Below are positions 1-48,103 of a stretch of DNA of 48,103 bases, in pieces. Every line of letters starts with the position of its first letter. Position 1 is the stretch's first letter. A model generated the notes under the pieces. It was not told the DNA's origin and did not search any database. It worked only from the letters and a program-made list of their open reading frames with translations. Source of the DNA: Streptomyces sp. SID3343 (GTDB lineage Bacteria > Actinomycetota > Actinomycetes > Streptomycetales > Streptomycetaceae); the NCBI RefSeq assembly GCF_009865215.1, contig NZ_WWJX01000771.1, positions 1 to 48,103 on the forward strand, written 5' to 3'. The position numbers and the translations under genes were made by a program.

Positions 1-219
1 CTGCGCCACTGCCGCCGTGTCGTCGGTCGTCCCGGGCGAACCCATGCCCTGCCACTTGCCCGGATCCCACACCACCAGCACCTCCCCCAAATGCACTGCG
101 CACCCCAGCAGGCTGTCCTCGGCGCCCCCCGCACCCGGCCACCCATCCCAACAGCAGCGCCCCGGTGTCCGGGTCGATCGGCTCGTCACAGGCGTGCACC
201 GAGCGCGCACCCAACGGCC

Positions 220-661
220 GACCCGGATCCGCATCGCCGACCTCCAGGTCGACGCCCCCTTCGTCCCCCTGGAGTTGGACGCCGCAGGCGCCTTGCGCCC
301 GCCCGCGTCCACGGACCGCAACCTCGCCGGCTGGTACGCCGCCGGCGCCACCCGGGCGAGACCGGCACCGCGATCGTCACCGCCCACGTCGACACCCCCA
401 CCGGCCCCGCCGCCCCCTCCACCTCGCCGCGCTCACCCCCGGCCGAAGGTGGCCGTGGACCGCGAAGACGGCCACACCGCGATCTTCACCGTCGACAAAG
501 TCGAGAACCACCCCAAGAACGCGTTTCCCAACGACCGCGTCTACCGCGCCGCACCCCGCCCCGAACCCCGCCGGATCACCTGTGGCGGAACCTACGACCG
601 CCACCGCGGCGGCTACCGGGACGACACCGTCGCCTCCGCCCACCTCACGGCCATCGGATGA
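220..661 (+). pseudogene. class F sortase remnant, frameshifted
   Basis: Fragments of a class F sortase can be read on the plus strand, but in different frames. One frame gives a start like RIRIADLQVDAPFVPLEL and DRNLAGWYAAG (about 224-350). A second frame gives GETGTAIVTAHVDTPTGPA (about 355-410) with the expected catalytic His. The first frame resumes with VAVDREDG and carries the active-site Cys in ITCGGTYD near 577-597, ending at the TGA at 659. The intact family would read these continuously, so at least two frameshifts break the gene. A transpeptidase of this family would be membrane-anchored at the cell surface; this copy should be inactive. No start codon or signal anchor could be assigned, and the 5' end may have decayed too. 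Confidence 0.7.
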
Positions 662-934
662 AACAGCGCCGGTCGGTGGGCCAGGATGCGCAGGGCCGGC
701 GCCGGCGGCGGAATACCACCGCCGCCGCCTGTCGCCGCATGGGGGTCAAGTGGGTCCGGGTGTGCGTTGCGGCCTCGGGGCAGCTGTGCGAGGGCGCGGC
801 TGCCGTCGCCGTGTGCCGGGCCGTTCGGCACTCGGCACGGACCGGTTGGCACCTTCACCCGTGTGGGGAAGCGCCCCTGGCGCTGGAGCGGGGGCCGGCC
901 GAATGCTTCGGTCGACCTGTTCGCCCACTGTATG

Positions 935-1696
935 TCAGGCTTTTTGGCGGGCCGTGTTGTAGAGCTTGGCGGTCAACGCGGCGACCTCGCCCTGGGAGAC
1001 GCCGTTACCGCCGATCGTCATGTCCGCCAAGACGACGACGTTGGCGCCGCCGAGGGTGGAGTAGTCTGCCCAGGCGCAGACCGGGAACCGGAAATCTGCG
1101 ACGCCCTTCGGGGCTGCTTCGCCCTTGTTGAGGGTGACCTGCATGTCTTGGCACTTCATCAGCGCGCCCTCGAAGCCGGCGGGCTCGACGGTCCTGGCAC
1201 TTGCGACTGGCTGTATCTCCATCCCCGGTGGCTTCCCGGTTCCCTTCAGGCCCTTGTTGCCGACGTCGGCCAGGTACTGGTCGAGTGCCTTGGCGGGGTC
1301 GGCGATCTCCCCGTGGAAGCCCTCGAAGGTCAGCCGCGTGCCGCCGATCTTCCCCGGGCTGCCGGGATCGGTGCCGGGCGCGTTGTAGACGCCGGACACC
1401 GCCCGGGCGTTGCTCACTCCGAGGCCTTCGCCCTCCTTCTCGTCGGGCGTGGTGCCCGAACTCGACTTCGTGTAGGCGTCGACCGACTCCGGGACGACGA
1501 GCTTGTAGCCCTTGGTGCCTGCGGCGATGTCACCGCTGCTCGCGGATCCACCACCCGATGCGCCGGGGGTCGCGTCCGCGGTGCTGCCGGCGCCAGATGC
1601 CTTCGTGTCGTCTTTCTCGTCCTCCGACCCGCCGCACGCGGTGGCCACCACGAGGAGGGGAACGAGGGCGGCGGCGAAGCGGATGCGAAAACGCAT
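935..1696 (-). CDS. putative lipoprotein, function unknown
   Basis: 253 residues. The N-terminus is a bacterial lipoprotein signal: Arg-rich start, hydrophobic stretch and the lipobox VATAC with the lipidated Cys at residue 21. A Ser/Gly/Ala/Asp-rich linker (about 22-55) follows, typical of actinobacterial lipoproteins tethered outside the membrane. The remaining roughly 200 residues form a soluble domain with two further Cys that could pair. I do not recognise the family. The ATG at 1696 is preceded by a GAAGGA-type ribosome site. The gene is intact, with no obvious operon partner; the neighbours are a sortase remnant and an IS5-like remnant. Confidence 0.8.
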   Translation of the reverse strand: MRFRIRFAAALVPLLVVATACGGSEDEKDDTKASGAGSTADATPGASGGGSASSGDIAAGTKGYKLVVPESVDAYTKSSSGTTPDEKEGEGLGVSNARAVSGVYNAPGTDPGSPGKIGGTRLTFEGFHGEIADPAKALDQYLADVGNKGLKGTGKPPGMEIQPVASARTVEPAGFEGALMKCQDMQVTLNKGEAAPKGVADFRFPVCAWADYSTLGGANVVVLADMTIGGNGVSQGEVAALTAKLYNTARQKA

Positions 1697-1834
1697 GAGG
1701 AACGAATCCTTCCCGAGAAAATACGTATCCGACCAGCGTTCTTCGGCCGACGTGACGGGCCGTCAGGCTGCCGCAGCACCAGGCCCTGTGTCCGGGGGAC
1801 TTCCCTCACCCGATCAGTGCATGGCCCCGACGAG

Positions 1835-2070
1835 CACGAACGTGCACGCCGGCCCGTCACCGGCAACCGCAACGACTGCAAGGCCTGGGGCTTGTCCGGC
1901 GCCGAATCCGCAGTCGGCACCGCACGCACGATCGGCGACGGCGGCTACCGCGGCACCGGCGTCCTCGTCCCGCCTCGACGCGAGCGCGGCCAGAACGAAC
2001 TGCCCGACTGAAACAACAACACAACACCTCATACCGTCGCGTCCGCGCCCGCCTCGAGCACTGCGCGGGA
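1835..2070 (+). pseudogene. IS5-family (DDE_Tnp_4) transposase fragment
   Basis: A plus-strand frame reads RPVTGNRNDCKAW, then SAVGTARTIGDGGYRGTGV and a basic tail ending in NELPD before a stop near 2009. The adjacent frame continues as KQQHNTSYRRVRARLEH. This matches the central-to-C-terminal part of IS5-like transposases (pattern VPGNRNDCKAW...IADGGYPGTG...HNxSHxxVRARVEH), with the N-terminus missing and one frameshift. It is a dead mobile-element remnant. No terminal repeats were recognised. Confidence 0.7.
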
Positions 2071-2187
2071 TCGACCAGCCGACCGTCGAGCGGGCCCCGT
2101 GTGGCGTCAGCGAAAGCCGGCGCCCGCCCCGAACACGGCCCGCGCAGCGCCGGAAGGTCGTTGTCGGATCCGGGTGGGCGCCCGAGA

Positions 2188-2211
2188 GAACTCTCGCGGG
2201 GGCGAGAGTTC
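2188..2211. repeat. perfect inverted repeat (10-bp stem)
   Basis: GAACTCTCGC at 2188-2197 is the exact reverse complement of GCGAGAGTTC at 2202-2211, separated by GGGG. It lies about 190 bp beyond the stop of the minus-strand acyl carrier protein gene and just past the IS5 remnant. It could be a rho-independent hairpin or a transposon end; no T-run is obvious. Confidence 0.55.
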
Positions 2212-2331
2212 GAGGTTCGTCCGTGTCCGCGGGTGGGAGCAGGTCGGGACTGGGATCGAACGGGACCCGAACCGGATTGTCCGCCACGGACGTCGAGGCC
2301 GTCCGGGACCGCCCGGTCGACCGAACCGAAC

Positions 2332-2374
2332 CACCGGGCACGGTGCCCCGTCTCCGGGGAGCGGGACACCGGTG
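2332..2374 (-). terminator. imperfect hairpin after the ACP gene
   Basis: Nested inverted repeats follow the stop of the acyl carrier protein gene (2403). Outer arms are CACCGG (2332-2337) and CCGGTG (2369-2374); the core is the palindrome CTCCGGGGAG (2352-2361). The position 29-71 bp beyond the stop suits a terminator. There is no clear T-tract, which is common in high-GC actinobacteria. Confidence 0.4.
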
Positions 2375-2402
2375 CGCGCGGCCGGCGAGGCCTGAAGAGG
2401 CG

Positions 2403-2639
2403 CTACCTCCGGGAGGCGGTGACGTAGTCGATCGCGTCCTGAACAGTGGTGATCTTCTCGGCCTCGGCAGCGGGGATCTCGAGGTCGAACTCCTCCTCCA
2501 GGTCGATGACGAGTTGGTGCCCGTCGTTTTCGTCCGCGCCGAGATCGGCGAAGAAGTCCGAAGAAGCCCTCACTTGTTCTTCGCCGAGGCCGAGTTGTTT
2601 CCTCACAACCGTCTTCACGCGCTCTTCGATGGTGGCCAC
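2403..2639 (-). CDS. acyl carrier protein-like, lacks the prosthetic-group serine
   Basis: 78 residues, the same length as E. coli AcpP, and very similar in the start (IEERVKTVV), the centre ([10 protein letters not shown]) and the end ([14 protein letters not shown]). Family members carry phosphopantetheine on the Ser of the GADSL motif. Here the motif reads GADEND, with Glu at residue 37 in place of Ser, and the following helix II is altered ([12 protein letters not shown]). The protein therefore should not be convertible to holo-ACP. The start is GTG at 2639 with an AGGGAG ribosome site six bases upstream. It resembles proteobacterial-type ACPs more than typical Streptomyces fatty-acid ACPs, which hints at transfer. 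It stands alone; no ketosynthase or acyltransferase gene is near. It may be a regulatory or structural pseudo-ACP, or a decaying copy. Confidence 0.85.
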
Positions 2640-2814
2640 GAAGTCTCCCTTTCACCGACCGGAACTGTGCGCATCGAGAATGTCACACATAGCGAGTGGC
2701 GCGTGGTGAGGTGGGCTTTGATCCGGGGGACCGCCGATCGCTTTTGCTTCGGTCGGCGCCAAGGAGGTGCCGGGGATCCGGTGCCCTGGGTCCGCCTGGG
2801 TCGTTGATTTGAGC

Positions 2815-3225
2815 ATGAAGAAGCTCATTGCCACGCTGGTGACCGTCGTACTGAGCGCGGGCCCGGCCGGCACCGTGCACGGCGCTGAGGCAGAACCCAC
2901 CGCGCCGGGCGCGACTCCGGCAATCACCGACCTGACGCTGACCTTGGAGCACCCGGAATCGACTACCACCGACAAGCGTGAGGTCACTCTCTCGTGCGAC
3001 CCCCCGGGTGGTGGCCATCCCACGCCGGCGAAAGCATGCCAGGAACTGAGCGCCCGAAAGGGCCAGTTCACGCAGGAGGCGCCCGGCAGGGTGTGCACCA
3101 TGGAGTACGCCCCGGTGATCGCGGAGGCCAAGGGCAGGTGGAAGGGCAAGGCAACCAGCTTCAAGCGGGAGTACGACAACAACTGCAAGCTGCACGCGCA
3201 TACCGGCGCGATCTTCGAATTCTGA
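2815..3225 (+). CDS. subtilisin-inhibitor-like secreted protease inhibitor
   Basis: 136 residues. Signal peptide about 1-24 (MKKLIATLV... ending VHGAEA). The mature part matches the Streptomyces subtilisin inhibitor family (I16): VTLSCDPPGGGHPTPAKAC, then CTMEYAPV, a GRWKGKATSFKREY strand and a terminal AIFEF. Four Cys (61, 75, 94, 124) match the two family disulfides. By alignment with the CPMVYDPV reactive loop of SSI, the P1 residue is Met96 and P1' is Glu97, so subtilisin- or chymotrypsin-like targets are expected. The protein would act outside the cell as a dimer, as is known for the family. ATG at 2815 was chosen because it begins the signal peptide; the ribosome site is weak. Confidence 0.88.
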   Translation: MKKLIATLVTVVLSAGPAGTVHGAEAEPTAPGATPAITDLTLTLEHPESTTTDKREVTLSCDPPGGGHPTPAKACQELSARKGQFTQEAPGRVCTMEYAPVIAEAKGRWKGKATSFKREYDNNCKLHAHTGAIFEF

Positions 3226-3943
3226 CCTCCTGATGGAGACAGCAGGACAGGCCTGCTTGTGGCGAGCCCGGTCCGGGTCGTTGAGCCGCTGGGCGACGAG
3301 GCGTTCGCGGAGTTCGATCCGCTCCGGGGTGGGGACTGATCGGAGCGCCGGATGCGGGCGCGTACGGGCCGCAGCGGGATGTCCTCGCTACCGGCACGGC
3401 GTCGTCGTTCGGCTGTTCGGCTTCGGCGAGTGCCCGGTACACCGAGGCGACCGAGGTGTGCTGGTCCTTGTTCCTACCGGGCTTGATGGAGCGCCGGGGT
3501 CCAGGTTGTCCCGCTGTTCGTGACCCAATCGGTGGTGTGGCGTCGAACGGCCATGCCGAATCGACGCCTGCGCCATTTCCTGTGTGCCACCGGGTTCGGC
3601 GAGAGCGGGGGCGGCCACGCGAGATCGACGTGGCGGCTCACGGTTGTGGCGGGCCGGGTGTTCGCGGCCGGGATCCAGGCCGGGCCCGCCGCCGCTGGTC
3701 CGCCCGCTGGAAGAGCAGGCGGCTCACGGATGGAGATGTTCTCCCCGCGGATTGAATTGCGACGCCCCGGCCCTCCCCGAATCGCCGGCCCGTCGTGTCG
3801 AGGTTTTCGGGGAGGTTTCGGAAGGCCGGCAACGCGGTCGGGGCAGCGGAAAGCCGCCCGTTCATCAGCCGTGGCACGACCCCGAGCACGGACCGCGTGA
3901 GGAACGAGGGGTCAGACGATGCGGGATCCGGCAGGATGCCGTC
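3226..3943. other. 718-bp stretch without a recognisable gene
   Basis: No intact gene was recognised. A minus-strand frame about 3235-3360 reads PHPALRSVPTPERIELRERL and then VAQRLNDPDRARHKQACPAV, and has coding-like composition, but no start or family is evident and nearby frames are interrupted. It may be the tail of a decayed gene. Confidence 0.4.
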
Positions 3944-5203
3944 ATGACGAATCTGGCGCCTGGTGCGAACATGTCGATACCCGAGACGCCCCTAGACATC
4001 GTGTTGACCTGGCCAGTCGTCGCCGCAGGTCCCACGGTGGAGGTATGTGCACTGTTCCTGGGCGCGGACGGACGGGTGCGCGGCGACGAGGACTTCGTCT
4101 TCTACAACAATCCGTCCGGCGCGGGAGAGGCGGTCGTCCACGGGGGCTCCACGTCCGGCGTGGCCGCGCTGCGGATCGTTCCCGCCGCGTTGCCCTCGAC
4201 AGTCGAGCGCGTGGTCGTCGTCGCCTCGCTGGACGACTCGACGTTCGATGCGGTGCCCGGGCTGCAGGCGCGGGTCGACGGAGGGGCGGGATTGATCGCG
4301 ACGATCCCGACGGGTGATTGCGACGCGACGGCCGCGTCGGTACTCGCGGAGGTGTATCGCCGCGGCGACGTCTGGAAACTGCGCGCGGTCGGGCAGGGGT
4401 ACGCGTCCGGTCTGGCCGGCCTCGCGACCGACTACGGCGTCGACATCGGCGCCGATCCCGCGCCAGGCGCGGACGTATCGATCGACGATCTCGCGGCCCT
4501 GCCGCCGGAGATGCGCGAACGCATCTCACTGCGCAAGGAGCGCGTCACGGTGTGCCTGGAAGAGAAGGGCATGGCCGGGTTGCGCGCCGAGGTCGTCCTG
4601 GTACTGGACAAGTCCGGCTCGATGCACGACACGTACCAGAACGGCACGGTGGCCCGGGTGGTCGAGCGGTTGGCTCCGATCGCGGCCCGGATGTGCACGG
4701 ACGGGGTTCTGGACGCGTGGCTGTTCGCCGACGTGCCGTGGCGGCTGCCCTCGGTGCGGATCCCGGACCTTCCCGCGTGGCTCGCCCAAGTCCGCGACTG
4801 GGACGCGCTCGCCGAAATCAGCGCCGACATCGGCGTCCAGAACAACGAACCCGCCGTGATCCAGGCGTTGTTGACGCACTACGTGCCGAGCCCGGACGGA
4901 CCGCCACTACTCGTCCTGTTCTTCTCCGACGGCGGCATCATCTTCAACCACGGCATCGAGAAGCTGATTCGCGACGCGGCAGACCGACCGGTCTTTTGGC
5001 AGTTCGTCGGCATCGGCGGTCAAGCCTCATTCGGCGCGCTCGCCCGGCTCGACGATCTCACCGGCCGAATCGTGGACAACACCGACTTCTTCGAAATCTC
5101 GGATGTGGACACCTTGACCGACGACGAGCTCTACGACCGGCTGCTCGACGAGTTCCCGACCTGGCTGGCCGTCGCGCGAGACAAGGGTGTTCTGCGCGGC
5201 TGA
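3944..5203 (+). CDS. TerD-domain / von Willebrand A-domain protein
   Basis: 419 residues. The first about 190 match a TerD domain: start MTNLAPGANMSIPETPLDI, the FVFYNNPSG signature, then VVVVASLDDS and a GAD-rich Ca-binding region. Residues about 210-415 form a vWA domain with the metal-ion-dependent adhesion motif DKSGS (in VLVLDKSGSM) and the strand LLVLFFSDGG. This two-domain layout is common in actinobacterial tellurite-resistance or stress proteins (TerD/TerY type), which are thought to act in cytosolic Ca-dependent stress assemblies. ATG at 3944 fits the usual family start and has an AGGA site seven bases upstream; longer upstream reading is not conserved-looking. The rest of a ter operon is not present. 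Confidence 0.9.
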   Translation: MTNLAPGANMSIPETPLDIVLTWPVVAAGPTVEVCALFLGADGRVRGDEDFVFYNNPSGAGEAVVHGGSTSGVAALRIVPAALPSTVERVVVVASLDDSTFDAVPGLQARVDGGAGLIATIPTGDCDATAASVLAEVYRRGDVWKLRAVGQGYASGLAGLATDYGVDIGADPAPGADVSIDDLAALPPEMRERISLRKERVTVCLEEKGMAGLRAEVVLVLDKSGSMHDTYQNGTVARVVERLAPIAARMCTDGVLDAWLFADVPWRLPSVRIPDLPAWLAQVRDWDALAEISADIGVQNNEPAVIQALLTHYVPSPDGPPLLVLFFSDGGIIFNHGIEKLIRDAADRPVFWQFVGIGGQASFGALARLDDLTGRIVDNTDFFEISDVDTLTDDELYDRLLDEFPTWLAVARDKGVLRG

Positions 5204-6260
5204 ACCATGAACCACGGGGCGCGGCGGAGTTGTGCGAGTCGTCGACATCGGCGAGTGACGCAACCGATTGCCGGACGAAGACGTGAAGGGGCACTCGATC
5301 GGAAACGGCGTAGCGAAGCGGGTCAGACGCCGGTGCAGCCGCAGATGTGATTCCGAAGGTGGTGGTTGGCGTGTGGGCGGTGGCGTGAGCTGGGGCCGCG
5401 ATATACCGTCCCAGGCCCGGGAACGACCACCTCCCGCACCGCCACCGCGCCGCCGCCGACCCACGTCATCACCGGCCCCACGCCACCCGCCCCGACCCCG
5501 CCCACCTCACCACCCGACCTCGCCCACCCAAGTGCCCGTCCGCCTACGTCGACCCCCGTCACCGGTCCAACGAGGCGGCTCCCCTCAGGCCACTGAGCCG
5601 AACGGGTTCATCCCGCCCACGCGGATCAGTGGAGCGTCACGCCGTCCCTGACCGGCGAGCCGCGGACACCGGACCGCCACCGTTTCGTCCGTGCGACGAG
5701 TTCGGGCACGGACAAGAGCTGTCTCTCGCATCCGCTCCGGGAGCGCCGGGGCTGTTTCGGTCCTGCGACAGGAGCAACGCCTCGACACCGTCCGCAGGGA
5801 CGAACACCGACGGCGCCCGATACCGCGGGGGAATGTCGTGGCCGGCGTGCGGCCGTCTCTGCGACATCGCGCCCGTGGGCGGCACCCGCCGGTGAGTCGT
5901 GCGGCGCTTCCGCTCTAAGCCGGGAAACGGTCGGCACCGAGGTTCGCCGGTCCGCGTGGCGACGCCCGCGCATGGGCAGACCCGGCACGAACTGTGATGG
6001 GACGGCCGACCCTTCGAACACCGCACCGTCCGCGGACTCGACGATCTGATACGACCTCCGGGACGAGTTGGCCGTCGACGCACCCCTGCTCGAGTTCCTG
6101 AGCCCCGTGATCGAATTGCCGACCGGAGCCGTCGGAAGCTCGCCCAGGTCGACGAACGCATCCCTCGGCCCAGCACCGTCAACCTCGGCATTCCATTCCT
6201 GCCAAGCACCACGGCGGACGACCCGAGAACGTCGACTTCGTGGTTCGGCAGACGTGGCGA
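5204..6260. other. about 1.06 kb without a recognisable gene
   Basis: Long open frames exist on both strands but their composition is Arg/Pro/Ser-rich and none gives a recognisable protein. A short plus-strand stretch near 6125-6165 reads RRKLAQVDERI, reminiscent of the C-terminal helix of MerR regulators, but this is too short to assign. Confidence 0.4.
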
Positions 6261-6289
6261 CGCCCGGCCTCGTGGAACGAGGCCGGGCG
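6261..6289 (-). terminator. strong hairpin downstream of the exported Tyr/Gly-tail protein
   Basis: CGCCCGGCCTCG (6261-6272) and CGAGGCCGGGCG (6278-6289) form a perfect 12-bp stem with a TGGAA loop. It begins 54 bp beyond the stop of the minus-strand gene ending at 6343. No T-run follows, as is usual for high-GC factor-independent terminators. Confidence 0.7.
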
Positions 6290-6342
6290 CGCCGGTGGGA
6301 CTTTCCTTGGTCACGCGGATGCCGCTACTGCGGGGCTGTGAC

Positions 6343-6657
6343 CTACAGGAACGATCCTGTCAGACCGTAGTTTCCGCTCTTGCCGTAAGAGTTGCCGTAG
6401 GTTCCGTAGTTCCCGTAGGAGAACGCCTTCAGGAGCTTGGCGATGTCGTACGTGTCGTCCTGCTTGTCCTGGCGCTTGTCGTGCCCGTTCTCGCGGCCTT
6501 TGTCGTGCTGCGAGTGCTTGTGGCAGTCCGCGGAGGAGCGCTTGTCGCGGTCGGACGACTTGTGTTCCGTGCCGGCTTGGGCGACGCCGCCCAACGGGAC
6601 GATAACAGCGGCGGAAAGGAAGGCCACGGCGGCGCTTCGGGCGAAAATCTTCTTCAC
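6343..6657 (-). CDS. small exported protein with Tyr/Gly-rich tail
   Basis: 104 residues with GTG start at 6657 and a GGAG ribosome site. The signal peptide runs to about residue 28 (KKIFARSAA..., ending GVAQA). The mature middle (about 29-68) is hydrophilic and rich in Lys, Asp, His and Arg, with a single Cys. The C-terminus (about 80-104) is a Tyr/Gly/Asn/Ser repeat, for example YGNYGTYGNSYGKSGNYG. The family is not recognised. Such tails in other proteins can promote self-association or surface binding, so a cell-wall or extracellular structural role is possible but only inferred. A strong hairpin follows the gene. Confidence 0.75.
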   Translation of the reverse strand: MKKIFARSAAVAFLSAAVIVPLGGVAQAGTEHKSSDRDKRSSADCHKHSQHDKGRENGHDKRQDKQDDTYDIAKLLKAFSYGNYGTYGNSYGKSGNYGLTGSFL

Positions 6658-7045
6658 GGTCTGATTCTCCAAAATAGGAGGAGTGCGGACATAAGAGACG
6701 CTAGGGGTGTGTTGGCGCCCTGTCGCGCCGGACTGCTCCCACGGTGTGTTTTGCGATAGGGGATGGAAGCCGGCAAAGCGGGCGGGACCGATCCACCCGC
6801 GTTCGGAACGTGTCGAGGCAAAGGCCTCCGCGAAAGCGGCCAAGGATCGGCAATTGCCCTTGGCGGCGGTCCTTCGATCCCGGGAACGCCGGCGCCCGTG
6901 AAAGCCACGCGCAGTAAAGGCCGCCGGCCGCGTACGGCAGCCGGTTGCATCCGACCGGGCGCACCGGTGACGACGTCCCGGACGCGGCCCCGCGCATCTT
7001 CGGGCAGTTCGACAAGGGCAAGTCCCCGCTTACGGCGTCGGCACC
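6658..7045. other. 388-bp intergenic stretch, nothing recognised
   Basis: Contains the promoter side of the small exported-protein gene (minus strand). No recognisable coding sequence or repeat was seen. Confidence 0.4.
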
Positions 7046-7474
7046 ATGACGTCCGCGCGGGCAAGATCGCCCACCGCCGGCCCGAGCGACCCGATCGGCG
7101 CCGAAGTTCCCTGCGACCAGGTCCGGGACCCCCAGGCGGGACCCGTCGCCGAGTGTGATCACCGGGCGGGTGTGGTCCTGCAGGATCGGCAGCACGCGGA
7201 GGTCTCCGACCGGCTGCGCGCCTTGTCGAGATTCTCGTTCACCGCCTCGGAGATCCGGCAGGCGCGCGCCGGCGCGCCGCGAGGCTGGGAGCGGACGGCC
7301 CTCGACAAACTGCCGCGCGCCGGCCTCGGCGTCCGGGACGCCCGGGAACTGGCCACCACGGGCGTCAGCGCCCTGGAAGGCGCCGAAGTCACGGCCCAGG
7401 TCAACCGCAGCGAGGAACCCCTGCACGCGGCGGGCCGGCAACCGGCCCGACTGGTGCGCTCTTACGGAAGCTGA
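7046..7474 (+). CDS. possible hypothetical protein or fragment
   Basis: 142-residue open frame. Its second half (from about residue 60, DRLRALSRFSFTASEIRQAR onward) has coding-like composition and strong G/C third-position bias: WERTALDKLPRAGLGVRDAR and ARELATTGVSALEGAEVTAQ. The first half looks less convincing. No family is recognised, no clear ribosome site is present and the surroundings are eroded, so it may be the 3' end of a lost gene. Confidence 0.3.
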   Translation: MTSARARSPTAGPSDPIGAEVPCDQVRDPQAGPVAECDHRAGVVLQDRQHAEVSDRLRALSRFSFTASEIRQARAGAPRGWERTALDKLPRAGLGVRDARELATTGVSALEGAEVTAQVNRSEEPLHAAGRQPARLVRSYGS

Positions 7475-7605
7475 CGCCCGACGAAGGCAAGGCGACTCCC
7501 GGAGACACCTCACCGCCTACTGCCCCGGGGCAGCCCCAGCCGTTTTCCCGGTACCGGCGGCGTAGCGTGGAGAGCGATTCCCGGAGGGGAGGTGGACCGT
7601 GAGCC

Positions 7606-8220
7606 GTGCGTGGATGGGTTCGCCGACCTGTGGCCGTGGTGGCGGCCGCGCCGGCCCCCGCGTTCCTTCCCGGCGTCGGCGCCGGTGCCGTCGAGCACAT
7701 GGCCGCGTCGGACGCGCGTCTGGCGGCCGTCACGGCGGTCGGCACGCACAACACCCACGACCAGCCCGCGTACCCCTACCTGACGCGGGCGGTGGACGCC
7801 GGGGGCTCGCTGATCGAACTCGACACCTGGTCGCATCCCGCGGCGGGCGCGTGGACGGTCAGCCACCGGCGGATGGCCGGCAACGACGACAACTGCGTCG
7901 CCGCCCGAACCACCGCCGACCTGCGCACCGGCGCCGACGACCGCGACCTCGGCACCTGTCTGGACGGCCTGCGGATCTGGCTCGACGCCCACCCCGGCCA
8001 CGAACCGATCGTGGTCAAGATCGAGCTGAAGAACGGCTTCGCCCAAGCCGTCCACCGCGGCCCCGCCGCCCTGGACACGGTCATCGCCCGGCGCCTGGGC
8101 GACCACGTGTACCGGCCGCCCGCCGACCTCCTGCGCAAACCCGACCAAGGCTCCTACCCGACCCTGGACGCCGCCGTGCAGGCCGACAACTGGCCGACCC
8201 GGGCCGAACCTGGACACTGA
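7606..8220 (+). pseudogene. PI-PLC-like phosphodiesterase, C-terminally truncated
   Basis: 204 residues from a GTG. An exported N-terminus (about 1-30) is followed by the start of a Ca-dependent phosphatidylinositol-specific phospholipase C-like domain: VGTHNTHDQPAYPYLTRAVD with a catalytic-type His, LIELDTW with acidic metal ligands, WTVSHRRMAGND with the second His, and the LDAHPGHEPIVVKIELK strand. The reading ends abruptly after PTLDAAVQADNWPTRA where family members continue for another hundred or more residues. A frameshift or deletion near 8205 therefore removed the C-terminal half of the barrel. Likely non-functional. Confidence 0.72.
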
Positions 8221-8319
8221 ACGCCTGCGCTTCCTCTAGCGCAGTTACCGGCAACTCCTGGTCGACATGCGTCCCGCGACTCGCCGGGGGACGCATGTGT
8301 TCACGCGAACCGTAGGGAA

Positions 8320-8989
8320 TCACTGATTTCCTTGCATCCGGCGAGCCACGTGTGGAGCCACTCGGCGACGGTCAGATGGCAGGTCAGCGCCTGGCCGGTG
8401 CTGTATCGACGTCGGGTCTCGTAGGCAGGCAGGGGAACTTACCCTTGGCGCAGGCTTCGAGCGTGTCGCGAGGCGGTAGGCACGCAGTTCGAGAGCGTCG
8501 TCGAACGCCAACTGCTCGTACTGGCCGGCGGCGCGCTGAAGGGTTTCTCGGCGGTCACCGTCCGGTGTGGTGCTTGCCTTGCGTCGTCGTTCCTGGGCGA
8601 GGCGGGTTGCGAAGTCGGCGCGACACGCGTTGACATTCCATGGTGCGGCAACAACTCGGGGCTGCCCGTCACTCGAGCCGCTACGGGCGGTCGTGCAGGT
8701 CGGCGCCGGGCGTGACGTCGACGCAGCCGAGGGCGCGTACGCAGGAATGGAGGCGCATCGTGTTTTGGAGGCGGCGTTCGAGGTCGGGGTCCTACCAGGG
8801 ATGTGGGTCGGCCAAAGGGACGCGTCGGTGGTTGGTGAGGATGTGGGCCGGGGTGTCGCCGTCGGCCCCGGCCGCGCCGGTCCAGGCCCAGCGCAGACAG
8901 GCACCGAGCCTGTAGGGCTCGGCGGCCGCGGTGAGTTCGATGTCGGCGTCTCGTTCGCATCGCGCTGCCCCGACCACCCGGGCCGACAC
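8320..8989 (-). pseudogene. eroded coding region, family not recognised
   Basis: Minus-strand pieces with coding-like composition lie in different frames. 8792-8989 encodes RCERDADIELTAAAEPYRLG, then ACLRWAWTGAAG and PAHILTNHRRVPLADPHPW. About 8690-8790 continues in another frame as DPDLERRLQNTMRLHSCVR and ends at a stop. 8440-8640 encodes NVNACRADFATRLAQERRR and a later AFDDALELRAYRLATR. These look like one or two Streptomyces-type hypothetical genes broken by frameshifts. No function can be proposed. The flanks 8221-8319 and 8990-9098 hold nothing recognised. Confidence 0.4.
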
Positions 8990-9098
8990 TGCCCCTGGCC
9001 TGATCCCGAATTCGAACCTCTCCCGGACATCCGCATGTCGTCATCCGGCTTGGTGGCGGTCTTCGCCCGGGCGGGTGAGCGTCGGAGGGTGGCGTGGA

Positions 9099-9464
9099 TC
9101 AATTCGTCCAGGTTTTGAGCTGGGTGGCGACTTCTCGCACCGGGAGGCCTTCGCGTGCCGCGTGGGCGAGGGGAAGGACGGTGTCGAGGCCGGGGCTCAC
9201 CGGGAGGCCGCACACGGCGAGGTAGGCCGCGGTGACGGTGGCTGCGAACAGCAGGTTCCTTGTCTCGAGGCTGGGGTTCCGGGCGAGCTCGCACAGCAGC
9301 GCGGCGGCTTTGTGGTGGGGCTCGGGGTAGACCTCGTGGTCGAGGATCTCCGCGCGGTGTCGTGCCTCGGCCGCGATCGGCACGCCGTAGTCGACGACCT
9401 GGGGGTCTCCGGGGATCTGTTGGGCCACGGCCAGGATCCACGCGAGGTCGATCCGCAGGTTCAC
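9099..9464 (-). CDS. Fic-type toxin of a toxin-antitoxin pair
   Basis: 121 residues, start GTG at 9464 overlapping the antitoxin stop by four bases (GTGA). The start NLRIDLAWILAVAQQIPGD and the central AALLCELARNPSLETRN with LLFAATVTAAYLAVCGLPV match small actinobacterial proteins called Fic-family toxin components. The canonical Fic HPFx(D/E)GNGR motif is not visible, so classic AMP transfer cannot be assumed. The coupled small gene upstream encodes an RHH-like antitoxin, giving a type II-like module. Both genes are intact in a region of broken genes, which suggests continued selection or recent arrival. Confidence 0.8.
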   Translation of the reverse strand: MNLRIDLAWILAVAQQIPGDPQVVDYGVPIAAEARHRAEILDHEVYPEPHHKAAALLCELARNPSLETRNLLFAATVTAAYLAVCGLPVSPGLDTVLPLAHAAREGLPVREVATQLKTWTN

Positions 9465-9724
9465 GCGGCGTCCCGCGGCGCGGTCCGCGCCGACTCCGCC
9501 GCGAGACCCGGATAGCGGTCCTCGCCGACCTCCGCCTCGAACCGGTCGGCGTACGCCGCCAGGAACGTCGCGGCGCCGGCCATGAACGCGGCGCGCGACT
9601 CGTTCACGTCCTGCTCGATCAGATCGGCCACGTAGCCCTGCAGGCTCAGCCCACGGCGCTTGGCCCGCTCCTCGGCGGCGGCCTTGACGGCCTCGTCGAG
9701 CCGGATGTTCGTCTGCTTACCCAT
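9461..9724 (-). CDS. RHH-like antitoxin
   Basis: 87 residues. The start KQTNIRLDEAVKAAAEERAK followed by RGLSLQGYVADLIEQDV is a ribbon-helix-helix-type DNA-binding fold: one beta strand, then two helices. Residues about 45-87 are acidic and would wrap the toxin. The gene precedes and overlaps the Fic-type toxin by four bases, so the two are translationally coupled. As in other such modules the antitoxin, alone or with the toxin, probably represses its own promoter; the palindrome CTGGTACCAG 22 bp upstream of the ATG (9724) is the obvious candidate site. Confidence 0.82.
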   Translation of the reverse strand: MGKQTNIRLDEAVKAAAEERAKRRGLSLQGYVADLIEQDVNESRAAFMAGAATFLAAYADRFEAEVGEDRYPGLAAESARTAPRDAA

Positions 9725-9745
9725 GCCCACGAGCATAGCTACATC

Positions 9746-9755
9746 CTGGTACCAG
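9746..9755. promoter_or_regulatory. candidate operator of the Fic toxin-antitoxin operon
   Basis: CTGGTACCAG is a perfect 10-bp palindrome 22 bp upstream of the antitoxin ATG. Ribbon-helix-helix antitoxins usually bind short palindromes overlapping their promoter. The assignment is by position only. Confidence 0.45.
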
Positions 9756-10059
9756 TGGCTAGCTGACAGAGATTGTTGCGGAGGCCGGCCCGGTTGAGGC
9801 GGCATTCGAGGCACTCGACAGGTCGCCGGCCTCGTACCCGACCCGATCGGCCGGGCCATTCGCCTTCTTCGCCGGTGCTTCGCGTGGGACCGGCGGAGCT
9901 GGTGTGCAGCACCGTCGGTGGCGAAGTCGATGTCCGCCGTGCGGTTGGGGTTACGCTCCGGGCCGCACGCGAAGGGGTAGGCGCGCGTGGCGCGTGTTTG
10001 GTGGTGCACGGGAGGACAGCAGTTTCTCGCGGGGAAGTGCTGCGCAACGTCTTGGCGTT

Positions 10060-10632
10060 GGCGGTGATGGACGGGATGAGGAACGCCGGGCTGCCCGTCG
10101 TCGACCGGCGGCGCGACCAAGCCGACCTCGGTCACCGAGATCGTGCCGGGGCGGCAGCCACCCGCACCGGATCACCGAGCCGCACGCCGGCGGCCTCGAC
10201 GGAGGCCCGGTCCAGGACCACGTCGCGGGGACCGGCCGGCGCGCGAACCGCGACCACGGAGACCGCCGCGGACTTCCCATAATCCGCGACCGTGAAGCGG
10301 TCGCTGAGCCGATGCCCCGCCCGGTCCACGACGACGGCGTCGTGAACGCTGACCGTCGGGTGCGCGTCCGCGGCGCCGGCGACTCGCCGGGCGCGGTCGA
10401 CGAGCGCGAGCGGCAGGGTCGGCACACGCAGGGGACCGCCGTCGTCGGCGGCGACGGGCGACACCGTGGCGTCGGCGGCCGTCGAGCGCACCTCGGCGGC
10501 ATCGGCCGCGCCGATCGTGTCGGTCAGGATCAGGGTCGCCGCGACGAACGCCACGGGCAGTGCGACCGCGCGCACGGACGTCAACAGCCGCAATCGCTGC
10601 GCGAGGAAACCCCGCACAGTCAGCCTGAGCAT
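10060..10632 (-). pseudogene. FtsX-like ABC permease, N-terminal fragment
   Basis: From the ATG at 10632 the frame reads MLRLTVRGFLAQRLRLL, a first membrane segment (VALPVAFVAATLILTDTI) and then a periplasmic-type domain (VDRAGHRLSDRFTVADYGKS, VVLDRASVEAAGVRLGDPV). This is the start of a MacB/FtsX-family permease of the large actinobacterial type. After VRVAAAPA a frameshift occurs near 10145; the neighbouring frame continues ISVTEVGLVAPPVDD for a short way before homology is lost near 10060. The remaining transmembrane segments are absent here. A C-terminal FtsX piece lies at about 12940-13239 in the opposite orientation. Confidence 0.68.
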
Positions 10633-10712
10633 CGGTCCGACTCCCCACACGACCGAGCGACAACGGCTGTTGCACCGGGCGGATTCTCGTACGGGCGGGC
10701 CGCCATCTGCCG

Positions 10713-11068
10713 ATGCCGGAAGTTCTTCAACAGTTCAAGAACCTCTGTCGCGACTGCCCCCTCCGCGCACGCTGCACGACATCGAGGACCGGACGCGTGG
10801 TGACCGTCCATCCCCGTCACGACGTCCTCGACGCCCGCCCGAGGCCAAGTCGCCGACGATCCGGAACGGGAGGCCGAGTAGCGCCGTGGGAGACCACCGG
10901 TCGAACGCGCCGTCGCCTGGCTTGTCGCCGGAGGCAACCGCAAGGTTCCCTACCGCGGCGTCATCGCGGACGACACCTGGCTCCACACCCGAGTCGCGGC
11001 ACTCAACCTCCGCCGACTTGTCGATCTCGGACTCACATACACCGGTGCGACCTGGACACTCGCCCGCC
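10713..11068 (+). pseudogene. IS1182-like transposase, C-terminal fragment
   Basis: One frame reads CRDCPLRARCTTSRTGRVV, then HPRHDVL, the Cys-rich stretch of IS1182-type transposases. After a frameshift another frame gives RRGRPPVERAVAWLVAGGNR, KVPYRGVIADDTWLHTRVAA and LNLRRLVDLGLTYTGATWTLA, the conserved C-terminus. The usual stop after WTLA is missing because the sequence runs directly into the opposite-strand IS982-like fragment. It is inactive debris. Confidence 0.72.
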
Positions 11069-11720
11069 CCGATCCGCGAGTCCGCGTTCGAAGTCGCGGC
11101 CGTAGTGGTGACGGTCGGCGATCAGGACCTGTCCCGGTCGGGCGGCGAGCAGGTCCGGGTCGTGGGCGGCGGAACAGGTCGAACAGGGTGGTGCGTTCGT
11201 AGGCCTTGGCGCCGGTGAGGGCGAACGCCATGGGCAGGCCGTGCAGCGTGCAGACCCGGTGAGGTCGCAGTCCCCGGAAGTAGCGCCAGTGGTGTGCGCG
11301 GCAGCCGTATTCGGCCCATCCGGCCGGGTCCGAGCGTTTCGTGGTCTCCCGGGAACGACCCCACTCCGCTGGGGTGGAGTCGACCGTCCCACGTCGTCGC
11401 TCCACCACGTCGTGTCCGCCGCGAGGACACCGATGACGTGTCGGACGAGTTCTCCCGCGTGTCGCAGGCGCTTGTTCCAGCCCGACTGTCCCGACAGATA
11501 CGGGAACAGCTGCCGCAGGTGGGAGCCCGCATGGCGGAGCCGTCGGGCCTCGGAGGTGAACCCGAGCAGGGCCTGCATCACGGCGAGGGTGACCAGCTCG
11601 GCGTCGCTCAACCGCGGCGTCAGGCCCACCTTCATCGAGCGCTTCGCCGAACTGCTCCTTCGCGGCGCTCTGTCCCTCGACCGGGCGGTGCCCACGGTTT
11701 GCCTGATGCCGGATCGCGCC
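11045..11720 (-). pseudogene. IS982/IS4-type transposase, broken
   Basis: The minus strand encodes VGLTPRLSDAELVTLAVMQ, ALLGFTSEARRLRHAGSHLR and QSGWNKRLRHAGELVRHVIG, then in shifted frames GRSRETTKRSDPAGWAEYG, FALTGAKAYERTTLFDLF and LLAARPGQVLIADRHHYGRD. These are successive parts of a Streptomyces IS982-like DDE transposase with the frame changing at least twice and the C-terminus missing. The 3' end abuts an IS1182 remnant and the 5' end abuts a membrane-domain fragment, suggesting stacked insertions. Confidence 0.72.
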
Positions 11721-11758
11721 ATGTGGGTCGCGCGATGCGTGCAACCAGCCGTGAAGCC

Positions 11759-11929
11759 GGTGGCCTTCGAGCGTCGGTAGCCGTGCGGCGGCAGTTCCCG
11801 GCCGGTGACCGCCTCCACCCGTCGGCGTTCCGCCCCGGCGAAGGACCGCGAGGCCGCCAGGGCCCCCACCAGGACCGGCACGATCGGAAGCGTCACCACA
11901 CCGACCGAGTACCCGACCACCGCGGCCAC
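11759..11929 (-). pseudogene. sensor/membrane-domain fragment
   Basis: A minus-strand frame reads VGYSVGVVTLPIVPVLVGAL, then AASRSFAGAERRRVEAVTGR and ELPPHGYRR. This resembles the end of the membrane-spanning sensor domain found at the N-terminus of some actinobacterial histidine kinases (pattern ASRxFAxxERxRVxAVTGRPLPPxxYR). No kinase core follows, because the IS982-like fragment begins immediately. The 12-kb side is degraded as well. Confidence 0.45.
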
Positions 11930-12094
11930 GACGACGCCTTCCGCTTCTCGGTAGGTCTCGCCCTGCCCGCACAGGACCTGGGCCGACGCGGACAGGGCGA
12001 CGCGCTGACCTTGTGGACCGGCGTCGGCTCCGTCGCCCTGAGGACCACCGCCGTCGTCCTGGGCGGCGCGGGACGCGTCGTTCGGCTCAGCCCG

Positions 12095-12454
12095 TCAGCA
12101 CTTGTCCGCCACCGCGTCGATTCGTGATCCGAAGTCCTCTCTGTAGACGTTCCATTCGTCGCCCGGACTCACCGAACGACAGGTCTTCTTCCCGCCGCTC
12201 CAGTCGATGAAGGCACCGGATCGGTTGGCCCGGAAGGACCACACATGGTCGCGAAACTTCGCCGGCAGGTCGACGTAGCCGCCCTTCCACTGGTACAGAT
12301 CGCCCTCGCCGTACTCCTGGTACCACAGGCAGATCGTTTTCGCCGAACACTTCAGCGCGGAGTCGGCGGCGTGGGCCGGTGCGGAAGCCCCGCCCAAGAT
12401 GGTCAGCAACACCACCGCCACGGGCATGGCCTGCGCACGCATGGACGCTTTCAT
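12095..12454 (-). CDS. secreted peptidase-inhibitor-I36-like protein
   Basis: 119 residues with a strong AGGAGGA site before the ATG at 12454. The signal peptide is about 1-29 (ending SAPAHA). The mature 90 residues contain CLWYQEYGEGDLYQWKGGYV, a DHVWSFRANRSGAFIDW stretch and a C-terminal DEWNVYREDFGSRIDAV, with four Cys. This is the crystallin-like pattern of the peptidase inhibitor I36/SMPI family, which blocks metalloproteinases outside the cell; some homologues have no proven inhibitor role. It is transcribed alone, and its flanks are degraded. Confidence 0.75.
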   Translation of the reverse strand: MKASMRAQAMPVAVVLLTILGGASAPAHAADSALKCSAKTICLWYQEYGEGDLYQWKGGYVDLPAKFRDHVWSFRANRSGAFIDWSGGKKTCRSVSPGDEWNVYREDFGSRIDAVADKC

Positions 12455-12939
12455 GTCTCCTCCTGTACGTCGGTTGAGGACCGGCGGATACGTGACGCCG
12501 GCAGTGCCGGGGGACCACTCGGTGGCGCCCGGCTTGCCGAATCGCGAAACCGCCGAGTCGACGTTATTCGGAGGAATCACATACTTTGTCATCTCTGCGT
12601 GGCGTTCGCCCGAACGGGTTCGCTGGACCAGTGAGGGTGCCGTGACGTGTATCCCGCTCCGGGGAAGGAGCGTGTGGCAGCGCGGGTCGGTTGAGCACGG
12701 GGTGTCGCGAAGCAGGATGACACGCTCCAGCACCAAGCGGCCCTCACTGTCACGGCCCTGGTGTCCCAGCTCGGACACCAGCCGCAAAGTAGGTCGCGAG
12801 TAGCCGAGCGCGCCCCGACTCCGCGCCCTGGGCCCCGTCGTTGGTCTCGATCGGGTGATCGAGGCCAAAGGGGCACGCGTGCGACAAGAGTGGGCGCCAG
12901 AGGATTTGGTGGCGAACCGGACGCCGGCAGACGGCGACT
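12455..12939. other. 485-bp stretch, nothing recognised
   Basis: Contains the promoter side of the I36-like gene. No recognisable coding sequence, hairpin or repeat was found. Confidence 0.4.
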
Positions 12940-13239
12940 GGGACCGGGTGGCGAACTGCTCGGGGCGACCCGGGCGCGGATGCTGTGCGTCGTGGGCGCC
13001 GAGTCGTTGATCGCGGTGTTGATCGGCGTACTGCCGTCAGCCGGGGCTGGGGCAGCGGTGATCGCCGCCCAGTGGTTGTCGCTCGACCGCATCGTAGACA
13101 ACGCGCAACTCACCGCCCCTGGCGCGAAATCGGGCAGACCGCAATGCTGTGCGCCCTCGTCGCGGTGGTGGTTGCGGTCGCCTCCACCCGGCGAACGACA
13201 CGAGGGCGCGCGATTGGCTTCGTGGGCACGCGCGAGTAG
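12940..13239 (+). pseudogene. FtsX-like ABC permease, C-terminal fragment
   Basis: The plus strand reads ELLGATRARMLCVVGAESLI, AVLIGVLPSAGAGAAVIAAQ and WLSLDRIVDNAQLTAP, then after a one-base shift WREIGQTAMLCALVAVVVAV and ASTRRTTRGRAIGFVGTRE to a stop at 13237. This is the last extracellular loop, the two C-terminal membrane helices and the cytosolic tail of a MacB/FtsX permease. No N-terminal part precedes it. It may be the missing end of the permease fragment at 10060-10632. Confidence 0.62.
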
Positions 13240-13727
13240 CCCCTGTACTCGAATGGGGCGGCATGCACCGTCCGCCCCGATGTGGTCGTACCCGGACCCG
13301 ACGGTCTCGGGCGTACGCCGTGGACCACCGGGCTCGAAGCTGCTCGCAGTCCGAGCGCCGGCGCCGTCGTCGGGCACACTCCCGCCGACGCCCGCACGCG
13401 TCGGGTCAGTCGCGACAGGTCGGCAACGCAGTGCGGGAACGGACGGGCGCCGAGTGGATATCGGCAAGGCTCCTGGTGAGGTGCGGAGTGATGTGCTCGG
13501 CCTTGATGCCATCCGACCCATGGGTGGTCTGTGTCGACGAGCGACCTTCACGCTGGACCGGTGTCGGTTGCCGTTCACGTCATGGCCACCGGGTCTTGGG
13601 TTGTCGCCGTCGGACCGTGGGGGGAGCGTCCTCGAGGGTGACCGATTGTCGGCGTTTGCCGACGAGGCGCCGGTTGGGGGCGGCGGCCGACCTCGAAAAG
13701 GGTTGGAGGAGAACAGGGTTCGGGCCC
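13240..13727. other. 488-bp stretch, nothing recognised
   Basis: Open frames are present on both strands, but none is recognisable, and no repeat or hairpin stands out. Confidence 0.35.
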
Positions 13728-13868
13728 TGCTCGACAGGGTCTGTGCCGTCGCGGTGAACCGCTCCGTTGCCACCCGCAGTCGCACCTGCGGGTTCGCCTC
13801 GAGGTTGAGGTACCACAGCGGGTGCTTGTCCGCGCCGCCGAGGGAAGCGACGATCAGATAGACCGCCC
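13728..13868 (-). pseudogene. deazaflavin-dependent nitroreductase fragment
   Basis: The minus strand reads WAVYLIVASLGGADKHPLWY, LNLEANPQVRLRVATERF and TATAQTLSSRARTLF. The core pattern ASxGGAxxHPxWYxNLxANPxV is the hallmark of F420H2-dependent (Ddn-type) nitroreductase-family proteins. Both ends are missing, leaving about 47 residues. Confidence 0.6.
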
Positions 13869-14814
13869 ACGCCACGTTGGCCTGGTGCGCCGAGCGCGGC
13901 CACCCTCGGCAAGGGCCGATCCACGAGATCCAACTCTCCGACCCCGCCACCACCGAGCCGGACCGGCTCGTCACACCCCCGATGAGGCGCGCGAAGCTCC
14001 GCGTGGACGGCACGTTGCCCACGGTCACCCTGCCGGGCCGACGGCCGTGCCGACCGGCGCGAAGGTCGAGGTACGGCCGGGCCTGTGAGTACCGCCGAGT
14101 ACCACTGAGTACGAACCCGGCGGCGCCGGCGCGGGCGCGCCGTGCTGCGCGCCGGGTCGAACCCGTCCGGGGCAGATTCGGCGGACCTCCTGCGCCACCG
14201 AACGCGACGCCGTAGCAATGCACTTGAGGTGTGGCGTGGCGAGAACGTTCGGCAGAGCGGGAGGCCGGGATGGGCACGAGACCCGATCCCCAGTACTTGG
14301 TGGTGCGTGCGCTCGATCGCTGGGAGAAGGGGCCGGGCACTGGATGCCGCCGGGTCCACCAACAGATCGGTCCAGGCGTATATTCGCGGGCTCGGATACT
14401 TCCTCGGCTACGTCCATCGGGTACCGGGGGCGGCGAACAGGGTCGCGGTCAACTACGCCTTCGGGAGTATGGGTCGTGAAGCCGTCCGGAAGCTGGATCG
14501 CCTCGGCGCGGCGTCCCCGGCCGTGAACTACGCCCGGGTGGCGCCGGCCGCGTCGCACGTGGCGGACCCGACAGGAGGGGATCCGACGCCGGTGCCGGAG
14601 GCCGTGTGCCGTGCCGACGGGCGACCGCTGTTCCAGCCGGTTCTGGGCCGAGGCGAGGGTGCGCGGGCCGCCTTGGCGCTCACCGGGCCGAACCAACCCC
14701 TGTTCGACCTGTGTCAGAACAACCTGGCCCTGGGCGTTGCGCACTCGCTACGAGCTGATCGTGCGAACGGCCGACCCGCTCGGATCGACGGTCGACGCAT
14801 ACCGGTTGCGCTCG
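13869..14814. other. about 0.95 kb without a recognisable gene
   Basis: A plus-strand frame near 14370-14600 (GYFLGYVHRVPGAANRVAVN and onward) has no known family. I see no convincing gene, repeat or RNA here. Confidence 0.35.
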
Positions 14815-14950
14815 ATCACCGCCGACCTGGACGAGGCGATCCGACTGGCCGAACAGGCTGCCGCGGCGATCTCCGCCCAAGCCCCGGGCCGGGCCGACCA
14901 TCGGCTCAACCTGGCCTTGGCGCTGCACGTTCGGCACGCCGGCGACCCCG
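14815..14950 (+). pseudogene. TPR-repeat fragment (CHAT-type protein)
   Basis: The frame reads SITADLDEAIRLAEQAAAAI and SAQAPGRADHRLNLALALHV. This matches one tetratricopeptide unit of actinobacterial CHAT/TPR proteins (DLDxAIxLxxxAxxxxPxxHPxRAxxLxNLxxAL). It ends abruptly at the Rhs remnant, so only one repeat of a much larger gene survives. Confidence 0.55.
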
Positions 14951-14969
14951 AGCGGCACGCGCGGGCGCA

Positions 14970-15983
14970 CCGTCGACCAGCCCGGTGGGGTCGTCAACGA
15001 CTACTTCGCCAACGACCTCGTTCGCCGGCAGAGCACCGGGTGCGTGCGGCAGACGTGGACGCTGGACGCCGCACAGCGACTGCGGGGCTCGGTGACGGAG
15101 ACCGCAGGCTCCGGCACCTGGACGCCGACGGCACGCGACTGAACCACTACGGCAGCGACTCGGACAATCCGCGATGGACCGAAGAGGACTCCGCCGGCAG
15201 GATCACACGCAACGTGTTGTCCCCGCTGAGCGAACTCGCGGCCACCACGGAGAAGACCGGCGGAGCCGTCCTGCAACTCGCGAATCTCCACGGCGACGTC
15301 GTGGTCTCCCTGCCACTGAGCGCGCCCCAGTCGCCCGTCGTACGGGACTTCGACGAATTCGGAACCGTACTCGATGGCGACCCGACCGCCCGCTACGGTT
15401 GGCTGGGCGCCAACCAGCGATCGTCCGAGACGCCCTTGCACGACCTTCTCATGGGTGTACGCATGTACGACCCCGCAGCCGGCCGGTTCCTGTCGACGGA
15501 CCCGGTGCCCGGCGGGTCCGCGACCGCGTACGACTACGCCGATCAGGACCCGATCAACCAGATCGACCTCACCGGCAAGTGGAGCGCGCACCACCGGGAC
15601 GCCTGCTACTCGAACTACGGCGTCGGCCTTCGCAAAGTCTGTGACGACCGTCAATGGCGCTCCGTGGACTGGTACTTCAGAATCACGAACCGAGTCTGCG
15701 GGGCGCTCTCCTCGATACCTTCCCCTGGTCCCTGTCCAGTTATGGCGTTTCCATCGGTAAAGGTTTCTACAGTCATCAGGAGTTCACCGGCTACACGTAC
15801 CACGCGTTCTGGTACACCGAGGATGGCGCTGCCAAGCACGGCCGAGGCCGATACGGCTGCGGTTGGAGAAGCAGGGGGAACTGCCATCTGCAGCCCTGGA
15901 GCAACCTCGTCTTCGAGGCCCACGGAAGGTTCTACCTGGGAGGCCGCGTCTACGGTTTCACGGTGGGTTATTACTGGAAGTAG
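14970..15983 (+). pseudogene. Rhs/YD-repeat toxin 3' end, two frameshifts
   Basis: Three consecutive frames together encode the C-terminus of an Rhs protein. Frame one gives DYFANDLVRRQSTGC and RQTWTLDAAQRLRGSVTETA to a stop near 15139. Frame two, from about 15120, gives LNHYGSDSDNPRWTEED, LANLHGDVVVSLPLS, the core RYGWLGANQRSSETPLHDLL, MGVRMYDPAAGRFLSTDPVP and DPINQIDLTGKW. Frame three, from about 15700, completes the variable tail: LDTFPWSLSSYGVSIGKGFY, YTYHAFWYTEDGAAKHG and FYLGGRVYGFTVGYYWK. In intact systems the tail after the core is the toxin. Here two frameshifts and a lost N-terminus make it a pseudogene. The roughly 120-residue Tyr/Trp/Cys-rich tail matches no toxin family I recognise. 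Confidence 0.78.
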
Positions 15984-16119
15984 CCGTGCGGGCATCGCGC
16001 ACGCGACCAAGCCCGCGGCGAAAACATGATCGGCCGAGTCGTCATCGTCCTGGGTCCGGGGAGTCATCCCCGGGGCCAGGACGGTTGCCCCATCGAAAGA
16101 AAATGCCATAGGAGAGAAT

Positions 16120-16656
16120 TTGAACGCCGAGGAGCCCCCCGACGACGAGGCGCTCTTCGCGGCATGGCTCGACCAGTTGACGGAAGGCCCTTGCATGGAC
16201 GTCGACTTCTACGACACCGAACCGGGTGACCACGACTGGCTTCGTGCCATCCATCGGGCCCACGGGGCCATCTCCGCGGCCCGGACCCGGGAGGTGCTGG
16301 AAGGCCACAGACGAGCAGCCGCCGCGCGTTCCCTCGTACTCGTCCTGAAAGACCTCGGCCGCACCGGGGGCCCCACCGATCCGGGGCTCGAGGACGAACG
16401 TGTCGGCGTCCCACACGTCCTGTTGGGGAGCACCGCTCTGGTGAACCTCGATGCCGTCGAGTCCCTGTGCGAGACCGCCGACGCCATGCAGGAACTACTC
16501 GCCACGCAACGCCACTTGGTGTGGCCACTGTGCCCGAGCCACGGCTTCGGGCTCCATGCCCGGATCGTCGACGGCCGCGCCCAGTGGATCTGCGCGGCGA
16601 AAGAACACACGGTTGCGGCGATCGGAAGCCTCGGCCTGGGACGACCACGACGTTGA
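16120..16656 (+). CDS. hypothetical protein, possible Rhs immunity partner
   Basis: 178 residues. The start is TTG at 16120, chosen because AGGAGAG lies six bases upstream and the frame begins an acidic N-terminus (NAEEPPDDEALFAAWLDQL). The middle is helical and Arg-rich, with a strand VLLGSTALVNLDAVE. The C-terminus has CPSHGFGLHARIVDGRAQW followed by ICAAKEHTVAAIGSLG: Cys and His spaced as in a small zinc ribbon, a pattern seen in several Streptomyces hypotheticals. The gene starts 137 bp after the Rhs toxin tail in the same direction, the usual place for an immunity gene, but no immunity family is recognised. It is intact although its putative toxin is broken. Confidence 0.65.
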   Translation: MNAEEPPDDEALFAAWLDQLTEGPCMDVDFYDTEPGDHDWLRAIHRAHGAISAARTREVLEGHRRAAAARSLVLVLKDLGRTGGPTDPGLEDERVGVPHVLLGSTALVNLDAVESLCETADAMQELLATQRHLVWPLCPSHGFGLHARIVDGRAQWICAAKEHTVAAIGSLGLGRPRR

Positions 16657-16751
16657 ATCGAGACACACCCGAGACGGTCCATCGACGTCGATCCGTTGAA
16701 CACGAGCCTCGGCGCACGGATCGCGCTCGCGCGAACCCCCTCCGAAATTAC

Positions 16752-17086
16752 CCCGCCGGTGCCGGCAGGACCCGCGCGGCCCGCCTGGTCCAACGCGCCC
16801 TGCGTTACCGCCGGCCCACCCGGATCGTCGCCGAGGACTTCAAGGCATCCCATCCCAACTTACTTCCAACTCTTCCAGGACTCACCGCGCACCGCCGGCG
16901 AACGCGTCCGCGTCGACTACCATGCCTGGCGCGAACAGGCCGAGGCCGCCCACGTCCGCGTCGGCCGCGGCGACATGGTTGTCGAGATCTCACCGGGCAG
17001 TGCCACCGCCTTCGCGCACGAGATCACCCTGGCCGGACGAGCCGGCTACCGCATCGAACTGGTCGCGCTGCACACCTCGCGCCCGA
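16752..17086 (+). pseudogene. zeta-toxin-like kinase fragment, frameshifted
   Basis: One frame begins PAGAGRTRAARLVQRALR, a decayed Walker A with Arg where the invariant Lys should be, and continues IVAEDFKASHPN. A frameshift near 16858 leads to YFQLFQDSPRTAGERVRVDY, HAWREQAEAAHVRV, GDMVVEISPGSATAFAHEI and GYRIELVALH, after which homology stops. This is the order of elements in actinobacterial zeta-toxin proteins (UDP-GlcNAc or related kinase toxins). The C-terminal half is absent and no epsilon-type antitoxin was seen. Confidence 0.68.
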
Positions 17087-17260
17087 GCGCCGGCAACGAT
17101 CCGCAGGCGCACCGGGGCGGCGGGGCAGCGCCCGGCTGGACCACGTCCGCCGATCCTTGTGAGTGTGCGTTGTGCTGGCGGTGGTTGGTCGTCAGTAGGC
17201 CACGGGTTGTCGTGGGGGTGTTTGTGCCGGTCGGGGTGTGAATGAGCGTGATCGTTCGAC

Positions 17261-17346
17261 TGTCACGGGGGTGACCATCGACTGACGTCGGGTGCCTGAC
17301 ACAAGCGGGTTGTTGTGTCACGGGGGTTGCTCATTCCTGTGTCAGG
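17261..17346. repeat. cluster of TGTCA / TGTGTCA repeats, likely transposon end
   Basis: TGTCACGGGG occurs at 17261 and TGTCACGGGGG at 17316. TGACACAA (17297-17304) and TTGTGTCA (17313-17320) form an 8-bp inverted repeat, and CCTGACACA (17295-17303) pairs with TGTGTCAGG (17338-17346). The cluster lies immediately upstream of a transposase start. Mu- and Tn7-like elements begin with TGTCA-type ends bearing several transposase-binding repeats, so this is probably a left end. A related GTGTCAC with CACGGGGG lies at 17755-17770. Confidence 0.5.
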
Positions 17347-17375
17347 GCTCCTGTGGTGCGGGTGTGCCGGCTGTC

Positions 17376-17742
17376 ATGGCGAGGAGTCGTTCTTCGGGTT
17401 CGGTACATCCTGCTGAGGGTTCCTCGGGTACGGCTGCGGTGATGCGGCCGTTGGCGGTGCGGCGTCTGCCGGCCTTGGCGGAAGCGGGTGGTGTCACCCG
17501 CGCGCACGTGGCGGTCGCCGCGGACGCGGTGGGGGTGTCGGAGCGCACGGTGTGGCGGTGGTTGGCGGCGGCGCGCCTCGGGCCGGGTGGACCCGCCGGG
17601 ACGTGACCGGTTCACGCTGGACGAGGCGCTCTGGTCGTGCCTGGCGGACCTGGGCGGGAACGTGAGAGCCCTGCACCGCTGGATGAGCGATCGGGCTGCG
17701 GCCCTCGCCGAGGATCGGGTCACCAGCACCCTCGCCGCATAA
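17376..17742 (+). pseudogene. Mu/IS481-type transposase, N-terminal fragment
   Basis: Reading from ATG 17376 gives MRPLAVRRLPALAEAGGVTR, then AHVAVAADAVGVSERTVWRW, a helix-turn-helix of the type that starts actinobacterial Mu-like/rve transposases. A frameshift near 17580 moves to another frame, which gives DRFTLDEALWSCLADLGGN and VRALHRWMSDRAAALAED and then stops at 17742. The catalytic DDE core is missing. Confidence 0.6.
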
Positions 17743-17833
17743 CGACACAAACAGGTGTCACTTCACGGGGGATGGTTCAGTGGGCGTGCTTTCGTGGGCC
17801 GCGACAACCTCCTGGTGCGAGCATCTTGTCGCC

Positions 17834-17920
17834 GTCGCCGCCGAACTCGATGGCCGCCCACGCAAAACGCTCGGCTGGGGAACCCCAGCCGAGCGCCTGC
17901 ACAAACTGCTCGCGGCCTGA
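17834..17920 (+). pseudogene. IS30-family transposase, C-terminal tail
   Basis: 28 codons read VAAELDGRPRKTLGWGTPAE and RLHKLLAA before TGA. This is the diagnostic IS30 C-terminus (LNxRPRKxLGWxTPxExL). Everything upstream is lost. The DNA here also forms a perfect 13-bp stem with an AA loop (17868-17895). Confidence 0.72.
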
Positions 17921-18001
17921 TCGACACCACCACGTATTGCAGCGCCCCCTGAAACCGCCGTGGTAGAGGGCCTTACGGTCCGTGGCGGGACGGCAGACAG
18001 C

Positions 18002-18748
18002 TCAGAGCTGGGTTTCGCCACCATCCACGGCCAGCTCGATGCCGGTGGTGTACGTGGCATCGAAGGCGAGGAATGCGGCCGCCTTGGCGAACTCTTCGAC
18101 GGTGCCGTAGCGCTTCATGGGGTTGCTCGCGGTCCGCTCCGCCCTGAACTGGTCAGCGGCCTCTTCGGACAAGTTCATCGTTTCCAGAATCCCCGAGTCG
18201 ATGGGACCCGGGCTGATCGCATTGACACGGATTCCCCGCGGAAGCAGCTCGCGGGAGAAGGAGCGGGCCATCGAGCGCAGCGCCGCCTTGCCGGCCGCAT
18301 AGACGCTGGTGTCCGCCATGCCGATGACGTTCGCGATCGAGGTGGTGAGGACGATACCGGCGTTCGCGCTCAGCAGCGGAGCGAGCTTCTGCACGCTGAA
18401 GAAGGCGCCCTTGACGTTGATCGCGAACAGCTCGTCGTACACGTCCTCGGTCGTCGACTCGAGGGGCGTGAGGGGTGAGATGCCGGCGTTGACGAACAAA
18501 GCCTCGATCGAGCCGAGCTCGCTCTTTACACGGCCGGCGAGCATATCCAGGTCGGACAGTGAGGCCACATCCGCCCGGACCGCCACGGCATTCTCGCCGA
18601 GCCGCTCGCGTGCCGCGTCGAGCTTGGCCTGAGAACGGCCGGTGATCACCACGCGGGCTCCGCCTTGCACCAGCAGCTCCGCCAGGGCGAGCCCCATGCC
18701 GCTGCTGCCACCCGTGATCACCACATTCTTGTCGCTGTACTTACCCAT
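18002..18748 (-). CDS. SDR-family NAD(P)-dependent oxidoreductase
   Basis: 248 residues, a full-length classical short-chain dehydrogenase. It has the Rossmann motif TGGSSGMG (about 11-18), the strand FVNAGI, the catalytic Ser in TTSIANV, the YAAGK active-site motif and SPGP after strand six. It is cytosolic; the substrate is unknown. The ATG at 18748 has a GGAG site; an in-frame start nine codons upstream is possible. It is the last gene of a minus-strand operon behind an aldo/keto reductase (69-bp gap) and a deleted SDR, probably repressed by the divergent TetR protein. Confidence 0.88.
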   Translation of the reverse strand: MGKYSDKNVVITGGSSGMGLALAELLVQGGARVVITGRSQAKLDAARERLGENAVAVRADVASLSDLDMLAGRVKSELGSIEALFVNAGISPLTPLESTTEDVYDELFAINVKGAFFSVQKLAPLLSANAGIVLTTSIANVIGMADTSVYAAGKAALRSMARSFSRELLPRGIRVNAISPGPIDSGILETMNLSEEAADQFRAERTASNPMKRYGTVEEFAKAAAFLAFDATYTTGIELAVDGGETQL

Positions 18749-18817
18749 ACCGAGATTGCTCCGTTCCATCACCAAAAACGTGTCGATACATCTGGATGTC
18801 GCCGTTCATGAACGGAA

Positions 18818-19888
18818 TCAGCCGAGGGTTTCGATCTTCATGTCGCCTGTGGTGACCGTGCGGATGTGATCGCTGGCGAGCAGGTCGTGCGGATTGCCGA
18901 GGTCGATGGCGCTGACCTCGTCGAGGCGGGCCAGCTGGGAAGGAGTGAGGTCGACCTGCAGGGCACCCAGGTTGTCCTCCAGCTGCGCGACGGTGCGGGC
19001 GCCGATGATGGGGGCCGTCACGCCCGGGGCGTTCAGGGTCCAGGCCAGTGCGACCTGGGCGGGTGTGTGGCCCAGCTCCGAGGCCACCTCCTTCACCGCA
19101 TCGGCAATGGCAAGGTTGCGGTCGGTGACCCATCCCAGGGCGACGTTGAGGCTCTTGCGGTTGCCGGCGGTTTCGCCGACAACGGAGCCCGCCTGGTTCT
19201 GGTCCTCCCGGCTGTACTTGCCGGTGAGCACTCCGCCGCCCAACGGGGAGAAGGGGACCACGCCGAGTCCCATCTCGCGTGCCATCGGGATCAGGTCACG
19301 CTCTGTGGTGCGCCGGATCAGGCTGTACTCGGTCTCCAGTGCGACCAGTGGCGACCAGCCGCGCAGGTCGGCGATCGCCTGCATGCGCGACACCTGCCAG
19401 GCCGGGGCGCTGGAGATCGCCACGTACAGCACCTTGCCCTGCCTCACCAGGTCGTCCAGGCCCCGCAGGATCTCCTCCACCGGCGTCCTGAAGTCCCATA
19501 CGTTCACGTAGAGCAGATCGATGTAGTCGGTGTTCAGCTGCCGCAGACTGGCTTCCACCGACGCCAGCATGCTCTTGCGGTGGGTACCCCCGGAATTGGG
19601 GTCACCGGGCTGACGCAGCGTCGAGTACTTCGTCGCCAGCACCATTTTGTCGCGGTTGGTGCGGGCGAATTCGCCGAGCAGTCGCTCGGAGCTGCCGTTG
19701 GTGTAGGTGCTGGCGGTGTCGAAGAAGTTGCCGCCGAGCTCGGTGTAGCGGTCGAAGAGCTTGCGCGCCTCGTCGCGCTCGGCGCCCCAGCCCCACTCGG
19801 TGCCGAAGGTCGCCGTGCCCAGCGCCAGCGGTGAGACCCGAAGTCCGGAACGGCCCAGCAGCCGATAAGTGTCGAGAGTGAGTGCCAT
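18818..19888 (-). CDS. aldo/keto reductase with His-to-Asn active-site change
   Basis: 356 residues, full length for a TIM-barrel aldo/keto reductase of the YghZ/Tas-like group. N-terminus RLLGRSGLRVSPLALGTATF; catalytic Asp and Tyr in FDTASTYTNG; Lys in LATKYS; NADPH-binding C-terminus GVTAPIIGARTVAQLEDNL. The fourth catalytic residue, His in the usual YVHxWD motif, is Asn here (LLYVNVWD). The DNA codon is a clear AAC. This may lower or change activity, since His to Asn or Glu changes mark special AKR subfamilies. The AGGAGA site before ATG 19888 is strong. It is the middle gene of an operon between the deleted SDR and the intact SDR. Confidence 0.9.
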   Translation of the reverse strand: MALTLDTYRLLGRSGLRVSPLALGTATFGTEWGWGAERDEARKLFDRYTELGGNFFDTASTYTNGSSERLLGEFARTNRDKMVLATKYSTLRQPGDPNSGGTHRKSMLASVEASLRQLNTDYIDLLYVNVWDFRTPVEEILRGLDDLVRQGKVLYVAISSAPAWQVSRMQAIADLRGWSPLVALETEYSLIRRTTERDLIPMAREMGLGVVPFSPLGGGVLTGKYSREDQNQAGSVVGETAGNRKSLNVALGWVTDRNLAIADAVKEVASELGHTPAQVALAWTLNAPGVTAPIIGARTVAQLEDNLGALQVDLTPSQLARLDEVSAIDLGNPHDLLASDHIRTVTTGDMKIETLG

Positions 19889-19957
19889 CGTGTTCTCCTG
19901 TGAGGTGCGGTTCGTGGCGTTCGAGAGGTGCGGATCGGGGGTCGACTCGCCCGGGTC

Positions 19958-20209
19958 TCAGGCCCCAAGCTCGTAGCCGCCGGCCACGGTGATGTCCTGG
20001 CCGGTGATGTAGCCGGCGGCGTCGGTGTCGAAGAGCACGCGCCCGTCGGATCGGACGACGAGCACGTCGCCGGGGAGCTCGGACTGCGCCCGCGCGAGGG
20101 ACTTGGGATTCTGTCCGGTGACCGCGACCTGGTAGCCGCGGGCGTGCAGCAGCACGGCCGTCGCTCTGCCGATCCCGGTCGTCCCCCCGGTGATGAGAGC
20201 TGTAGGCAT
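19958..20209 (-). pseudogene. SDR with in-frame internal deletion
   Basis: 83 residues. The N-terminus (PTALITGGTTGIGRATAVLL, HARGYQVAVTGQNPKSLARA) is a complete Rossmann start and the C-terminus (DAAGYITGQDITVAGGYEL) is the standard SDR end, but about 160-170 residues between them are missing, including the NNAG strand and the YxxxK catalytic site. The junction near VVRSDG/RVLFDTD is in frame, so a short protein can still be made, without expected catalysis. It is the first gene of the operon opposite the TetR gene; an AAGG site precedes ATG 20209. Confidence 0.8.
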
Positions 20210-20253
20210 GGCAAACCTTTCGTCGCTGAAGGGAGGGTGAGACCACCCGTAAT

Positions 20254-20267
20254 CGGGGAGCTCCCCG
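20254..20267. promoter_or_regulatory. TetR operator copy 1
   Basis: CGGGGAGCTCCCCG is a perfect 14-bp palindrome in the divergent region between the SDR/AKR operon and the TetR gene. It shares CGGGGA-N2-TCCCCG with a second copy 36 bp away, which makes a repressor-binding role likely. Confidence 0.7.
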
Positions 20268-20289
20268 TTTGTCTCACCGTACACTGAAA

Positions 20290-20303
20290 CGGGGACATCC
20301 CCG
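20290..20303. promoter_or_regulatory. TetR operator copy 2
   Basis: CGGGGACATCCCCG has the same half sites as the palindrome at 20254-20267, with centres 36 bp apart. It lies 44 bp upstream of the TetR start codon. Paired copies fit autorepression plus control of the divergent operon. Confidence 0.7.
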
Positions 20304-20346
20304 AATCGTTCCCGAGCCTCATCCGACACTCACGATCGCGAAGGTC

Positions 20347-20913
20347 ATGACACCTCCACGCAGCACCCTGCGCGCCGACGCGCAGCGCAACCGCGAGCAG
20401 CTGATCGCCACGGCCGCCGAAGCCTTCGCGTCCGGACGCGCGATCTCGCTGGACGCGATCGCCAAACGCGCGGGAGTGGGGAACGCCACCCTGTACCGGC
20501 ACTTCCCCACCCGAGAGGATCTGGTCGAAGAGGTCTACCGGGACCAGATCCGGCCCTTGCGCGAAGATGCGCGCACCCTGCTCGCTACCAAGCCGCCCGC
20601 GCAGGCCCTCCACGCGTGGATGCTCCGATTCGCCGACTGGGCCGGTGAACGACGCGGCATCTGCGAGGCCCTGGTCGCGATGAGCGCTTCCGGCCGCTTC
20701 GGCACCGGACCGGTCTGCGACGAGGTCCAGCAGGTCCTGGCGATGGTGCTCGAAGCCGGCGCCACAGCAGGAGAACTGCGCAGCGACATCGACCCGGTCG
20801 AGGTGGGCGGCATCCTCGCCGGTTTGCTCTCCGTGGCCGGCGCACCCGAGCAGCACCCCCAGCTGAATCGCATGCTGGACGTCGTCGTCGACGGACTCAG
20901 GTCCCGTCCCTGA
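20347..20913 (+). CDS. TetR-family transcriptional regulator
   Basis: 188 residues. The N-terminal DNA-binding domain reads RADAQRNREQLIATAAEAFA, then ISLDAIAKRAGVGNATLYRH and FPTREDLVEEVY, a textbook TetR helix-turn-helix. The C-terminal ligand domain includes DWAGERRGICEALVAMSASG, similar to the SbtR/TetR_C type. ATG 20347 was chosen over an upstream in-frame start because it follows GAAGG and places both palindromes in the promoter. It diverges from the deleted-SDR/AKR/SDR operon and is its likely repressor. Confidence 0.88.
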   Translation: MTPPRSTLRADAQRNREQLIATAAEAFASGRAISLDAIAKRAGVGNATLYRHFPTREDLVEEVYRDQIRPLREDARTLLATKPPAQALHAWMLRFADWAGERRGICEALVAMSASGRFGTGPVCDEVQQVLAMVLEAGATAGELRSDIDPVEVGGILAGLLSVAGAPEQHPQLNRMLDVVVDGLRSRP

Positions 20914-20940
20914 CCTTTGCGGATCGGGTTGATATTGGTT

Positions 20941-21330
20941 TCACCACGTCAGGTCGGTTGCTGCAAGGAAGCCGCTGAGGAGGGCGGGGCGATGTTGGAT
21001 GTCCCGCAGGCCTCGGCGGGCGACGGTGACCGGTTCGTCGAGAGTGCGGGCGCCGAGGTTGGCCAGCCGGCCGTTTCTCAGGTGCGCCCAGCCGCCTTCG
21101 ACCGGGTTGGGATCGGGGGAATACGGAGGCAGGAAGACCAGGCTCAGCCGGTCGACCCGCTCCGCGAAGGCCCGCATCCGGCGGCTGCGACGACTGCCCA
21201 GGTTGTCCCAGACAAGTATGGTCGGCCGATCGAACGTCCTGTGGATCTGCGGGAGTTGGCGAATCAACTCTCGGTCGTTCACCGAACCGGACACCATCCG
21301 GTAGACCCGTGTCCCGGCCCGTCGTGGCAC
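20941..21330 (-). pseudogene. IS630-family transposase, C-terminal fragment
   Basis: The minus strand reads RVYRMVSGSVNDRELIRQLP, PTILVWDNLGSRRSRRMRAF, LSLVFLPPYSPDPNPVEGGW and AHLRNGRLANLGARTLDE. WDNLGSRRS carries the second catalytic Asp and PYSPDPNPVE the Glu of the IS630 DDE core. The N-terminal half with the first Asp is missing, and upstream sequence is unrelated. It lies tail to tail with the TetR gene. Confidence 0.75.
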
Positions 21331-21421
21331 CGGCCACGCCGCCTCCGATACCGAGGGCGGACCCGGGGCCGTTGTCAGCCCCACCGCGCCCGACGACAGC
21401 TGCGCGAACCCGGATGCAGAA

Positions 21422-21866
21422 GTGGCCAAGGCCAGGGCCGCAGGCGCCGCCACGGTGGGCTGTGTCGAGAACGGGATCACCCCCGACGCCCGGGCCAAGG
21501 ACGCGGCCAAGCGCATCGTGCCCACCCTGCGAAACGTCCCCGGCCCGGGGCTCGCCACCGGACTGTCCCTCCCGGACCGGTGCGAAGACCCCGCGCACAT
21601 GAACGGCCAGTGGTGGTTCGAGCGTCGGGACGCGTGTGCCACGGGCTGGGGCCGATACACGATCTACGACATCCAGACCAGACTGCCCATCGGAACCGTC
21701 GACTACGTCAGGGTCGAGCACGTGTTCACGCGGGCGGCGAACGGCGTACGTTCGCAGTCCGAGATCTCGATCACGCCCTACGCCCAATCCGGCATCGGAC
21801 TCGTGGGCACGACCGTCCACGGCCTCCCGGCCTGTGTCACGTCGTGCGCGGCGGTCATCGGCCCGT
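21422..21866 (+). pseudogene. fragment, possibly of a NucA/NucB-type secreted nuclease
   Basis: A coding-like frame reads CVENGITPDARAKDAAKRIV, RCEDPAHMNGQWWFERRDAC, GRYTIYDIQTRLPIGTVDYV and HGLPACVTSCAAVIGPFT. Paired Cys and the WFxRRDAC...IGT...CxxxC layout resemble the region before the catalytic domain of Streptomyces NucA/NucB-type proteins, but the nuclease motif itself is not present. It stops at an opposite-strand fragment at 21867. The assignment is tentative. Confidence 0.35.
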
Positions 21867-22106
21867 TCACGCCCAGGCGACCGCGGGGGTGGCGTGGGTC
21901 CTGTGGGCCTCGGGAAGCGGCTCGTCGATGCTCCACTTCCCGTCCTTGTACAGCGTCAGGTACAGCCGGTCGTCGTCGACGCGCCCGAGGTGCACGCAGG
22001 CGACGTTGCCCCTGCCGTCGGTGGCCGGCGCGGGGGAGTGCGTGCCGTGGTGCGCGGGGAAGACGCGGTCCTGGCTCCAGCCCTTGCCGTCTCGGACGCG
22101 ACCACG
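21867..22106 (-). pseudogene. sialidase/lectin-type repeat fragment
   Basis: About 77 codons, without a start, read VRDGKGWSQDRVFPAHHGTH, SPAPATDGRGNVACVHLGRV, DDDRLYLTLYKDGKWSIDEP and HRTHATPAVAW to TGA at 21867. The GWSxDxxLPAH...TPAxAxDxxGxxxCVHRG...LYxTLYxxGxWS pattern belongs to BNR/fucolectin-like repeats in secreted Streptomyces proteins. Only the last one or two repeats remain. Confidence 0.5.
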
Positions 22107-22119
22107 GCGGCTGGGGCGA

Positions 22120-22507
22120 CCCCATGAAGATCGAGGCGCGCGGTGCGGCCATCGTCGCGGCCGACTGGACCAAGCGTCACGCGGTTTACAACCCCCTGAA
22201 GGACACCGTCACCTATGCGGGCCGGGTCGACCAGTACGACCTCAGCACGCTGGGGAAGATCCTGCGCGCCGAGACCGTCCCCGAGACGGTCCCTCAGCCG
22301 GTGGACTGCCATCGGCTACCAGGTGTGCGGCGGCGGGTCGTGGTCGGGTGAGGTGCGCACGCCGGGAAGATCAAGCTGGTCAACACCGCCACCGGCCGCC
22401 TGCTGGGCGACCACCACTTCGTCGTGGGCACACGGGGCACGACGACCGTGTCGGCGACATGGAAGTCCCCCGGGGCACCTACACCCTTCTGTCTCGCGCG
22501 ATGGGTG
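22120..22507 (+). pseudogene. eroded plus-strand coding remnant
   Basis: Successive frames give KIEARGAAIVAADWTKRHAV, YNPLKDTVTYAGRVDQYDLS, then AIGYQVCGGGSWSGEVRTPG and KIKLVNTATGRLLGDHHFVV. The composition is coding-like, but at least two frame changes occur and no family is recognised. Confidence 0.35.
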
Positions 22508-23380
22508 TCAGCGAGCGGACGTGTTCGGCTGGGACCGGTGACTCGCCGAGAGCATCTTGTCCATCACGCGGCCGGGAAGGAAGCGGGCGAGGGGGATGAT
22601 GAATGCGGCGTCCTTGCCGAGTGTGTATCTCGTTCGCGGTCGGGCTGTCGTGGCCACTTTGGCGATTTTGGCTCCGGCTTTTGCCGCGGGTGCGGCGCGC
22701 TTGAGGAAGGCGGCGTTCGAGGCGACTGTCGACTTGACGAGATCGCCGTAAAGACGCAGATGTTCGGCGTTCATCCTGTCGGCGAGTTCGAGGGAGATGG
22801 CTCCGCTGTGGGCGGCCATCTCGGTCGCGACGCCGCCGGGTTGGACCACTACGACCTGCACACCTTGCGCTGCGACCTCTCGGCGCAGGGAGTCGCTCGC
22901 TGCTTCGAGTGCAAACTTTGTTCCCGCGTACGCACCGAAGATCGGTAGTGCGGCTACCCCACCTACCGAGCTGATGTTGACGATCCTGCCTCGGCTTCGT
23001 CGGAGAAATGGCAGGAGCAACTGGATGACGGCGATATGCCCGAACAGGTTGACTTCGAACTGTTCGCGCCATCGCTCGAGCGGCAGGACCTCAACGGGTG
23101 CGTTGATCTCGATGCCGGCGTTGTTGATCAGAGCACGCAGTGGGCGCTGCTCCGGGTCGTTGGCGAGGCGCTCCGCGAGGGCTTCGATGTGCTTGGGGAC
23201 GGTGATGTCCAAGGTGACTGGTTCGATGCCTGCGGCCCGGATGGCGTCGGCCTCATGGTCGGTGCGTACGCCGGCAAGGACGTGGTATCCCATCGAGGCG
23301 AGTTCGTGTGCCGTCGCGGCGCCGATGCCCGTGGCGGCGCCGGATACGACGATGAGTTCCTTCTTGTGCGGATATGTCAT
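22508..23380 (-). CDS. SDR-family oxidoreductase
   Basis: 290 residues, a complete classical [20 protein letters not shown] (nucleotide site), RALINNAGI, the catalytic Ser in [13 protein letters not shown] active site, and [12 protein letters not shown]. The C-terminus (about 230-290) is longer and basic, as in SDRs related to retinol-dehydrogenase-like enzymes. The substrate is unknown. ATG 23380 follows just after the broken SDR on the same strand, so both share the promoter region with the TGACAAC palindrome and the divergent TetR gene. Confidence 0.88.
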
Positions 23381-23393
23381 GAGTGTGGTCCGT

Positions 23394-23664
23394 TCAGGAG
23401 GTGTGCGCGGTTGCGAGGGGGAAGGTGACGTCGGTCAGCTTTCGGAGACCTCCCACAGTCGAGGCGCTGTGGATACGTTTCGCGCCTTGGCCGCGGGCCT
23501 GACGAGTTTCGGTGCGCCCCGCATCCCCATGAGCCGGCGGCACGCCCTTTGTCGGTGTCACGCACAGCCAGGACCACGCGCGCACCTCGCTCAGCGAATA
23601 TGCGGGCCGTGGCGTGGCCGATACCGCTGTTCGCGCCGGTGACAACAACGGTGTGGTCGGTCAT
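23394..23664 (-). pseudogene. SDR with internal deletion and frameshift
   Basis: From ATG 23664 the frame reads [20 protein letters not shown] and [20 protein letters not shown], the first about 45 residues of an SDR. After RAAG the frame changes. The remaining DNA encodes, in other frames, [18 protein letters not shown] and LTDVTFPL, which match the C-terminal LWEVSExLTGVxFPL of the same SDR type. About 200 central residues are lost and the frame is broken, so no enzyme is made. An intact SDR follows immediately. Confidence 0.72.
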
Positions 23665-23714
23665 GAAGGGGATGTCCGAGAGGGAGAAATGGGACATGTC
23701 CTCAATGTAGTCAG

Positions 23715-23731
23715 TGACAACAAAGTTGTCA
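23715..23731. promoter_or_regulatory. TetR operator palindrome
   Basis: TGACAAC-AAA-GTTGTCA is a perfect 7-bp inverted repeat with a 3-bp spacer, 32 bp upstream of the TetR start and 50 bp upstream of the divergent SDR start. It is AT-rich against the surroundings. The most likely reader is the adjacent TetR protein. Confidence 0.7.
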
Positions 23732-23762
23732 ATGGCAACATTAGCTCGATATTCTCGTACTC

Positions 23763-24398
23763 ATGCCCGGACCTGCCGAACAGCGCCCTTATCACCACGG
23801 AGATCTCCGCACCTCGCTCCTCGCCGCAGCCGAGCGCGGCCTGCGAGAACGTGGAGCCGATCAACTCTCCCTCCGGGATCTGGCCAGGGAGATCGGCGTC
23901 AGCCACGCTGCGCCACGTCGACACTTCGCGGATCGCCGGGCCCTGCTCGACGCCCTTGCGGAGGTCGGATTCGTGCGCCTGGCCGCTACGCTGCACACCG
24001 CCCTTGCCGGGAGCGATGGCGAGCGCGGCTTCCCCACGCGCGTGCGGGACGCCGTGTCGGCATACGCCCACTTCGCGGTCGACAACGCTGCGCTGTACGA
24101 GCTGATGAACTCCAGCAAGCACCACCCGGGAGCGACCCTGGTCACCCGGGCCGCTGCGGCAGCGTTCGGCCAAATGATCGACCTGATCGCGGAGGGTCAA
24201 GCGCATGGCGCACTGGAGCAGGGCGATCCTGAAGAGGTCGGAATCATCCTCTACGCCACCGTGCAAGGCATCACCACCATGGTCAACAGCGGGATGATCG
24301 GTGCGGAGCGGCTCGATGGGCTCGTCGACTCCGCGGTCTCGCAGTTCCTTCGAGGGGCCCGTCCCCTCGGGCCGCAAAGCCCCCCGAGCGGGCGCTGA
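23763..24398 (+). CDS. TetR-family transcriptional regulator (TetR_C WHG type)
   Basis: 211 residues. The start AEQRPYHHGDLRTSLLAAAE, followed by LSLRDLAREIGVSHAAPRRH and FADRRALLDALAE, is the DNA-binding domain typical of the YHHGDLR subgroup. The C-terminal ligand domain contains ALYELMNSSKHHPG and GIILYATVQGITTMVNSG. It diverges from two SDR genes, one broken and one intact, with a palindrome between them, so it probably represses both itself and the SDR. Confidence 0.9.
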   Translation: MPGPAEQRPYHHGDLRTSLLAAAERGLRERGADQLSLRDLAREIGVSHAAPRRHFADRRALLDALAEVGFVRLAATLHTALAGSDGERGFPTRVRDAVSAYAHFAVDNAALYELMNSSKHHPGATLVTRAAAAAFGQMIDLIAEGQAHGALEQGDPEEVGIILYATVQGITTMVNSGMIGAERLDGLVDSAVSQFLRGARPLGPQSPPSGR

Positions 24399-24434
24399 CG
24401 CAGGCTGGGAATTCCTGTGGCCATCCGCCTGGAC

Positions 24435-24665
24435 TCAACTGGCCGCAGGGCTGGACTTTGACACGGCCGGTGTCACGATCCACTCGTCGGCGGAGCCGCC
24501 CAGCGGCTGGACGTTGACGATCTTGCCGGCGATCCGGAACCGGCGAAGGCCCGGGATCGGTTCCTCGACGGGGCGGCGGCAGCCGACGCGCGGTTCCATC
24601 AGCTCGGACGCCCGCATCCCGGAGACCGCGGAAAGGAGGACGATCGCCGCGGCGCGGACGATCCC
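24435..24665 (-). pseudogene. tyrosine recombinase/integrase fragment
   Basis: The minus strand reads AAAIVLLSAVSGMRASELME, PRVGCRRPVEEPIPGLRRFR and IAGKIVNVQPLGGSADEWIV. The SGMRASEL motif carries the first catalytic Arg of phage-type tyrosine integrases; the remaining catalytic residues (HxxR, Tyr) are missing. It is a remnant of an integrated element. Confidence 0.62.
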
Positions 24666-24976
24666 GACCAGGGCGATCGCCGCGGATGGGTGCAGCGCCG
24701 CGGCCGGCGTCGGCTGCGGGATCGCGTTGGAGACCGGCACGGTGTCGGGTCCGGGGGCACGTTCGGCCGAGCACCCTGCTCGACGGCCAGGATCGCCCCG
24801 GTTGCCGGAGCCCGGGACGATCTCGCCGTAGGAGACCAGCGCCCGGTACCCGTCCGCGCCCCCCGCGAGCAGGCCGACGCTCGGCGTGGGTGTCGTCAAC
24901 CGATCAGCCGGCCGCTGAACACGGCGCGCCGCCGTGCCTGCCGGCCGCCCACCTGACGAAGGGGGCTCGCCGTGCG
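24666..24976. other. 311-bp stretch, nothing recognised
   Basis: No coding sequence, repeat or regulatory site could be identified. Confidence 0.35.
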
Positions 24977-25276
24977 TCAAGCCGTTTCGGGATCCGGCCG
25001 GTGTTGGACGCGGAGCGCGAGCACAACGGCGAGGCGTCGGTGTTCCAGGTATCCGATGATCAGGCGGCCATCGGCGTGATCACGGATCCCAGACACGCCG
25101 GAATCGTGGTCGGTGGGGTCACCGACGTAGCGGACGGTGGCAGCATCGGCCAAACGTTGCGCGAACGCATCGACGTCGGCGCGGACGCGCGGTGCCAGGC
25201 CGCCGACGACGTGTTCGGCGCCGGGTTCATGCTCCCAGGTCCACGCGACGGCTTCGCGGGCGGCCTCGTCCCACAT
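24977..25276 (-). CDS. small hypothetical protein
   Basis: 99 residues from ATG 25276. The sequence begins WDEAAREAVAWTWEHEPGAE, continues RADVDAFAQRLADAATVRYV and ends GRLIIGYLEHRRLAVVLALR with a short tail. The C-terminal strand pattern (RLxxxYxxxHRRLxVVLxLRVxH) recalls the end of RelE/ParE-like toxins, but no catalytic residue can be assigned. Upstream, DVEAVVVGEFGQP lies in another frame, so the gene may be a frameshifted remainder of a longer one. Function unknown. Confidence 0.4.
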   Translation of the reverse strand: MWDEAAREAVAWTWEHEPGAEHVVGGLAPRVRADVDAFAQRLADAATVRYVGDPTDHDSGVSGIRDHADGRLIIGYLEHRRLAVVLALRVQHRPDPETA

Positions 25277-25589
25277 GGCGGCGATCTCGGCGGCTGGCCG
25301 AACTCGCCCACCACGACGGCCTCCACGTCCTTCGCGGCAATCTTCGCGGCAATGCCGACCCGCCCTACTGCGGCCCGCCCGCCCGCGGGCGTCCGTCACG
25401 TACGCGGGATGCCCGGCGGTCTCCTTGAGCGGCCCCTTCACGACGGAAATCGTTTGCGCCGGCAAAATGAAGCAGTCGAACGTCGGCGGCAGAATCTCGA
25501 TTCCGGCCATGAAGCGCAGAGTCGCCTTTCCGTACGAATCGTTTGTAGCCAGTACGTCCACGAACGAGGACGCGTATGGTGCCCCGTGC
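25277..25589. other. 313-bp stretch with a possible eroded gene
   Basis: The minus strand reads KATLRFMAGIEILPPTFDCF and ILPAQTISVVKGPLKETAGH (about 25400-25530) with coding-like composition, then breaks. It may be the N-terminal half of a lost small protein. Otherwise nothing is recognised. Confidence 0.3.
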
Positions 25590-26570
25590 TCAGCGGGCCC
25601 CCGCCGGAACGCGTTCGGCCGCGCGAAACGTGTGCCGATACGTCATCGGCGGCACGCCGATCGTCGCGACGAGGTGTTGGCGTAGGGACGCGGCCGTGCC
25701 GAAGCCGGAGCGATCGGCGACATGGTCCACGGGCCAATCGGTGGTTTCCAGCAGTCGGCGCGCGTACTCGACGCGCTGTCGTGTCAGCCACCGGCCCGGC
25801 GTCATGCCCACCTCGTTGCGGAAGCGCCGCGAGAACGTACGCACGCTCATGCGGGCGTGTCCGGCCAACTCGGCCAGTGACAACGGACGATGCAGGTGTT
25901 CGAGCGCCCACACGCGCGTCGCCGAGGTGGTCGCGGCGTCGGGCTCGGGGACCGGATGTTCGATGTACTGCGCCTGGCCGCCCTCGCGCCACGGCGGGAC
26001 GACGCACAGACGGGCGACACGGTTGGCGACCTCGCTGCCGTGGTCCAGGCGCAGCAGATGCATGCTCAGGTCGATCCCGGCGGCGACGCCGGCCGCGGTG
26101 TACATGTCGCCGTCCTCCACGAACAGCACGTCGGGGTCGACCTTGACGCGCGGGAACATTCGCTGGAAGTGCTCCGTCTCGTTCCAGTGCGTCGTGGCGG
26201 AGCGGCCGTCGAGCAGTCCGGCGGCGGCCAGGACATAGGACGCGGTACAGATCGACACCATGCGCGTGCCCGGTCGTACGCCGGCGAGCGCCTCCGCGAG
26301 GGGCGCCGGCAGCCAGTCGCGCACCTCCGTCGGTCCGCACGCGAACGGTGGGATCACGAGGGTGTCGGCAGTGGGGATCACCTCCGCGCCGTGCTCGACG
26401 GCCACGTTGAAGTCGGCGCTCGTGCGGACGGAGCCGCGGTCGATGCCGCACGTCAGGACCTCGTACAGCGGCTCGCCGCTCTCGGACAACGCGCTGCCGA
26501 AGATACGAAAGGGAATGCTCAGCTCGAAGGGATAGACGCCTTCGAGGGCCAGTACCACGACTCGATGCAT
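25590..26570 (-). CDS. GlxA-family (DJ-1/PfpI + AraC) transcriptional regulator
   Basis: 326 residues. The N-terminal DJ-1/PfpI-like domain (about 1-185) includes VVVLALEGVYPFELSIPFRI, DTLVIPPFACGP and MVSICTASYVLAAAGLLDGR, with Cys at the nucleophile-elbow position. The C-terminal AraC domain (about 215-315) has two helix-turn-helix units: LSLAELAGHARMSVRTFSRR and DHVADRSGFGTAASLRQHL. Such regulators often control adjacent oxidoreductase genes. ATG 26570 begins the conserved MHRVVVLALEG start. It diverges from a quinone-oxidoreductase-type gene with a 130-bp shared region. Confidence 0.9.
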   Translation of the reverse strand: MHRVVVLALEGVYPFELSIPFRIFGSALSESGEPLYEVLTCGIDRGSVRTSADFNVAVEHGAEVIPTADTLVIPPFACGPTEVRDWLPAPLAEALAGVRPGTRMVSICTASYVLAAAGLLDGRSATTHWNETEHFQRMFPRVKVDPDVLFVEDGDMYTAAGVAAGIDLSMHLLRLDHGSEVANRVARLCVVPPWREGGQAQYIEHPVPEPDAATTSATRVWALEHLHRPLSLAELAGHARMSVRTFSRRFRNEVGMTPGRWLTRQRVEYARRLLETTDWPVDHVADRSGFGTAASLRQHLVATIGVPPMTYRHTFRAAERVPAGAR

Positions 26571-26700
26571 GGCCGAATCCTTGCACATATTGGCTATACG
26601 GCCACTCGATGAGAACGCATGCGATCGGCGAGTGTGGGGCACACGTCGCCGGCCGGTCGGGTCGCGGCGCGAAGACGGTCCTACGGCAGGGGAGACGAGC

Positions 26701-27636
26701 ATGCGCGCGATCGGTCAGGACACGCTGGGTGGGCCCGAGGTACTCAAGATCGTCGAGGTGGAGCGACCCGAGGCCGGCCCCTCCGAGGTTCTCGTGCGGG
26801 TACATGCCGCCGGGGTCAACCCGACCGACTCGTGGCATCGCGCCACGGGCGGACTGATGCACAGCGGACCGATACGTCTGGGCTGGGACGTATCCGGCGT
26901 CGTCGAGGCCGTCGGACTCGGCGTGACGCTGTATGCCCCCGGCGACGAGGTGTACGGCATGCCGCGCCTGCCGTACGAGGCCGGCGCGTACGCCGAATAC
27001 CTCGTCGCCCCGGCACGCCACCTCGCCCGCAAGCCGGCCGGAATCTCGCACGTGCAGGCCGCCGCGCTACCGCTCGCCGCGCTCACGGCGTGGCAGACCC
27101 TCGTGGACACCGCGAACGTGCGGGCGGGACAGCGTGTCCTCGTCCACGCGGCGGCGGGCGGAGTGGGGCATCTCGCGGTACAGATCGCCAAGGCGCGCGG
27201 CGCCTATGTGATCGGGACCGCCCGCGCCGACAAGCACGAATTCGTGCGCGGCCTGGGCGCGGACGAGGTCGTGGACTACACGAGTGTCGCGTTCGAGACG
27301 GTCGTGGGTGATGTCGACATCGTGCTCGACTGCGTCGGTGGCGAGTACGGCCCGCGTTCGCTCACGACGCTGCGCCAAGGCGGCATCCTGCTCTCGATCG
27401 CGTCGGCGGCGGAGGCGTACCTCGCCGAGGAGGCCCGAGCGGTCGGCCGACGTGGCGGTTTCACGATCGTCGAACCCGACCACGCGGGCCTCAAGGAGAT
27501 CACGGCGCTCGTCGAGGCGGGAGCGTTGCGAGCCGAGATCGACACGGTGCTGCCGCTGGAACAGGCCGGGAAGGCCCACGAGATGAACGACACGCGGCGC
27601 ACGACGGGGAAGATCGTCCTGACGGTCGTGGACTGA
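26701..27636 (+). CDS. NADP-dependent quinone-oxidoreductase-type MDR enzyme
   Basis: 311 residues, a zinc-free medium-chain dehydrogenase/reductase. GroES-like N-terminal half: RVHAAGVNPTDSWHRATGG and LGWDVSGVVEAVG. Rossmann half: VLVHAAAGGVGHLAVQIAKA, then IGTARADKHEFVRGLGADEV, and C-terminal TTGKIVLTV. No zinc-binding Cys cluster is present. It would reduce a quinone or an unsaturated carbonyl compound with NADPH. ATG 26701 follows GGGGAGACGAGC, a strong ribosome site. It is probably controlled by the divergent GlxA-type regulator. Confidence 0.9.
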   Translation: MRAIGQDTLGGPEVLKIVEVERPEAGPSEVLVRVHAAGVNPTDSWHRATGGLMHSGPIRLGWDVSGVVEAVGLGVTLYAPGDEVYGMPRLPYEAGAYAEYLVAPARHLARKPAGISHVQAAALPLAALTAWQTLVDTANVRAGQRVLVHAAAGGVGHLAVQIAKARGAYVIGTARADKHEFVRGLGADEVVDYTSVAFETVVGDVDIVLDCVGGEYGPRSLTTLRQGGILLSIASAAEAYLAEEARAVGRRGGFTIVEPDHAGLKEITALVEAGALRAEIDTVLPLEQAGKAHEMNDTRRTTGKIVLTVVD

Positions 27637-27637
27637 T

Positions 27638-27662
27638 CCCGACCGCGCGATCCCCGGTCGGG
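27638..27662 (+). terminator. hairpin after the oxidoreductase gene
   Basis: CCCGACCG (27638-27645) and CGGTCGGG (27655-27662) form a perfect 8-bp stem starting two bases past the TGA. No T-tract follows. Confidence 0.6.
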
Positions 27663-27940
27663 GCCGCACCAAGACTCCGGGCCGTGATCGCCGAGCGCGG
27701 GAGCGGCCCGCTTTGGTCGCTTCGGAAGGTGTCTTGTGCGATGAACCGGTCCCGTCGCTTCACGGGCTTCGCCGCCTGGCGGCCGTCGTTCTCGTCGTGG
27801 CCGGCGACCGACGACGAGGACCGGATGCTCGCCCGCACCGACGCGCCGCAAACCGCCGCCGGCCGACCGAGCTGTCAACTCCCCACCGACGACCCGTTGA
27901 TCGTGACCGTCCCGAGGAGCCCGACACGAACCCCGACGCC

Positions 27941-28062
27941 ACCGTCGTGATCGCCGGCGCCGGCCAGGGCGGATTCCAGGTCGCCGCGTCGCTACGTGAA
28001 CGCGGACACGCCGGCCTCGTCGTCCTCGTCGGCGACGAACCGGGCCTGCCCTACAGCTCGAT
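27941..28062 (+). pseudogene. FAD-dependent ferredoxin reductase, N-terminal fragment
   Basis: The plus strand reads TVVIAGAGQGGFQVAASLRE, RGHAGLVVLVGDEPGLPYS and then loses homology. This is the FAD-binding beta-alpha-beta start of the ferredoxin reductases that serve P450s and dioxygenases. The remaining roughly 360 residues are missing. It lies tail to tail with the last ABC gene of the metallophore operon, marking a deletion junction at the cluster border. Confidence 0.68.
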
Positions 28063-28139
28063 CCGCGTCTGGGGGGCAGCAGCCCGGCGTCCTCGGCCGT
28101 GGTCGCCAGGGTGCCACCGCCCGGGCAGCCGCGGAGGCC

Positions 28140-29936
28140 TCACTCGACACCGTGATCGTGGGGATGGTGACGACACCCCGCCGAGCCCGGTGTGGATGCG
28201 GCCGAACCCGCCAGACGCCAACCCCCGGCGCGTTCTCGGTCGCGCCGGAACGTCGCGTACAGGCCGTCACGGCCGATCAGTTCCTCATGTGTGCCGTGTT
28301 CGTCGATCCGCCCCTCGGCGAGGACGAGGATCCGGTCGGCGGCCGAGACGGTCGCCAGTCGGTGCGCGATGACCAGTAGCGTCCTGTCCTGGGCGAGCGT
28401 GTGCATCGTGCGCGTCAGAGCGGCCTCGGTGGAGGCGTCCAGCGCCGCGGTCGCCTCGTCGAACACGACGATCGGCGTGTTCTTGAGCAGTGTCCGCGTG
28501 ATGGCCACGCGTTGTCGCTGTCCGCCGGACAAGGTCGCTCCCCGCTCGCCCACGCGGGTGCGCCAACCGTGTGGCAGTTCGGCCACGACGTCGTCGAGTC
28601 CCGCCAGGTTCGCCGCGCGCAGCAGCCGTTCGTGGCTCGCGTCCGGGTCGCCGACCCGGACGTTGTCCTCCAGCGTCCCTTCGAACAGGTAGGTGTCCTG
28701 GAAGACGGTGGACACGTGGTCGGACAACGTCCGCTCGTCCAGGTCGCGCACGTCGACGCCGCCGATGCGCACCTCGCCCGCGTCCACGTCCCAGAACCGG
28801 GCGAGCAGTCGGGCGATCGTCGTCTTGCCCGCCCCCGAGGGCCCGACCAGCGCGGTCATCCCCCGTTGCGGCAACCGGAAGGACACGTCCACCAGCACGG
28901 GCCGTGGGCCGTAGCCGAAGCGCACCCCGCGAAACTCGACCCCGGCGTGTTTCGGTGTCAGCGGCGCGCGAGGGAGCGGCAGCGGCTCGGCGTCCAGCAC
29001 GGCGGTGATCCGGGCGAGGCTGTTGGCCGACAGGCGCATGCTCGCGCCCAGATCGGCCGCCGCGGACACGCTCTCGGCAAGCCGAGCGGTGAGGACCAGG
29101 AGCGCGAGCAGTGTGGGCGCGCCCATCGCTTCGCCCAGCACCGCATCGATGCCGACGATCAGTACCGCGGCGAAGGTCAGTCGGACCGCGAACGCGAAGG
29201 AGACCAGCCCCGGTACGCCCCGGGTGATCATCGAACGGTCGGCGGCGGCCTCGCGTACCAGCGCCGCGTCCAACGCCGAGTGCCCGTCCACGGTGCGACC
29301 GAACGCACGCAGGACGGGCTGGTTCTGCGCGTACTCCACGATGCGCGCCGCCGCGTCGTCGATGGCCCGATCCCGCCCCAGATCAAGGCGTCGCACGATG
29401 GCGCCACTGGCCAGGTACGCGGCGACGAGGACGGGTGTCGCCAGGGTGAGCGTCAAGGCGACGCGCGGGTCGAAGATCCAGCAGGCGCCGAGGATGGTCA
29501 GCGGGGTGACCACGGCATTGGTCAGTGGCCGCAACAGGTGCGCCGGCACGTTCATCACCTGGACGACGCTTTGACTGGCCAACCGGCCGAGTTCGGCGGA
29601 GCGGGCCCGGGTGAACCAACCCAGGGGGAGCGTCACGACGTGGTCGGCGATCCGATGGTGTAGCGCTCGGGACAGCCGGGCGCCGGTGGTGAAGCCGCCG
29701 GCGATACTCGCCGCCTGGACGATCGCGTAGCCCCCGGCGCACAGGCACAGCCAACCCAGGTAGGGCACGGCCGCGTCCGGGTCCTCGCCGAGCAGGCGGG
29801 TGAGCACCGGGACGGTGAGGCCGAACGCGAGTCCCTGCAGGACCGCGGCGACGACCATCGTGGCGATCAGCCGCCGCAGGGCACGCGCGTGCTCGGCTCC
29901 CAGGGCCCGAAACAGGTGGCGCAGCATGGTGGTCAC
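28140..29936 (-). CDS. ABC transporter, exporter fold (YbtP/YbtQ-like), second subunit
   Basis: 598 residues: an N-terminal six-helix membrane domain (about 1-310) fused to a nucleotide-binding domain (about 340-575). Visible motifs are Walker A GPSGAGKT, signature LSGGQRQRVAITRTLL, Walker B IVVFDEATAALD and the switch His in IAHRLATV. It starts at GTG 29936, overlapping the partner gene by GTGA; ATG 29927 is an alternative start. With the preceding gene it forms a probable heterodimer of the YbtPQ/IrtAB type, exporter-fold proteins known to import siderophores, although export cannot be excluded. The last about 20 residues are unusual and end in CRHHPHDHGVE. This could bind metal, or may simply reflect the deletion junction downstream. 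Confidence 0.92.
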   Translation of the reverse strand: MTTMLRHLFRALGAEHARALRRLIATMVVAAVLQGLAFGLTVPVLTRLLGEDPDAAVPYLGWLCLCAGGYAIVQAASIAGGFTTGARLSRALHHRIADHVVTLPLGWFTRARSAELGRLASQSVVQVMNVPAHLLRPLTNAVVTPLTILGACWIFDPRVALTLTLATPVLVAAYLASGAIVRRLDLGRDRAIDDAAARIVEYAQNQPVLRAFGRTVDGHSALDAALVREAAADRSMITRGVPGLVSFAFAVRLTFAAVLIVGIDAVLGEAMGAPTLLALLVLTARLAESVSAAADLGASMRLSANSLARITAVLDAEPLPLPRAPLTPKHAGVEFRGVRFGYGPRPVLVDVSFRLPQRGMTALVGPSGAGKTTIARLLARFWDVDAGEVRIGGVDVRDLDERTLSDHVSTVFQDTYLFEGTLEDNVRVGDPDASHERLLRAANLAGLDDVVAELPHGWRTRVGERGATLSGGQRQRVAITRTLLKNTPIVVFDEATAALDASTEAALTRTMHTLAQDRTLLVIAHRLATVSAADRILVLAEGRIDEHGTHEELIGRDGLYATFRRDRERAGGWRLAGSAASTPGSAGCRHHPHDHGVE

Positions 29937-31702
29937 ACGTTCTCCGGATCGGCGGTGGCGCGCACGCGCGCGCGACGGTGCCACAGCCGGGCGTAGGGCC
30001 CGTCGGCGGCGAGGAGTTGATCGTGGCGGCCTTGTTCGACCACGCGTCCGGTGTCGAGGACGACGATGTTGTCCGCTTCGCGCACGGTTTCCAGGCGATG
30101 CGCGATCACCAACACGGTGCGTCCGGTCGCCAGTTCGCTCAAGGCGTCCTGGATGTGCGCCTCGGCGGTGGGGTCGGCGAAGGCGGTCGCCTCGTCCAGG
30201 ACGAGGATCGGGGCGTCGGTGAGCAGGGCTCGGGCGATCGAGACGCGTTGGGCCTCGCCGCCCGAGAACTGCGCGTCCTGGCCCACCACCGAGTCGTATC
30301 CGCGCGGGAGTTCGAGCACCCGCTCGTGGATGCGGGCCGCCGTGGCGGCGCGGATCACCTGTTCGTGGGTGGCCTCGGGCCGGCCCAGTCGGATGTTGTC
30401 GGCGACGCTGTCCGCAAGGAGCCGGACGTCCTGGAAGACGAAGCCGACGGTGCGGTAGAGGTCGCCGGCCGCGATGTCGCGGACGTCCACGCCACCGATG
30501 TCGACGGTTCCGGCGTTCGCGTCGTGGAATCTGGGCAGCAGTGCGGCAAGGGTGGACTTCCCGGAGCCGGAGGGGCCCACGAGTGCGGTGACCGTTCCCG
30601 GGGCGAGGTCGAGGTCGATGTCGTGGAGTACGTCGTGCTCGCCGTCGTAGGAGACCCGTACGCCGCGCAGTCTCACGTGCCGGCCGACCGGTGTACGCGG
30701 CGACTCGGGCTGGGAGAGGGGTGGTTCGTCCAGCAGGTCGGTGATGCGGGCGGCGGCGGCGCGTCCGCTTTGGATCTGTTGCAGCCGCGTGCCCACCGCG
30801 CCCACGGGAGCCGCGAGGGTGGGCGCCAACAACGTGAACGGGATCAACGTCGCCGGTGCGATCACGTCCTGGGTGACCAGGATCGCGCCGACACCCAAAA
30901 CCAGGGTGAGGACGACGACGGGCGCGACCACGAGGAACGCCGCGGTGCTGACCACCAGCGTGCGGCGTGACCAGGCGGCGAAGAACGCCGCGAAGTCGTC
31001 GGCCGCGCGAGTGAATCGTCCATGGGGGGTGCGCTCGCGGCCGAAGGCCTTCACCACGGGGATGCCGTCGGCGAACTCGACGGCGGCGGAGGTGATCCGG
31101 GTCTGCGCGCGGTGGTATTCGACCATCTGCTCACCGGCCCCGGCCATGGCACGTCGGAACAACAGCATTCCCGCCACCGCCGGTAGGACGGCGACCAGGG
31201 CGAGCCTCCAGTCGACGGTGAGCAGGTATGCCAGCGCCGCGGTCGGCGCCACCAGCACGGTGGTGACGTCGAGCAGGGTGTGGGCGACCAGATGGTGCAG
31301 CGCGTGCACGTCGTCGTGGGTGGCGGCGGTGATCCGCCCGGTGCCGCGGGAGGTGAACCAGCCGAGCGGCAACCGGCCCACGTGCTCGGCGAGTTCGCGA
31401 CGCAGCCGCAGTTGCAGCGCGTTGTCGGCGTAGTGGCTCAGTGTCGCGGCCGCGTAAGCGAGCACGAGCGCGAGCAGGGCCGCGCCGGCCGCGGTCGACA
31501 CGAGCGGCCACACGCGGGCACCGGACGGAGCCGGATCGTCGAGCAGTCGGCGGGCGAGTTCGCCCACGGCGATGAACGGGACGATCCCGACCAGCGCGGC
31601 GAGTGCCTGGAGGCCCACCGCGAGGGTGAGTCGGCCGTGTCCGCCCTCGGTCACCCGGCGCAGCGGACCGGGCTTCTTCGGTGCGTGTCCGGGAGGTGTC
31701 AT
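29933..31702 (-). CDS. ABC transporter, exporter fold (YbtP/YbtQ-like), first subunit
   Basis: 589 residues. Membrane domain about 20-320, with segments such as LAALVGIVPFIAVGELA and VVLTLVLGVGAILV, and an ATPase domain about 345-570. Walker A is GPSGSGKS, the signature is FSGGEAQRVSIARALL (an F and E variant of LSGGQ), Walker B is ILVLDEATAF followed by ADPTAE, and the switch region is IAHRLETV. The ATAFADPxxE D-loop recalls siderophore transporters of the YbtP/IrtA group. ATG 31702 overlaps the methyltransferase stop (ATGA), and the stop overlaps the next ABC gene. It is expected in the cytoplasmic membrane as one half of a heterodimer moving the metallophore. Confidence 0.92.
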   Translation of the reverse strand: MTPPGHAPKKPGPLRRVTEGGHGRLTLAVGLQALAALVGIVPFIAVGELARRLLDDPAPSGARVWPLVSTAAGAALLALVLAYAAATLSHYADNALQLRLRRELAEHVGRLPLGWFTSRGTGRITAATHDDVHALHHLVAHTLLDVTTVLVAPTAALAYLLTVDWRLALVAVLPAVAGMLLFRRAMAGAGEQMVEYHRAQTRITSAAVEFADGIPVVKAFGRERTPHGRFTRAADDFAAFFAAWSRRTLVVSTAAFLVVAPVVVLTLVLGVGAILVTQDVIAPATLIPFTLLAPTLAAPVGAVGTRLQQIQSGRAAAARITDLLDEPPLSQPESPRTPVGRHVRLRGVRVSYDGEHDVLHDIDLDLAPGTVTALVGPSGSGKSTLAALLPRFHDANAGTVDIGGVDVRDIAAGDLYRTVGFVFQDVRLLADSVADNIRLGRPEATHEQVIRAATAARIHERVLELPRGYDSVVGQDAQFSGGEAQRVSIARALLTDAPILVLDEATAFADPTAEAHIQDALSELATGRTVLVIAHRLETVREADNIVVLDTGRVVEQGRHDQLLAADGPYARLWHRRARVRATADPENV

Positions 31703-32430
31703 GCGACGAGGACTCCTATGTGGGGGACGACGTGGGAGCCGACGCGGGTGATCCGGCGGACGGTCATGCCGGACTCGGCCGCGAGTCGGTCGAGGTCGTA
31801 GGCGTGCCAGTCGTAGGTGTCGGTCACCTCGCGCACCAGGCGTCCGTCGTCGTCGAGGACCTTCCAGGTGGTACTGAAGCGGGTACGGTCGGCGGCGACG
31901 GGTTCCGCGGCGATCCACCATTCGTACACCTGGCGGCCGATGCGCTCGCTCAGCGACAGCGTGGGTGGCATCGGCCGGGGGGCGGCGGTGCCCATCAGCT
32001 CGACCGCGACCAGCCCTCCGGGGGCCAGGTGAGCGGCCAACCGGCGCCACAGTGCGATACGTTCGCGCCGATCCAGGTGGCCGGCGACGCCGAAGATCAC
32101 GGCGGCGCCGATCTTCTCGGGCAACGCCATGTCCTGGGCGGTGCCGTCGGTGATGCTCACTCGGCGTCGCAGGTCCGGGTCTCGGGCGACACGGGAGGCG
32201 AGTACGGCGCGCATGGTCGCGGAGGGTTCCGCGGCGACGATCCGAGCGTGCGGCAGGGCCGCGGCGATGACCTGTGTGACGCGTCCGGTGCCGGCGCCGA
32301 TCTCCACGACCGGGCCCGCGGTCGCGTCGACGTCGGCCAGGACGGCGCTCAGCGCGGGTCCGCTGCTCGTGACGTGGCGGGCCGCGACGAGGTCGTAGAA
32401 CTCCGCGGAGGTCGAGTAGTAGTCGATCAT
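31699..32430 (-). CDS. SAM-dependent methyltransferase, paralogue of the fused one
   Basis: 243 residues. SAM-binding motif I is VVEIGAGTGRVTQVIAAALP, followed by IVAAEP (acidic ribose contact) and the strand GGLVAVELMG. The start DYYSTSAEFYDLVAARH and the block DPDLRRRVSITDG are shared closely with the C-terminal methyltransferase of the reductase fusion gene in this operon (SASAEFFDLVAAPH, DEDLRRRVTVTDG), so the two arose by duplication. It probably O-, N- or C-methylates the metallophore or its precursor. It starts at ATG 32430 with a GAGGA site, the only gene of the operon not overlapping its upstream neighbour (28-bp gap). Confidence 0.88.
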   Translation of the reverse strand: MIDYYSTSAEFYDLVAARHVTSSGPALSAVLADVDATAGPVVEIGAGTGRVTQVIAAALPHARIVAAEPSATMRAVLASRVARDPDLRRRVSITDGTAQDMALPEKIGAAVIFGVAGHLDRRERIALWRRLAAHLAPGGLVAVELMGTAAPRPMPPTLSLSERIGRQVYEWWIAAEPVAADRTRFSTTWKVLDDDGRLVREVTDTYDWHAYDLDRLAAESGMTVRRITRVGSHVVPHIGVLVA

Positions 32431-32458
32431 CGGATTGGGTTCCTCGGGGGGATGGGTG

Positions 32459-33262
32459 TCACGGGGTGCTCGGCCACGGGGAGTTCACCGCGGTCAGGCT
32501 CGGGTCGAGCCGGCCGACCAGGGTGGTGACCACGTCGTGCCGCCGTGGGGTGAGGTAGAAGTGGCCGCCGGGGAAGACGTGGACACGGGTGTCGGCCGTG
32601 GTGAGCGCGGCCCACGGTCGGGCCTGTTCGGGGGCGAATTCGGGGTCCGCGTCGCCGGTGAACACCTCGATGGGGCAGCTCAGCGCGGCCCGGGGCCGAG
32701 GCCGATAGGTCTCCACGAGGCGGTAGTCGTTGCGGACGTAGGACAGCACCGCGCGGCGTAGGTCCGGGTCGGCGAGCACGTCGCGGTGGGTGCCGCCCAG
32801 GCGTTCGAGCTCGGCGCACATGCCCGCGTCGTCGCGCAGGTGGACGGTGCCCGTGCGGGCCCGCACCGGCGCCTCGCGGCCGGACACGCACAGCCGCAGC
32901 GGTTCGCCCAGGCCGCGACGCCGCAGTTCGTGGGCGAGTTCCCAGGCCACGGCCGAGCCCATGCTGTGTCCGAACAGGGCGTAGGGTCGCTCGCTCAGCG
33001 CGGTGACGGCGTCGGCGATGTGCCGGACGAGGTCGTCCATGGTGTCGACGAGGGGGTCGGTGAACCGGTCTTCGCGTCCGGGGTATTGGACGGCGACCAG
33101 TTCCACGGCGCGCGGCATGATCGCGTCCCACGATCGGTAGCCGCCCGCGCCGCCCCCGGCGTGCGGCAGGCACACCAGGCGCAGTCGGGCCGCGGGTCGT
33201 GGGGTCCAGCATCGCAGCCAGCGGGCGGGGTCGACGGTCGAGGGTGACGTCGGCGGCGTCAC
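32459..33262 (-). CDS. type II thioesterase
   Basis: 267 residues, alpha/beta-hydrolase of the GrsT/PchC/YbtT class. The N-terminal region LRLVCLPHAGGGAGGYRSWD forms the oxyanion side; the nucleophile elbow is GHSMG in YALFGHSMGSAVAWELA; the acid lies in IEVFTGDADPE; the catalytic His is in FPGGHFYLTP. Such enzymes remove wrong or stalled acyl groups from carrier proteins, here presumably those of the two NRPSs. The start is GTG 33262, overlapping the P450 stop (GTGA); a longer reading upstream lies inside the P450 gene and is Arg/Pro-rich. Confidence 0.92.
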   Translation of the reverse strand: MTPPTSPSTVDPARWLRCWTPRPAARLRLVCLPHAGGGAGGYRSWDAIMPRAVELVAVQYPGREDRFTDPLVDTMDDLVRHIADAVTALSERPYALFGHSMGSAVAWELAHELRRRGLGEPLRLCVSGREAPVRARTGTVHLRDDAGMCAELERLGGTHRDVLADPDLRRAVLSYVRNDYRLVETYRPRPRAALSCPIEVFTGDADPEFAPEQARPWAALTTADTRVHVFPGGHFYLTPRRHDVVTTLVGRLDPSLTAVNSPWPSTP

Positions 33263-34473
33263 CAGGACACCGGAAGCGAGGTGACGCCGAAGGTGGCGGA
33301 TTCCTGCTTGAACGTCAGGTCTTCGAAGGGAACGGCCAGGCGCAGGGTGGGCACGCGGCGGATCAACGTCTCCAGGGCGATCTCCAGTTCCAGGCGGGCC
33401 AGGTGTTGGCCGACGCACTGGTGGATGCCGTAGCCGAAGGCGACGTGGTGGCGGTTTCCCCGGTGGAAGTCCACGGTCGCGGGGTCGGGGAAGACGTCGG
33501 GGTCGTGGTCGGCCGCGCCCAGGAGCGCGATGACGCCGTCTCCCGCCGGGATGACGGTGCCGGCGATGTCGATGTCCTCGCCCGCCACGCGCAGTGGGAT
33601 GGAGTCGGCGATGGAGAGCACCCGCAGGAGCTCGTCCACCGCTGCCGGGATCAGTTCGGGTTGCGTGCGCAGTTCCGCCATGCGGTCCGGTTCACGCAGC
33701 AGCAGCAGCAGGGTGCTCAGGGAGATCATGTTGGTGGTGGTCTCGCGTCCGGCGATGACGGTGATGCCGATCGTGGACAGCAGTTCGCGGTGGGTGACGT
33801 TGCCGGTGCGCAGGTGGTCGACGACCAGTTTCGACAGCAGGTCGTCGCCGGGTTCGCGTTCGCGCAGCGCGATGAGTTCGCCCAGGAGTTGGAAGAGGGC
33901 GCCCAGAGCCGCGGAGACCTCGGCGGCCGTGCTGGCCCGGCCACCCGAGATGCGGGTGATGTCGTGGAAGAACTCCAGGTCGTCCTTGGGCAGGCCGATG
34001 AGTTCGCAGATGGTGGAGGTGGAGACGGCGTTGGCGTAGGCGGGCACCAGGTCGACGCCGGATCCGACGCCGGGGCCGGCGTCGAGCATGCGATCCAGGA
34101 CGCCGTCGGTGATCTCCTGCACGGCGGGGCGCATCGCGCGCACTCGCTTGACGGTCAGCTCCGGCAGCAGCATGCGCCGGTACCTGGTGTGCTCGGGCGG
34201 GTCGGTGCGGATGAAGGGGCGGGACTTGGCCCCGGCTTCCTGCTCACCCGCGCCCATCGCGGGGAAGTTGGGGTGTCGGATGTCGGCGCTGATGTTCGGG
34301 CTCGCCAGGACCGCGCGCACGTCGGCGTATCGGGTCAGGATCCACGCGGTCTTGCCGGTGGGCAGGACGACGCGAGCGGCGGGTTGTTCCTCGCGCAGCC
34401 CGGCGTACTCGTCGGGAACGGCGAACGGGCAGGTGCGGGGTATCGGGAAGGCGAAGGCGGGTGGGGTGCTCAC
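33259..34473 (-). CDS. cytochrome P450
   Basis: 404 residues, typical bacterial class I length. I-helix oxygen motif AGRETTT (in ITVIAGRETTTNMIS), K-helix ELLR in AAVDELLRVLS, and the heme-thiolate loop FGYGIHQCVGQHLARLE with the ligand Cys. Substrate-region hints include RPFIRTDPPEHTRYRRMLLP. A P450 in a thiazoline-metallophore operon is a feature of the coelibactin cluster and could oxidise the aryl starter, a thiazoline or a side chain. Starts at GTG 34473 (GTGA overlap) and ends overlapping the thioesterase. A ferredoxin or its reductase is not encoded in the visible operon. Confidence 0.93.
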   Translation of the reverse strand: MSTPPAFAFPIPRTCPFAVPDEYAGLREEQPAARVVLPTGKTAWILTRYADVRAVLASPNISADIRHPNFPAMGAGEQEAGAKSRPFIRTDPPEHTRYRRMLLPELTVKRVRAMRPAVQEITDGVLDRMLDAGPGVGSGVDLVPAYANAVSTSTICELIGLPKDDLEFFHDITRISGGRASTAAEVSAALGALFQLLGELIALREREPGDDLLSKLVVDHLRTGNVTHRELLSTIGITVIAGRETTTNMISLSTLLLLLREPDRMAELRTQPELIPAAVDELLRVLSIADSIPLRVAGEDIDIAGTVIPAGDGVIALLGAADHDPDVFPDPATVDFHRGNRHHVAFGYGIHQCVGQHLARLELEIALETLIRRVPTLRLAVPFEDLTFKQESATFGVTSLPVSW

Positions 34474-36470
34474 GTGGGGTCCTCTACGCAGTGGGGGACG
34501 GCTTGGTGGGGGGCAGTGCTCAAGGGGTGGTCGGCCGGGCGGCGGCGCAGGACGGCCAGGGGCGGGCCGCCGGGGCGCGTGGTGAGGTGTTCGAGCGTGT
34601 GTCCGCTCTCCCGGGCGATGCGGTCCAGGTCGAAGGTGAACCAGGTGTGCGTGTCGTGGACTTCGCGCAGGAGGATGTCGCCGTCGTGCACGGTCCAGCG
34701 GCTGAACAGGCGCATGCGGTCCGCGCCGGCGGACCCGGGTCCGGACTCGGACCCGGGTCCCGAATCGGACCCGGGCCCGGATCGCGGCTCGGGCTCGGGG
34801 GCGGACTCGGGCTCGCCGGAGCACCACCACGCGTAGGTGTGGCCTCCGACCATGCCGTGGGCAAGCCGGAGTTCGGGCAGCGTCGTGGGCCGGTCCAGAC
34901 TCATGAGCTCGACGACGATCGGGGCGTCCGGTGCCAGGCGTTCGTCCAGGCGTCGCCACAGGGTCGCGCGCGCGTCCGCGTCGAGGTGGCCCAGGATCCC
35001 GCACAGCACGGCGGCGCTCAACGTTTCGGGCAGGTCGAGGTCCGGGGCGGCGCCGTCGGTCACGGTGACGCGTCGGCGCAGGTCCTCGTCCGCGAAGACG
35101 CGCGAGGTCAACGCGGCTCGCATGCCCACGGCGGGTTCGGCGGCGATGATCTCCACCCGCGGGTACGCCCGCCCGATGGCCTCGGTGACCAACCCGGTAC
35201 CGGCGCCGAGGTCGAGGATCGGCCCGTGCGTGGGATCGACGTGCGCGAGCGCCGCGACGATCGCGGGCACCGATCCGGAGGCGGTGTGCGGGGCGGCCAC
35301 CAGGTCGAAGAACTCCGCCGAGGCCGAGTAGCCGACGGAAGCGTGGGGACCGGCCGCAGCGATCGGCGTGGCCGTGCCGAGCGGGGCACCGGCCGGCCGG
35401 GGCGGGGGTTCGAGGGCGGAGACGGCGAGCGGCTCGGGCGCGCGGGGTCGAACGATGTCGGGTGGTCCCAGGCGTTCGGCGATCGTCGACCAGATACGAC
35501 ATACCGTCAGGTCGAATTGCGCACTGCGCAGCACGTCGGCGTTCGCCGCGGCCGCGTCGCGGAGCCCGTCCAGGGCGTGCGCGATCGCGTCGGGCCACAG
35601 CGTGGCGAACACGTCCCGGAAGGTGCCCTCACTCGGAGCCCCGATGGCGGACGCGGTGGGCAGGTCCAGGTGCCCGGTGTCGGGTCCGTCCAGGACGAAG
35701 CGGTGCCGCGCGTCGCGGTCGGCGTGCAGCCTCGGGTGCCACAGCACGGGGCCGTGGGTGTCGGCGAGGGTGAGTACGCCGCCCTCGGTGCCGATCGCCA
35801 CGCGATGCCACAACAGCGCGTGGTTGTCCCGGTCGGCCGGGTCGAGTTGGTGATGGACGCGCAGGGTGAGCGGGACGCCCGCGATGGTCGCGTGCACACT
35901 GCGGAAGGGATGCCCCGGCAGCGCGGGTGCGGGGTCGCCGATATGCCAGGGCCGGACCGCGCCCAGGGCCGCGCCGAGGATGTCGACCAGCGGATGCAGG
36001 AGGTGGACGGGCGTCGCGGCGTCGACGAACAGCGGGTCCTGCCGCTGTCGCAACCGCCGTGCGGCGGCCAGGAATCGGGCCACCGGTTCGACGTGGCGGT
36101 AGTGGGTGTTGACGTGATACTGGACGCCGCTCGCGCGCGCCACGCGCAGGCATTGGGTGAACTCGGCGAGGTGAAGCGGGTGTTCCTGGAGTACGTGGAC
36201 GCCGCGGCGCAGCAGCGCCTGGGCCAGTTCGGTCCCGACGGAACCGGAGATCGCGGAGCCCACCGCGACGCAGCCCAGGTCGATGTCGTCCGGGAGAGTG
36301 TCGACGTCGGTGTGGAAGGGGACGCCGAGCCGGTCCGCGTAGGCGCGCGACGCGGCCGAGCCTTTGGCCACGATCGCGGCGAGTTCGTAATCGTGGGGGC
36401 GGCGCCGGATCGCGTCGACGTGGAACCGACCGAAGTTGGTCCCACACACCACCACGCGTCGCGGGCTCAC
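34470..36470 (-). CDS. thiazolinyl imide reductase fused to a SAM methyltransferase
   Basis: 666 residues. Residues 1-345 match PchG/Irp3-type thiazolinyl imide reductases: Rossmann start VVVCGTNFGRFHVDAI, VAVGSAISGSVGTELAQALL, and the hallmark HVLQEHPLHLAEF. This enzyme would reduce a carrier-bound thiazoline to a thiazolidine with NADPH. Residues 345-378 are a Pro/Ala linker. Residues 380-645 are a methyltransferase with SAM motif ILDLGAGTGLVTEAIGRAYP and IIAAEP, closely similar to the separate 243-residue methyltransferase downstream. Relative to that paralogue it has a low-complexity insert of about 26 residues (554-582) with Gly-Pro-Gly-Ser-Asp/Glu-Ser repeats. PchG and Irp3 are normally single-domain. 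GTG 36470 overlaps the previous stop by GTGA, and no internal stop or restart was found. Confidence 0.9.
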   Translation of the reverse strand: MSPRRVVVCGTNFGRFHVDAIRRRPHDYELAAIVAKGSAASRAYADRLGVPFHTDVDTLPDDIDLGCVAVGSAISGSVGTELAQALLRRGVHVLQEHPLHLAEFTQCLRVARASGVQYHVNTHYRHVEPVARFLAAARRLRQRQDPLFVDAATPVHLLHPLVDILGAALGAVRPWHIGDPAPALPGHPFRSVHATIAGVPLTLRVHHQLDPADRDNHALLWHRVAIGTEGGVLTLADTHGPVLWHPRLHADRDARHRFVLDGPDTGHLDLPTASAIGAPSEGTFRDVFATLWPDAIAHALDGLRDAAAANADVLRSAQFDLTVCRIWSTIAERLGPPDIVRPRAPEPLAVSALEPPPRPAGAPLGTATPIAAAGPHASVGYSASAEFFDLVAAPHTASGSVPAIVAALAHVDPTHGPILDLGAGTGLVTEAIGRAYPRVEIIAAEPAVGMRAALTSRVFADEDLRRRVTVTDGAAPDLDLPETLSAAVLCGILGHLDADARATLWRRLDERLAPDAPIVVELMSLDRPTTLPELRLAHGMVGGHTYAWWCSGEPESAPEPEPRSGPGSDSGPGSESGPGSAGADRMRLFSRWTVHDGDILLREVHDTHTWFTFDLDRIARESGHTLEHLTTRPGGPPLAVLRRRPADHPLSTAPHQAVPHCVEDPT
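34735..34790. repeat. short tandem repeat inside the fusion gene
   Basis: Imperfect 18-base units of the form GACCCGGGTCCGGACTCG repeat about three times and encode Gly-Pro-Gly-Ser-(Asp/Glu)-Ser on the minus strand. The block falls in the methyltransferase part, at a point where the paralogous gene has no insert, so slippage expansion is likely. Confidence 0.7.
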
Positions 36471-37621
36471 AGTTCGCCCTCCTCGTCCTCGCTCGCGCCG
36501 GCGGCGTCGGTGTCGTGGATCTCCAGGCGCGTACAGATCCCGAAGTCGCGCAGCCGGGCCGCCACGGGCCCCGGCGCCAGTACCTCGGCGGCGAAATGGA
36601 CGCCCGGTGGTACCCGACCGGCCACAACGGCGTCCACGGCCAAGGCGCCGACCGCGGCGGTGAGCCGGTAGCTGCTGGGGGTGTGCAGGACCAGGGTCCG
36701 CGAGCGCACCCTGCCCTCGGCGACGCCGGTGAGCGTGAACGTCATCGTGTAGAACGGGCTGCGTCCGGCCAGATCCAGTCGGGCGGCCCGGATCATCTCG
36801 CCGGCGAGGGTGTCGGGGTCGGCGCCCGCGTCCAGCCGGCCGGGCAGCCGGCCCAGGACCGCGCGTACCTGCGGCCCCGGGTAGACGTTGAACCAGTCCG
36901 CCTCCTCCAGCGCGAGCGCCGTCGCCAGGCGCTCGGTCTCCGTGCTCAGGAACGGGACCAGCGCGACCTCCCCCGAGAAGTGCGGTGCCCGCCCCCGTTC
37001 GTCGGTGCGCAGCACGCGCGCGGCACGGCGGCCCGCGCGCCAACCGGCGAGCGCTTCCCCGAAGGAGGCGCCGTCGGCTCCGCCCGTGGTCAGCGACAGC
37101 ATCATGTCGGCGGCCACCGTCGCGGAGCAGTCCTCCATGCCGCCGGTGTGCGCGCTCATCCGGCTCACGTGTTCGAAGTCGCCGGCGAGTAGGCGTGGGA
37201 GCAGGCCGGACAGTCCGGGCAGGGCTCCGGCGGACAAGACCACGACGCGATCGTCCGGCGGCAGCCCGCGGGCGGAGAGCTGCTCCGCGACGGGGTCGTC
37301 GCCAGCGACGTCGACGTAGTGTGCTCCGCCGGCGAGCGCGGCGCGGGCGACCCGGTCGCCGAGCAGGTAACTGGGGCCGGCGCAGTTCAGGACGACCGTG
37401 CAGCCCTTCGCGAAGGCGCGCAGGGCCTGCGGGTCGTCGGCGTCGACCACGACGCTCTCCGCGTTCAGGGTCGGTTCGCCGGCGGACGCGAGCGCGTGCA
37501 GCGCGTGGCCGCGCCGCCCGCCCAACCGCAGGCGCGGGTAACCCAGATCGGTCAATGTGCGCACTGCCGCGCTGCCCACCGATCCGGTGGCGCCCAGGAC
37601 GCCGATGAGCGGCCGGGTCAT
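36467..37621 (-). CDS. saccharopine-dehydrogenase-like oxidoreductase
   Basis: 384 residues. Rossmann start RPLIGVLGATGSVGSAAVRT, then VVDADDPQALRAFAKGCTVV, LNCAGPSYLLGDRVARAAL and GGAHYVDVAGDDPVAEQL, the NAD(P)-binding pattern of the saccharopine dehydrogenase-like family. The C-terminal half is less conserved and could bind the substrate. Proteins of this family occur beside thiazoline NRPSs in several actinobacterial metallophore clusters, but the reaction is not established; reduction of an imine or a released intermediate is possible. ATG 37621 overlaps the NRPS stop (ATGA), and the end overlaps the reductase-methyltransferase gene (GTGA). The much longer upstream reading lies inside the NRPS gene and is not used. 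Confidence 0.85.
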   Translation of the reverse strand: MTRPLIGVLGATGSVGSAAVRTLTDLGYPRLRLGGRRGHALHALASAGEPTLNAESVVVDADDPQALRAFAKGCTVVLNCAGPSYLLGDRVARAALAGGAHYVDVAGDDPVAEQLSARGLPPDDRVVVLSAGALPGLSGLLPRLLAGDFEHVSRMSAHTGGMEDCSATVAADMMLSLTTGGADGASFGEALAGWRAGRRAARVLRTDERGRAPHFSGEVALVPFLSTETERLATALALEEADWFNVYPGPQVRAVLGRLPGRLDAGADPDTLAGEMIRAARLDLAGRSPFYTMTFTLTGVAEGRVRSRTLVLHTPSSYRLTAAVGALAVDAVVAGRVPPGVHFAAEVLAPGPVAARLRDFGICTRLEIHDTDAAGASEDEEGEL

Positions 37622-40600
37622 CGGGTCACCGCGCCGTCGGTCAGGTCGTCCAGGACCTTGAGGACTCCCGGCGCGTGGTCCACGGACAGGCAACTGAAGT
37701 GGTCGCCCTGGATGTCCAGGATGCGCAGGTCGCCCAGGGCGAGGTCGTGCCAGTGTTCGGTGACCGCGTCGCGGCTGCCGGGGAACGGGTAGGCGCCGCT
37801 GTGTCGCAGGAAGGTGATGTCGCCGGCGTACGGCTCCGCCTGGTAGCGGGTGATCGCGAAGACGCTTTGCCGGAAGGTGGCGAAGAGCCGGTTCATGTGG
37901 TCCGGTTCGTAGGTGCCGGCCGCGGCGGGCACCGCGTCGCACATACGGGCCACGCGGGTGGGTCGGGAGACCTCCCCGAGCGCGCGGAAGCGGACGCCGA
38001 CGTGCGCGTGTTCGCCGGTCGAGGCCGCGATCGCGCCGTCGGGCAGGACACCGGGACTGTCGGCCAGCACCGCGTCCGCGGCCGCGGCCACCGCGTTCTC
38101 GTCGGCGGGGAAGCCGAGGTCGGCGGGGTTGATGCCCATCATCACGGCGAAGGAGTACTCGGACAGGAGTTCGTCGTCGAGGCGGAAGCGCGGGCTGTGG
38201 CTGCTGATCACGGTCAGGCTCGCGACGTCGGCGCCGGATTCGGAGAGCCCGCGGGCGACTTCGGTGGCGATCAGTCCGCCGAGGCAGTAGCCGATCAGGT
38301 GGAACGTGTCGGCCCCGGTGTCCGCGAGGGCCTTGGCGTAGTCGGCGGCCAGTGCCTCGATCAGGCCCTCGGGGTGTGCGTCGAGGTAGCGGTCGAGTCC
38401 GGGGATCTCCAGGCCGAGCACGGTGCCTCGGCCGGGGGAGCGTCGGCGGATCTCGGTGATCAGCGCACGGTAGGGCATGACGGTTCCGGTGCCCGCGTGT
38501 ACGAGTACCGTCACCGGGCCCTCGCCTGCCGGCGGCCCGTGCAGGTGGACGAGCGGCGTGCGCGGGCCCTCGTCGGGGGTGGACGCCCGGTCGCCGCCCG
38601 CGGCGCGCAGGTGCGCGGCGAGCCCGGCGATCGTCGGGCGGAGCAGCAGGTGCCGCAGGACGGATTCCCATTCCAACTCGGCCGCGCCGGCCACGAGCGC
38701 ACGCAGCCGGCCGACCATGCGCGCGACCAGGAGCGAGTCGCCCCCGAGCGCGAAGAAGTCGTCGTCCCGGCCGATCCCCTCCACGCTCAGCAACTCGCGC
38801 CACAGCTCCGCGAGTTCGCTTTCGAGCCCGTCGGCCGGCGCGGCCGACGTCGCCGGCGCGACGGTGGCTTCGGCAGGCAACCACGACAGCAGCCGGGTCC
38901 GGTCCACCTTGCCGTTGGCGGTGTGCGGCAGCGCGTCGACGAGATGGAAGGCCGCCGGGACCATGTACTCGGGCAGCCGGTTGGCGGTGTGTCGGGCGAG
39001 TTCGTCCCCGTCGGTGCGGACGCGGTCGGTCTTGACCGAGGCCAGGAACAGTTGTTGCCCGGTGGCGGTCATGGGGTCGCCCGGGGCCGGCAGCACGAGC
39101 GTGTCGTGCACGCCCTGATCGGCGAGCAGCCCCAGCCACTGGTCACGGGTGAGGAACGACTGGCCGGTGTCGGCCCGCACGTCGGTCCACGGCGCACCGG
39201 TGAGTTCGAGGAATTCCATCGAGACCATCAGCGGGTAGTGCGCGTCGCGGGTGTTCTCGACGAACGCCAACCGCCCGCCCGGCGTAAGCAGTTCACACAG
39301 CCGGGCGACCGCGGTGGCGGCATCGGCGCTCGCGTGCAGGGCGTTGGCGCACACGATGACGTCGTAGCTGTTCGGCGCGTGGCCCTGGCCGCGCGGGTCG
39401 CGGTCGATGTCAAACAGGCCGTAGCGCACCCACGGGTGGTCGGTGAAGCGTTCGCGGGCCTCGGCGAGGAAGAACGGAGAGGCGTCGGTGAACAGGTAGT
39501 CGACGCCGTACTCGGCCAGGGCCGGGATCAGCCGGGTGGTGGTTCCGCCGACGCCGCCCGCCACCTCCATGACGCGCAGGCGGCGTTCGCCCACGTGGGC
39601 GGCGGCCGTGGCGCGCAGCGCCGCGGTCAGGCCGTGACCGAGGTGTCGGATGGCGAGATTGTCGCGGTAGGCGGACTCGATCGCGGCGGGCGAGGCACCC
39701 GGGAACAACAGTTCGCGAATGTCCGACGAACCGTCCAGGAGGGTGTCGACCCGGTCGGCGCAGGTGCGCATCGTGTCGAGCAACTCGGTGCTCCAGCCGA
39801 CCTCCCGCTCGCCGGCCGCCGCCCTGCGCCAGGCTGCGGCGAGGTCGTCGGCGGTGACCGCGAGCAGGTGCGAGTACGTGTTCGCCCGGAGCCGCAGGCG
39901 GCGCTCGGCGACCAGGGCGTCGAGCCAGCGGCGGACCAGTCGGCGGTGCCGGGCGGTGGCACGCAGTCCCTCGCACACCTGGTCGAAGGTGTGTGCGTCG
40001 TTGCCCCCGAACAGGCCGGCGCCGAGCAGGGTGCGGGTCATCACGGCCAGGGCGACTTCGTCGAGGTCGCCGAGGAAGGCCGCGAGCCGATCCGCGTCGA
40101 TCTCCGCCGACGCCTCCCGGATCGCCCGGGTCGCCGCGCGGTCGGCCGCTTCGGCGCCGCCCGACGGGGTGGACGGCCGGTCGCGGCGGGCCGGTTCGAC
40201 GAACGCGGCCAGCCGTCGTCCGTCACCGCCGTGGTCGTCCACGACGACGGCGCATCCGCCCACGGCGGGGTGCGCGTGCACGGCCGCCTCGACCTCGGCG
40301 AGTTCGATCCGGTAGCCGCGGATCTTGACCTGGGCGTCCTCGCGGCCCAGGAACTCGATGTCGCCGTCGGGCAGATACCGGCCCAGGTCGCCGGTGCGGT
40401 ACAGGCGCTCCCCGGTCACGGGGTGGTCGACGAAGCGCTCGGCCGTGCGTTGCGGGTCACCGAGGTAGCCCTGCGCCACGCCGAGGCCGCCGATGTACAA
40501 CTCGCCTACGACCCAGTCGGGTCGCGGACGCAGGTGCCCGTCGAGGACGTGGAAGGTCTGGTTGGTGAGGGGGCGCCCGTAGGGGATGCTGGGGCGGCGC

Positions 40601-43149
40601 GGGTCTACGTCGGCGATCGGGTGGAAGATCGACCAGATCGCCCCTTCGGTCGCGCCGCCCAGCGCGACGACTTCGAGGCCGGGCACCGCCGTGCGGGCGT
40701 CGTCGGGCAGGGTGACCGGTATCCAGTCGCCGGACAGCAGGGCCAGCCGCAGCGATCGAAGAGCGGTGGTGTCCGAGCCGAGCCAGTCGAGCAGCATCCG
40801 CAGTTGGCCGGGCACCGAGTTCCACACGCTCACGCCCGCGTCGGCGACGAGTTCGGCCCAGTGCGAGGGGTCGCCTCGGCGTTGTGGGCCGGGCAGGACG
40901 AGCGTGCCGCCGACCGCCAACGAGCCGAAGATGTCGTATACCGACAGATCGAATCCCAGCCCGGCGATACCCAGCACCCGGTCGTCCGCGGTGACGCGGA
41001 AGCGGCGGTTGATGTCGCCGACGGTGTTGAGCGCGGCGCGGTGGCTGATCATCACGCCCTTGGGTGTCCCGGTCGAGCCGGACGTGTAGACGACATAGGC
41101 CAGATCCTCGGGGTCGGCGCGCTCGGCCTCGACCGGTTCGGCCGCCGCGTTCGTCGTCGTGTCGGCCGCGGGGCCGACGGGAAGGTCGAGACGGATCGCG
41201 GTGACGCCGTCGGGCAGTGGGGCGGTCTCGATCAGGTCGGTGCGGGTGAGCGCCAGGCGGACGCCGGCGTCGCGCAGGATCGTGTCGCGGCGCAGGCTCG
41301 GCTGGGCGAGGTCGATCGGCAGGTAGGCGGCGCCGGCCAGGAGCGTGCCCAAGACCGCGACGATCTGTTCCCAGCCCTTGTCCAGCAGGATCGCCACGGG
41401 TGCGTTCGGGGTGGCCTTCCGGGCGACGAGTCGAGCGGCCACCTCTCGTGCGCCGTCGAGCAGTTCGCGATAGGTCAGGTCGCGATCGACGGCCCGTACG
41501 GCGACGGCGTGCGGTTTCACGGCGGCCTGCGTCAGAAACGCGTCGTGCAGCAACTCCTTGGAAACCGGGCCCGCCGTGTCGTTGACCGCGACTCGACGCT
41601 CGGTTTGGACCCGTGGGAGTTCGACCTCCGCGGCCCTCTCCCACGCCTGCCCGTCGGTGCCCAGGCGGCGCACGAGCGCCGCGAACGCCGCGAAGGCGGC
41701 GTCGGCGAGCCCTTCGGGCAGCACGCCCTCGCGTACGTCCCACGACAGGGCCAGGCCGTCGCCGCGTTCCATCACCTGGCAGTCGATCCACACCTGTGGG
41801 GTCTGGGTGCGCGCGTACCCGACGTCGGGGGTCGGCTCGCCGCCGAGGGCGCTGGTGAACACCACCGGCATCAGGGTGCGCGATCCCGCGCGGCGGGAGA
41901 TCTCGGCGAGTACCTCGCCGCCGCCGAATCGCGGATGCGCCAAGTCGTCGAGGAGGCGTTCGGCGATCGCGCGGGCGTGCTCGGTGAACGTGCGCCCTGC
42001 GGTGAGGTCGACGGCCAGGAGCTCCACGGAGGTGAACTCACCGACGACGGAGCCGAGTTCGATGTGCAACGGCGGTCGGTCGACGACAGGGAGATTGAGC
42101 GTGAAACGCGGGTTGCGGCTCCAGCGCCCGACGGTCTCGGCGAACGCGGTGAGCAGCGTCCCGGAGGGCGTCAGGCCGTGACTGCCGGCGTGCGTGCGCA
42201 GTGCGGCCCAGTCGGCCGCGGAAACGATGGTCTCCAAGCGACGAAAACTCGGCGCGTCGACGGCCCCTCGCGATTCGCTCCCGGCTTGTGCCCCGGATTC
42301 GGCTTGGCCCTTTGCCCAGGTCTCGGCCATGGGCAGTTCGGGGGCAGGCGGCAGGTCGTCCAGCCGGTCGAGCCAGTACGCACGGTCGCGGGCGTAGGCG
42401 GGAGTCTCGGTTCGTGCCCGGCGGGCCAGGACGTAGTCCCGGAAGGTGACTTCGGGAGCCGGGGGCAAGGTGCCGGGTGCGGTGTACTCGGTATGGAATT
42501 CGGCCAGCAGGGCGCGCAGGCTCGCGTGGTCGATGGTCATCAGGTCGACGGACAGATGCAGCACGGCGCCGGTGTCGGTGCGCGTCACGTGCGCGGTGTG
42601 GGGCAGGCCCGGGCGAGCGCGGCCGTCGCGCCGGGACAGGGCGGCGCGGGTGCGTTCGATCGCGGCGGCGCCGGCTTCGGGCCCGTGTCCGCGTACGTCG
42701 TCCATCGGTACGACCGGCTCGGGCACCTCGCGAGGCACCTCCTGGTAGCCGTCCGGGTGGACGACCGCGCGCAGCATGTCGTGCCGCTCGACCAGGGTGC
42801 GCCAGGTCGCGGTGACCCCGGCGGGATCCAGATCGGGGTAGGCGAGTTCGAGGTAGGCGTGGCACGCGACGCCGCCGTACTCGTACACGTCGGCGCGGCC
42901 GACGAGGTAGGCGGCCTGCAGGTCGGTGAGGGGAAACGGCTCGTACCGGGCGGTGGGGTCCGGTGTGATGCGGTCCGGGTCGCCGGCGGGGGACAGGTGG
43001 GTGAGCAGGTCCTCGCGGTGGGCCCGCAGGGTGGCTTTACGGGCGTCGGTCATGGCGCCGGGACTGGCCCGGTAGCGCAGACGGCCGTCGTCCGCCCACA
43101 CGGTGATGCCGGCGTCGGTGTACTCGGCCAGCAGGTCGGTGATGTTCAC
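37618..43149 (-). CDS. NRPS: docking-Cy-A(MT)-PCP-TE, terminal cysteine module
   Basis: 1843 residues. TubC-type N-terminal docking domain, 2-52 (NITDLLAEYTDAGITVWADD). Heterocyclisation domain, about 72-500, with DLMTIDHAS at 202-210 (DxxxxDxxS). Adenylation domain, about 530-1425: YTSGSTGTPKG at 689-699; the pocket residues read DLYNLSLIW, the cysteine code. A methyltransferase is inserted between cores A8 and A10 (about 1120-1375; motif I VMEVAGGVGGTT). Carrier protein, about 1440-1515, with phosphopantetheine Ser1472 (LGGDS). Thioesterase, about 1540-1843, whose elbow is GYCLGG with Cys1622 where Ser is usual. This is the layout of PchF (pyochelin). It should add and cyclise the last Cys, N-methylate it after reduction, and release the product. 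GTG 43149 overlaps the preceding stop (GTGA) and gives the docking start; an upstream reading to 43917 lies out of frame in the first NRPS. Confidence 0.94.
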   Translation of the reverse strand: MNITDLLAEYTDAGITVWADDGRLRYRASPGAMTDARKATLRAHREDLLTHLSPAGDPDRITPDPTARYEPFPLTDLQAAYLVGRADVYEYGGVACHAYLELAYPDLDPAGVTATWRTLVERHDMLRAVVHPDGYQEVPREVPEPVVPMDDVRGHGPEAGAAAIERTRAALSRRDGRARPGLPHTAHVTRTDTGAVLHLSVDLMTIDHASLRALLAEFHTEYTAPGTLPPAPEVTFRDYVLARRARTETPAYARDRAYWLDRLDDLPPAPELPMAETWAKGQAESGAQAGSESRGAVDAPSFRRLETIVSAADWAALRTHAGSHGLTPSGTLLTAFAETVGRWSRNPRFTLNLPVVDRPPLHIELGSVVGEFTSVELLAVDLTAGRTFTEHARAIAERLLDDLAHPRFGGGEVLAEISRRAGSRTLMPVVFTSALGGEPTPDVGYARTQTPQVWIDCQVMERGDGLALSWDVREGVLPEGLADAAFAAFAALVRRLGTDGQAWERAAEVELPRVQTERRVAVNDTAGPVSKELLHDAFLTQAAVKPHAVAVRAVDRDLTYRELLDGAREVAARLVARKATPNAPVAILLDKGWEQIVAVLGTLLAGAAYLPIDLAQPSLRRDTILRDAGVRLALTRTDLIETAPLPDGVTAIRLDLPVGPAADTTTNAAAEPVEAERADPEDLAYVVYTSGSTGTPKGVMISHRAALNTVGDINRRFRVTADDRVLGIAGLGFDLSVYDIFGSLAVGGTLVLPGPQRRGDPSHWAELVADAGVSVWNSVPGQLRMLLDWLGSDTTALRSLRLALLSGDWIPVTLPDDARTAVPGLEVVALGGATEGAIWSIFHPIADVDPRRPSIPYGRPLTNQTFHVLDGHLRPRPDWVVGELYIGGLGVAQGYLGDPQRTAERFVDHPVTGERLYRTGDLGRYLPDGDIEFLGREDAQVKIRGYRIELAEVEAAVHAHPAVGGCAVVVDDHGGDGRRLAAFVEPARRDRPSTPSGGAEAADRAATRAIREASAEIDADRLAAFLGDLDEVALAVMTRTLLGAGLFGGNDAHTFDQVCEGLRATARHRRLVRRWLDALVAERRLRLRANTYSHLLAVTADDLAAAWRRAAAGEREVGWSTELLDTMRTCADRVDTLLDGSSDIRELLFPGASPAAIESAYRDNLAIRHLGHGLTAALRATAAAHVGERRLRVMEVAGGVGGTTTRLIPALAEYGVDYLFTDASPFFLAEARERFTDHPWVRYGLFDIDRDPRGQGHAPNSYDVIVCANALHASADAATAVARLCELLTPGGRLAFVENTRDAHYPLMVSMEFLELTGAPWTDVRADTGQSFLTRDQWLGLLADQGVHDTLVLPAPGDPMTATGQQLFLASVKTDRVRTDGDELARHTANRLPEYMVPAAFHLVDALPHTANGKVDRTRLLSWLPAEATVAPATSAAPADGLESELAELWRELLSVEGIGRDDDFFALGGDSLLVARMVGRLRALVAGAAELEWESVLRHLLLRPTIAGLAAHLRAAGGDRASTPDEGPRTPLVHLHGPPAGEGPVTVLVHAGTGTVMPYRALITEIRRRSPGRGTVLGLEIPGLDRYLDAHPEGLIEALAADYAKALADTGADTFHLIGYCLGGLIATEVARGLSESGADVASLTVISSHSPRFRLDDELLSEYSFAVMMGINPADLGFPADENAVAAAADAVLADSPGVLPDGAIAASTGEHAHVGVRFRALGEVSRPTRVARMCDAVPAAAGTYEPDHMNRLFATFRQSVFAITRYQAEPYAGDITFLRHSGAYPFPGSRDAVTEHWHDLALGDLRILDIQGDHFSCLSVDHAPGVLKVLDDLTDGAVTR

Positions 43150-46100
43150 AGGACCCCGTTCTCGAACTCGAGCTCGGACGCGGCGGTGTCGGCCGGCCCG
43201 GTCGTGACGTGTGCCGCGATGCGAGTGGCCAGGGCGGCCACGGTCGGTGCGGCGAGGAAGTGTCGGGTGGTCAGGGGCACGCCGAAGTGTCGTTCGACGG
43301 CCGCGGTGACCCGGATGGCGGTGAGGCTGTCCCCGCCGAGGCCGAAGAAGTTGGCGTGCCGGTCGGTGACGGCACTGCCCAGGTGCTCGGACCACAGCGC
43401 GGCCACCGCCTGTTCCAGGCCGTCTTCGGGTGGTTCGCCTCCGCCGCGGTGCGGGGACGCGTCGCGGGCCAGGGTGCGCAGGGCGGCGCGGTCCACCTTG
43501 CCGTTGGGGGTCAGGGGCAGCGTGTCGAGCACGATCACGCGGCCGGGGAGGGCGTACGGCGGGACCCGGTCGAGAGTCCAGGCGATCAGGTCGTCGGGGG
43601 ACGCGCCCGACGCACCCTCGACGGTGACGAACGCGACCAGGGAAACGGCCGCGCGGTCGCCGATCGCCACCACGGCGGCGCGGGCGACCCCGGGATGGCC
43701 GAGCAGTGCGCTTTCCACTTCGCCGGGTTCGATCCGGTTGCCCGCGATCTTCACCTGTTCGTCGGCGCGGCCCAGAAACTCCAGAGTCCCGTCGGGCCAG
43801 TAGCGACCCAGGTCGCCGGTGCGGTACCAGCGCTCGCCGTCGCGCGTGACGAACTTCGCGTTGGTGCGCTGCGGGTCGCCCCGGTAGCCGACGGCCAACC
43901 CGGCTCCACCGATCCACAGTTCGCCCGCGACCAGGTCGGGGCAGTCGCGTCCGTGCCGGTCACACACCCGATAGCGCTGGTTGGCCAGCGGGTGGCCGTA
44001 CGGGATCGACGTCCAGTGCGGCGGAACGGCGTGCACGGTCAGCGCGTTGGACCAGATCGCGGCTTCGGTGGCGCCGCCCATGGCGGTGAACCGGCAGCGT
44101 CCGCCGGTGCGTTCGCGCAGCCGAGCGGGCAGGTCCAAGCCGATCCAGTCCCCGGACACCAACGCCGCACGCAGTCCGCTCAGCGCGAAGTCGCCGTCGG
44201 CGGCCCGCTCGTCGGCGTCCACGAGCATGTCCAGGAGTACCGGGACGGTGTTCCACACGGTGACCCGGTGTTCGCGCACGAGCGCACGCCAGCGAGCCGG
44301 TTCGCGTCGGTCCTCCTCGTGTGGCAGGACCAGGGCGCCCCCGGCCGACAGGAGCCCGAAGACATCGAACACGGACAGGTCGAAGTCCAGCGCGGACAGG
44401 GCCAGGACCCGGTCGGCCGCGCCGAGGTGGTGCCGGTCGCGAACGTCGACGACGGTGTTCCACGCGGCGGCGTGGGTCATCTCGACACCCTTGGGTTCAC
44501 CCGTGGAACCGGACGTGAAGATGACGTACGCGAGGGATCCGGGATCCGCCTCCACCGCTTCGGACAGCGGTGCCGCGACCACCGCCTCGCCGAGCGTTCG
44601 CTCGTCGAGCACGATCCGCACGCCCGCCGCGTCCAGGATGCGCCGGCGGCGCAACGCCGGCTGTTCCGTTCCCACCGGGACGTACGCGCCCCCGGCGGCC
44701 AGGATCCCCAGCACGGCGGCGATCTGGTCGGCGCCCTTGGGGACGGTGACCGCGACCGGGTCGCCGCTACCGACCCCCCGGCCGCGCAACAATGCGGCCA
44801 CCCGCAGGGCCCGATCGGCGAGTTCACCGTACGAGGTGCCGGCACCGGTGTGTGCGATCAGCGCCTTCGCCTGTGGCCGGATGCGCGCCTGCTCGAAGAA
44901 GGCGGCGTGCAGCGCACGGGCGGCAACGGGTGTCCCGGTCGCGTTCACCGCCTCTCGGACGGTGCGGGTGGCCGCCGGCAGCAGGTCCACGACGGGTGCC
45001 TGCGGCCCCGATTCGGCGACGTGCTCCAGGAGTCGCCCGTAGGCGTCGAGCATCGCGGCCGGCACTCCGGGGGCGAACGCCTCCTCGACCGCGTCCCAGG
45101 TGACCAGAAGCCCGCCGTTCTCCTCCGTGACCTGATTGTCCAGACAGACCTGGGGCGATTGCGAGATCCCCCACGTACGGGTGGGGAAGGTGTCGGACAG
45201 GTCCATGGACACGCCGTCGCCGACGCCGATCGCGCTGGTGAACACCACCGGGACGGCGCCCTCGCCATCGCCGCGTCGGGCCAGTTCGCGCAGCAGCCAC
45301 GCGGGGGAGGCGTCGCGGTGGTCGAGATCGAGGGCCTGCCGTCGTTGCAGTTCCACGGCCGCGGGCAGCAGGGCAGCGTCGGCGCGTCGGTAGTCGGCGG
45401 GCGCGAGCGCGGTGAAGTCGCCGAGCACTCGGGTGATGTGCGGGTGCGTCTCGCGGCGGTTGAACAGGGTCAGCGTGACGGTGACCGCGTCGATCCCGCT
45501 CCAGGCCGCGAGCACCTCCCCATAGCAGGCCAGCAGCAGGGTGGAGGGGGTGAGTCCGCCGGCGCGGGCGTGTTCCTTGAGCGCCCGCCAACGTTGGGCC
45601 GGCAGCCGGAAGGTGCGCCGGGTGAAGCGCGGCGCGAGCACCTCGGACAGCGGCTTGGCCAACGGCGGACTCGGCGCCGGCGGCAGTTCGGCGATCCGCG
45701 CCCGCCAGTGCGTGTGCGAACGCTCTTGGGCCTGGGGATCGGTGCCGACGTGCCGCAGGTAGTCCCGGAAGGTCACCTCGACGGGGGGCAGGGCGGCGGC
45801 CGGGTCGGCGTAGAGGTGGTCGAGTTCGGTGTACAGGGTCATGATCGACAGGGCGTCGAACACGATGTAGTCGAGACCGACGGACAAGCGGGTGTGCACC
45901 AGGCCGTCGGCGCCGGGGCGGCGTACCGCCCGAACCTCGAACAGCGGCCACCTGCCCGGGTCGAGGACACGGTGGGAGCCTTCGGCGCGCAGCGTGGCCA
46001 AGGCGGACTCGGCGCCCGCGGCGTCGGTGTCGACGACGTCGATGACGAAGTCGGGGACCTCGGCCAGGACCCGCTGGGTGCCGTCCGGGTCGATGACGGC

Positions 46101-48103
46101 GCGCAGCATGTCGTGGCGCCGGATCAGGGTGCGCCAGGCGCGTTCCATCCGCTCGATGTCGACGTCGGTGTCGTCGAACTCGGTGTAGTGCCACGTGCCG
46201 ACCCCGCCGAGAGTGAACTCGGGGGCGCGTCCGTTCAGGTAGGCGGCCTGCACCTCGGTGAGGGGGAACGGGTCGTTGCGGTGCTCCGAATCGGCCGCGA
46301 CGATCGCCCGCGAGGGGGCTCGACCCGGGCTCAGCAGAGCGGCGAATTCGCGCAGCCGGGGAGTGGTGAACACGGCAGCGACGGTTGCTCCGGTGATGCC
46401 GGCGGCCCGCAACCGGCCCAGCATGCGAGTCGCCACGAGCGAATCCCCGCCGAGCTCGAAGAAGCCGTCGTCGCGGGTGACGGCCGCGACGTCCAGGAGT
46501 TCGCCCCAGATCTTGGCGACCGCCGTCTCGATGTCGCCCTCGGGGGAAGCTCCCCCGCCGGACCGGTCGCGAGTCGCTCGGTCGAGGGCGCGTTGTACCG
46601 CGCGCCGGTCGAGTTTGCCGTTGGCGGTCAGCGGCAGGGACTCCCACGCGTGCACGTGCTCGGGGACCATGTACGGCGGGAGGCGTTCGCCGACCCGGGT
46701 GCGCAGCGCGGCGGGGTCGGGCAGGACCCGGCCCGACGCCGAGACGGCTGCGGCCAGACGGCGCGCCGGGCCTTCGACGACGACGGCGACCGCCTGAAGG
46801 ACGGCGGGATGGCTCTCCAACGCCGCCTCGATCTCGCCGAGTTCGATCCGATGGCCGCGAATCTTGACCTGGTGGTCGGCGCGTCCGAGAAACTCCAGGA
46901 CGCCGTCGTCGCGGTAGCGGGCGAGGTCGCCGCTGCGGTACCAGCGCACGCCGTCGTGCTCGACGAAACGCTCGGCGCTGCGCTCGGGATCCCCCCGGTA
47001 GCCCGCGGCCACGCCCGCGCCACCGACCCACAGTTCGCCGGCGACCCAGTCGGGGCAGTCCCGCCCGCGCGCGTCGACGACGCGGGCCCGGGTGCCGGGC
47101 AGCGGTGCGCCGTAGGGAATCGAACGCCACGCGGGATCCACGTCGTGCACCTCGAACACGGTCGAGTGGATGGCCGCCTCCGTCATCCCGCCCAACGCCA
47201 CGAAACGGCAGCCCGGCACCACGGCACGCAGTCGCTCGGGTTGGTCCAGGCCCACCCAGTCGCCGCCCAGCATGACCAGGCGCAGGTCACCGCCGAGGCC
47301 GTCGTCGGCCGCGGCGGTGAGGAGCATGTCCAAGAGCGCGGGCACGCACGAGAGCACGGTGACGCCGTGTCGCCGCACGAGTTCGGCCCAGTGGGCGGCG
47401 TCGCGGCGGTGCGCCTCCGCGACGGTGACCAGCGAACCCCCCACCGAGAGGAACGCGAACATGTCGTACACGGACAGGTCGAAATCGAGGGCGGACATGG
47501 CCAGCGTGCGATCGTGTGCCCCGACGTCGAAGAGGTCGCCGACCACGTCGATCGTGTTGGCCGCCGCGCGGTGCGCGACCTCCACGCCCTTGGGCACGCC
47601 GGTGGATCCGGACGTGAAGATCACGTAGGCGACGTCGTCGGGTGAGCCGTCCACGACCGGCGCCGGCGCGTCCTCGGCGGTTGTCTCGAGGTCGACCACC
47701 ACGGTGTCCGGCCCGGTTGTCACCAGGTGCGTGTGCGCGCGGTCGGTGACCGTCACCCGGACGCCGGCGGTGTTCCGCATCGTCGTCCTGCGCCGGCTGG
47801 GCTGGTCCACACCGATCGGCACGTAAGCGGCGCCGGTGGCCAACACGCCCAGGACCGCGACGACTTGCGCGATGCCCTTGGGGACGGTGATGGCGACGGT
47901 GTCGCCCGGCCGCACCCCGTCGCGGATCAGCCGGCCGGCCAGGCGCCGGGCCCGATCGGCGAGCCGCCCGTAGGTCCAGCTCTCGCCACCGACCCCGTCG
48001 ATCACCGCGACGCGGTCGGGGGTGGCCTCGGCGTGGGCGAAGAAGCGTCCGTGCAGGGTGCGGGGCGTGGCGCCGGCACGGGCGCTCTCGACCGGGCGGC
48101 CCG
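43146..48103 (-). CDS. NRPS: (…)A-PCP-Cy-A-PCP, 5' end beyond window
   Basis: About 1651 residues are visible; the frame stays open to the right edge and begins inside the lead-in of an adenylation domain (TLHGRFFAHAEATPDRVAVI), so a Cy or aryl-carrier region is expected further upstream. First A domain about 10-500: FTSGSTGVPKG, pocket residues approximately DLYSMGLIH. First carrier protein about 520-590, Ser554 in LGGDS. Cy domain about 610-1045 with DYIVFDALS (744-752). Second A domain about 1065-1545: FTSGSTGEPKG, pocket residues DLFNLSMIW, close to the cysteine code. Second carrier about 1560-1635 (LGGDS). The acidic tail ASELEFENGVL probably meets the TubC-type docking domain of the next NRPS. 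It would build a bis-thiazoline chain from Cys-like units. The stop overlaps the next GTG. Confidence 0.93.
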   Translation of the reverse strand, partial: GRPVESARAGATPRTLHGRFFAHAEATPDRVAVIDGVGGESWTYGRLADRARRLAGRLIRDGVRPGDTVAITVPKGIAQVVAVLGVLATGAAYVPIGVDQPSRRRTTMRNTAGVRVTVTDRAHTHLVTTGPDTVVVDLETTAEDAPAPVVDGSPDDVAYVIFTSGSTGVPKGVEVAHRAAANTIDVVGDLFDVGAHDRTLAMSALDFDLSVYDMFAFLSVGGSLVTVAEAHRRDAAHWAELVRRHGVTVLSCVPALLDMLLTAAADDGLGGDLRLVMLGGDWVGLDQPERLRAVVPGCRFVALGGMTEAAIHSTVFEVHDVDPAWRSIPYGAPLPGTRARVVDARGRDCPDWVAGELWVGGAGVAAGYRGDPERSAERFVEHDGVRWYRSGDLARYRDDGVLEFLGRADHQVKIRGHRIELGEIEAALESHPAVLQAVAVVVEGPARRLAAAVSASGRVLPDPAALRTRVGERLPPYMVPEHVHAWESLPLTANGKLDRRAVQRALDRATRDRSGGGASPEGDIETAVAKIWGELLDVAAVTRDDGFFELGGDSLVATRMLGRLRAAGITGATVAAVFTTPRLREFAALLSPGRAPSRAIVAADSEHRNDPFPLTEVQAAYLNGRAPEFTLGGVGTWHYTEFDDTDVDIERMERAWRTLIRRHDMLRAVIDPDGTQRVLAEVPDFVIDVVDTDAAGAESALATLRAEGSHRVLDPGRWPLFEVRAVRRPGADGLVHTRLSVGLDYIVFDALSIMTLYTELDHLYADPAAALPPVEVTFRDYLRHVGTDPQAQERSHTHWRARIAELPPAPSPPLAKPLSEVLAPRFTRRTFRLPAQRWRALKEHARAGGLTPSTLLLACYGEVLAAWSGIDAVTVTLTLFNRRETHPHITRVLGDFTALAPADYRRADAALLPAAVELQRRQALDLDHRDASPAWLLRELARRGDGEGAVPVVFTSAIGVGDGVSMDLSDTFPTRTWGISQSPQVCLDNQVTEENGGLLVTWDAVEEAFAPGVPAAMLDAYGRLLEHVAESGPQAPVVDLLPAATRTVREAVNATGTPVAARALHAAFFEQARIRPQAKALIAHTGAGTSYGELADRALRVAALLRGRGVGSGDPVAVTVPKGADQIAAVLGILAAGGAYVPVGTEQPALRRRRILDAAGVRIVLDERTLGEAVVAAPLSEAVEADPGSLAYVIFTSGSTGEPKGVEMTHAAAWNTVVDVRDRHHLGAADRVLALSALDFDLSVFDVFGLLSAGGALVLPHEEDRREPARWRALVREHRVTVWNTVPVLLDMLVDADERAADGDFALSGLRAALVSGDWIGLDLPARLRERTGGRCRFTAMGGATEAAIWSNALTVHAVPPHWTSIPYGHPLANQRYRVCDRHGRDCPDLVAGELWIGGAGLAVGYRGDPQRTNAKFVTRDGERWYRTGDLGRYWPDGTLEFLGRADEQVKIAGNRIEPGEVESALLGHPGVARAAVVAIGDRAAVSLVAFVTVEGASGASPDDLIAWTLDRVPPYALPGRVIVLDTLPLTPNGKVDRAALRTLARDASPHRGGGEPPEDGLEQAVAALWSEHLGSAVTDRHANFFGLGGDSLTAIRVTAAVERHFGVPLTTRHFLAAPTVAALATRIAAHVTTGPADTAASELEFENGVL

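What the first reader, a model, noticed from the sequence alone, without database searches (positions are those of the whole stretch)
28140..48103. Coelibactin/pyochelin-type thiazoline metallophore operon with nine tightly coupled genes
Seen: two NRPSs with Cy domains (DxxxxDxxS), a PchF-like terminal module, a PchG/Irp3-like reductase, P450, type II thioesterase, methyltransferases and two exporter-fold ABC proteins, all on one strand. Seven of eight junctions are 4-bp GTGA/ATGA overlaps; only the thioesterase/methyltransferase junction has a gap (28 bp). Known: this gene set resembles the Streptomyces coelicolor coelibactin cluster and the yersiniabactin/pyochelin systems, which bind zinc or iron. 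Inference: the product is a multi-thiazoline chelator. The starter-unit genes and promoter lie outside the window, so the exact product is open.
Basis: partly seen in the sequence, partly recalled or inferred. Interest (0 to 1): 0.75.

Follow-up and report, generated by a model that had tools for sequence, protein, structure and literature searches.

The report
Coelibactin-type zinc-chelator operon, swapped starter
This soil-bacterium gene cluster looks like a variant of the long-elusive coelibactin pathway, a predicted zinc-scavenging molecule, that appears to start its product from a pyridine acid made from lysine instead of from salicylic acid.

Summary
In detail: nine same-strand genes (48103 to 28140), 4-bp overlaps at 7 of 8 junctions, one 28-bp gap. 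The order matches the published S. coelicolor coelibactin cluster; the P450 is 69% identical to CYP105N1.

The missing 5' part is on contig C1570 of the same assembly: the ArCP-Cy start of NRPS1, an aryl-AMP ligase, a nickel/peptide-type importer, a ferredoxin and two Zur-like boxes. The perfect box has one other strict match in the 11-Mb assembly, at a znuA-znuC-znuB operon. This supports a zinc metallophore.

Instead a DegT aminotransferase, a luciferase-like monooxygenase and a sarcosine-oxidase-like flavoenzyme sit between importer and ligase. They resemble the 3-hydroxypicolinate (3HPA) gene set, and the ligase pocket shares two residues with ligases linked to that set.

Best reading: a Zur-controlled coelibactin-type pathway primed with 3HPA. 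Product, metal and starter are untested.

The parts
43146..48103 (-). NRPS1, 3' part (A1-PCP-Cy-A2-PCP), cut by the contig end; its 5' part (ArCP-Cy) is on contig C1570 (L037:1-1647, minus strand). Codes A1 DLYSMGLIH, A2 DLFNLSMIW
48090..48103 (.). 14-bp identity with the first 14 bases of contig C1570 (place of the join)
46998..48044 (-). A1 domain core of NRPS1, not the Cys code; Ser or Thr suspected
37618..43149 (-). NRPS2: TubC docking - Cy - A (code DLYNLSLIW) with embedded methyltransferase - PCP - TE
39268..39570 (-). methyltransferase domain embedded in the NRPS2 adenylation domain
38284..38286 (-). TGC codon: Cys in GYCLGG, nucleophile position of the terminal TE (residue 1622)
   Evidence: Cys role shown in sorangibactin, PMC10127202
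36467..37621 (-). saccharopine-dehydrogenase-like oxidoreductase (SrbE/SCO7684 position)
34470..36470 (-). thiazolinyl imide reductase (Irp3/PchG type) fused to a SAM methyltransferase
33259..34473 (-). cytochrome P450, CYP105N1 ortholog (69% identity)
32459..33262 (-). type II thioesterase
31699..32430 (-). stand-alone SAM methyltransferase, 45% identical to the fused one
29933..31702 (-). ABC half-transporter 1, closest solved relative IrtA
28140..29936 (-). ABC half-transporter 2, half-size relatives YbtQ and IrtB

Best explanation
A coelibactin-type nonribosomal metallophore operon under Zur control, primed with 3-hydroxypicolinate (3HPA) instead of salicylate. Proposed route: lysine is turned into 3HPA by the DegT aminotransferase, the FAD oxidase and the flavin monooxygenase; the ligase loads it on the ArCP of NRPS1; module 1 adds Ser or Thr (oxazoline, oxidised to an oxazole by the P450); modules 2 and 3 add Cys; the reductase turns thiazolines into thiazolidines, which the fused, stand-alone or embedded methyltransferases N-methylate; the Cys-TE releases the chain, perhaps onto homocysteine as in sorangibactin; the IrtAB/YbtPQ-like pair and the nickel/peptide-type importer bring the metal complex in. 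Shown here: genes, order, orthology, Zur-like boxes, co-occurrence of the gene set, pocket residues. Inferred: substrates, chemistry, metal, transport direction.
For: Order as SCO7676-7692; P450 best solved relative CYP105N1, 578 bits, next 334. Zur: perfect box in the NRPS1/ligase promoter, the only other strict match in the assembly at a znuA-znuC-znuB operon with a Fur-family gene; a second box (13 of 15) before the ferredoxin-importer genes; perfect box in G020, 12-13 of 15 in five relatives. Starter: salicylate synthase in the cluster of five of five relatives, absent here and in G020, which both have DegT-LLM-DAO between importer and ligase. The set recurs with a DhbE-like ligase in six other fetched contexts of the family, two before an NRPS with a Thr-type first code, one beside KS and ACP genes as in siderochelin. 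Ligases with the set: Phe plus Ser in 8 of 8, and in L149; others: both in 0 of 15. Ring 1: A1 code and Cys-TE match the sorangibactin account.
Against: No chemistry. The ligase's best solved relative is a salicylate-AMP ligase (665 bits; a 2,3-dihydroxybenzoate ligase 642), and its closest tree neighbours come from salicylate-synthase clusters. G000 has a salicylate synthase elsewhere (C81) that could supply salicylate. The DAO passes the N-methyl-tryptophan oxidase cut-off and matches NikD only weakly; the DegT passes no curated cut-off. No FMN reductase was seen among the genes called on C1570. Six of fourteen LLM loci (4 kb each, LLM identity 53-56%) have neither ligase, DAO nor DegT, and Ser alone also occurs in G031 and G034. 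Sorangibactin, the nearest made product, is iron-regulated and salicylate-primed.
Confidence: 0.7

Rival explanations
1. An ordinary salicylate-primed coelibactin-type cluster: salicylate comes in trans from the C81 salicylate synthase, and DegT-LLM-DAO make something unrelated or modify the product.
For: Salicylate synthase on C81 (383 bits, cut-off 325); best solved ligase relative is a salicylate ligase; tree neighbours of the ligase are from salicylate clusters.
Against: C81-type synthases (66 and 65% identical) occur in same-genus genomes G001 and G003, which lack a strong match to the cluster's dehydrogenase-like protein. In G020 the only synthase over the cut-off sits beside FecCD, ABC and Lys/Orn-oxygenase genes of another siderophore-like locus. 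The three genes lie inside the cluster in both genera, and the ligase has the Phe+Ser pair not seen in any of 15 ligases outside the set.
Confidence: 0.23
2. A metallophore for iron (or several metals) rather than zinc, as reported for sorangibactin.
For: Sorangibactin from a coelibactin-like cluster binds Fe(III) and is suppressed by iron (PMC10127202); ABC pair resembles siderophore importers IrtAB/YbtPQ.
Against: Zur-like boxes at both operon promoters, the perfect one shared only with the znuA promoter under the strict pattern; coelibactin genes are Zur-repressed in S. coelicolor (PMC5472717 passages). I did not scan for iron (DtxR/DmdR) boxes.
Confidence: 0.2
3. The window and C1570 are not adjacent (misjoin or contamination), so the starter genes belong elsewhere.
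For: Overlap is only 14 bp; assembly contamination is given as 6.69%.
Against: Of four end pairings only this one overlaps by 8 bases or more; the join gives one NRPS1 frame that aligns with the uninterrupted G020 protein across the join; the G020 chromosome has the same genes in the same order on both sides.
Confidence: 0.04

Closest known systems
Coelibactin cluster, Streptomyces coelicolor SCO7676-7692
   Same: Order ferredoxin, importer, ligase, two NRPSs, SCO7684/7685-position oxidoreductases, CYP105N1, thioesterase position, SCO7688 position, two ABC genes (figure legend of PMC3430247; the thioesterase and ligase functions of SCO7687 and SCO7681 are recalled); P450 69% identical; Zur-like box.
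   Different: No salicylate synthase in the cluster; DegT-LLM-DAO inserted beside the ligase; A1 code DLYSMGLIH (four relatives with in-cluster salicylate synthase have DLWQLGLVH). The S. coelicolor sequences themselves were not available except CYP105N1.
Sorangibactin (Srb) cluster, Sorangiineae MSr11367
   Same: Two NRPSs with terminal HC-A-MT-CP-TE, Cys-TE, SrbE-like protein, P450, Irp3-like reductase, methyltransferases (by the paper, PMC10127202).
   Different: There salicylate starter by SrbB, separate reductase and methyltransferase genes, VOC protein SrbJ, iron response. Sequence not held, so compared by text only.
3-hydroxypicolinate gene sets (siderochelin sidHIJ, viridogrisein sgv, virginiamycin vis)
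   Same: Aminotransferase, FAD enzyme and flavin monooxygenase near an aryl-AMP ligase (PMC11481915, PMC9854754 passages).
   Different: No direct sequence comparison with SidHIJ or Sgv proteins; here the set sits in a zinc-type metallophore cluster and lacks a visible FMN reductase.
Pyochelin and yersiniabactin systems
   Same: Cy domains, terminal Cy-A(MT)-PCP-TE module, Irp3/PchG-type reductase, YbtPQ-like ABC pair.
   Different: First ring from Cys there (recalled); P450, dehydrogenase-like protein, Cys-TE and fused methyltransferase here; Zur-like rather than iron regulation sites.
Saccharopolyspora spinosa coelibactin relative with 6-methylsalicylate-type synthase (PMC4256081, one passage seen)
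   Same: A coelibactin-type cluster that has taken in genes for another building block.
   Different: A polyketide synthase there; a lysine-to-3HPA gene set here.

Membership tests
Coelibactin-type cluster | ArCP-Cy-A-PCP-Cy-A-PCP plus Cy-A(MT)-PCP-TE NRPS pair in the SCO7676-7692 gene order | tested here: met
   NRPS1 spans two contigs
Coelibactin-type cluster | CYP105N1 ortholog | tested here: met
   273 of 396 aligned residues identical; 578 bits against 334 for the next
Coelibactin-type cluster | Zur control | tested here: inconclusive
   Zur-like boxes at both promoters; binding and zinc response not testable
Coelibactin-type cluster | salicylate synthase in the cluster | tested here: not met
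   No match in the fetched stretches of the cluster at E<=1e-12; five of five relatives have it. Filed therefore as a variant, not as coelibactin itself
Coelibactin-type cluster | same product | not testable with these tools
   coelibactin has not been isolated (PMC3430247, PMC10127202)
Sorangibactin/coelibactin Cys-TE | Cys in place of Ser in the terminal TE | tested here: met
   GYCLGG; but 23 of 24 TE matches have Cys, so it marks a wider group
Pyochelin/yersiniabactin siderophores | first module loads Cys | tested here: not met
   A1 DLYSMGLIH against DLYNLSLIW of A3; reading of codes is recalled
3HPA gene set | Lys 2-aminotransferase | tested here: inconclusive
   DegT/DnrJ family, 316 bits; substrate unknown, no curated model passed
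3HPA gene set | FAD-dependent dehydrogenase | tested here: inconclusive
   DAO family; over the N-methyl-L-tryptophan oxidase cut-off, NikD only 70 bits
3HPA gene set | FMN-dependent monooxygenase | tested here: inconclusive
   Bac_luciferase family; closest solved 7bip, 392 bits; no curated model passed
3HPA gene set | NADH:FMN reductase | tested here: inconclusive
   None seen among genes called on C1570, no profile search of the genome; also missing from the siderochelin cluster
3HPA gene set | dedicated aryl-AMP ligase | tested here: inconclusive
   DhbE-type ligase with Phe+Ser pocket pair as in the other ligases linked to the set; substrate not tested

The most novel reading that the evidence does not exclude
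A natural starter-unit switch in a zinc metallophore: a Zur-controlled coelibactin-type assembly line that lost its salicylate synthase and took in a lysine-to-3-hydroxypicolinate module, with matching ligase pocket residues, to make a pyridinol-oxazole-thiazolidine chelator (an 'aza-coelibactin').
Probability: 0.68. Interest if true: 0.72.

Novelty: new variant of a known kind. Interest (0 to 1): 0.6.

Why it matters
Coelibactin has stayed without an isolated product since its cluster was found (PMC3430247, PMC10127202). A variant with a chemically distinct, feedable starter offers a handle: labelled lysine or 3HPA should mark the product, and deleting the monooxygenase should be rescued by 3HPA. 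It would show that zinc chelators evolve by changing the head group. It also gives a two-residue rule, testable in vitro, for telling 3HPA ligases from salicylate ligases. That a thiazoline line can process 3HPA is shown elsewhere: the Bilophila bil line made a 3HPA analogue when fed it (PMC11934131, passages seen).

Tried and rejected
Considered and rejected: (a) DAO as a NikD-like picolinate-forming enzyme by itself: NikD is only a weak match (70 bits against 183 for a sarcosine oxidase), so the 3HPA reading rests on the gene set and its contexts, not on this enzyme's name. (b) The ligase's Phe in place of DhbE His as the mark of a non-salicylate starter: rejected alone, because 7 of 15 ligases outside the gene set have it. 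(c) Ser alone: G031 and G034 have it without the set. (d) The reductase-methyltransferase fusion as a novelty: five other genomes of the 147 searched in the order have it, as do G020 and Micromonospora sp. HNM0581 (L048). (e) The Cys-TE as special to coelibactin: 23 of 24 TE matches have it.

Led nowhere: (a pattern typed at random, no match, useful only for the window's place), plasmid loci L154-L156 (monooxygenase match without DAO or a close ligase), papers on Embleya (listing only). Structure prediction was not used.

Full report
WHAT IS THERE. The window is the whole of contig C1559 of an 11.06-Mb assembly of 1645 contigs (completeness 99.67, contamination 6.69). From 48101 down to 28140 on the minus strand lie nine genes. 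Domains were confirmed with Pfam and NCBIfam. NRPS1 is A-PCP-Cy-A-PCP, cut at its 5' end. NRPS2 is TubC docking-Cy-A with embedded methyltransferase-PCP-TE. Then follow a saccharopine-dehydrogenase-like protein, a thiazolinyl imide reductase fused to a methyltransferase, a P450, a type II thioesterase, a second methyltransferase (45% identical to the fused one) and two ABC half-transporters.

THE MISSING 5' PART. The first 700 residues of NRPS1 of G020 (a colinear cluster in another genus of the same family) found contig C1570, 15,239 bp. Its first 14 bases equal the window's last 14; the other three end pairings have no overlap of 8 bases or more. Joined, NRPS1 is one frame, 2196 aa from the GTG I chose, with ArCP-Cy in front, and it aligns with the uninterrupted G020 protein across the join. 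C1570 also holds an aryl-AMP ligase, DAO, LLM and DegT genes, an importer (fused ATPases just over the curated NikE cut-off, two permeases, SBP_bac_5) and a ferredoxin. PMC3430247 (figure legend and passages seen) describes SCO7676 as a ferredoxin, SCO7677-80 as metal transport proteins, SCO7682/7683 as the NRPSs, SCO7686 as CYP105N1 and SCO7689/7690 as ABC transporters: the same order.

FAMILY. The P450's best solved relative is CYP105N1 (578 bits; next 334), 273 of 396 aligned residues identical. In 147 genomes of the order (150 asked), 11 had a match to the fusion protein at E<=1e-40, the own genome included; five others carry reductase and methyltransferase in one open frame: G055, G059, G092, G102, G121. 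G055, G092 and G121 match from importer to the 3' salicylate synthase. G102 matches from ligase to salicylate synthase, with no importer match in the fetched stretch. G059 has the same biosynthetic order, but its P450 and importer are turned round and no close ABC pair was seen. So the fusion is ordinary for this kind of cluster.

METAL. Published Streptomyces Zur motif: tGaNNatSatNNtCa; coelibactin genes are repressed by zinc-bound Zur (PMC5472717, passages seen). C1570:1735-1749 is TGAAAATGATTTTCA, between NRPS1 and the ligase (0.01 matches expected with up to one mismatch; a second, one-mismatch match lies inside the SBP gene). The strict form TGANAATSATTNTCA occurs at two places in the genome, the other at the start of znuA, followed by ABC ATPase, ABC-3 permease and Fur-family genes. 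The Fur-family protein passes no curated cut-off, so its being Zur is inferred. The looser published motif has six places; the other four were not looked into. The window itself has none. A second box with 13 of 15 matches lies 42 bp before the ferredoxin-importer genes; 60 first-order Markov shuffles of C1570 gave none with 13 or more. G020 has a perfect box in the same promoter, and five relatives have 12 or 13 of 15 there (scans of chosen 300-700-bp stretches). Micromonospora L048 could not be checked; its 5' end was not held. Iron boxes were not scanned. PMC5445379 (passages seen) reports salicylate supplied by a coelibactin pathway, with more of a derived product in zinc-deficient medium. 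ABC1 is closest to IrtA (421 bits); ABC2's half-size relatives are YbtQ (297) and IrtB (296), while full-length ABCB proteins score higher.

CHEMISTRY OF THE LINE. Codes: A1 DLYSMGLIH; A2 DLFNLSMIW; A3 DLYNLSLIW. A1 of G020 and L048 is the same as here; G055, G092, G102 and G121 have DLWQLGLVH and G059 DMYNLGLVH. The Cys, Ser and Thr codes used to read them are recalled. In the eight coelibactin-type clusters seen, A1 is thus not Cys-type; G and H at two positions are shared with the Thr code. In sorangibactin, from a coelibactin-like cluster, the first module takes Ser although software predicted Cys, a P450 turns the oxazoline into an oxazole, loss of the reductase stops the line, and a Cys in the TE is essential (PMC10127202, parts 1-3 of 5 read). 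The window's TE reads GYCLGG. That Cys is not special to coelibactin: of 24 TE matches, the window's own included, 23 have Cys and one (L049) Ser.

THE STARTER. In five of five relatives' clusters a salicylate synthase lies in the cluster: at the 3' end in G055, G092, G102, G121, beside the importer in G059. In G000 and G020 none was found in the cluster. Between importer and ligase both have DegT, LLM and DAO in the same arrangement, 72, 73 and 66% identical. [quoted passage not shown] PMC9854754 (passages seen) describes VisA as a PLP aminotransferase. I searched 150 genomes of the family for the LLM: 18 had a match at E<=1e-80, own and G020 included. Of fourteen 4-kb loci around matches, eight show at least one of ligase, DAO or DegT; the six with LLM identity 53-56% show none. 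Of eight 20-kb stretches then fetched from the closer matches, seven, G020 among them, hold LLM, DegT and a DhbE-like ligase; L143 has DegT, LLM and DAO but no ligase; DAO was not seen in L142 and L147 and is cut by the edge in L144. Contexts: L140 and L142 precede NRPSs whose first A domain reads DFWNVGMVH and DFWSVGMVH, the Thr type expected after 3HPA in streptogramin B (recalled); L141 has two KS genes and an ACP, as described for siderochelin; L144, L145 and L147, and L149, have one PCP-C/Cy-A(MT)-PCP protein, the layout desferrithiocin (3HPA plus alpha-methylcysteine, recalled) would need. Among nine plasmid loci, L149 has the whole set; L148 and L150-L153 have LLM and DAO without DegT or a close ligase in 29 kb (L152 with a DFWNIGMVH module and an ABC-F gene); L154-L156 have the LLM without DAO or a close ligase, two of them with DegT-family matches near 30%.

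LIGASE POCKET. In 23 distinct rows (two duplicates and three solved references left out) the ligases with the gene set have Phe where DhbE has His (AHN) and Ser where DhbE has the second Gly of QVGG: 8 of 8. Of the other 15, none has both; 7 have Phe only and 2 (G031, G034) Ser only. 'Without the set' means not seen in the fetched stretch; L060 has a DegT match and G031/G034 an LLM match at 30%. L149 makes nine with both. The rows are related, so these are not independent events: on the tree the gene-set label needs 3 changes (mean of 500 shuffles 6.7, none as low), and G000+G020 are sister to four relatives' ligases from salicylate-synthase clusters (95/92). That the two residues line the pocket is recalled from DhbE work and from the alignment, not modelled. 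The ligase's best solved relative is a salicylate-AMP ligase (665 bits), which counts against the reading.

OTHER SALICYLATE SYNTHASES. G000 has one on C81. Relatives at 66 and 65% occur in G001 and G003, which lack a strong match to the cluster's dehydrogenase-like protein. G020's sits beside FecCD, ABC and Lys/Orn-oxygenase genes. Neither is tied to this cluster by position.

VERDICT AND LIMITS. Coelibactin-type Zur-controlled metallophore cluster: about 0.93. 3HPA starter given that: about 0.75; together about 0.70. The held library has five papers with both 'coelibactin' and 'picolin'; passages seen in all five do not describe a 3HPA-primed coelibactin. 'Zincophore' with 'picolin' gave two: one of those five, and PMC5120989 seen only as a listing. 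'Desferrithiocin' with 'biosynthetic gene cluster' gave three, seen only as a listing. Subscription papers are not covered, so this is no proof of absence from print.

Noticed in passing
L144, L145, L147, L149 (L149: Streptomyces sp. 769 plasmid pSGZL, 5177-16303 of the locus): Small clusters with the putative 3HPA gene set, a DhbE-like ligase and one PCP-C/Cy-A(Cys-type where read)-MT-PCP protein: candidates for desferrithiocin-type biosynthesis, for which three listed papers (unread) were the only library hits.
   Followed up: partly
L141 (G015 contig C24), about 3778-11923: Siderochelin-like set: ligase, ACP, two KS proteins, DAO, LLM, DegT.
   Followed up: partly
L038/L039 (G000 contig C251): A second DhbE-type ligase (57% to the one on C1570), an isochorismate-synthase-like gene and a large NRPS frame: a probable catecholate siderophore cluster cut by contig ends.
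   Followed up: no
window 27926-28090: An N-terminal piece that reads by eye like an FAD ferredoxin reductase (no Pfam match at 1e-4) just beyond the operon's 3' end, where relatives have the salicylate synthase: maybe a rearrangement scar.
   Followed up: partly
window 3584-5203: TerD/TerF-type protein (tellurium-resistance family); the rest of 1-28000 shows SDRs, an aldo/keto reductase, a zinc-type alcohol dehydrogenase and a TetR regulator among 20 frames scanned.
   Followed up: no
L047 (G000 contig C81) 2-1213 and 2748-4274: Salicylate synthase near what reads by eye as methionine synthase MetE, with a TetR-like gene between; role unknown.
   Followed up: partly
G031 and G034 clusters (L017-L020): Thiazoline-type clusters with two P450 matches and a ligase pocket HNA...IGS, unlike either the salicylate or the 3HPA type; the starter may be something else.
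   Followed up: no
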